A program made the translations under genes and the position numbers. A DNA stretch of 34,983 bases, from assembly GCA_027366675.1 (NCBI GenBank), contig DAHXND010000118.1, positions 1 to 34,983 on the forward strand. Direction: 5' to 3'. The notes under the pieces are model-generated. The model did no database searches, was not told the DNA's origin, and worked only from the letters and a program-made list of their open reading frames with translations. Positions 1 through 34,983 of this stretch are shown here, one piece after another. The stretch is from Acidimicrobiales bacterium. GTDB lineage: Bacteria > Actinomycetota > Acidimicrobiia > Acidimicrobiales > JAMCQF01. The number at the start of each line of letters is the position of its first letter. The stretch's first letter is position 1.

Positions 1-164
1 CTCCCGCAGGTACAGCTCCCGCAGGCGGGCCTCCCCCGGCAGCAGCTCCCGCAGGTACAGCTCCCGCAGGCGGGCTTTCCCCGGCAGCAGCTCCCGCAGG
101 TACAGCTCCCGCAGGCGGAGCTCCCGCAGGCGGAGCTCCCGCAGGCGGAGCTCCCGCTGGCGGA
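1..164 (+). repeat. Tandem 15-bp units (GCTCCCGCAGGNNN; APAGX) with 45-bp higher-order period in the IF-2 N-terminal region
   Basis: Units GCTCCCGCAGGTACA / GCTCCCGCAGGCGGR directly visible; two near-identical 45-bp blocks (15-59 region and 60-104 region) followed by four 15-bp units. Confidence 0.9.
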
Positions 165-2408
165 GCCTCGTCATCTCCGGCGTCTCAAGCAGGTTCTCCG
201 GAGCGGTCGGTCGTCCGTCCACCGCTCAGCTCTACGGGGCGCCCCATACCACCCCCGCCGGGCTTGCGCAGGAGCACTCCTGCTCGCGGTGCCACAGGAC
301 CCGGCCCGAGGCCGGGCCAGCGCAGCTCCCCCGCCGGGAGGCCGGCTTCTCCCGGGTATTCTCGCCCGCCTTACGGCACCCAGCAGGCATCTCCTGGCTC
401 CCGGAACAGCCCGCCGCCGAGAGGCCCTTCGGCCGGTCCTGGCGGGCGCCCCGGGTTCTCGCGTACCGCGGTACCGCCACCGGCAGGAGGTCCACCGAGT
501 AGAGGCGGCCCCGCGTTCGCCGGCCGTGGTAGGCCACCCCAGCGCCGTCCTCGCCGGCGCCGTCGGAACCTGGAGGAGCTCGAGCCGACCCAGGTCACGA
601 GCTACACCCCGTCAGATGCGCCTGTTCCCGATCACGAGGTAATAATCGAGCGGGGTAGCACCCCACAGGATGTGGGGCCCAGGCTGAACCGATCTGCCGG
701 AGACGTGATCCGCTTCCTCCTCTTGCAGGGCGAGATGGTTACGGCTACGCAGCCGCTCACTGACGACATGATCGAGCTGTTCGCGGCTGAGCTCGGAGCC
801 GATATCCGGCTGGTGGATCCTGGTCAGGAGGAAGAGGCGGCGCTCCAGGTCAAGTACTTCTCGGATGATGATTCAGCCGCCTCGACCAGCAGGCCTCGGC
901 CTCCCGTCATCACCGTCATGGGCCACGTGGATCATGGCAAGACCCTGCTTCTGGACAGGATCCGGCATTCGAATGTGATAGCGCGCGAGGCGGGCGGGAT
1001 CACGCAGCACATAGGTGCTTACCAGGTAGAGCTCGCTGGCAGGCTCCTCACGTTCATAGACACGCCTGGCCACGAGGCCTTCACCGCCATGCGCGCCAGA
1101 GGTGCCCAGGTAACCGATATCGTCGTGCTCGTCGTGGCGGCAGATGACGGTGTGATGCCTCAGACCGTGGAGGCCATAGATCACGCGCGTAGTGCCGGGG
1201 TTCCGATAGTCGTGGCACTGAACAAGATCGACCGGCCGAACGCGGATCCGAACCGGGTCCTGCAACAGCTCAGCGAGCACGGGCTGGTGCCAGAGGCGTG
1301 GGGCGGTGACACCATAGTCGTGGAGGCCTCGGCCCTGGAATCGCTTGGGATAGACGACCTCCTGGAGCATCTGGCGGTGCTCTCTGACGTGCTCGAGCTA
1401 CGAGCCAGCCCGGAGGGACGAGCGAGAGGTGTGGTGCTGGAGGCGAACCTGGAGGTGGGACGGGGCCCCGTGGCAACGGTCCTGGTCCGGTCCGGGACGC
1501 TTAGAACCGGCGATTACGTCGTGGCAGGAGGATCCTGGGGGCGCGTCAAGGCCATGGTAGACGACCTGGGTGAGCCAGTGAAGGAGGCTGCCCCGTCGAC
1601 CCCGGTGCAGGTGCTCGGCTTCAGCGAGCCACCGAAAGCCGGGGATGAGGTGCGTGTCGTCGCCGAGATGGGGGTTGCCAGGACCATAGGAGAGTCACGG
1701 GCTCGCAGGCAGCGTTCCCTGGAGCAGGTGGCTGCAGCTCCGGTGGCGGCCGGGGCGAAGCTCGAGGACCTCTTCGAGCAGATCCAGCGCGGCGAGACGG
1801 CGACATTGAACCTCATCTTGAAAGCCGATGTGCAGGGGTCATTGGAAGCGGTGACCGAGAGCGTCAGGAAGCTCGAGCGTGACGAGGTGAAGGTCGTGTT
1901 CGTCCATCGGGCCGTAGGAGGTATCACAGAGAACGACGTCCAGCTCGCTACCGCCTCAAACGCCACGATCATAGGGTTCAACGTGCGACCGGATCGGCGA
2001 GCGCGAGAGCTCGCCTCCGAGCGCAAGGTAGACATCCGTACCTACGAGATCATCTACAAGCTCGTAGAGGATATGGAGGCTGCACTCGTCGGGATGCTGG
2101 TCCCCACCTTCGAGGAGGTGGTCACCGGCGAAGCCGAGGTGCGTGCGATCTTCAGGGTGCCCCGCGTGGGGGCAATTGCCGGATGCTACGTGAGGAACGG
2201 GATCATCAGGCGTGGCTCGCGAGTGCGCTTCCTGCGGGAAGGCGTCGTTATCTGGAAAGGGACCGTGACGTCGCTCAAGCGCTTCAAGGAAGACGCCCGC
2301 GAGGTGGCGGCTGGCTTCGAGTGCGGGGTCGGGTTGTCCGACTTCCAGGATCTGAAGGATGGCGACGTCATTGAGACCTACGAAGAGCGCGAGGTGGCGC
2401 GAACCTGA
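1..2408 (+). CDS. infB: Translation initiation factor IF-2 (5' partial; frame open to window edge)
   Basis: G1 motif [22 protein letters not shown]; frame (codons from nt 3) stays open upstream of the predicted TTG at 264, so the true start is outside the window. Confidence 0.97.
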
Positions 2409-2417
2409 CGTGCGGGC

Positions 2418-4067
2418 GTGGCCTATCGGAGCCATCGGGACGTGAGCCGGCGGGTTCCCTCTGGCCGTAGCCTTTCCTACCCGCGTAGCGTTCGCGTGGG
2501 AGAGCTGGTGCGCGAAGTCGTTGCCGAGGAGCTGGAGAGGATTGCCGACGTCGACGAGCGTCTGGGGATGCTGACGGTGACCGATGTGGAGATGAGCAAG
2601 GACCTGAGACGAGCTACTGTCTTCATCGGGAAGCTACCCGATCGCACGCGCCTGCTGCTGGAGGAGGAGTACCGCACCGAGATCCAGAGACGCTTGGCCA
2701 GCTCCGTGAGGATGCAGCACACTCCTGTGCTTGCCTTTGCTGCCGATCCGGCGGTGCTCGCCACACAGCGTCTCGACATGGTCCTGCGCCGGCTCGCAGG
2801 CTCGGCCTCGGAGGGTCTCGGGGAGGATCTTGCAGGTGCGCCGGCGGAAGGCACGCCTGGAGAAGATGAGCCTGGAGGAGATGCGCCAGCACCGGGTACG
2901 CGAGCTCCGGATGCGCCAAGCTCGGATGAGCCAGCAAGAAGATCGTATAGCGATGGTGTAGTCGATTCCTATCGTTCGCCTGTCGTGAAGGGTCGTAGCG
3001 CCGGGTTCGTCTATGTAGACAAGCCCGCGGGATGGACGTCCCACGACGTGGTGGCCAGGGTGCGCCGCATCCTTGGAACGCGCCAGGTCGGCCACTCGGG
3101 AACGCTCGATCCACCGGCAACAGGGCTTCTGGTCGTAGGGATTGGCCGCGCGACCCGCCTTCTCAGGTTCTTCACGGAGCTGCCCAAGCGCTACGAGGCC
3201 GAGGTCGTGTTCAAGACGAGCACCACCACAGGGGACGATACCGGTGAGGTTCTCTTGACCGGGGATCCCGGCAGCCTGTCCAGCGCCGATCTCGCCGAGG
3301 CTGCCCGCTTCTTCACCGGCACGTTCCTCCAGGTTCCTCCCATGGTCTCGGCCCGCAGGATACAAGGTCGCAGGCTCCACGAGCTGGCGCGCGAGGGGTT
3401 GACGGTGGAGCGCGAGGCGCGTGAGGTGACTGTCTACGAGTGCGCTCTCTCCCCGGCCGAGGTTCTCGAGGGAGACGGCTACCCGGCGGGGATCGTAGCG
3501 AAGCTGTCGGTCACGTGCTCGGCAGGGACCTACGTCCGGGTGCTGGCAGAGGACCTCGGCACCAAGCTCGGTTGCCCTGCGCATCTGCGCCGCTTGCGGC
3601 GGGTAGCGATCGGGGGAATAGACGTGGACCGTGCGCTGTCCCTGGAGAAGTTGGAGGAGCTTCGAGGAAGAGCCGTGATCCCGCCAGCCGTCGCTCTTGT
3701 CAGCGATGCCGGGATGGAGGGTGTCACGGTGACGCCCGAGGTAGCCAGGCGCGTGATGAACGGGCAGGCGCTGCCGGTATCGGACTTGGCCGCAGGGTCA
3801 GCGTTCGAGGGCCATCCGGAGCGTGAGCGTGGTAGGCCTTTCGCAGTGATATCTGGCTCGCCGCCGGGCAGGCTTCCTGGCTCGCCGCCGGGCAGGCTTC
3901 CTGGCTCGCTGCCGGGCAGGCTTCCTGGCTCGCCGCCGGGCAGGCTTCCTGGCTCGCCGCCGGGCAGGCTTCCTGGCTCGCTGCTAGCCGTCTACGCGGA
4001 GCGGAGCCAGGATGTGGCCGCTCCGCTCGTGGTGCTCGGACCAGATGACGATGAGCATCCATCGTGA
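2418..4067 (+). CDS. RbfA ribosome-binding factor A fused to TruB tRNA pseudouridine-55 synthase
   Basis: N-terminus [17 protein letters not shown]...[17 protein letters not shown] (RbfA); then acidic/Pro linker; then [17 protein letters not shown]...[14 protein letters not shown] (TruB) in one uninterrupted frame. Confidence 0.9.
3853..3985 (+). repeat. In-frame 24-bp tandem repeat, five full copies plus partial sixth ([16 protein letters not shown])
   Basis: CTGGCTCGCYGCCGGGCAGGCTTC repeated at 3853, 3877, 3901, 3925, 3949; partial at 3973. Confidence 0.97.
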
Positions 4068-4085
4068 GGCTTCGGGCACGAGCGC

Positions 4086-5066
4086 GTGACTGACATGGAG
4101 GTCGTCGCAGAGCCGGCCAGCAGTCTCGAGGCAACCAGGTCGTTCGCCGAGAGCCACGGCAGTGCCACGGCTATCACGATAGGGACATATGACGGCTGCC
4201 ATGTGGGTCACCGGGCCCTCCTGTCCCGGCTGCGCGAGCAGGCAGCGAAGCGGGGACTGCCTGCTGTGGCGGTCACCTTCGACCGGCATCCGCTCGCCCT
4301 GGTGCGCCCAGAGGCAGCTCCGAAGCTGCTTACCACCCTTGGCGAGAAGCTGGAGCTGCTTGCCGAGAGTGGCATAGATGCCACCATCGTGCTCCCCTTC
4401 GACGAGCGCCGGCGAGAAGAGAGCGCTCGGGACTTCGTCGATGAGGTGCTCGTGTCAGCTCTGCACTCACGTCTCGTAGTGGTCGGGGAGAACTTCCGGT
4501 TCGGACACGATAGGGATGGATCGGTAGCCAGCCTGGCGGCCATGGGGGAGGACAGGGGATTCGCTGTGATGGGGGTGCCACTGGCGGTGGTCGAGGGAGA
4601 GCCGGTATCTTCGACACGCATCCGGGGCGTCCTGGAATCAGGCGACGTCCGCCTCGCTGCCCTCTTGCTGGGCCGTCCATACTCGGTTCGCGGCGAGGTC
4701 GAGAAAGGTGACGGCCGGGCCGGATCCATGCTCGGCTACCCGACGGCCAACTGCAGGGTGCCGAAGGAGAGGCTCCTTCCCCGTGAGGGGATCTACGCTG
4801 GCTTCTACCGCAGGTTCGACGGCGCAGGCGATCTCCGGCGCGCAGCGATCTCGGTTGGGAGGCGCCCGACCTTCTATCCAGGCGGCGCTGGGGTGGTGGT
4901 GGAAGCGCACCTGCTCGACTTCCATGGAGACCTCTACGGAGAGATGGGAGAGATCACATTCGTGGAGAGGTTGCGGGACGAGGAGGCGTTCGAGGAGGTG
5001 GAGGCTCTGGTCTCGGCTATGAGGTCGGATGTCGCTCGGGTCAGGCGGGTCCTAGACGGCCTGTGA
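4086..5066 (+). CDS. ribF: Bifunctional riboflavin kinase/FAD synthetase
   Basis: ITIGTYDGCHVGH nucleotidyltransferase motif; C-terminal GRPYSVRGEVEKGDGRAGSMLGYPTANC kinase motif; position between truB and rpsO. Confidence 0.93.
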   Translation: MTDMEVVAEPASSLEATRSFAESHGSATAITIGTYDGCHVGHRALLSRLREQAAKRGLPAVAVTFDRHPLALVRPEAAPKLLTTLGEKLELLAESGIDATIVLPFDERRREESARDFVDEVLVSALHSRLVVVGENFRFGHDRDGSVASLAAMGEDRGFAVMGVPLAVVEGEPVSSTRIRGVLESGDVRLAALLLGRPYSVRGEVEKGDGRAGSMLGYPTANCRVPKERLLPREGIYAGFYRRFDGAGDLRRAAISVGRRPTFYPGGAGVVVEAHLLDFHGDLYGEMGEITFVERLRDEEAFEEVEALVSAMRSDVARVRRVLDGL

Positions 5067-5111
5067 CATGATCCGGCCCGGGAAGGCCGGCCTGTGACAT
5101 GATCCGGCCCG
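5058..5111. repeat. Two exact 23-bp direct repeats, 31-bp period, overlapping the ribF stop
   Basis: GGCCTGTGACATGATCCGGCCCG at 5058-5080 and 5089-5111. Confidence 0.95.
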
Positions 5112-5257
5112 ACCGAGTGGCCGCTGGTCGCTATGGCTGGTAGCATTGACGTGGCTTGCCGACCAACGTGCAAGACGGTTCCACTAGGAGGTGGGCCGAG
5201 CGATAACTGGGCGCCAGCGAGTGTCCAGTCACACAGCCGATGGAGAGATACTGAAAC

Positions 5258-5521
5258 GTGCCAGCAGGTGACAAGTTCGCCACCATCGCCGATTACCGGC
5301 TTCATGAGACCGATACCGGATCGCCGGAGGTACAGGTGGCGTTGCTCACCGCACGTATCTCCCACCTGACGGAGCACCTGAAGGTGCATAGCGGGGACCA
5401 CCACACCCGCCGCGGCCTTATGCAGCTCATCGGTCAGAGAAGGCGGTTGCTCGACTACCTCAGGCGGAACGATGTCGAGCGGTATCGCTCACTCATCGCC
5501 CGCCTCGGGATCCGCCGCTGA
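5258..5521 (+). CDS. rpsO: 30S ribosomal protein S15
   Basis: [55 protein letters not shown] start. Confidence 0.97.
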
Positions 5522-5642
5522 CGCCGGTCGGCGCGCTTCCGGGCCGCTCACGCTCGAGTCCAGATCCCACCCAGGCTTTTCCAGGTGGTACGGGCCAGAG
5601 TCGGCGCACCCGGCATTTTGACATCGGGCCCCGGCTCGAGAT

Positions 5643-5707
5643 CAGTTGTCAGTTGCCGCTCACCGGCGGTCGCGGAAAGGCTTCCGGTGACCGACAACTG
5701 GGAACTG
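5643..5707 (+). promoter_or_regulatory. Long imperfect stem-loop in the rpsO-pnp intergenic region (putative pnp leader hairpin)
   Basis: Arm 5643-5666 CAGTTGTCAGTTGCCGCTCACCGG pairs with 5684-5707 CCGGTGACCGACAACTGGGAACTG: 20 of 24 Watson-Crick plus one G-U, 17-nt loop. Confidence 0.7.
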
Positions 5708-5747
5708 GTCGCCGCCGCCGCCCCTGAAAGGGAAAGAGGGTAATACC

Positions 5748-8255
5748 ATGGCAGATGCCATTCGCGTGTCCGCACCTATCAGCGGGACGCAGCGCTCGCT
5801 CAGCTACGAGACGGGGAAGCTGGCTGGGCAAGCCGACGGAGCGGTCGTGGGGAGGATAGGGGACACGATGGTCCTCGTCACTGCCACGGCATCACGGAAG
5901 GTGAGGGAGGGTACCGACTTCTTCCCGCTGACTGTCGACATCGAGGAGAGGATGTACGCAGCTGGGAAGATTCCGGGTTCCTTCTTCAGGCGTGAGGGGC
6001 GAGCCACAGACCAGGCGATCCTCACGTGCAGGCTGATCGACAGGCCGCTCCGACCATCGTTTCCAGAGGGATTTCGTAATGAGGTGCACGTGGTCGGCAC
6101 GATCCTCGGAGCGGATCAGGAGAACCCGCATGACGTCCTCGCGATAAACGCTGCGTCTGCAGCGCTCATGATCTCCGGGATTCCCTTCGACGGGCCTATC
6201 GGAGCGGTTCGCATCGCCTGGTCGGCCGAGGGAGCCTGGATACCCCATGCCAGCTACCAGGAGGGCGATGCATCTACCTTCGAGCTGGTCGTGGCAGGAA
6301 GGGCATTGGGCGAGGACCCTATGACCTCTGAGATCGCGATCATGATGGTAGAGGCCGGAGGGACCGAAGCTGCGTGGTCGCTTTACGAGGCTGGCACGCC
6401 GAAGGTGACCGAGTCTGTGATCGCCGAGGGACTCGAAGCAGCGAAGACCTGGATTCGTGAATCGATCGCTCTGCAGCTGGAGCTCGTGGCGTTGGCGGGC
6501 AAGAAGGAGCCGATCCCCTACGAGCTGTTTGTCGACTACGGGAGCGACGTGATGGAGAGGGTGAAGGCCATCGGGATCGAGCGCGTAAGCGAAGCGAATG
6601 CCATAACGGCGAAGCAGGAGCGGAACACCGCGCTGGCCGAGGTCACGGATGCTATCGTGACGGAGCTCGCTCCAGAGCTCGAGGGCCGTGAGCGCGAGGT
6701 CCGTGCTGCAGTGAAGTCCCTCACGAAGCAGATAGTGCGTGAGCGGATCGTTGACGAGGGCGTGAGGATAGACGGTAGGGGACCGGCTGACATCCGACCG
6801 CTATCCGCCGAGGTTGGTCTCATCCCTACAGCACATGGCTCGGCGCTTTTCGAGAGGGGGGATACCCAGGTCCTGAACGTGACCACGCTCGGCATGCCGC
6901 GTATGAACCAGCTGCTCGACACGATCGGCGTGGACGACTCGAAACGCTACATGCACCACTACAACTTCCCGCCCTTCTCGACAGGCGAGACCGGTTTCAT
7001 GAGGGGCCCGAAGCGCCGGGAGATAGGTCACGGCCTTCTTGCCGAGAGGGCGCTCCTGCCTGTGGTCCCCCCGCCGGAGGAGTTCCCTTACACGCTGCGG
7101 CTCGTCTCGGACGTTCTCAGCTCGAACGGGTCCACCTCCATGGCATCCGTGTGCGGGTCGACGCTTTCGCTCATGGATGCTGGCGTTCCTATCAAGGCAC
7201 CCGTAGCGGGTATTGCCATGGGCCTTGTTCATGTCAACGGGAAGTACACGACCCTAACCGACATCCTCGGGGCTGAGGATGCTTTCGGCGACATGGACTT
7301 CAAGGTCGCAGGTACGAGTGAGTTCGTGACCGCCCTACAGCTGGACACGAAGATCGATGGCCTCCCTGCCGAGGTGCTCGCGCAGGCCCTCGCGCAGGCG
7401 AAGACAGCCCGGATGACCATTCTCGAGGTGATGGCCGCGGCTATCTCTCAGCCTCGCGGCGAGGTGAACGCCAATGCGCCGAAGATCGTCAGCTTCGAGA
7501 TCCCGCATGACAAGGTGGGTGAGGTCATAGGCCCGAAGGGCAAGGTGATAAACACGCTCCAGCAGGAGACGGGGAGTGATATATCTGTTGACGATCAGGA
7601 TGGTGTGGCGACTGTGACGATCGGCTCGAAGGATGGCGCGGCAGTGGAGGAGGCGCGTAGCCGCATCATGTTGATACTGAACCCCCCGAAAGCAGAGGTG
7701 GGTGCTAACTACACAGGTAAGGTCGTGAACATCACGAGCTTCGGCGCTTTCGTGAACATCCTTCCAGGTCGCGATGGCCTACTCCACATATCGAAGCTCG
7801 GGGGAGGCCAGAGGGTGGGGCGTGTCGAGGACGTTCTCACCCTTGGCCAGGAGGTCGAGGTCCATGTCGACGATGTGGATCCGCAGGGTAAGGTGGCCCT
7901 CTCTCTCGTGGGTGAGGGCGGTGGCGGAGGACGACCCGACGGCTCGAGGTACTCCGGAGGTCGCGGGGCGTCCGAAGGTCGCGGTGCATCCGAAGGCACA
8001 TCGTCTCGCGGCGAATCGACCGGCGGTGGAGCCGGTTCTGGATCAGCGGTTCCAGCCAGATCATTCGAGGAATCCTTCGAGGCCGAGCTGGAGGCGGAAG
8101 TGGGAGACCTCGGCCCCGCTATCTCGCCAGGAACGGGAGCCTTTGGCTTCGGTCCAGACCGTTCCGCTGGTGCATCCGCGCGCGAGGGTTCAGGCGGCGG
8201 CGGTAATCGCAGGCGCAGGAGAGGCGGCGGTCGGCCTGGTGGGCAGCGTAGCTGA
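5748..8255 (+). CDS. pnp: Polyribonucleotide nucleotidyltransferase (PNPase) with Gly/Arg-rich C-terminal tail
   Basis: GKIPGSFFRREGR, FPPFSTGETGFMRGPKRREIGHG, KH GPKGKVINTLQ and S1 domain motifs; downstream of rpsO. Confidence 0.97.
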   Translation: MADAIRVSAPISGTQRSLSYETGKLAGQADGAVVGRIGDTMVLVTATASRKVREGTDFFPLTVDIEERMYAAGKIPGSFFRREGRATDQAILTCRLIDRPLRPSFPEGFRNEVHVVGTILGADQENPHDVLAINAASAALMISGIPFDGPIGAVRIAWSAEGAWIPHASYQEGDASTFELVVAGRALGEDPMTSEIAIMMVEAGGTEAAWSLYEAGTPKVTESVIAEGLEAAKTWIRESIALQLELVALAGKKEPIPYELFVDYGSDVMERVKAIGIERVSEANAITAKQERNTALAEVTDAIVTELAPELEGREREVRAAVKSLTKQIVRERIVDEGVRIDGRGPADIRPLSAEVGLIPTAHGSALFERGDTQVLNVTTLGMPRMNQLLDTIGVDDSKRYMHHYNFPPFSTGETGFMRGPKRREIGHGLLAERALLPVVPPPEEFPYTLRLVSDVLSSNGSTSMASVCGSTLSLMDAGVPIKAPVAGIAMGLVHVNGKYTTLTDILGAEDAFGDMDFKVAGTSEFVTALQLDTKIDGLPAEVLAQALAQAKTARMTILEVMAAAISQPRGEVNANAPKIVSFEIPHDKVGEVIGPKGKVINTLQQETGSDISVDDQDGVATVTIGSKDGAAVEEARSRIMLILNPPKAEVGANYTGKVVNITSFGAFVNILPGRDGLLHISKLGGGQRVGRVEDVLTLGQEVEVHVDDVDPQGKVALSLVGEGGGGGRPDGSRYSGGRGASEGRGASEGTSSRGESTGGGAGSGSAVPARSFEESFEAELEAEVGDLGPAISPGTGAFGFGPDRSAGASAREGSGGGGNRRRRRGGGRPGGQRS

Positions 8256-9576
8256 CGCTTCGGGCGTGGCTCTGACTGCGGCTTCGAATGTGGCGGCTAC
8301 CAGCGGCGCCGGAGCAGTAGATCTACGGCTGGACAGCGGGCTACGCCTCGTGGCAGAGCCCATGAGCGAGGTTGCCTCTGTCGCGATCGGCTTCTTTGTC
8401 GGGGTGGGATCTCGTGACGAGCCAGATGAGCTGGCCGGGGTCTCGCATTTCCTCGAGCACCTCTGCTTCAAGGGAACCCCGTCGATGACGGCTCGCCAGA
8501 TCGCGGAGGTCATGGATGGCGTCGGCGGAGACATGAATGCCTTCACCACGAAGGAGTACACAGCATTCTACGTTCGACTTCTGGCAGACGCCGTGGAAGT
8601 AGGACTGGATGTCCTGTGCGATCTCATGTGGGCTCCACTGCTATCTCAAGAGGATCTAGATGTGGAGCGGAACGTTATACTGGACGAGATTCTATCCCAT
8701 GAGGATGAGCCGGCAGAGGTGGTCGCCGAGCGTTTTTCCGAGGCGCTTTTCCCGGGGCATCCCCTCGGGCGCGAGGTGCTGGGGATCGTGGACAGCGTGA
8801 AAGCTATTGACGCGGCGGGGGTGAGGGAGTTCTATGCAAGGCACTACCGCCCGGAGAACGTGGTGGTTGCGGTGGCAGGCGCCATCGACCCTGATGCGGT
8901 TGCCTCTGGCATAGAGCGGCGCTTTAGCGGAAATCCCGGGGGGAAACCTCCTCATCGTGAAGCGCCCCATGGTGAGATCCGCCCGCTCAGTGTCGTGAAG
9001 CGTCCGACCGAGCAGACTCATCTATCGATCGGGGTGGCCGGCCTCGCGCGAGACGACGATCGGCGCTACGCGCTGGCGGTGCTGGACCAGGTCCTGGCGG
9101 GGGGTATGTCGAGCCGGCTGTTCCAGGAGGTCCGCGAGAAGCGCGGCCTCGTGTACGGTATCTGGTCCGACAGGTCGGCTTACGCAGACTGCGGCGCTTT
9201 CGGTGTATCCGCAGGAACTTCCCCGGCCAATGCGCACGAGGTGATCGGTCTGGTCCTTGACGAGCTCGACCGGGTAGTCGAGCATGGCATAACGAGCTCG
9301 GAGCTGGAGAGGGCGAAGGACCACTTGCGGGCACAGACCCTCCTGGCCGGCGAGGACTCGGCTGCCCGAATGGCGCGAGCGGGCACCTCGAAGCTGGTCC
9401 ATGGCAGGGTGCTCCCGGTGAGCGAGGTTCTCTCGATGCTGCAGGCTGTGAGCATAGATGACGTCTCAGCAGTTGCCGGCAAGGTGCTGCCCGGCCCGCG
9501 GGCGCTAGCGGTGGTGGGCCCATTCGGCGATGAGGACTTCTCAGGGTTCCTCCCCAGGCTGGGCGGGCTCAGGTGA
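8239..9576 (+). CDS. M16-family zinc metallopeptidase (processing-peptidase-like)
   Basis: HFLEH zinc motif in GVSHFLEHLCFKGT, followed by RNVILDEI; GTG at 8239 is in frame and overlaps the pnp end. The longer track ORF (7774) is an open-frame extension through pnp. Confidence 0.9.
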   Translation: MGSVADASGVALTAASNVAATSGAGAVDLRLDSGLRLVAEPMSEVASVAIGFFVGVGSRDEPDELAGVSHFLEHLCFKGTPSMTARQIAEVMDGVGGDMNAFTTKEYTAFYVRLLADAVEVGLDVLCDLMWAPLLSQEDLDVERNVILDEILSHEDEPAEVVAERFSEALFPGHPLGREVLGIVDSVKAIDAAGVREFYARHYRPENVVVAVAGAIDPDAVASGIERRFSGNPGGKPPHREAPHGEIRPLSVVKRPTEQTHLSIGVAGLARDDDRRYALAVLDQVLAGGMSSRLFQEVREKRGLVYGIWSDRSAYADCGAFGVSAGTSPANAHEVIGLVLDELDRVVEHGITSSELERAKDHLRAQTLLAGEDSAARMARAGTSKLVHGRVLPVSEVLSMLQAVSIDDVSAVAGKVLPGPRALAVVGPFGDEDFSGFLPRLGGLR

Positions 9577-10472
9577 CCGAGCGAACCTCCGAAGGCGACG
9601 GTGTTGGCTCTGGCGAGGATGGCAGGCTCCGCGTCTGCGTGGTCGGAGCCTCAGGGCGCATGGGGGCCGAGGTCTGCAGGGCTGTCGCCGCTGCCGGCGA
9701 TCTTTCGCTCGTGGCGGCGGTTGACCGGACGGGCGCCGGTCTCAGCCTGGGTGAGGCCATAGGATCAGCCGGCCTGGCAGCCGAGGAGGCAACGCTCGGC
9801 GTCGTGGGCTCGCTCACGGGCATCGGGGGTGTCCACGTAGATGTGGTGGTCGACTTCACGGTCGCAGAGGCAGCCAGGGAGAACCTGGATTGGTGCGCCA
9901 CCGAGGGCGTCCACGCTGTAGTAGGCACTACCGGCCTCGGGCCAGACGACATGGTCGACCTGGCTGCGAGATTCGGCGAAGGATCCAGTGCCAACTGCGT
10001 CATCGCCCCGAACTTCGCCGTCGGAGCTGTCCTGCTGATGCACTTCTCGAAGGTGGCATCCCTTCACATGGATGGGGCAGAGGTGATCGAGCTTCACCAC
10101 GACAAGAAGCGCGATGCCCCATCAGGCACGGCAGTGAAGACCGCTATGGACATGGTGGCCGCGCGGCAGTCGGCTGGCCTGGATTCGTGGCCGGTTCGTG
10201 GTGCCGATCTGGATGTCGTGCCAGGCTCGCGCGGCGCGCTCGTGGGTGGGTACGTGCCGGTCCACGCCGTGCGCTTGCCCGGGTTGGTAGCTCACCAGGA
10301 GGTCATCTTCGGAGCCCCCGGCCAGGGCCTTACGCTTCGCCATGATGCCTATGACCGCAAGGCCTTCATGCCCGGCGTGCTTCTTGCCATCCGTGAGGTT
10401 CCCCGAAGGCGCGGTCTGACCGTAGGCCTCGAGGCGCTCCTGCGGCTCGGAGGCATCGAGGCCACACCCTGA
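9573..10472 (+). CDS. dapB: 4-hydroxy-tetrahydrodipicolinate reductase
   Basis: VCVVGASGRMG Rossmann start; signature ELHHDKKRDAPSGTA; GTGA overlap with M16 gene. Confidence 0.95.
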   Translation: MTERTSEGDGVGSGEDGRLRVCVVGASGRMGAEVCRAVAAAGDLSLVAAVDRTGAGLSLGEAIGSAGLAAEEATLGVVGSLTGIGGVHVDVVVDFTVAEAARENLDWCATEGVHAVVGTTGLGPDDMVDLAARFGEGSSANCVIAPNFAVGAVLLMHFSKVASLHMDGAEVIELHHDKKRDAPSGTAVKTAMDMVAARQSAGLDSWPVRGADLDVVPGSRGALVGGYVPVHAVRLPGLVAHQEVIFGAPGQGLTLRHDAYDRKAFMPGVLLAIREVPRRRGLTVGLEALLRLGGIEATP

Positions 10473-10495
10473 GCTTGACACTGTATGTCATAGGC

Positions 10496-10524
10496 TTGAC
10501 TGGTTATCAGTATGGGCATACGAT
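10496..10524 (+). promoter_or_regulatory. Candidate sigma70-like promoter upstream of the thiolase
   Basis: TTGACT-N17-TACGAT in the dapB-thiolase spacer. Confidence 0.45.
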
Positions 10525-10593
10525 TACTTTATGCACGTAGCTTACCAGGGCTTTTCGATCCCTGTCCCGACCGAGATGGTGGTTGGGTAAGCC

Positions 10594-11817
10594 GTGCGAG
10601 CGCTGGAGCCGGTTTACATTGTGGATGCCTGCCGGACGCCAGTCGGGCGCTACAGGGGAGACATCTCAGCAGTGCGCCCAGACGATCTGGCTGCCACGGT
10701 ACTGAGGGCACTCATTGCGAGGAATCCAGGCGTCCCGCCAGACCAGATAGAGGACGTCGTCATGGGAGCGGCCAACCAGGCCGGCGAGGACAACCGCAAT
10801 GTCGCGCGAATGGCTGTGCTGCTCTCCGGGCTCCCGGTCTCTGTGCCCGGTGTCACCGTGAACAGGCTGTGTGGCTCGAGCCTCCAGGCCGTGAACCAGG
10901 CTGCCACTTCACTCGTGGTGGGAGATGGGGAGATAGCCATAGCAGGCGGCGTCGAGTCTATGAGCAGAGCCCCATGGGTGCTACCCAGGCCGGGTGAGGC
11001 GCTTCCCCGCAAGCAGGAGATCTTCGACACGAAGCTCGGCTGGCGCCTTGTCAATCCAAAGATGCCAGATGAGTACACGATCTCGCTCGGCGAGACGGCT
11101 GAGGTCCTGGCGTCAGAGATGGCAATCAGCCGTGAGGATCAGGACAGGTTCTCCTACGAGAGCCACATGAAAGCCATCGCAGCGTGGGGAGATGGGTGCT
11201 TCGAGCGGGAGGTCGTCCCAGTGGAGGTTACGGTTCCCCGGCACGGCAATCTGGAGGGGTCAACGGTGCTCGTTGCCAGGGACTCCGGTCCGCGAGCAGA
11301 TACCACCTTGGAAGCGCTTGCCACCCTTCCGCCGGTTTTCAAGCGGGGCGGGACTGTTACAGCCGGTAATTCGAGTCCTCTGAACGATGGTGCCGCTGCT
11401 GTGATCCTGGCAACGGAGCATGCTGTGGAGCGCCTTGGTCTGGAACCAATGGTTCGCATTGTCGCAAGTGCTGTAGCTGGTGTGGAACCCCAGAGGATGG
11501 GGATAGGGCCCGTCCCGGCCATGGAAAAGGCGCTTAGTAGGGCTGGATGGAAACTCGATGAGCTGGTTGCCGTAGAGCTGAACGAGGCATTCGCGGCCCA
11601 GAGCCTGGCCGTGATGCGCCTGCTCCACCTGGATCCGGAGAAGGTGAATCCGCTTGGTGGCGCGATAGCGCTCGGGCATCCGCTTGGCTGCTCCGGAGCG
11701 CGTATCCTGACGACTCTCGTGCACGAGCTCAGTGGTCTTGCCTCAGGCAGTCGCGGAGCTGCCACTATGTGCATAGGAGTGGGGCAGGGAATAGCGACTC
11801 TCGTCGAGCGAGTGTAG
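10594..11817 (+). CDS. Acetyl-CoA C-acyltransferase/thiolase, PcaF/PaaJ (3-oxoadipyl-CoA thiolase)-like
   Basis: NRLCGSSLQA active-site Cys; NEAFAAQ; GGAIALGHPLGCSGAR; FDTKLGWRLVNPKM and TMCIGVGQGIA resemble PcaF/PaaJ motifs. Confidence 0.9.
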   Translation: MRALEPVYIVDACRTPVGRYRGDISAVRPDDLAATVLRALIARNPGVPPDQIEDVVMGAANQAGEDNRNVARMAVLLSGLPVSVPGVTVNRLCGSSLQAVNQAATSLVVGDGEIAIAGGVESMSRAPWVLPRPGEALPRKQEIFDTKLGWRLVNPKMPDEYTISLGETAEVLASEMAISREDQDRFSYESHMKAIAAWGDGCFEREVVPVEVTVPRHGNLEGSTVLVARDSGPRADTTLEALATLPPVFKRGGTVTAGNSSPLNDGAAAVILATEHAVERLGLEPMVRIVASAVAGVEPQRMGIGPVPAMEKALSRAGWKLDELVAVELNEAFAAQSLAVMRLLHLDPEKVNPLGGAIALGHPLGCSGARILTTLVHELSGLASGSRGAATMCIGVGQGIATLVERV

Positions 11818-11818
11818 T

Positions 11819-13084
11819 TTGAGGCGCTCCTGGAGCGTCGTCGCTCTGAGGGGGCGCAGGAAGAAGGGCGCGGATCGAGACTTCGAGCCCGAGAGTAGCG
11901 AGAAGCAAGGTGGGCTTCGCTGCAATCTGCTGGCGGCAGTGCTCTCCACCCTGACCGGGATGCTGCCCGTCTATCTCGTGGGGACGCTCGAGGTGGAGAT
12001 CACGCGCTCGCTGCGCTTCGGCCCGAGTGCTCTTGGCGAGGCCGTGAGCCTTTCGTTCGCAGCATCCGCGCTGAGCGCCGTTCCCTTCAGCCGTGTCACC
12101 GAGCGTGTGGGAGGGGTGCGGGTGATGCAGGTAGGGTCCGCCCTGCAAGCCCTGATCCTCGTTCTCATGGCAGCGACTGCCAGGTCCTGGGACATGCTGG
12201 TGGTTTTCCTGGTTCTGGCTGGCCTGCCCAGTGGGGCACTTCCTCCCGCGACCTATGCCTTCTTGTCACGCAGGACTCGCACCGGCAGGGAGGGGCTTGC
12301 CTACGGGATCAACCAGGCAGCTGTGCCTCTGGCGCCACTGCTGGCGGGTTTCGCAGTTCCTCTTATCGCTCTCACGATAGGATGGCGCTTCGCCATCGGT
12401 CTCGGCGCAGTGTTTGCAGCCGGAGCGAGCATTGCAGCGACGCGCTCGGGAGCGCGGATCAGGCTGGCGGGGAAAGCCAGGGAGCCCAGGGATCGCTCAG
12501 CGCTGTCCCTCCTGCCTCTCGGACTGCTGGCCGCGGGCTTCTTTTGCGGGATGTTCGCCACGAATGCCGTCCTTGCATTCCTCGCAGCAGGGGCCGTGGC
12601 CGTGGGTTTCGGGAAGGGCATGGCTGGCCTGGTAGTGGCACTCGGCAGCGCGACGGCAGTCGCTGTGCGTGTTTTCACAGGGCACCGGGCGGATCGAAGA
12701 GGGGAGAGGCATTTCCCCGCCGTCGCGGCGATGCTGTGTGTCGGGGGCGCTGGTTACGCTCTTCTCGCCATGAGCGCTGTGCTCCGTCTCACGTGGCTGC
12801 TCGTCCCTGCCGCCATGCTCGGGTTGGGCGCGGGATGGGGGTGGAACGGCCTGCTTATCTTCGCGGTGGTTCGGGCTCATCTGCACGCACCGGCGCGGGC
12901 CACCGGCATCGTAGATGTAGGGGGTCGCATGGGTGGCGTGCTGGGGCCGCTTGCCGCGGGGCTGCTGATTGCCGAGGTTTCCTACACCTCCGTATGGGTC
13001 ATGGCGGCCATCGCTTCGTTCACTGGCGCAGGCGTCATACTGCTCGGGGGGAAGATGCTGGGTGCGCGCATACGTGATCCCTAG
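11819..13084 (+). CDS. MFS-family transporter
   Basis: About 12 hydrophobic segments, MFS-like two-half layout; TTG start immediately after the thiolase stop. Confidence 0.75.
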   Translation: MRRSWSVVALRGRRKKGADRDFEPESSEKQGGLRCNLLAAVLSTLTGMLPVYLVGTLEVEITRSLRFGPSALGEAVSLSFAASALSAVPFSRVTERVGGVRVMQVGSALQALILVLMAATARSWDMLVVFLVLAGLPSGALPPATYAFLSRRTRTGREGLAYGINQAAVPLAPLLAGFAVPLIALTIGWRFAIGLGAVFAAGASIAATRSGARIRLAGKAREPRDRSALSLLPLGLLAAGFFCGMFATNAVLAFLAAGAVAVGFGKGMAGLVVALGSATAVAVRVFTGHRADRRGERHFPAVAAMLCVGGAGYALLAMSAVLRLTWLLVPAAMLGLGAGWGWNGLLIFAVVRAHLHAPARATGIVDVGGRMGGVLGPLAAGLLIAEVSYTSVWVMAAIASFTGAGVILLGGKMLGARIRDP

Positions 13085-13133
13085 TGGGCCACCTCTATCT
13101 CCGGGCCCGGGCTGGTCCGCCAGCGGGTCTGTG

Positions 13134-13153
13134 CTGGTCCGCTAGCGGACCAG
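13134..13153. promoter_or_regulatory. Perfect 20-bp palindrome between convergent MFS and cupin genes
   Basis: CTGGTCCGCTAGCGGACCAG equals its reverse complement; overlaps cupin stop; degenerate copy at about 13112-13131. Confidence 0.85.
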
Positions 13154-13570
13154 ATTCTGGCCTGGCGGAGTGTAGCCCCATAGGAAGACCAGGTCACTGT
13201 CTGCCCTGGAGCGGTGCATGTGCCAGGAGCCGGGCGGTATGAGGTTGAGCGATCCCGGGCCGACCTCGGCGCGGCCCATGCGCTCGGCCCAGAATTCGCC
13301 GCGCCCTTCTAGCACGAAGACGAACTCCTCATGCCCTTCGTGGCGATGCCACGGAGCAGCCTGGCGGGCTGGTATGCGAGCTAGACCTATGAGAACCTGC
13401 TCATTGCCGGAGATCTCTGGGCTTGCGAGGATCGCTATGTGGCGCCTTGTCCAGCGGAGCCGCTCGCCGCGCCATTCCCATGAGTGAGGGGGATCTCTGA
13501 GGAATGGGGCGAACGGCTCCGCTCGGCCTGGCATCTGTGTGGCCCCGGCAGCACTGGACTCCAGCGTCAT
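13142..13570 (-). CDS. Small cupin-domain protein
   Basis: PWHRHEGHEEFVFVLEGRGEFWAE...GPGSLNLIPPGSWH cupin motifs. Confidence 0.85.
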   Translation of the reverse strand: MTLESSAAGATQMPGRAEPFAPFLRDPPHSWEWRGERLRWTRRHIAILASPEISGNEQVLIGLARIPARQAAPWHRHEGHEEFVFVLEGRGEFWAERMGRAEVGPGSLNLIPPGSWHMHRSRADSDLVFLWGYTPPGQNLVR

Positions 13571-13643
13571 CGAAAGCTATACTATCATATGGACTTGCGG
13601 TCATCCAGTTGATCTATCTGACGACAGCGCGAGGAGACTAGTC

Positions 13644-15425
13644 GTGACAGGTGCAGAGAGGGCAGCCGGCGAGGTTACGAGCGGGGCGGAGGTAATGAGC
13701 GGGGCGGAGGTTACCGCCAGGATTCTCGAGAGCGAGGGCGTCAGCCACGTCTTCGGCCTGTGCGGGCATACGAACGTGGCTGTTCTGGCAGCTCTGGAGC
13801 GCTCTCCCATACGCTTCGTGGGCGTCCATCACGAGCAGATAGCGAGTCACGCAGCAGACGGCTTCGCTCGCGTGAAGGGTGAGCCGGGTGTGGTCCTCAC
13901 CCATCTGGGTCCTGGCCTTACCAATGCACTAACCGGCGTAGCCAATGCAAGCCTCGATGCGATACCGATGGTCGTGATTACCGGAAATGTCCAGAGCTAC
14001 TTCTTCGGACGCCATGCTCATATGGAGACGCTTTTGAAGGCCGATGCCGATCAGGCTCGGGCTTACGATCCCTGGTGCAAGCGAATATGGCATATTGAAC
14101 GTCCCGAGGCGCTTCCTGGCGCTCTACGCTCCGCATTCTTCATGGCACGCTCTGGGCGTCCGGGTCCGGTGCTCGTGGATGTGGCCATGGATGTTTTCAG
14201 CCGGCCAGTTCACATGCCTCTCCCCTCCTCCCCGCTCCCGCTCCCGGATGGACCGGGCCTGCCAAGCGCTACGGCCGACGCGATAGCAGAGCGCCTGCTC
14301 TCGGCTCGTCGCCCAGTACTGTACGCGGGCTCGGATGTGGTGCGTAGCGAGGCGGGAGCAGCGCTTCAGAAGCTGGCAGAGCTGCTCGGTGCCCCGGTGG
14401 CTTATTCCCTCATGGGGAAGGGAGCTATCAGTGATCGCCATCCGCTCTGCGTGGGGATGACTGGGTTCTGGGGTACTCCGGCTGCCAATGCTGCTTGCGT
14501 GGACGCAGATGTGATCCTGGCAATCGGTACCAGCTTCACCGAGCTCGACACCAGCTCATGGACGCCCGGCATGAGCTTCCGGATACCCCCGACCGACCTC
14601 ATCCATACGAATGTCGAAGCAGCCGAGATCGGCCGCTCTTACGAGCCGCTGATCGGTGCTGTAGCCGATGCCGCGTCAGTTTGTGAAGAGGTGCTAGAGC
14701 GCGTGGATGCGGAGCTCGCAGGCAAAGGGCTTTCCCGTTCCACGACCCTGCCCGCTCACCTGCTGCGGGCGAAGGAGGAGTTCGAGGCAGGCTTGCAGGA
14801 GGCTCGCTTCTCGGCTGCATTGCCTATGCGCCCCGAGCGTGTTCTGCACGAGATCTCGGAGCTCATCGATGACGGTGTCGTGCTCGTAGGGGATACTGGA
14901 TGGAACAAGAACGGCATCGGTCAGCAGGTTCCAGTGGAGAACCACGCGCAGATCATACTCCCGGGCGGTTATTCCACCATGGGGTTCGGCCCTTCGGCGG
15001 CGCTTGGCGTCGCGATCGCTTCGGAAGGAAGGAAGGTGCTGGCTCTAGTGGGAGATGGAGCGTTCCTAACGAATCTCTCTGTGATGGTGACAGCGGTGGA
15101 GGAGCATATTCCGGTCGTGTGGGCAGTGATGAACAACGGCACATATGCGACCATCAGTTCGATGGAGGGCAAGCATTTCGGAACCGAGTACGGTGCAAGT
15201 TTCGATACGAGTCGCCTGAGCTATGCCGAAGCTGCCACCGCCGTGGGCGCACGGGGATATCGCGTGGATGCTGCAGAGAAGCTCCTCCCGACTCTCCGGG
15301 ACGCTCTCCAGTGTGGGGAGCCAGCTGTGGTAGACATCCCATGTACCAGGGACAATGTACCTACTACGGGGAGATGGGAGATAAATGACCTCTTCGATCG
15401 TTACCTTGCGGATGGGGGGTCCTGA
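13644..15425 (+). CDS. Thiamine-diphosphate-dependent enzyme of the acetolactate synthase/decarboxylase superfamily (C-C lyase or ligase)
   Basis: VSHVFGLCGHTN...HHEQIASHAADGFAR, GPGLTNALTGVANA, ThDP motif GDGAF...NNGTYATI. GTG at 13644 has a well-spaced GAGGAG; the track start at 13539 overlaps the cupin gene. Confidence 0.88.
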   Translation: MTGAERAAGEVTSGAEVMSGAEVTARILESEGVSHVFGLCGHTNVAVLAALERSPIRFVGVHHEQIASHAADGFARVKGEPGVVLTHLGPGLTNALTGVANASLDAIPMVVITGNVQSYFFGRHAHMETLLKADADQARAYDPWCKRIWHIERPEALPGALRSAFFMARSGRPGPVLVDVAMDVFSRPVHMPLPSSPLPLPDGPGLPSATADAIAERLLSARRPVLYAGSDVVRSEAGAALQKLAELLGAPVAYSLMGKGAISDRHPLCVGMTGFWGTPAANAACVDADVILAIGTSFTELDTSSWTPGMSFRIPPTDLIHTNVEAAEIGRSYEPLIGAVADAASVCEEVLERVDAELAGKGLSRSTTLPAHLLRAKEEFEAGLQEARFSAALPMRPERVLHEISELIDDGVVLVGDTGWNKNGIGQQVPVENHAQIILPGGYSTMGFGPSAALGVAIASEGRKVLALVGDGAFLTNLSVMVTAVEEHIPVVWAVMNNGTYATISSMEGKHFGTEYGASFDTSRLSYAEAATAVGARGYRVDAAEKLLPTLRDALQCGEPAVVDIPCTRDNVPTTGRWEINDLFDRYLADGGS

Positions 15426-16864
15426 TGGACCAGTACGGCATCTTCGTAGATGGCGTCTCGCGTCCAGGTCGAGGCGAGATCTATCCTCTCGTGGAGCCAT
15501 GGAGTGGGGAGCCATTTGCGGAGGTAGCGCAAGGGGACGAGAGCGACCTGGACGCGGCCATTGCCGCGGCGAGCAATGCAGCCAGCAGGTCCGGTTGGGA
15601 GCGGCTAGAGCCCATAAGGCGTGCCTCCGTTCTGAGTGCTTGCTCCGATCAACTGCGCGCACGTGTTGACGACCTTGGTGCTCTCGAGGCGCGGAACGTA
15701 GGCAGGCCGGTTGCAGAGACGAAGCGCAATGTAGAGCTGGCAGCGGACGCGTTTGCCTATTTCGCGTCACTGACTACACATATAAGAGGATCGACCATTC
15801 CCATGGGCCCAGGCCTCTTCGACTATACCCTTCGCGAACCATACGGGGTGTGTGGCCTCATAACTCCCTGGAACAATCCGATAGTGCTCAGCTCATGGAA
15901 GATAGCAGCCGGGCTTGCAGCGGGTAACGCGCTGGTGGTGAAACCTGCTTCAGCCACACCGCTGAGTGTTCTGGTGATCGGCGAGATACTTCACGAGTGT
16001 GGGTTACCGGCTGGCCAGTTGAACATAGTGCCGGGGCCCGGCTCGACGCTCGGCAACCGGCTGGTGGAGAGCAGTGAAGTCGCGAAGGTCAGCTTCACCG
16101 GTTCCACGCAGACAGGGATCGGCATAATCCAGCGTGCTGCGGGTCACATGGCAAAGGTGTCTCTGGAGCTGGGTGGCAAGTCTCCTTCGCTCGTGTTCTC
16201 TGACGCAGATTTGGAGCTGGCTCTGTCAGGTTCTGTGCCGGCCATGTTCTCGAACGCCGGCCAGATGTGCACTGCCCGGAGCAGGGTGCTCGTTCAGGAC
16301 AGTGTTTTCGACGCGTTCATGGATGGCTTCGTGAAGCATGTGAGCGCCATAAAGCTAGGTAGCCCTTTCGATCCCGATGTCGGAATGGGCCCGGTGATCT
16401 CCCGTGCCCAGCAGGAGCAGGTCCTCGGTTTCCTCGATCGAGCGACCGCTGCAGGAGCATCCGTCCGTCACGGTGGAGGTATTCCTGCACATCCGGATCT
16501 GGCCAAGGGATTCTTCGTGGAGCCGACGATCCTGACGGATGTCGAGCCAGACAGCGAGGTATCAACAGAAGAGGTATTCGGTCCCGTGGTGGTAGTGGAC
16601 AGGTTCTCGACCGAGGAGCAGGCAGTAGAGCGGGCGAACGCCTCCCCCTATGGGCTCACGGCCACGGTGTGGACGAGGGACCTTGGCAGGGCGCACCGTG
16701 TGGCTGCTGCTCTCCGGGTCGGAACTGTGACCGTGAATACCACGAAGGTCAGCTATGTGTATGCACCTTTTGGTGGGTACAAGGCGAGTGGCCTCGGGCG
16801 GGAGCTCGGCCTGGAGGGCCTGGATGAGTTCCTGCAGGTGAAGAACGTCGTCATAGGTCTCTAG
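15425..16864 (+). CDS. NAD(P)+-dependent aldehyde dehydrogenase
   Basis: ITPWNNP, FTGSTQTG, LELGGKSP, NAGQMCTA catalytic Cys; ATG overlaps upstream TGA (TGATG). Confidence 0.95.
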   Translation: MDQYGIFVDGVSRPGRGEIYPLVEPWSGEPFAEVAQGDESDLDAAIAAASNAASRSGWERLEPIRRASVLSACSDQLRARVDDLGALEARNVGRPVAETKRNVELAADAFAYFASLTTHIRGSTIPMGPGLFDYTLREPYGVCGLITPWNNPIVLSSWKIAAGLAAGNALVVKPASATPLSVLVIGEILHECGLPAGQLNIVPGPGSTLGNRLVESSEVAKVSFTGSTQTGIGIIQRAAGHMAKVSLELGGKSPSLVFSDADLELALSGSVPAMFSNAGQMCTARSRVLVQDSVFDAFMDGFVKHVSAIKLGSPFDPDVGMGPVISRAQQEQVLGFLDRATAAGASVRHGGGIPAHPDLAKGFFVEPTILTDVEPDSEVSTEEVFGPVVVVDRFSTEEQAVERANASPYGLTATVWTRDLGRAHRVAAALRVGTVTVNTTKVSYVYAPFGGYKASGLGRELGLEGLDEFLQVKNVVIGL

Positions 16865-16879
16865 GTCCGGTCCGACACC

Positions 16880-16917
16880 TTGGCAGGCTTCAGGATTTTT
16901 GGCAGGCTTCAGGATTT
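16880..16917. repeat. Exact 19-bp tandem duplication
   Basis: TTGGCAGGCTTCAGGATTT at 16880-16898 and 16899-16917. Confidence 0.97.
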
Positions 16918-16941
16918 GGTGATATAGTCATTATGAAGTAC

Positions 16942-16967
16942 GGATGATCGTATAGGATGATTGTATA
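16942..16967. repeat. 13-bp tandem repeat (one mismatch)
   Basis: GGATGATCGTATA / GGATGATTGTATA. Confidence 0.95.
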
Positions 16968-17019
16968 GCAGCTCTCGCTGCTCGAGAGCATCAGCGCAAC
17001 TAGCAGGGAAGGAACCAAG

Positions 17020-19197
17020 GTGACGGAAGTCGACGGCCGGCTGGCATCGCTGAGCGAGTCGGCAGAGCAGTTGATACTGAGCGGCAAGGCGGTTCTCGGC
17101 GAGGCAGAGGTCCGCGAGTGGCTAGGTGGGCTGCTTGCGTTCGGGCGCTCAGTTGTGTGCGACACGCCCGGTGAGGCGTCTGCGGCAGCTGAGGAGCTTG
17201 GATTTCCGGTCGTGCTGAAGGTCTTTGCCCAGGCAGCGCTGCACAAGTCCGACCAGGGCCTGGTTATGCTCGGGCTTGGTACGGCTCCCCAGGTTGCCGC
17301 TGCTGCAACGGAACTCTTGGCGAGAGCCCGCTCGCTCGGCTTTGAAGATGCCAGGCTTGGCGTCCAATGCCAGATCTCGGGGGTCGAAGCCGCGGTGGGG
17401 ATCCGGCGCGACGCCCTGGGTGCTGTATGCATGGTAGCGGCAGGCGGCACCCTGATAGAGCTGTATGGGGATATCTCTCTCGGGATTGCACCGCTCACCA
17501 GGTCAGAGGCGAATGCGATGGTAGAGCGCCTGAAGCTGGCGAAGCTTCTTCACGGTTACCGCGGGAGTGAAGCCCTGGATGTAGACGCGCTCGTCGATCT
17601 TCTCATGAGGGTGTGCAGCCTGGCCCTGGCTGTGCCTGAGATCAGCGAGCTCGACCTGAATCCCGTCTTCGTGCGCAGGCTCGGATGCGTGGTGGCGGAC
17701 GCTCGGGTGGTTCTGGCGAACAGGGTCACAGCCGAGGACGATCGTGACTTTGCCGACCTTGGCGCGTTGCTGGACCCGCAGCGCGTAGCTCTGATCGGGG
17801 CAGGATCGGATTCGAGGAAAGTCGGTGGCCTTCTCCTCAAGTACCTGCGCAAGTATAATTTCGCGGGGGAGCTACTGGTGGTCAATCCGGCTGCTCCTGA
17901 GTTGGATGGGGTATCGGTTGTGCCCGATCTCCGCTCCTACGCAGGGAAGGTCGACCTTGCATGTATAGCAGTGCCTGCCAAGGCCGTGGGTGGCGCAGTA
18001 GACGACTGCATGAGGGCGGAGGTGCCTGTCGGGATCATCTATTCATCCGGTTTCGGGGAAGCCGGAGAGGACGGGCGTTTGGCTCAGGAGCGTCTGGTCG
18101 AGCAGACGAAAGGGCGGTTCCGTTTCCTTGGCCCGAACTCCATGGGTGTGGCGGTTCCAGACGATAACTACTTCGCTACTTTCGGTATGGCTCTTGAGGC
18201 GCGAGATATCCCCTCTGGACCTATCGGTTTCGTTTCTCAGAGCGGGGCTATTGCCAGCTCGCTTTTCAGCCGGAGTGGAGAGTTCGAGACCGGCTTCAGC
18301 CACTGGATAAGTGTTGGCAACGAGGCGGATATCGGGGTGGCAGATGCTACTGCGCACCTCGCTGGTGATGAACGTTGCAAGGTGATATGCCTTTTTATCG
18401 AGGTTATCCGGGATCCCGGTTCGTTCGCCAGAGCCGTTCAGTTAGCCCATAATGCCGGCAAGGCTGTTGTGGTGTTCAAGACCGGCCTTTCGGATGCAGG
18501 CAGAGCGGCAGCGGCATCCCACACAGGAGCGCTGACCGGGTCCGACGAAGTGTATTCGGCGTTCTTCTGGCGCCACGGCATTGTAAGAGTGAGTAGCCTC
18601 GAAGGGCTGTTCGTTGCCGCACACGGCGTTCTCACGGCTGGCCCAGTCAGGGGACGTCGGATTGGGATCGTATCGATGTCTGGGGGTTTATGCTCTGTTC
18701 TTGCGGATCTCTGTGCCCGTAACGAGCTCGAGGTTCCCGCGTTGGCTTCCTCGACGCAGCACCGGCTGTCCGAGCTGATCCCATCATTCGGTGCCCTGCG
18801 CAACCCCGTGGACATAACCGCCGTCGGGATACAGCATCCCCATATGGTGAGAGATGCCGTTACAGCCCTTCGGGACTCCGACGAGGTCGACGTTGTGCTG
18901 GTGCAGCTGAGCACGAACGCAGACCCAGCCGCAGCTGAGATGGCTCTCGACCTGTGCCAGCTTCGCGAGACCAGCGGACCCCCGATACTGGTTGGTCGCC
19001 TCGGATCGAGTGCTCTCGCCCCGAAGGCCATGACGGTCTACAGGGAAGCCGGGGTTCATGTGTTCACCTGGCCCGATCAGCTTGTCCAGGCAGCTACAGC
19101 TGCGGTGACATTTGGTAGGAGCATGGCCAGTGACATCGAAGAGATGGAGGGAGCCGTGACGGGACGCCCCGATCGTCTGAGCCAGGTAGGAGATTGA
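17020..19197 (+). CDS. NDP-forming acyl-CoA synthetase (acetate-CoA ligase [ADP-forming] family), ATP-grasp domain first
   Basis: N-terminal GFPVVLKVFAQAALHKSDQGLVMLGL (ATP-grasp_5-like), then VALIGAGSDSRKVGG CoA-binding and SQSGAIASSLF, AAASHTGALTGSD with conserved His. Confidence 0.9.
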   Translation: MTEVDGRLASLSESAEQLILSGKAVLGEAEVREWLGGLLAFGRSVVCDTPGEASAAAEELGFPVVLKVFAQAALHKSDQGLVMLGLGTAPQVAAAATELLARARSLGFEDARLGVQCQISGVEAAVGIRRDALGAVCMVAAGGTLIELYGDISLGIAPLTRSEANAMVERLKLAKLLHGYRGSEALDVDALVDLLMRVCSLALAVPEISELDLNPVFVRRLGCVVADARVVLANRVTAEDDRDFADLGALLDPQRVALIGAGSDSRKVGGLLLKYLRKYNFAGELLVVNPAAPELDGVSVVPDLRSYAGKVDLACIAVPAKAVGGAVDDCMRAEVPVGIIYSSGFGEAGEDGRLAQERLVEQTKGRFRFLGPNSMGVAVPDDNYFATFGMALEARDIPSGPIGFVSQSGAIASSLFSRSGEFETGFSHWISVGNEADIGVADATAHLAGDERCKVICLFIEVIRDPGSFARAVQLAHNAGKAVVVFKTGLSDAGRAAAASHTGALTGSDEVYSAFFWRHGIVRVSSLEGLFVAAHGVLTAGPVRGRRIGIVSMSGGLCSVLADLCARNELEVPALASSTQHRLSELIPSFGALRNPVDITAVGIQHPHMVRDAVTALRDSDEVDVVLVQLSTNADPAAAEMALDLCQLRETSGPPILVGRLGSSALAPKAMTVYREAGVHVFTWPDQLVQAATAAVTFGRSMASDIEEMEGAVTGRPDRLSQVGD

Positions 19198-19201
19198 CGC
19201 A

Positions 19202-20338
19202 ATGGACTTTCGTCTGAACCCAGACCAGGACGCCCTTGTAGCCAGTGCCAGGGGGCTGGCTCAGCGCCATGCTCAGGACCCTACGGTGTCATGGGAGGAG
19301 GCTGGGCAGTTCCCGTGGGAATTCTGCAGCGAGCTCGCTGCACACGGTATGACCGGCATCGACCTTTCTGTGGACGTAGGTGGCGGCGGTGGGACGCTGA
19401 TGGACTCCGTTTTGGTGCTCGAGTCAGTTGGGCGTGTTGGTCCCCATCTGGCTGACGCTGTTCAGGCTACGAACTTCGGTGCTGTGAGGCAGATAGCCAA
19501 GTTCGGTGGTGACAGGGTCGTAGACGAGGTGCTGAAGCCGATTCTTGGTGGATCTGCGCTTGCTACGATAGGTATGTCTGAGCCTGGTGGTGGATCAGCC
19601 CTGAGCTCGTTACGCACCCGGGCTGAGGTGCGCGGAGGAGACGTAGTGGTGAGCGGAAGCAAGCTGTTCAACTCGAACGGTCCGCATGCCACGCATTATG
19701 TGATCTGGGCTCGGTTCGGAGACGGGCGCGACGATATCGGTGCAGTGGTGGTTCCCGCAGATACGGCTGGCCTCACCCGCGGCCGGACAGAGCGCTTTCT
19801 CTCTGGCGAGGTGCATTGCGGCCTTACTCTGGACGAGTGCAAGTTGCCATCCGATTATGTTTTGGTTGACCACGATGGCATGAGGAAGATGATGACGATC
19901 TTCAACATAGAACGCTTGGGCAACGCCACACGCGCCTATGCGTTCGGCGAGGTCGCGTTCAAGCTGGCCACTGAGTATATGGTTGATCGAGAGACAGCAG
20001 GCTCGCGCCTGCAGGATTTCCAGGGGCTTCGCTGGAAGATCGCGGACCTGAGGATGCGCCTCGACGCAGCCCAGCTCCTTTTGTACCGGGCTGCTACCGA
20101 ATTGCGTGATGGAGCCCCTGTTCCCGTATACACCTCCATAGCGAAGGCGTTTGCCAACGAAGCTGGCTTCGATGCTGCCAACGAGGCACTGCAGATCGCC
20201 GGTGGATACGGATTCACTGAGGATTCGGCACTCGCCTATCTGTTTCACCGAACACGCGGTTGGATGATAGCGGGGGGAACAGTCGAGATGCAGCGTAACC
20301 GCATTGCGCGCGATGTGTTCAGGGGGATGGAGTCATGA
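19202..20338 (+). CDS. Acyl-CoA dehydrogenase
   Basis: IGMSEPGGGS, QIAGGYGFTED, GGTVEMQRNRIARDV. Confidence 0.93.
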   Translation: MDFRLNPDQDALVASARGLAQRHAQDPTVSWEEAGQFPWEFCSELAAHGMTGIDLSVDVGGGGGTLMDSVLVLESVGRVGPHLADAVQATNFGAVRQIAKFGGDRVVDEVLKPILGGSALATIGMSEPGGGSALSSLRTRAEVRGGDVVVSGSKLFNSNGPHATHYVIWARFGDGRDDIGAVVVPADTAGLTRGRTERFLSGEVHCGLTLDECKLPSDYVLVDHDGMRKMMTIFNIERLGNATRAYAFGEVAFKLATEYMVDRETAGSRLQDFQGLRWKIADLRMRLDAAQLLLYRAATELRDGAPVPVYTSIAKAFANEAGFDAANEALQIAGGYGFTEDSALAYLFHRTRGWMIAGGTVEMQRNRIARDVFRGMES

Positions 20339-20378
20339 CAGCCCGGAAGATCTTCTCTTGGATGTGCGCGGTGACAGC

Positions 20379-20882
20379 GTGACTGAGGCCGCTTCCACAG
20401 AATCCCGCAATGGTGCTGCTGACTCGGTGTTGTTCAATCGAGTTGCCACTGTTGCCCGGACTATAACAGAGGGGGATGTATACCTATTTGCTGGTGTAAC
20501 TGGCGATATGTCCCCCGTGCATCTGAATGCTCAGTATGCGAAAAGGCTTCCAGGTGGGCAGCGAGTAGCGCATGGGGTGTTGCTGGTCGGCCTCATGTCT
20601 GCCGCATCCTCCGTATGGTGCCGCGATGTCGGGCTTGATGCGTTCTCCTATGGCTACGATCGAGTTCGGTTCGTGCGACCAGTGCGATTCGGCGATACCA
20701 TCCGAGTCAGCTACAGGCTCGTCGAGCACGAGCCTGGCGAGCGGCGTTATGTAGCTGAGGCAGAGGCATTGAACCAGGAAGGTGAAGTAGTGGCAGTCGC
20801 CAGGCATATTCTGTGGGAGGTCCTACCTGAGGACGGTGACTCTTCCCGGGATGGGGAAGTTAGATCTGGGAGCGAAGAGTAG
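20379..20882 (+). CDS. MaoC-like (R)-specific enoyl-CoA hydratase
   Basis: FAGVTGDMSPVHLNAQYAKR...RVAHGVLLVGLMSA hydratase-2 motif; GTG 20379 chosen to avoid overlap with the upstream gene. Confidence 0.85.
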   Translation: MTEAASTESRNGAADSVLFNRVATVARTITEGDVYLFAGVTGDMSPVHLNAQYAKRLPGGQRVAHGVLLVGLMSAASSVWCRDVGLDAFSYGYDRVRFVRPVRFGDTIRVSYRLVEHEPGERRYVAEAEALNQEGEVVAVARHILWEVLPEDGDSSRDGEVRSGSEE

Positions 20883-20885
20883 CCA

Positions 20886-22109
20886 GTGGGCATGCTTGCA
20901 GGTGTCCGGATTATCGACACGACCCGTCTCCTTCCTGGACCCTATGCAGGTTGGCTTCTCGCTTCAATGGGGGCTGATGTGATAAAGGTAGAGCAGCCAG
21001 GGCGAGGTGACTACATACGGCAGAACTGGCCCAGGCGTGCTGGTACTTCTACGGTGTTCCATATCTACAATCGCGGCAAGCGCAGCATCGCTATAGATCT
21101 GAAGAGCCAGGAAGGTAAGGACGCATTTATCGATCTCGCGTCCGCATCTGACGCAGTGCTGGATGGCAACCGGCCTGGTGTCATGGATCGTCTTGGGTGT
21201 GGATGGGAGACCTGTCGTGCCCGTAACGCCAAGCTTGTCTGGTGCGCCATCACGGGATTCGGCCAGGACGGGCCATATGCTGGTCGCGCTGGGCACGATG
21301 TGAATTATCTGAGCCTGGCGGGGGCGCTGAGCGGCCTGCGGGGCCATGACGGAAAACCAATATTACCCAGAGTGACCATAGCTGATATGGCCGGCGGGGG
21401 ACTGATGGCGCTGGCGGGCCTGCTGGGCGCACTCCTTGGGGCAGCGAGGACCGGCCAGGGGAGGTTCGTGGATGTATCCATGACCGATTCGGTGTTGTCT
21501 ATGCAGGGCCTACGGATTGCTGAGGAGCTTGCCCCTGGAGAGCAACGGCCGGCTGGCACGTTGTCTGGGGATGGAGACGACCTGGAGTGCGGAGTCTACG
21601 AGACATCCGACGGTAGATTCATAAGTCTTGATCCCTACGAGAATCGCTTCAAAGAGAGGCTCTGGAGTCTCATAGAGCAGGCAGGCTTCGGCCAGAGACC
21701 GAGTCAGCGTGAGCGTGGCACAGTTCGTTCGGTGCTTGCGCACATCGTAGCCAGCCAACCTCGCGACGCTTGGGTCGCACTTCTGGACGCGGAGGATGTG
21801 TGCTTCGCCCCCGTCTACGAGCTGAGCGAGATGCAAAGTGATCCAAATGTAGTAGCCAGGGGGAGCCTCGGTGACGTAATGGACCCGGATGCCGGTAGCC
21901 CCAGCCTCTCTAGCCCACTTCGCTTCTATCCAGGAGCGTGTGAGCGCGAGTTGGGGTCGGCACCGGCTCTCGGTGAGCACAGTCTGGACGTGTTGTCAGA
22001 GGTCGGTTGGGACACCGAGCGGATGGATGCCGCGACCCAGGCCGGAGCAATCTGGTGGCCGGGTTCCGGTGCCGGCGGAGATTCCCGGACGAGAGGAGAA
22101 GCGATATGA
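20886..22109 (+). CDS. CaiB/BaiF family protein, alpha-methylacyl-CoA racemase-like
   Basis: LPGPYAGWLLASMGADVIKVEQP; AGHDVNYLSLAGAL and TIADMAGGGLMA resemble AMACR/MCR motifs. Confidence 0.85.
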   Translation: MGMLAGVRIIDTTRLLPGPYAGWLLASMGADVIKVEQPGRGDYIRQNWPRRAGTSTVFHIYNRGKRSIAIDLKSQEGKDAFIDLASASDAVLDGNRPGVMDRLGCGWETCRARNAKLVWCAITGFGQDGPYAGRAGHDVNYLSLAGALSGLRGHDGKPILPRVTIADMAGGGLMALAGLLGALLGAARTGQGRFVDVSMTDSVLSMQGLRIAEELAPGEQRPAGTLSGDGDDLECGVYETSDGRFISLDPYENRFKERLWSLIEQAGFGQRPSQRERGTVRSVLAHIVASQPRDAWVALLDAEDVCFAPVYELSEMQSDPNVVARGSLGDVMDPDAGSPSLSSPLRFYPGACERELGSAPALGEHSLDVLSEVGWDTERMDAATQAGAIWWPGSGAGGDSRTRGEAI

Positions 22110-22843
22110 GCCCGGAATCTGGAAGGGCAGTAGTAGTGGTAACGGGTGCGGCTCAGGGCATAGGTCATGAGGTGTGTGTTCGCTTTGCTGCAGACGGGTG
22201 GCACGTCATCGGTGTTGATCTGGATCAGGGAGTCGAGAAGCTGGAGGGAGAGATTCCCGGAGCGCTCAGTGCAGTTCTCGATGTCCGTGACGAGACGGAG
22301 TGGGCAGAGCTGATCCGGAGTCTGGGCGATGATGGCTCGCATGTCGAAGCTCTCATCAATTGTGCCGGGATTCTTGCTCCTGAGTCTGCGGTGGCCGATA
22401 CTCCACTCGAGGTCTGGCGGCGAGTGATAGACGTGAACCTGACGGGCACCTTTGTTAGCTGCAAGGCGGTCTTGCCCCTGATGACAAGTCGGAGGCGAGG
22501 CTTCATAGTGAATCTCGCTTCGATAGCGGGTAAGGAGGGCAACGCCATGCAGGCGGCCTACAGTGCGGCTAAAGGTGGCGTGATCGCGTTCACGAAGGCT
22601 CTGGCCAAGGAGGTAGCACCGGACGGCGTGACCGTCAACGCCATCGCGCCGACGATGATCGAAGGTCCTCTCAGTGCGTCGATGAGCGAGGATTTGCGGG
22701 CGAAGCTCCTGGCCAAGATACCAATGGCGCGTCTCGGTCGCCCTGACGAGGTGGCCGCCATGGTCGCGTGGATCTGCTCGGGAGAATGCTCGTTTACGAC
22801 CGGCAGTGTCTTCGATCTGACAGGGGGACGCGCTACGTACTGA
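22106..22843 (+). CDS. SDR-family oxidoreductase
   Basis: VVVTGAAQGIGHEV; NCAG; YSAAKGG; ATGA overlap with CaiB gene, GAGAGGAG upstream. Confidence 0.93.
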   Translation: MSPESGRAVVVVTGAAQGIGHEVCVRFAADGWHVIGVDLDQGVEKLEGEIPGALSAVLDVRDETEWAELIRSLGDDGSHVEALINCAGILAPESAVADTPLEVWRRVIDVNLTGTFVSCKAVLPLMTSRRRGFIVNLASIAGKEGNAMQAAYSAAKGGVIAFTKALAKEVAPDGVTVNAIAPTMIEGPLSASMSEDLRAKLLAKIPMARLGRPDEVAAMVAWICSGECSFTTGSVFDLTGGRATY

Positions 22844-22898
22844 TCGGCATGAGACTTGGCTCTGTCACATGGTTACATCGTAGAAGGGATTCAATAAC

Positions 22899-23492
22899 GT
22901 GCCTGTGAAACGCGAAGACCCCAGGATTATCCCGCCAGCAGACCTCTACTGGGATGATCTATCCCTGGATGACCGCGTGGTCAGCCCAGGCCGCACCATA
23001 GGCGAAGCTGATATCCTGGCCTTTGCCGGTCTTAGTGGCGACTACAACCAGCTACATATGGATGCGGAGTATGCTGCGAGCGAGACTGGATTCACTCGGC
23101 GGGTTGCACATGGGCTCTTGGGACTCAGTGTAGCGAGTGGTCTATTCACGCGCACCTGGCTAGGTACAGGTATTCAGCGGCACATGATTGCCATGCTGGA
23201 GATTCAATGGAAGTTCGTGGCTCCGCTCTTCGCCGGGGAGACCGTCCGTCTGGAAGCCGAGATCACGAACCTGCGAGCGACTTCGAATAGGGAACGCGGG
23301 ATAGCTATCCTGGATCGCCGCTTGGTGGATGGCTCCGCCAAGGTGCTCCAGCATGGCACTACTACCATGCTGATCCGGAGGCGCGTCGACGGTGCTACTG
23401 CCACACAGGATGGGAGCGCTCTACTCGCGCCGAGCAGGCTTGGCCGGGCAACCCGGGATCGTAGAACCGCTGCAGGGGGGCAAGTGCAGTGA
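22899..23492 (+). CDS. MaoC-like dehydratase
   Basis: FAGLSGDYNQLHMDAEYA...RVAHGLLGLSVASGL. Confidence 0.87.
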   Translation: MPVKREDPRIIPPADLYWDDLSLDDRVVSPGRTIGEADILAFAGLSGDYNQLHMDAEYAASETGFTRRVAHGLLGLSVASGLFTRTWLGTGIQRHMIAMLEIQWKFVAPLFAGETVRLEAEITNLRATSNRERGIAILDRRLVDGSAKVLQHGTTTMLIRRRVDGATATQDGSALLAPSRLGRATRDRRTAAGGQVQ

Positions 23493-24346
23493 GCATCTCG
23501 CGGAGCGGGCGCAGTGCCACGCGTGAAGGGGTGGAGCTCGATCGCCAGGGACCGATCTGGATAATACGGATCAACAGGCCAAGCCACCTGAATGCACTGG
23601 ATCCCGAGTCCAGTTCGGAGTGCCTCGCCTATTTCCGGGAGGGGGTGGATGACAGCTCCCTCAGGGTCGTGATAGTGACTGGCGCAGGCGAGCGCTCCTT
23701 CTGTGCTGGGTTCGACCTGTCCGCGATGAATTATCCAGCAGGGAACGAGGATTCGGCAGTTGGAGGCAGTGTCAAAGAGGGGTCTGCGTCCTCGGGCGGA
23801 GAGGGCGGTGTGTCTGTGGGAGCCTTGACGAAGGACATCTATTTTCCGAAGCCGGTTATTGCTGCGGTGAATGGCCTCGCCTACGGAGGGGGTCTGGAGC
23901 TAATGCTCGCTTGTGACCTGCGCATAGCGGTACCACATGCGACCTTCGCCTTACCAGAGGTCGGTCTGGGCCTGATTGCCGGTGGCGGCGGGACGGTACG
24001 GTTACCCTCTCAGATCCCGTGGGCGATAGCAGCAGAGGTGCTTATGCTGGGTCGCGTCCTGAGTGCTGATGAAGCTCTCGATCTCGGCTTGATCAATCGC
24101 ATCGTGGAACCTGATGATCTTTTGCCGGCTGCAATTGACTTGGCAGGGGAGCTGGCTCGGAGATCTCCTGACGCGCTTCGGTATACGAAAGCCTCGATGT
24201 GGCGAAGTCGCGGCATGACCATTGCTGATGCCTTGGAGTTGGAGCAGGGGTACTCCGAGCTGGTTCAGCGCAGTGCGGAGGCGCAGCAGGGCGTGGCGAG
24301 CTTTTTCGAGAAGCGAAGGGCAGCGGAAAAGCCGGAAGCGGAATGA
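23489..24346 (+). CDS. Enoyl-CoA hydratase/isomerase (crotonase family)
   Basis: RSFCAGFDLSAM, NGLAYGGGLELMLACDLRIA, PEVGLGLIAGGGGTVRLP; GTGA overlap. Confidence 0.93.
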   Translation: MSISRSGRSATREGVELDRQGPIWIIRINRPSHLNALDPESSSECLAYFREGVDDSSLRVVIVTGAGERSFCAGFDLSAMNYPAGNEDSAVGGSVKEGSASSGGEGGVSVGALTKDIYFPKPVIAAVNGLAYGGGLELMLACDLRIAVPHATFALPEVGLGLIAGGGGTVRLPSQIPWAIAAEVLMLGRVLSADEALDLGLINRIVEPDDLLPAAIDLAGELARRSPDALRYTKASMWRSRGMTIADALELEQGYSELVQRSAEAQQGVASFFEKRRAAEKPEAE

Positions 24347-24405
24347 GCTGAGACGCTGTACTTGTATCTTGGGCAGCTAGCTGTCAGAGGGTCAGCTTGG
24401 ATACG

Positions 24406-24443
24406 GGCTAACCAGCTCGCGTATGGCTAACCAGCTCGCGTAT
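24406..24443. repeat. Exact 19-bp tandem duplication at the 3' end of the minus-strand OYE-like gene
   Basis: GGCTAACCAGCTCGCGTAT at 24406-24424 and 24425-24443. Confidence 0.97.
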
Positions 24444-26375
24444 AAGGCGACGGGCTAGCGCCGCAGCGTCCGATATGCAGACTGCCACTTGGCCCCCACG
24501 GCCAGCCGCATCGCCGACCAGGTGTATGCCCGCAGGAGGGTGAATTGCGGTCAAGGCCTTCATGCACGAGGTGTCCGCGACGACTCCATGGGATATCAGG
24601 ACGGGCCCTAGAGCGTGTAACCGTTTCGTATTCTCGCCAGTGGAGACGACGAGCGAATCGTCATCTATGGCGGTCACGGTGGTAGAGAGGCGCACGTCCA
24701 CGCCCTGGGAGCTTAGAAGGCGGGGAACGACGAGGATCTTGGCTCTCGCTCCGACGTCAGGCGCGAGCTCTTGGACTGGGCTGACGAGGAGCACCCGCGC
24801 GCCGCGCTGTGCGAGGTCGTCGGCTACCGCGATTGCCTCACGATCCCCTCCCCAGACGGTGTGAGTAGCGCCTGGCAGTATGGGCTTTCCCGCGCGAATC
24901 CACGAGCGAACATCGGCGACGCGTGGCAGCTTGGATCCTGGTATATCGGGAATGTGCCCTGTGGCACCGGTGGCCATAATTACGGCATCGGGACGGATTG
25001 CTGCGATCTCGTTAAAGCCAGCCTCGGTAGAAAGCTGAAGCGTCACGTTCAGGTGGCGAAGCTGGCTTTCATACCACTGCAGGATCCTTCCGTATTCCGG
25101 ATACTCATGCATTGTGGATGCGAGAGCGAACTGACCCCCTATATGTTCCTCACGCTCGAAGAGGGCAACCGTGCACCCCGCTGAAGCCAGTGCCCGAGCG
25201 GCTTCGAGGCCGGCAGGCCCGGCACCGAGGATTGCCACGACCATACTCCTTGGAGCGGCGTATCCTGGAAGAGGGGTCAGGTGGTCATGGCTGCCAGCCG
25301 TGGCTATCGAGTCCGTCGATGGTGCGTGGTCGGGATCTGGGTCGATCACGGTCGGGTTTACCGAGCACGGTACTGCTTCACCGCTACCGAGGGTGTCTAT
25401 GCATAGATTGCACGCTATGCATGGCCGCGGTGCTTGGCCCTCCAATACCTTCCTTGGCCATTCGGGATCCGCATGGAGGGCCCGCGCGAGACTGACGAAG
25501 TCCGCACATCCTGAAGCTATGATCTCTTCAGCCGCAGCCGGGGAGTTGATGCGTCCGGCAACACCTACGGGGAGCCCGAGCGGTTTGTACTTGGCAGCGT
25601 ATGTGCGGAGAAATCCCTGCGGGAACTCTCCGGGCTGGACTATCCACTCGCGGCCTTCGTAGCTACCCGCTGAGACGTCTATGAAATCCACCAAGTCAAT
25701 TCGTGACTTGGTGATCAACGCTCTGGTGGTGTCGGCATCCAGCCCCCCGGGAGCTCCCTCGAAGGCAGAGATTCGTATTCCGAGCGCCGCTGATTCTGGC
25801 AGTGCGGCTCTTACGGCATCAAGGACCTCATCGAGGAACTTGGTAGGCTCTGCCCAGAGATCTTTACGCTGGTTGGTGCGCGACGATAGGAACTGGTGGA
25901 TTAGATAGCCGTGCGCGGCATGGATGCTGAGCACGTCCACTCCGGCTTCGATACAACGGCGGGCTGCGGAAGCGAAGGCCTCGATAAGGTCGAGGATGTC
26001 GTCCTCGTCCAGCTCGATGGGCAGATCACCTCCGGCCACTGCGCACGGGATAGGAGATGGTGCCACTGGCTGCAAGCCACTGACCTTGGCCTGTGCAGTG
26101 CGGCCACCGTGGTTCAGCTCGATGCCGAGAAGTGCTCCATGATCGTGGATCTCTTTGGCGAGGTGAGCGAGTGGCGGGATGATCGAGTCGTTGTGTACGC
26201 CCATTTGCCGTTTGCGCCCTTTGCCGTCCTGGCGAACGAAGCTGGCCTCGGTGAATATGAGGGCAGCTCCACCTGTGGCCCTGTCGGCCAGGTACTTTCG
26301 GTAGCGTGGCGTGAGATGCCCATCCAGATCGCTCAAGTTGCGTTCCATAGGGGCGGAGACGATTCGGTTCTTCAA
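24408..26375 (-). CDS. Old yellow enzyme/2,4-dienoyl-CoA reductase-like FMN-FeS-FAD oxidoreductase (true N-terminus probably extends to about 26456)
   Basis: LKNRIVSAPM, HAAHGYLIHQFLS, CIACNLC...C Fe-S motif, GAGPAGLEAARALA FAD motif; homologous sequence continues upstream of the TTG at 26375. Confidence 0.9.
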   Translation of the reverse strand: MKNRIVSAPMERNLSDLDGHLTPRYRKYLADRATGGAALIFTEASFVRQDGKGRKRQMGVHNDSIIPPLAHLAKEIHDHGALLGIELNHGGRTAQAKVSGLQPVAPSPIPCAVAGGDLPIELDEDDILDLIEAFASAARRCIEAGVDVLSIHAAHGYLIHQFLSSRTNQRKDLWAEPTKFLDEVLDAVRAALPESAALGIRISAFEGAPGGLDADTTRALITKSRIDLVDFIDVSAGSYEGREWIVQPGEFPQGFLRTYAAKYKPLGLPVGVAGRINSPAAAEEIIASGCADFVSLARALHADPEWPRKVLEGQAPRPCIACNLCIDTLGSGEAVPCSVNPTVIDPDPDHAPSTDSIATAGSHDHLTPLPGYAAPRSMVVAILGAGPAGLEAARALASAGCTVALFEREEHIGGQFALASTMHEYPEYGRILQWYESQLRHLNVTLQLSTEAGFNEIAAIRPDAVIMATGATGHIPDIPGSKLPRVADVRSWIRAGKPILPGATHTVWGGDREAIAVADDLAQRGARVLLVSPVQELAPDVGARAKILVVPRLLSSQGVDVRLSTTVTAIDDDSLVVSTGENTKRLHALGPVLISHGVVADTSCMKALTAIHPPAGIHLVGDAAGRGGQVAVCISDAAALARRLIRELVSHTRAG

Positions 26376-26448
26376 GGTGATAGGACCAATTGTCAGAGGC
26401 TGAGCTAGTGCCGTCGGTCGGATGGGCCTATTGATCGCACTGGTCAGG

Positions 26449-27225
26449 TCAATCAGGGCACCAACCTCCGTCCACGTCTATCGTCTCTCCCGTTATGTAG
26501 AGGGCGGCATCCGAGAGTAGGAAGCCCACTATCCCTGCCACTTCCTCTGCTGTCGCGGCTCGCCCCAGGGGGACTTGGGACAGGACCTCTTTGTCCAGAT
26601 CACCGGCTGTTTGTGCCGCCATGCCCGCATGCACATGGCCTGGCGCTACCCCGTTGCATCGTATTCCACGGGGAGCGAGCTCCCGGGCTACGGATGCAGT
26701 AAGGTTCCTCAGAGCTGCCTTGGACGCGGAGTAGTGCGCTCCGGATGGGGAAAAGGGTCCATAGGACACACCGACCGGGCCAGACGATCCCAGCTTGGCC
26801 ATTATCGACACGATATTGACTATGGAGCTGGCGTTATCTTCGAGGACCGGAGCTGCGCGCTGCATGGCGAGAAACGGTGCTGTGACGTTTACAGCGAAGA
26901 CCAATTCCCATTCTTCTTTCGTGATCTCCACCAGGCCGGGCCTGCGGCCATCCCGTTTCGGCGAGATTCCGACGGAGTTGACCAGCGCGTGGAGTTGGTC
27001 TCCTCCCCGCGCTATCTCTATAGCTTGGTCCACTACCGCCAGGTCGGTGAGATCTCCGTCGACATATCGGGTGGCCCCCGCGGCCAGAGATGCCTGCTCT
27101 CCACTGGAGCCCGCTATGTCTGCCACGGTTACCTCATAGCCCTGCCTGCAGAGCTGCTGGACGATTGCCCGACCGATGCCCCCGGCCCCTCCGGTCACGA
27201 GTGCGCGCCGTGATGAGCCGGTCAT
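26449..27225 (-). CDS. SDR-family oxidoreductase
   Basis: ALVTGGAGGIGRAI, NSVGIS, YSASKAAL, GETIDVDGGW. Confidence 0.93.
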   Translation of the reverse strand: MTGSSRRALVTGGAGGIGRAIVQQLCRQGYEVTVADIAGSSGEQASLAAGATRYVDGDLTDLAVVDQAIEIARGGDQLHALVNSVGISPKRDGRRPGLVEITKEEWELVFAVNVTAPFLAMQRAAPVLEDNASSIVNIVSIMAKLGSSGPVGVSYGPFSPSGAHYSASKAALRNLTASVARELAPRGIRCNGVAPGHVHAGMAAQTAGDLDKEVLSQVPLGRAATAEEVAGIVGFLLSDAALYITGETIDVDGGWCPD

Positions 27226-27381
27226 ATTCGGTCCGCTTTTCCTGGGTCAACAGCTCCCCTGGAGGTGCACTCGGGGCCAGCTCTGGCGCGAGCTGGGGGG
27301 TGAGCCGTTGGGTTCCCGCCTGTTCTCCAACTAATACGCTTGAGCGCTCTACAGGTCATCCGTAGCAGTATACTACTTGCC

Positions 27382-28209
27382 ATGCATCTCACTGCGTCCC
27401 CACCATCGCCCGTGTCAGGAATGCCCGGGTCCGGTTCGTCTCCTTCGGGGCATGGCAGGCTCGAGGGGCTTACTGCGGCGATAACGGGATCTACTCGCGG
27501 AATTGGCTTCGCGATAGCTGAGGCATTCGTTGCCGAGGCTGCGCGGGTCGTGGTGAACGGACGGGACGAAGACGCGGTTTGCAGGGCGGTATCTGCTCTC
27601 GGGGACGGGGTGGTGGGCGTACCCGCGGACGTTACTGTGCCGGAAGGAGCGAGGAGCGTGGTAAAGGCAGCGCTCGATAGCTTCGGCACGCTTGACGTCT
27701 TTGTAAACAACGCCGGGGGCCCTCAGGTGGACGCTACCCTGGATCTCTCGCTGGAACGCTTTAGGGCGGTCATGGATCAGAATCTTACGTCGACCCTTCT
27801 TTGCTCCCAGGAAGCAGTCAAAGCTATGCTCGCCCAGGCAACCGGTGGCTCGATTGTGAACATGTCCTCCATGGTTGGAATCGTGGCAGCTCCGCGTCGT
27901 GCTGCCTACGCGGCGGCCAAGGCAGGCGTCATTGCCCTGACACGGGTATTCGCCGCGGAGTACGGTCCTCTCGTCCGTTGCAATGCGGTTGCTCCTGGCT
28001 ACGTCGATACGGATCTCACGAAGGAGCTGAAGCGCCGGGGGGCGATTGACTCTGACCGGATAGTGTCGCGTACCCCCTCGGAACGCTTTGGCACGCCAGC
28101 TGAGGTTGCGCAGGCCGTGCTGTTCCTGGCCTCTCCTGCTGCCGCCTACGCCAGCGGGAGCGTACTCCTCCTCGATGGTGGGTTTACATCGGCAGCAGCC
28201 TGGTCATAG
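27382..28209 (+). CDS. SDR-family oxidoreductase
   Basis: AAITGSTRGIGFAI, NNAGG, YAAAKAGV, GSVLLLDGG; ATG 27382 preferred over the track start at 27340. Confidence 0.92.
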   Translation: MHLTASPPSPVSGMPGSGSSPSGHGRLEGLTAAITGSTRGIGFAIAEAFVAEAARVVVNGRDEDAVCRAVSALGDGVVGVPADVTVPEGARSVVKAALDSFGTLDVFVNNAGGPQVDATLDLSLERFRAVMDQNLTSTLLCSQEAVKAMLAQATGGSIVNMSSMVGIVAAPRRAAYAAAKAGVIALTRVFAAEYGPLVRCNAVAPGYVDTDLTKELKRRGAIDSDRIVSRTPSERFGTPAEVAQAVLFLASPAAAYASGSVLLLDGGFTSAAAWS

Positions 28210-28213
28210 GGTC

Positions 28214-28253
28214 CCGGACATGGTTGGGGATGGCCGGACATGGTTGGGGATGG
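28214..28253. repeat. Exact 20-bp tandem duplication
   Basis: CCGGACATGGTTGGGGATGG at 28214-28233 and 28234-28253. Confidence 0.97.
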
Positions 28254-28396
28254 ATTGCGCCTCTCGATCGGGCCTCTACTGGCTTCCAGGTCTCTTGGGC
28301 TCCCAGATCTCTTGGGGTTCCGCTTGCCGGCTGGCGTCCTGGATCTCGCCACTCCTCCTGGTATTATATATCCGGTCATCAGTACCTCTGCCTGAC

Positions 28397-28426
28397 TTGA
28401 CAACCGTACCGTATGAGTTGTAGATT
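28397..28426 (+). promoter_or_regulatory. Candidate sigma70-like promoter of the ABC transporter operon
   Basis: TTGACA-N18-TAGATT about 70 bp upstream of ATG 28498. Confidence 0.45.
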
Positions 28427-28497
28427 CAATATTGACCTGTAACCAGGGGGAGGCCGTTGGGGCCTTACGTGATGCAAGACCACGAAGGGAGAGAGAA

Positions 28498-29853
28498 ATG
28501 CGCCATCGCAGATCAGGAAGTGGCGGGGAGGTCTCGCGCTTACGCGAGAGCTGTAAGGCGGGGGAGGTATATTCTGCAGACCAAGCGCTCACCAGCCCCG
28601 GGGTGAGCAGTCAGGGTCTGAGGCGCTACTGGTCAGCGGTCGTGGCCGTAATGGTCGGCGCCCTCGTGCTAGCTGCCTGCAGTTCTACGACAACCACGAC
28701 GAAGCCTTCGAAGGCGGTTAGCAAGAAGGGTCCTGTGATCCTCGGGCTGGCTACACCACTTACCGGTGGCGATCCTACCGAGGGGACCTCCGAGGTAGCA
28801 GACTTCAAAGATGCAGTCGCTTACGTGAACAGTCATGGCGGCATAGACGGCAGGACGCTGAAGCTGGTGGTTCGCGATACTGATCTATCGCCTACCGGTG
28901 CCGTGACAGCGTTCGACTCTCTGGTCAGTGCTGGGGCGGTCGCTGTCACGGGAGAGTTCACCTCGTCTGACACGAGAGCGGGCTGCATCCCGGCAATGGC
29001 CGACCATGTTGTACTGCTTGCCGGCTCCAGTGCGGCACAGGGTCTTACCAGAGGGAAAACATATTGCTTCCGCGACGAGTACCAGGTCAACCAGTCAACC
29101 GGATCGATGGTGCTGATTGCCAAGAGAGAAGGCTGGACCAAGATAGGCATTGGCTCAGATACGAGCGGCTTTGGACTCTCTGAGCTGAACGCGTGGTCTG
29201 CGGCTCTTCCGGCTAACGGCATCACTGTCGCGGCGAAGGAGACCTGGCCGATGGTTCCCACCTCTCTGACGGCTCAGGTTCTCGACTTCAAGCACAGCGG
29301 AGCCCAGGCGATTTTCGTCGGTGCTGCAGGGACACCTGAAGTCGTGCTTCTGGCGAAGACAATGCTCCAGGAGGGGTTGCATATCCCGCTGTTTGGCCCC
29401 GGAGGAGTCATAGGTACCGGGATCGCGGCAACAGCAGGGCCGTCCTACAGCAGGCTGCCACTCGTCCTCGGGATAACAAGCTATGACAGTCAGGTGCCAG
29501 CGGAAGCTGCTCTCATGGCTGAGATCTCCAGGCAGACGGGTATCCCGCAATTCGGTGGGAACATGCCTCGTGACTATAACGGGGTACTTATGTTGGCAGC
29601 TGCCCTCCGAAAGACCGGCGGGAAGGGTGGAATCGCTTTGGTTGACGCGCTGCAGGCATTGGGAAAGTACCCCATGCCTACGGCAGCAGGCCCAGGTACC
29701 TATGAGCAGTTCACCGCTACCCATCATTCCGGGCTGTACGGACCCAATCTGATCTCCATATACAAGTGGAATTCGGGCACCTCATCCTTCGCATACAGTT
29801 CCAAGTTCAGCACGCTGGCCAATACTGCGCCGCATTGCTGTACGCTCCCATAG
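28498..29853 (+). CDS. ABC transporter substrate-binding lipoprotein, Liv/Peripla_BP family
   Basis: Lipobox LVLAACSS; VILGLATPLTGGDPTEG...VNSHGGIDGRTLKLVVRDTDLSP; GAAGGGAGAGAG upstream of ATG 28498. Confidence 0.9.
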   Translation: MRHRRSGSGGEVSRLRESCKAGEVYSADQALTSPGVSSQGLRRYWSAVVAVMVGALVLAACSSTTTTTKPSKAVSKKGPVILGLATPLTGGDPTEGTSEVADFKDAVAYVNSHGGIDGRTLKLVVRDTDLSPTGAVTAFDSLVSAGAVAVTGEFTSSDTRAGCIPAMADHVVLLAGSSAAQGLTRGKTYCFRDEYQVNQSTGSMVLIAKREGWTKIGIGSDTSGFGLSELNAWSAALPANGITVAAKETWPMVPTSLTAQVLDFKHSGAQAIFVGAAGTPEVVLLAKTMLQEGLHIPLFGPGGVIGTGIAATAGPSYSRLPLVLGITSYDSQVPAEAALMAEISRQTGIPQFGGNMPRDYNGVLMLAAALRKTGGKGGIALVDALQALGKYPMPTAAGPGTYEQFTATHHSGLYGPNLISIYKWNSGTSSFAYSSKFSTLANTAPHCCTLP

Positions 29854-29896
29854 GTGGGTTGCATAGCGAGGATCTGATCATAGGGATGGAAATGGT

Positions 29897-29936
29897 GGAT
29901 TCCGTGCGAGGCGCTCAGGTGCCTCGCACGGAATCC
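29897..29936 (+). promoter_or_regulatory. Perfect 16-bp-stem hairpin between binding-protein and permease genes
   Basis: GGATTCCGTGCGAGGC (29897-29912) and GCCTCGCACGGAATCC (29921-29936), 8-nt loop; no T-tract follows. Confidence 0.85.
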
Positions 29937-30037
29937 GCGTCAGAGATCAAAAGCAACGTGTGTGCTCGTGTTAGGGGGCTTGCATGGATATCCAGGGGCC
30001 CGCTCGGGATGTGTTTCGGTGAGAAAGAGATTTGCCG

Positions 30038-30919
30038 ATGAGTGAGTTCTTGGGCGTCCTGATTGCCAGCCTGTTTCTTGGCGGGGCGCTAGGGCTTATG
30101 GCTCTCTCATTCACCGTCGTGTTCTCGGTGGGGCGTGTATTCAATTTCGCGGTTGGCCAGTTCGTGATTTTCGCGGGCCTGCTGGTCAGTGCCGTGACAC
30201 TAACGCCGAACAGGTGGGCGAATGCCCTACTGGCCGTTGTAATACTGGTTGGGGCGGGAGCCGTTGTGTATTTGCTGGCGATATGGTGGCCGGAGTCACG
30301 TGGAGCGGCGCCGCTGACCCTTGTCATCATTACCTTTGGCTTGGGCGAGATCGTGGCAACTACGACGAACTCTGGCTGGGGTGGGTTCGTGCGATCTGCT
30401 CCCACACTTGTCGGAGGCAGCTTCAGGGTGGACGGGAATCTGGTCCCCTACCAGGGGATTTTGTTCCTTGGCATAACTGTTGCAGTCGTGATGCTCCTCT
30501 GGCTGGTCCAGCGCTTTACCATCACCGGGAAGCAGGTGATCGCGATAGGAACGACACGCGAGGCAGCTAAGTACTACGGAATCAACAATCTGAAGGTAGT
30601 GCTCCTGACCTGGATGCTAGGGTTCGGGCTACTCGGCGTGGTGGGAGCATTCTATCTCCCGTTGTCGACTGTTTCGATGAGTGATGATCTCACTTTCGGC
30701 GTGCAAGCCTTTGCCGCTGCTGTTGTAGGCGGGCTGGGGAACTCAGTTGGTGCGCTTCTTGGAGGATTCCTGATTGCCTTCCTGATCAATGCTGTTGGCG
30801 TCTATATAAGCTCTTCTGTAGTGAGTTTCGCCGCCTACGCGGTGCTCTTACTCTTCCTGATCGCCAGGCCTGCGGGATTGACTGGTCGCATGAGCGAGCT
30901 ACTGGGTCCGCGGGCATGA
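30038..30919 (+). CDS. Branched-chain amino acid-type ABC transporter permease (LivH-like)
   Basis: Hydrophobic LivH-like protein; SDDLTFGVQAFAAAVVGGLGNSVGALLGGFLIA. Confidence 0.92.
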   Translation: MSEFLGVLIASLFLGGALGLMALSFTVVFSVGRVFNFAVGQFVIFAGLLVSAVTLTPNRWANALLAVVILVGAGAVVYLLAIWWPESRGAAPLTLVIITFGLGEIVATTTNSGWGGFVRSAPTLVGGSFRVDGNLVPYQGILFLGITVAVVMLLWLVQRFTITGKQVIAIGTTREAAKYYGINNLKVVLLTWMLGFGLLGVVGAFYLPLSTVSMSDDLTFGVQAFAAAVVGGLGNSVGALLGGFLIAFLINAVGVYISSSVVSFAAYAVLLLFLIARPAGLTGRMSELLGPRA

Positions 30920-32985
30920 CAGAGCCAGCCGGAGGCTTGCCCGTTCCGCGTGGCGCATATAGCAGACTGCGGGCAATGGCGCTCGAGCGGCTTCGTACGC
31001 AGCGCATGAGCTGGTCCGGCGATGTCTTGGTAATACTGATCATGGCAAGCGTAGCTTTCGTTACGCAGTCACGGGGAAGCTCCTTTGCCATCGATGTGGC
31101 TACCGAGTTCGGTCTGCTGACTATCCTGGTCGGGAGCCTCCAACTCATGCTTGGCTATACGAACCAGGCCTCGCTGGCTCAGGCGGCATTATATGGGCTC
31201 GGCGCTTATACTTCGGCTTACCTAGAGATCACATACCATGTCCCAGTTGTAATCGCCCTCCTCAGTGCGATTGGGGCTGGTCTGGTCTGCGGTCTTTTGG
31301 TTGCTATCCCGCTGGTTCGCCTTCACGAGCATTTCCTTGCTCTGGGGACTCTCGCTTTGCAGATGATAGGGTCGACGCTCGCTACTCACTTGATCTCGAT
31401 CACCGGTGGTCCAAGTGGTGACCCTGTACCCATAGCTCACGTGAACTCAATTGGACTTGTATATGTGGTACTTGCTCTAGGCGCGGTGGTCGTCCTCGGA
31501 CTGAGGCGTATGAAATTTACTCGAATGGGTCGCAGGCTGCTCGCTGTGAAGACTGATGAGACGATGGCAGCGAGCAATGGGGTGAATGTGGCACTAGCTC
31601 GGGTCTCGGTTATCGTCGTAGGATTTGCACTGGCCTCTGGAGCTGGTTTCCTATTCGGTATGTCCGCAGGGTTCATCGCTCCAAGCGATTTCTCCCTGAC
31701 ATTCTCGTTGGTGATACTCGTGGCTATGATAGTTGGCGGGAGATCGCTGACCTGGGGGACTCTGGTGGGTGCCGGTGCTTATAGCATTCTTCAAGTCGAG
31801 TCAACCGGATTCCCGGGTCTATACGAGCTGATCCTGGGTATCTTCCTGGTGGTTGTGCTGGCTTATTTCCCGTGGGGTCTTACTGGTATCAGCTGGGATT
31901 TGATCCGGCGGTTTGCTTCTAGATCCGGATCTACTGGTCTGGATCTGGCATTCGAGGAAGCCCGGGACCCGTTCTCAAGCGATGTGCAGTCCTTCGACTT
32001 GCAGTCAGTGGAGGGAGAGCAGCTTCACGGTGCCGGGGTCAACTCTCCGGAGGATGGCTACGCGCAGGAATACAAATTCAGCTATCGCGATGAAATTGCT
32101 TCCTCTGCGTCAGGCGGTGGCGATTCGGGAGCCAGTGATGGGTCTCGGTCGGGTGGTGGTCGGAGTCCTGACGTTTCAGCGCCGAGGGCAGAGGGACCGG
32201 TGCTGGAGGTGGACGGAATCGTAAAGCGTTTCGGTGGAGTAGAGGTACTGGCAAATGTGACGCTCTCGATAGCTAACCCAGGGGATATATGCGCCATTCT
32301 TGGTCAGAACGGCGCGGGGAAGACAACCCTGCTGAATATAATCACCGGCATCGTTCGTCCAGACGCAGGCACGGTTAAGGTTGGCGGAGACGCGATCACC
32401 GGCAAGAGACCCTGGAAGATAACGGATTTTGGCATTGCGAGATCATTTCAGAATCCCAGGCTCCTCTTGGAGGAATCGTGTCTGGAAAACGTCCTGGTTG
32501 GCGATGCAGGTCGTAGGGGGGTTATCGACTCCTTGGCTACGCTGAGGCATCATGGGACTTCGGCTAGGGCGTCTGCTCGTGAGGCACTACGGCTTACGGG
32601 ACTAGCGAACGCTGAATCCGAGCTCGCCGGAAGCCTGCCGTATGGGGCACGAAAGGTCCTGGAAATTGCTCGCTGCTTGGCAATAGAGCCCCGCCTGCTG
32701 TTGCTGGACGAGCCTGGGGCAGGACTGAGCGAGGAAGAGGAGCTATGGCTGGCAGGAGTACTGGCGAGCCTGGCGGCACGAGGTATCACCATTCTCCTGA
32801 TCGAACATCGAATGCGGCTTGTCTCCATGGTCGCCAGACGAGTCGTGATGCTCGATTCCGGAGTGATCGTGTTCGATGGTCCTACGGATGCTGCTCTAGC
32901 CAGCCCCATCGTCAAAGAGCGCTACCTTGGCAAGGAGCTGGCGAATGTCGGTAGTTCCAGCGGAGATGGAGTCCTGGAGGGATGA
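30916..32985 (+). CDS. Fused LivM-like permease and LivG-like ATPase
   Basis: LivM-like N-half (YTNQASLAQAALYGLGAYTSA), Ser/Gly-rich linker, then ATPase with GQNGAGKTT Walker A, LPYGARKVLEIAR signature, LLLLDEPGAGL Walker B; ATGA overlap. Confidence 0.93.
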   Translation: MTEPAGGLPVPRGAYSRLRAMALERLRTQRMSWSGDVLVILIMASVAFVTQSRGSSFAIDVATEFGLLTILVGSLQLMLGYTNQASLAQAALYGLGAYTSAYLEITYHVPVVIALLSAIGAGLVCGLLVAIPLVRLHEHFLALGTLALQMIGSTLATHLISITGGPSGDPVPIAHVNSIGLVYVVLALGAVVVLGLRRMKFTRMGRRLLAVKTDETMAASNGVNVALARVSVIVVGFALASGAGFLFGMSAGFIAPSDFSLTFSLVILVAMIVGGRSLTWGTLVGAGAYSILQVESTGFPGLYELILGIFLVVVLAYFPWGLTGISWDLIRRFASRSGSTGLDLAFEEARDPFSSDVQSFDLQSVEGEQLHGAGVNSPEDGYAQEYKFSYRDEIASSASGGGDSGASDGSRSGGGRSPDVSAPRAEGPVLEVDGIVKRFGGVEVLANVTLSIANPGDICAILGQNGAGKTTLLNIITGIVRPDAGTVKVGGDAITGKRPWKITDFGIARSFQNPRLLLEESCLENVLVGDAGRRGVIDSLATLRHHGTSARASAREALRLTGLANAESELAGSLPYGARKVLEIARCLAIEPRLLLLDEPGAGLSEEEELWLAGVLASLAARGITILLIEHRMRLVSMVARRVVMLDSGVIVFDGPTDAALASPIVKERYLGKELANVGSSSGDGVLEG

Positions 32986-33731
32986 CTCAGGTGCTGGCAG
33001 CCGGGGTCACTACCGGCCGCGAGGAGTCGGTCGCACTCGAGGCGATCGCGGTGGCATACCGATACGGGGCGGTGCCTGCCCTAAGGGGTGTGTCATTGTC
33101 CATCAATGCGGGGGAGTCAGTGGCTGTAGTGGGTCTGAACGGAGCGGGAAAGAGCACGCTTATGAAGGTGATAGCAGGGGCGCTACGTGGCTATTCGGGG
33201 AACTGCAAGCTATTCGGGCTGCCGATTGACAGTCTGAGATTGCGGGCTCGTATGCGCGCTGGTCTGGTCCTCGTGCCAGAGGGGCGTTTGATAGTCCCGT
33301 CTCTGTCAGTCGAGGACAATCTGCTTCTCGGCTCATCACATCGTGGGGCGAAGCGGCCTCTGGCTGATGACCTGGCGCTGGTATATGGCATATTTCCGGA
33401 GTTATCAGGAATGTGCCATAGTCAGGTTGGATCGCTGAGTGGTGGCCAGCAGCAGATGGTGGCTACCGGTCGGGCGCTCGTGGCCCATCCGAAGGTGCTC
33501 TTGCTGGACGAGCCTTCATTGGGTCTGGCTCCCGTGCTACTCGATCGCCTTGGGCTGGCTTTCAGGGAGCTGAGATCCTCTGGGCTCACTATGGTGATAG
33601 TAGAGCAGAATCTTTCCTTCGCGCGTTCGGTAACCGATCGCCTCTACGCTATTAGCGAAGGGGTGCTCAGATTCGATGGTTCCTGGGGCGAGTTCGCTGC
33701 CAAGGGAAATCTGTTGCAGCAGTATTTATGA
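32982..33731 (+). CDS. ABC transporter ATP-binding protein (LivF-like)
   Basis: GLNGAGKST, LSGGQQQMVATGRAL, LLLDEPSLGLAP; ATGA overlap. Confidence 0.94.
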   Translation: MTQVLAAGVTTGREESVALEAIAVAYRYGAVPALRGVSLSINAGESVAVVGLNGAGKSTLMKVIAGALRGYSGNCKLFGLPIDSLRLRARMRAGLVLVPEGRLIVPSLSVEDNLLLGSSHRGAKRPLADDLALVYGIFPELSGMCHSQVGSLSGGQQQMVATGRALVAHPKVLLLDEPSLGLAPVLLDRLGLAFRELRSSGLTMVIVEQNLSFARSVTDRLYAISEGVLRFDGSWGEFAAKGNLLQQYL

Positions 33732-34705
33732 GAGCGGTGATGCTTCTTGCTCCAAGGCAGATGGAGGTCGTTGCTGGCGTTCCTGATCCTTCTCCCGCGT
33801 CCGGGGAAGTGCTGGTGACGCTCATGGCGCTAGGGATATGCGGATCAGACCTAGCGGTGTGGGGTGGGGCGGTTGTCCCACCTACGTATCCCTGGATCCT
33901 GGGTCACGAGGCCGTGGGCCGGATCGCGTCTGTGGGGGAGGGGGTCCCGGGATCGCGCGTCGGAGAGATCGTTGTCATAGAGCCGAACTATCCTTGCGGG
34001 ATGTGCCATTCCTGCCTTGCTGCTCGGACCTCCAGTTGCTCAGGTCGGCAGGTGGTGAGCCGCACCATTCCCGGTCTTTTGCGTGAGAGATTCTGCGTAC
34101 CATCGGAGTTTGCATGGAGGGTGGCTGATGTGCATTCCATCGAAGATCTTGTTTGCATCGAGCCGCTAGCCGTAGCAGACCACGCAGCAGGTCAGGTGAG
34201 ACCTATCCATACAGGAGGGTGCCTTGTGGTGGGTGCGGGGGCATTGGGCCTTATGGTCGTCCAGCTCATGGCCGCCTATGGGCTGGAAGTAAGTGTGGCC
34301 GAGCCGAACGGGGAGCGAAGGGCTTTCGCGTTAGAGTGTGCGAGCAGGAAAGCTCGCTTGACAGAGGGCACTAGCTTTGGGCTCGTCTTCGAGACATCTG
34401 GCACAGTTGATGGCCTGAGAGAGGCAGTGAACTATGCCCAGACGGACGCTACCGTGGTTGCACTCGGACTTCCTCACGGGGATATTCCAATGCCGGTGGA
34501 GACCGTGGTCCGCAAGCAGATCACACTTGTGGGATCTGCCATCTATGACCATCCAGACGGGTTCTCGAAAGCGCTCGGCCTGGTTGACAAGGGGATACTT
34601 AGTCCGGGGCGTATTCTGGGACGGCGCTACGAGTTGTCCATGACGCCTGAGGCCTTTGCTTCAGCTGGGACACTTGCTGGAAAGACGTGGATCGTTGCGG
34701 ACTGA
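33728..34705 (+). CDS. Zinc-dependent alcohol/polyol dehydrogenase (MDR family)
   Basis: GICGSDL, GHEAVGRI, structural Cys cluster CGMCHSCLAARTSSC, GAGALGLM; ATGA overlap with LivF-like gene. Confidence 0.9.
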   Translation: MRAVMLLAPRQMEVVAGVPDPSPASGEVLVTLMALGICGSDLAVWGGAVVPPTYPWILGHEAVGRIASVGEGVPGSRVGEIVVIEPNYPCGMCHSCLAARTSSCSGRQVVSRTIPGLLRERFCVPSEFAWRVADVHSIEDLVCIEPLAVADHAAGQVRPIHTGGCLVVGAGALGLMVVQLMAAYGLEVSVAEPNGERRAFALECASRKARLTEGTSFGLVFETSGTVDGLREAVNYAQTDATVVALGLPHGDIPMPVETVVRKQITLVGSAIYDHPDGFSKALGLVDKGILSPGRILGRRYELSMTPEAFASAGTLAGKTWIVAD

Positions 34706-34875
34706 CGCGTGCATACGCTCGGCTCGGATCAGATCGGGCGGCACGCGCATCTCTGATGGATGCTCGGTCCGCCAGGATGGGCGCATGATGAAATGCGTTC
34801 CTGGCGTCGTGCCAGGTCCGGCCGCATGGCTAGGTCGGATTTCAGGGTTGTCGCTGTGAAAGGAGCAGGTATGTT

Positions 34876-34983
34876 ATGGGGCTACTAGCTGGTAAGGCGG
34901 CGGTCGTAACTGGAGGTGCGCAGGGCATAGGTTTGGAGATAGCCAGGACCTTCGCCCTAGAGGGAGCGGCGGTCGTGATCGCT
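34876..34983 (+). CDS. SDR-family oxidoreductase (3' truncated by window edge)
   Basis: MGLLAGKAAVVTGGAQGIGLEIARTFALEGAAVVIA; GGAGCAGG upstream. Confidence 0.85.
   Translation, partial: MGLLAGKAAVVTGGAQGIGLEIARTFALEGAAVVIA

Follow-up and report, generated by a model that had tools for sequence, protein, structure and literature searches.

The window, by which we mean the whole stretch of 34,983 nucleotides that was analysed, holds a 24-kb actinobacterial gene cluster (Table 1) from a host genome that is 85% complete. Open reading frames and domain matches confirmed the genes, positions and families listed in a preliminary description of this DNA, and added to that list an MFS transporter gene and a reverse-strand cupin gene between the thiolase and ThDP genes. 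The 4-bp junction overlaps reported in that description were also borne out, the sequence showing an overlap of exactly 4 bp at five junctions: CaiB/SDR1 (22106-22109), MaoC2/ECH (23489-23492), LivH/LivMG (30916-30919), LivMG/LivF (32982-32985) and LivF/ADH (33728-33731). The ThDP and aldehyde dehydrogenase (ALDH) genes overlap by 1 bp, and the ThDP gene probably starts near 13695 rather than at 13539, where its open frame begins. Because the flavoenzyme gene and one SDR gene (24408-27225) lie on the minus strand, the cluster is not a single operon, and because the contig end at 34983 falls inside a further SDR gene that starts near 34876, the cluster is truncated. Sigma-70-like promoters are located ahead of the thiolase gene (10496-10524) and in the 155-bp gap between the ALDH and ligase genes (16899-16928). 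The GC content of the catabolic part is 60.5%, lower than the 65.2% of the flanking housekeeping genes and the 63-66% of five other loci in the same genome.

Table 1 Features of the cluster, with positions in the window and the evidence for each assignment
Feature	Position	Strand	Evidence
Thiolase, closest to 3-oxoadipyl-CoA thiolase PcaF	10594..11817	+	NCBIfam PRK09050/pcaF; Pfam thiolase N and C
MFS transporter	11819..13084	+	PF07690
Small cupin protein, divergent from ThDP gene	13142..13570	-	PF07883, 58.6 bits
ThDP-dependent enzyme, putative hydrolase of a cyclic 1,2-dione or alpha-ketol	13695..15425	+	Three TPP domains
Aldehyde dehydrogenase, non-acylating, BADH-like	15425..16864	+	PF00171, 540.7 bits; NCBIfam
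NDP-forming acyl-CoA ligase	17020..19197	+	ATP-grasp, CoA-binding and Succ_CoA_lig domains
Acyl-CoA dehydrogenase (ACAD)	19202..20338	+	Alignments; NCBIfam
MaoC-type hydratase 1, GTG start proposed	20379..20882	+	PF01575
CaiB-family protein, alpha-methylacyl-CoA racemase type	20886..22109	+	PDB matches; aligned His/Asp/Glu
SDR dehydrogenase 1	22106..22843	+	NCBIfam FabG-like; ATGA overlap
MaoC-type hydratase 2	22899..23492	+	PF01575
Enoyl-CoA hydratase/isomerase (crotonase)	23489..24346	+	PF00378
FadH/OYE-type flavoenzyme, enone or dienoyl-CoA reductase-like	24408..26375	-	PF00724 and Pyr_redox_2; PDB 6qkg NCR, 1ps9 FadH
SDR dehydrogenase 2	26449..27225	-	PF13561
SDR dehydrogenase 3	27340..28209	+	NCBIfam PRK07231, above its cut-off
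Solute-binding lipoprotein, Liv-type importer	28432..29853	+	PF13458; lipobox LAAC in translation
LivH permease	30032..30919	+	PF02653
Fused LivM-LivG, permease and ATPase	30916..32985	+	PF02653 and PF00005
LivF ATPase	32982..33731	+	Translation; BLAST to LivF proteins
Zn-dependent alcohol dehydrogenase	33728..34705	+	PF08240/PF00107; co-occurrence with ThDP gene
Further SDR gene, start only, rest cut by contig end	34876..34983	+	Translation

The ThDP enzyme resembles acetolactate synthase (ALS) and glyoxylate carboligase more than cyclohexane-1,2-dione hydrolase (CDH), both in its sequence as a whole and in its fold. Orthology to ALS (TIGR00118, 339.2 bits vs a cut-off of 538.35), to IolD (TIGR04377, 212.2 bits vs a cut-off of 715) and to CDH was rejected on score, motif and tree. 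In the tree, it forms the first and deepest branch of a monophyletic 12-member clade (support 100/100), on a long end branch (1.09) and with 42-49% identity to the other members. Alignment with CDH (2pgn) showed that CDH His28 is conserved, and a Gly-His pair occurs at this position in the window protein, its clade, CDH, six of six IolD proteins and relatives from inositol contexts, in contrast to the Gly-Gly of 14 ALS-like proteins. CDH His31, His76 and Asn484 are not conserved, being replaced by Val, Leu and Ile, respectively; since a His of the window protein lies one column before His76, equivalence to His76 is not claimed. His28 is the residue exchanged in structure 4d5g and also in the carboligating CDH variant H28A/N484A (PMC12247030). 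A fold search with the ThDP model, which is of modest confidence (pLDDT 72), returned the generic ThDP fold and did not discriminate among enzyme types. The clade, whose members come from Bacillota, Betaproteobacteria and Actinomycetota, is a new and uncharacterised enzyme clade; the single annotated record examined is named only 'thiamine pyrophosphate-binding protein'.

Among the putative beta-oxidation enzymes, the thiolase has PcaF-type models as its two best matches, both below their cut-offs (526 vs 605, and 518.5 vs 597 for TIGR02430). The CaiB-family protein had been called AMACR-like, and this assignment holds: its best PDB matches are the MCR/FAR racemases (2g04, 1x74), and its motifs AGHDxNYLS, IADMAGGG and YETSDG align with 2g04, their His, Asp and Glu being the catalytic residues of alpha-methylacyl-CoA racemase. 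In the ACAD, alignments showed Gly in place of the usual YEGT Glu, and, as an alternative catalytic residue, a Glu at the position typical of isovaleryl/long-chain enzymes (NIERL). The Liv-type importer set is complete, with a solute-binding protein, two permease domains and two ATPases.

The expectation that these genes are conserved together was upheld for two blocks, ThDP/Zn-ADH and ACAD/NDP-ligase, and was not supported for the whole set as a unit. Of 389 genomes of the class, three contain the ThDP gene (E<=1e-100); these same three also contain the Zn-ADH (E<=1e-50), which is absent from the remaining 386 (P=1e-7 with all genomes taken as independent); as two of the genomes (G470 and G537) belong to the same family, the three co-occurrences amount to about two independent cases. 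The NDP-ligase had no match at E<=1e-100 in these 389 genomes. The ACAD and NDP-ligase genes adjoin in 8 of 10 plasmid loci examined, one of which also carries a PcaF thiolase and a DcaP porin; the portion considered of an RB-TnSeq study on dicarboxylates contains no test of this pair (PMC12543098). Importers of like layout with a fused LivM-G are present in three actinobacterial ThDP clusters (Streptomyces, Nonomuraea and the genome G199). Specific co-inheritance of the importer with the ThDP gene was rejected, because importers from unrelated loci match that of the window equally well (594 and 535 bits, vs 582, 492 and 469 for the ThDP-linked ones), and it was therefore dropped as evidence.

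Clade members include proteins of Azoarcus KH32C, Streptomyces NBC_01450, Nonomuraea, Dethiosulfatibacter, E. yurii and Propionivibrio. Their gene neighbours encode shikimate dehydrogenase, AroD, TIM barrels, ALDH, CaiB proteins of the SUGCT/formyl-CoA-transferase type and a citryl-CoA or HMG-CoA lyase. Judged from gene content, these sister neighbourhoods look like a hydroaromatic ring-opening module, seemingly one that acts on quinate, shikimate or similar ring acids from plants. This hydroaromatic setting of the ThDP relatives was beyond what the earlier reading of a single sequence could see. The window and the sister clusters share the ThDP clade and ALDH, and some sisters also have a Zn-ADH. 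Most sister clusters carry shikimate dehydrogenase, a TIM barrel and a citryl-CoA or HMG-CoA lyase, whereas the window has an adipate-type beta-oxidation set with an AMACR-type racemase instead and, within its length, no such lyase beside the ThDP gene.

We put at roughly 55% the probability that the cluster is a catabolic island for a six-membered-ring alicyclic compound, hydroaromatic or cyclitol-like, degraded via ThDP-dependent ring opening; the reactions, their order and the substrate class are what we infer from these sequence comparisons. In the proposed pathway, the Liv-type ABC system would import the substrate, and the Zn-ADH and SDRs would oxidise ring hydroxyls to yield a cyclic 1,2-dione or alpha-hydroxyketone, while a conjugated C=C would be removed by the OYE-type flavoenzyme. 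The ThDP enzyme would then hydrolyse the C-C bond between the adjacent carbonyl carbons to generate an omega-oxo acid, which ALDH may convert to a dicarboxylic acid that is activated with CoA by the NDP-forming ligase. The AMACR-type protein would epimerise an alpha-branched acyl-CoA, followed by the ACAD, hydration by MaoC/crotonase enzymes, SDR oxidation and thiolysis by the PcaF-like thiolase. The chain from uptake through oxidation, ThDP, ALDH and CoA ligation to beta-oxidation had already been outlined in the preliminary description; it fits the families found here, while conservation of the set as a whole is not supported. Several findings speak against the ring-opening reading: the nearness of the ThDP enzyme to ALS and glyoxylate carboligase, the three CDH residues that it lacks, the lack of ligase matches in the class at the threshold used and of an importer specific to ThDP clusters, and the absence from this genome, itself incomplete and with the cluster cut short, of the IolI-like TIM barrel, additional shikimate dehydrogenase and citryl-CoA lyase of the sister clusters.

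It is doubtful that two unrelated clusters merely adjoin here, one for ring opening (ThDP-ALDH, perhaps with ADH) and one for beta-oxidation of a branched acid or dicarboxylate (ligase-ACAD-MaoC-CaiB-SDR-ECH). Other genomes conserve the ThDP/ADH pair without the ACAD/ligase pair and vice versa, and the promoter-bearing gap between ALDH and ligase would suit such a division; against it, the conserved ThDP and ADH genes flank the beta-oxidation block on both sides, and an omega-oxo acid from ring opening requires such a block, as in the cyclohexane-1,2-dione route. Very improbable is the idea that the ThDP enzyme acts as a carboligase like acetolactate synthase, or decarboxylates 2-oxo acids, amid generic fatty-acid or branched-chain metabolism. 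Although BbmA, acetolactate synthases and glyoxylate carboligase are the solved structures closest to it, its score is far under the ALS cut-offs, the same genome encodes a separate ALS-type protein (G000:C11), and its clade has Gly-His rather than Gly-Gly and recurs in hydroaromatic-type clusters.

Alternatively, the window could encode the quinate/shikimate pathway suggested for the sister clusters, from the ring through homocitrate semialdehyde and homocitryl-CoA to acetyl-CoA and 2-oxoglutarate, with the missing lyase and dehydratase genes lying past position 34983 or in the 15% that the genome assembly lacks. The shared ThDP clade and ADH, the similar placement of ALDH and the fused LivM-G importer in Streptomyces, Nonomuraea and G199, and the contig end within a cluster gene are consistent with this, but we consider it unlikely. 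The 85% of the genome at hand holds one citrate-synthase-family gene and, outside the window, no lyase of that family; it has no IolI-like TIM barrel, only an endonuclease IV-like one, and no shikimate dehydrogenase beyond a single AroE. Moreover, the full beta-oxidation set would be superfluous in such a pathway, and the CaiB protein of the window is of the racemase type and that of Azoarcus of the SUGCT type, so that identification of the window protein as a CoA-transferase shared with the sister clusters was rejected.

More tentatively, the clade may represent a route, so far undescribed and independent of oxygen, by which hydroaromatic acids from plants are degraded, and of which the window would be an offshoot. 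In the sister route, 3-dehydroquinate would be dehydrated to a cyclic 1,2-dione and hydrolysed to homocitrate semialdehyde, leading to homocitryl-CoA, which a citryl-CoA-lyase- or HMG-CoA-lyase-like enzyme may split into acetyl-CoA and 2-oxoglutarate. In the offshoot, the substrate would lack the tertiary hydroxyl, and the lyase would therefore be replaced by the beta-oxidation set and racemase. No paper on a ThDP-type hydroaromatic route was found in the open-access literature searched, and one may exist elsewhere. The recurring partner genes of the clade predict a specific chemistry, which could explain the oxygen-free breakdown of quinate and shikimate by fermenting bacteria.

Known cases of ring hydrolysis with thiamine are those of inositol and cyclohexane-1,2-dione. 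Like the IolD/IolE system of inositol ring opening, the window enzyme has the Gly-His motif and is proposed here to hydrolyse a cyclohexane-1,2-dione after dehydrogenation; unlike that system, the window has no IolE-like dehydratase, IolB or IolC. The plasmid-borne dicarboxylate (adipate) cluster of Acinetobacter LoGeW2-3 shares with it an ACAD (43% identical), a nearby ligase of the same family and a PcaF-type thiolase; clusters of this kind, whose substrates are presumed, have a fused hydratase/3-hydroxyacyl-CoA dehydrogenase in place of the MaoC, crotonase and SDR proteins. The closest described logic, which the preliminary description had not named, is the CDH route. That pathway comprises alcohol dehydrogenases, a ThDP enzyme, an aldehyde dehydrogenase and adipate-type CoA activation with beta-oxidation. 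The pathway proposed for the window shares this order, with alcohol dehydrogenases upstream, and its ThDP enzyme also shares His28, the direct comparison here being that of the enzyme; in contrast, its ThDP enzyme belongs to another clade and lacks the other three CDH residues, and the cluster adds an AMACR-type protein, an OYE-type flavoenzyme, a Liv importer and an NDP-forming ligase. The logic of the cluster is known, and its wiring is new.

The window spans contig C227 from end to end; the draft genome to which it belongs comprises 2.48 Mb in 234 contigs and is 85% complete. Its housekeeping block, extending to position 10472, carries infB, an RbfA-TruB fusion, ribF, pnp, an M16 peptidase gene and dapB (most named by reading the translations), and is followed by a catabolic stretch of ~24 kb running to the contig end. 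The families, coordinates and 4-bp overlaps given for the catabolic genes in the preliminary description all agreed with our ORF, domain and sequence checks, to which we add an MFS transporter, the location of the flavoenzyme and one SDR on the reverse strand, and a small cupin gene divergent from the ThDP gene, possibly a sensor or isomerase of the cluster. The GC content of the catabolic part is 60.5%, versus 65.2% in the housekeeping block and 63-66% in five loci elsewhere in the genome, and this compositional difference may reflect acquisition. The RbfA-TruB fusion is a single 549-aa open frame in which both domains exceed Pfam cut-offs, with a GSPPGRLP-type repeat close to the C terminus. 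In the flavoenzyme frame, the first ATG/GTG/TTG codon is a TTG at 26375, which drops about ten N-terminal residues still encoded upstream (LAQPLTIGPITLKNRIVSAPM); translation probably begins at a rare start codon.

Features located in the window and in related loci
Location	Coordinates	Strand	Feature
Window	2418-4067		RbfA-TruB fusion
Window	13142-13570	-	Small cupin gene
Window	24408-26448	-	Flavoenzyme open frame
Window	33728-34705	+	Zn-ADH
L050 (Azoarcus KH32C plasmid pAZKH)	9934-17448		QuiC1-like halves, CoA-transferase, citryl-CoA lyase, ThDP enzyme, shikimate dehydrogenase, AroD
L027 (Propionivibrio dicarboxylicus)	8146-9983		Split transketolase pair immediately upstream of ThDP gene
L063 (Agrobacterium larrymoorei plasmid)	1-2183		ALDH, citryl-CoA lyase, CaiB, consecutive

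The window ThDP protein contains three TPP domains and scored far under the curated cut-offs for both acetolactate synthase (ALS) and IolD. Orthologues sharing ~40-49% identity with it occur in Dethiosulfatibacter, Eubacterium yurii, Propionivibrio, two Bacillota/Clostridia MAGs and five actinobacterial genomes, and, in the plasmid collection, in Azoarcus KH32C, Streptomyces and Nonomuraea. In a maximum-likelihood tree, the window protein branches first in this clade (support 100/100), on a long end branch. Alignment to cyclohexane-1,2-dione hydrolase (CDH; a sequence identical to 2pgn over 589 residues) placed His at CDH position 28 in all clade members covering the site. His is also found there in six IolD proteins and in the Halalkalicoccus and Shinella relatives of inositol or similar context, and Gly in 14 ALS-like proteins. 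The other CDH residues, His31, His76 and Asn484, show no conservation. The motif therefore supports, short of proof, a cyclic-dione type chemistry.

The proposal that the window genes form one functional unit held in part, two independent tests linking the ThDP enzyme with Zn-ADH and the ACAD with the NDP-forming ligase. At E<=1e-50, the Zn-ADH at the far end of the window is matched in just 3 of 389 other class genomes, exactly the three with the ThDP gene: immediately before it in G597, ~4 kb away in G537, and in G470 on another contig, syntenic to the G537 cluster. Plasmid records gave no match at 1e-30. Taking genomes as independent draws, P=1e-7, the real weight being lower since G470 and G537 share one family. 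On annotated plasmids, genes closely related to the window ACAD adjoin an NDP-forming ligase, or lie no more than about three genes from one, in 8/10 loci inspected, one of which also carries a PcaF thiolase and a DcaP-type porin; given these pairings, the block likely acts on a dicarboxyl-CoA. The Liv importer failed its control comparison as a co-inherited part of the ThDP cluster, and the ligase has no close match across class genomes; thus, the set as a whole appears to be particular to this lineage.

In the ACAD, the usual YEGT glutamate is missing, but a Glu is present in NIERL, at the position typical of isovaleryl- and long-chain acyl-CoA dehydrogenases, and the enzyme is therefore plausibly an active dehydrogenase. 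At this position 5af7, a desulfinase of the same superfamily, has Gln. The CaiB-family protein, described earlier as AMACR-like, indeed retains the His, Asp and Glu of alpha-methylacyl-CoA racemases, suggesting an alpha-branched acyl-CoA substrate.

The sister hydroaromatic clusters around the ThDP relatives are a more striking by-product than the window pathway itself. Among 11 clusters with usable flanks, 9 carry a citryl-CoA or HMG-CoA lyase, 8 a shikimate dehydrogenase family member and 8 a TIM barrel. ALDHs are acylating in five and BADH-type in four; a CaiB-type CoA-transferase accompanies every BADH-type ALDH, and for acylating ALDHs is present in G537 and G470 (on a second contig in the latter) and absent within the stretch seen in G376, L025 and L026. 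Curated cut-offs are exceeded by the citryl-CoA lyase of Azoarcus, the HMGL of Dethiosulfatibacter, and the shikimate dehydrogenases of Dethiosulfatibacter and Streptomyces. In Azoarcus KH32C, the ThDP gene is flanked by citryl-CoA lyase and shikimate dehydrogenase, and two further proteins are annotated as 4-hydroxyphenylpyruvate dioxygenase and sugar-phosphate isomerase, the latter matching the N-terminal part of 5hmq, the dehydroshikimate dehydratase QuiC1. This gene set is a candidate hydroaromatic pathway through homocitryl-CoA. The neighbour-gene pattern fits a route, its steps deduced from chemistry, in which the ring would be opened to a semialdehyde and converted to homocitryl-CoA, which the lyase would split. 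If so, these clusters would account for the breakdown of quinate and shikimate without oxygen. In P. dicarboxylicus, a TIM barrel, a shikimate-dehydrogenase homologue and TRAP transporters lie downstream of the ThDP gene. In A. larrymoorei, an ACAD/NDP-ligase cluster and an aconitase lie near the ALDH-lyase-CaiB row, in a stretch seen without a ThDP gene.

Searches of the open-access literature returned no matching paper. The catabolic stretch most likely encodes a pathway that opens an alicyclic ring hydrolytically and then degrades the resulting dicarboxylate by beta-oxidation. Its logic would parallel that of the cyclohexane-1,2-dione route, the ThDP enzyme, ligase, racemase and importer being different.
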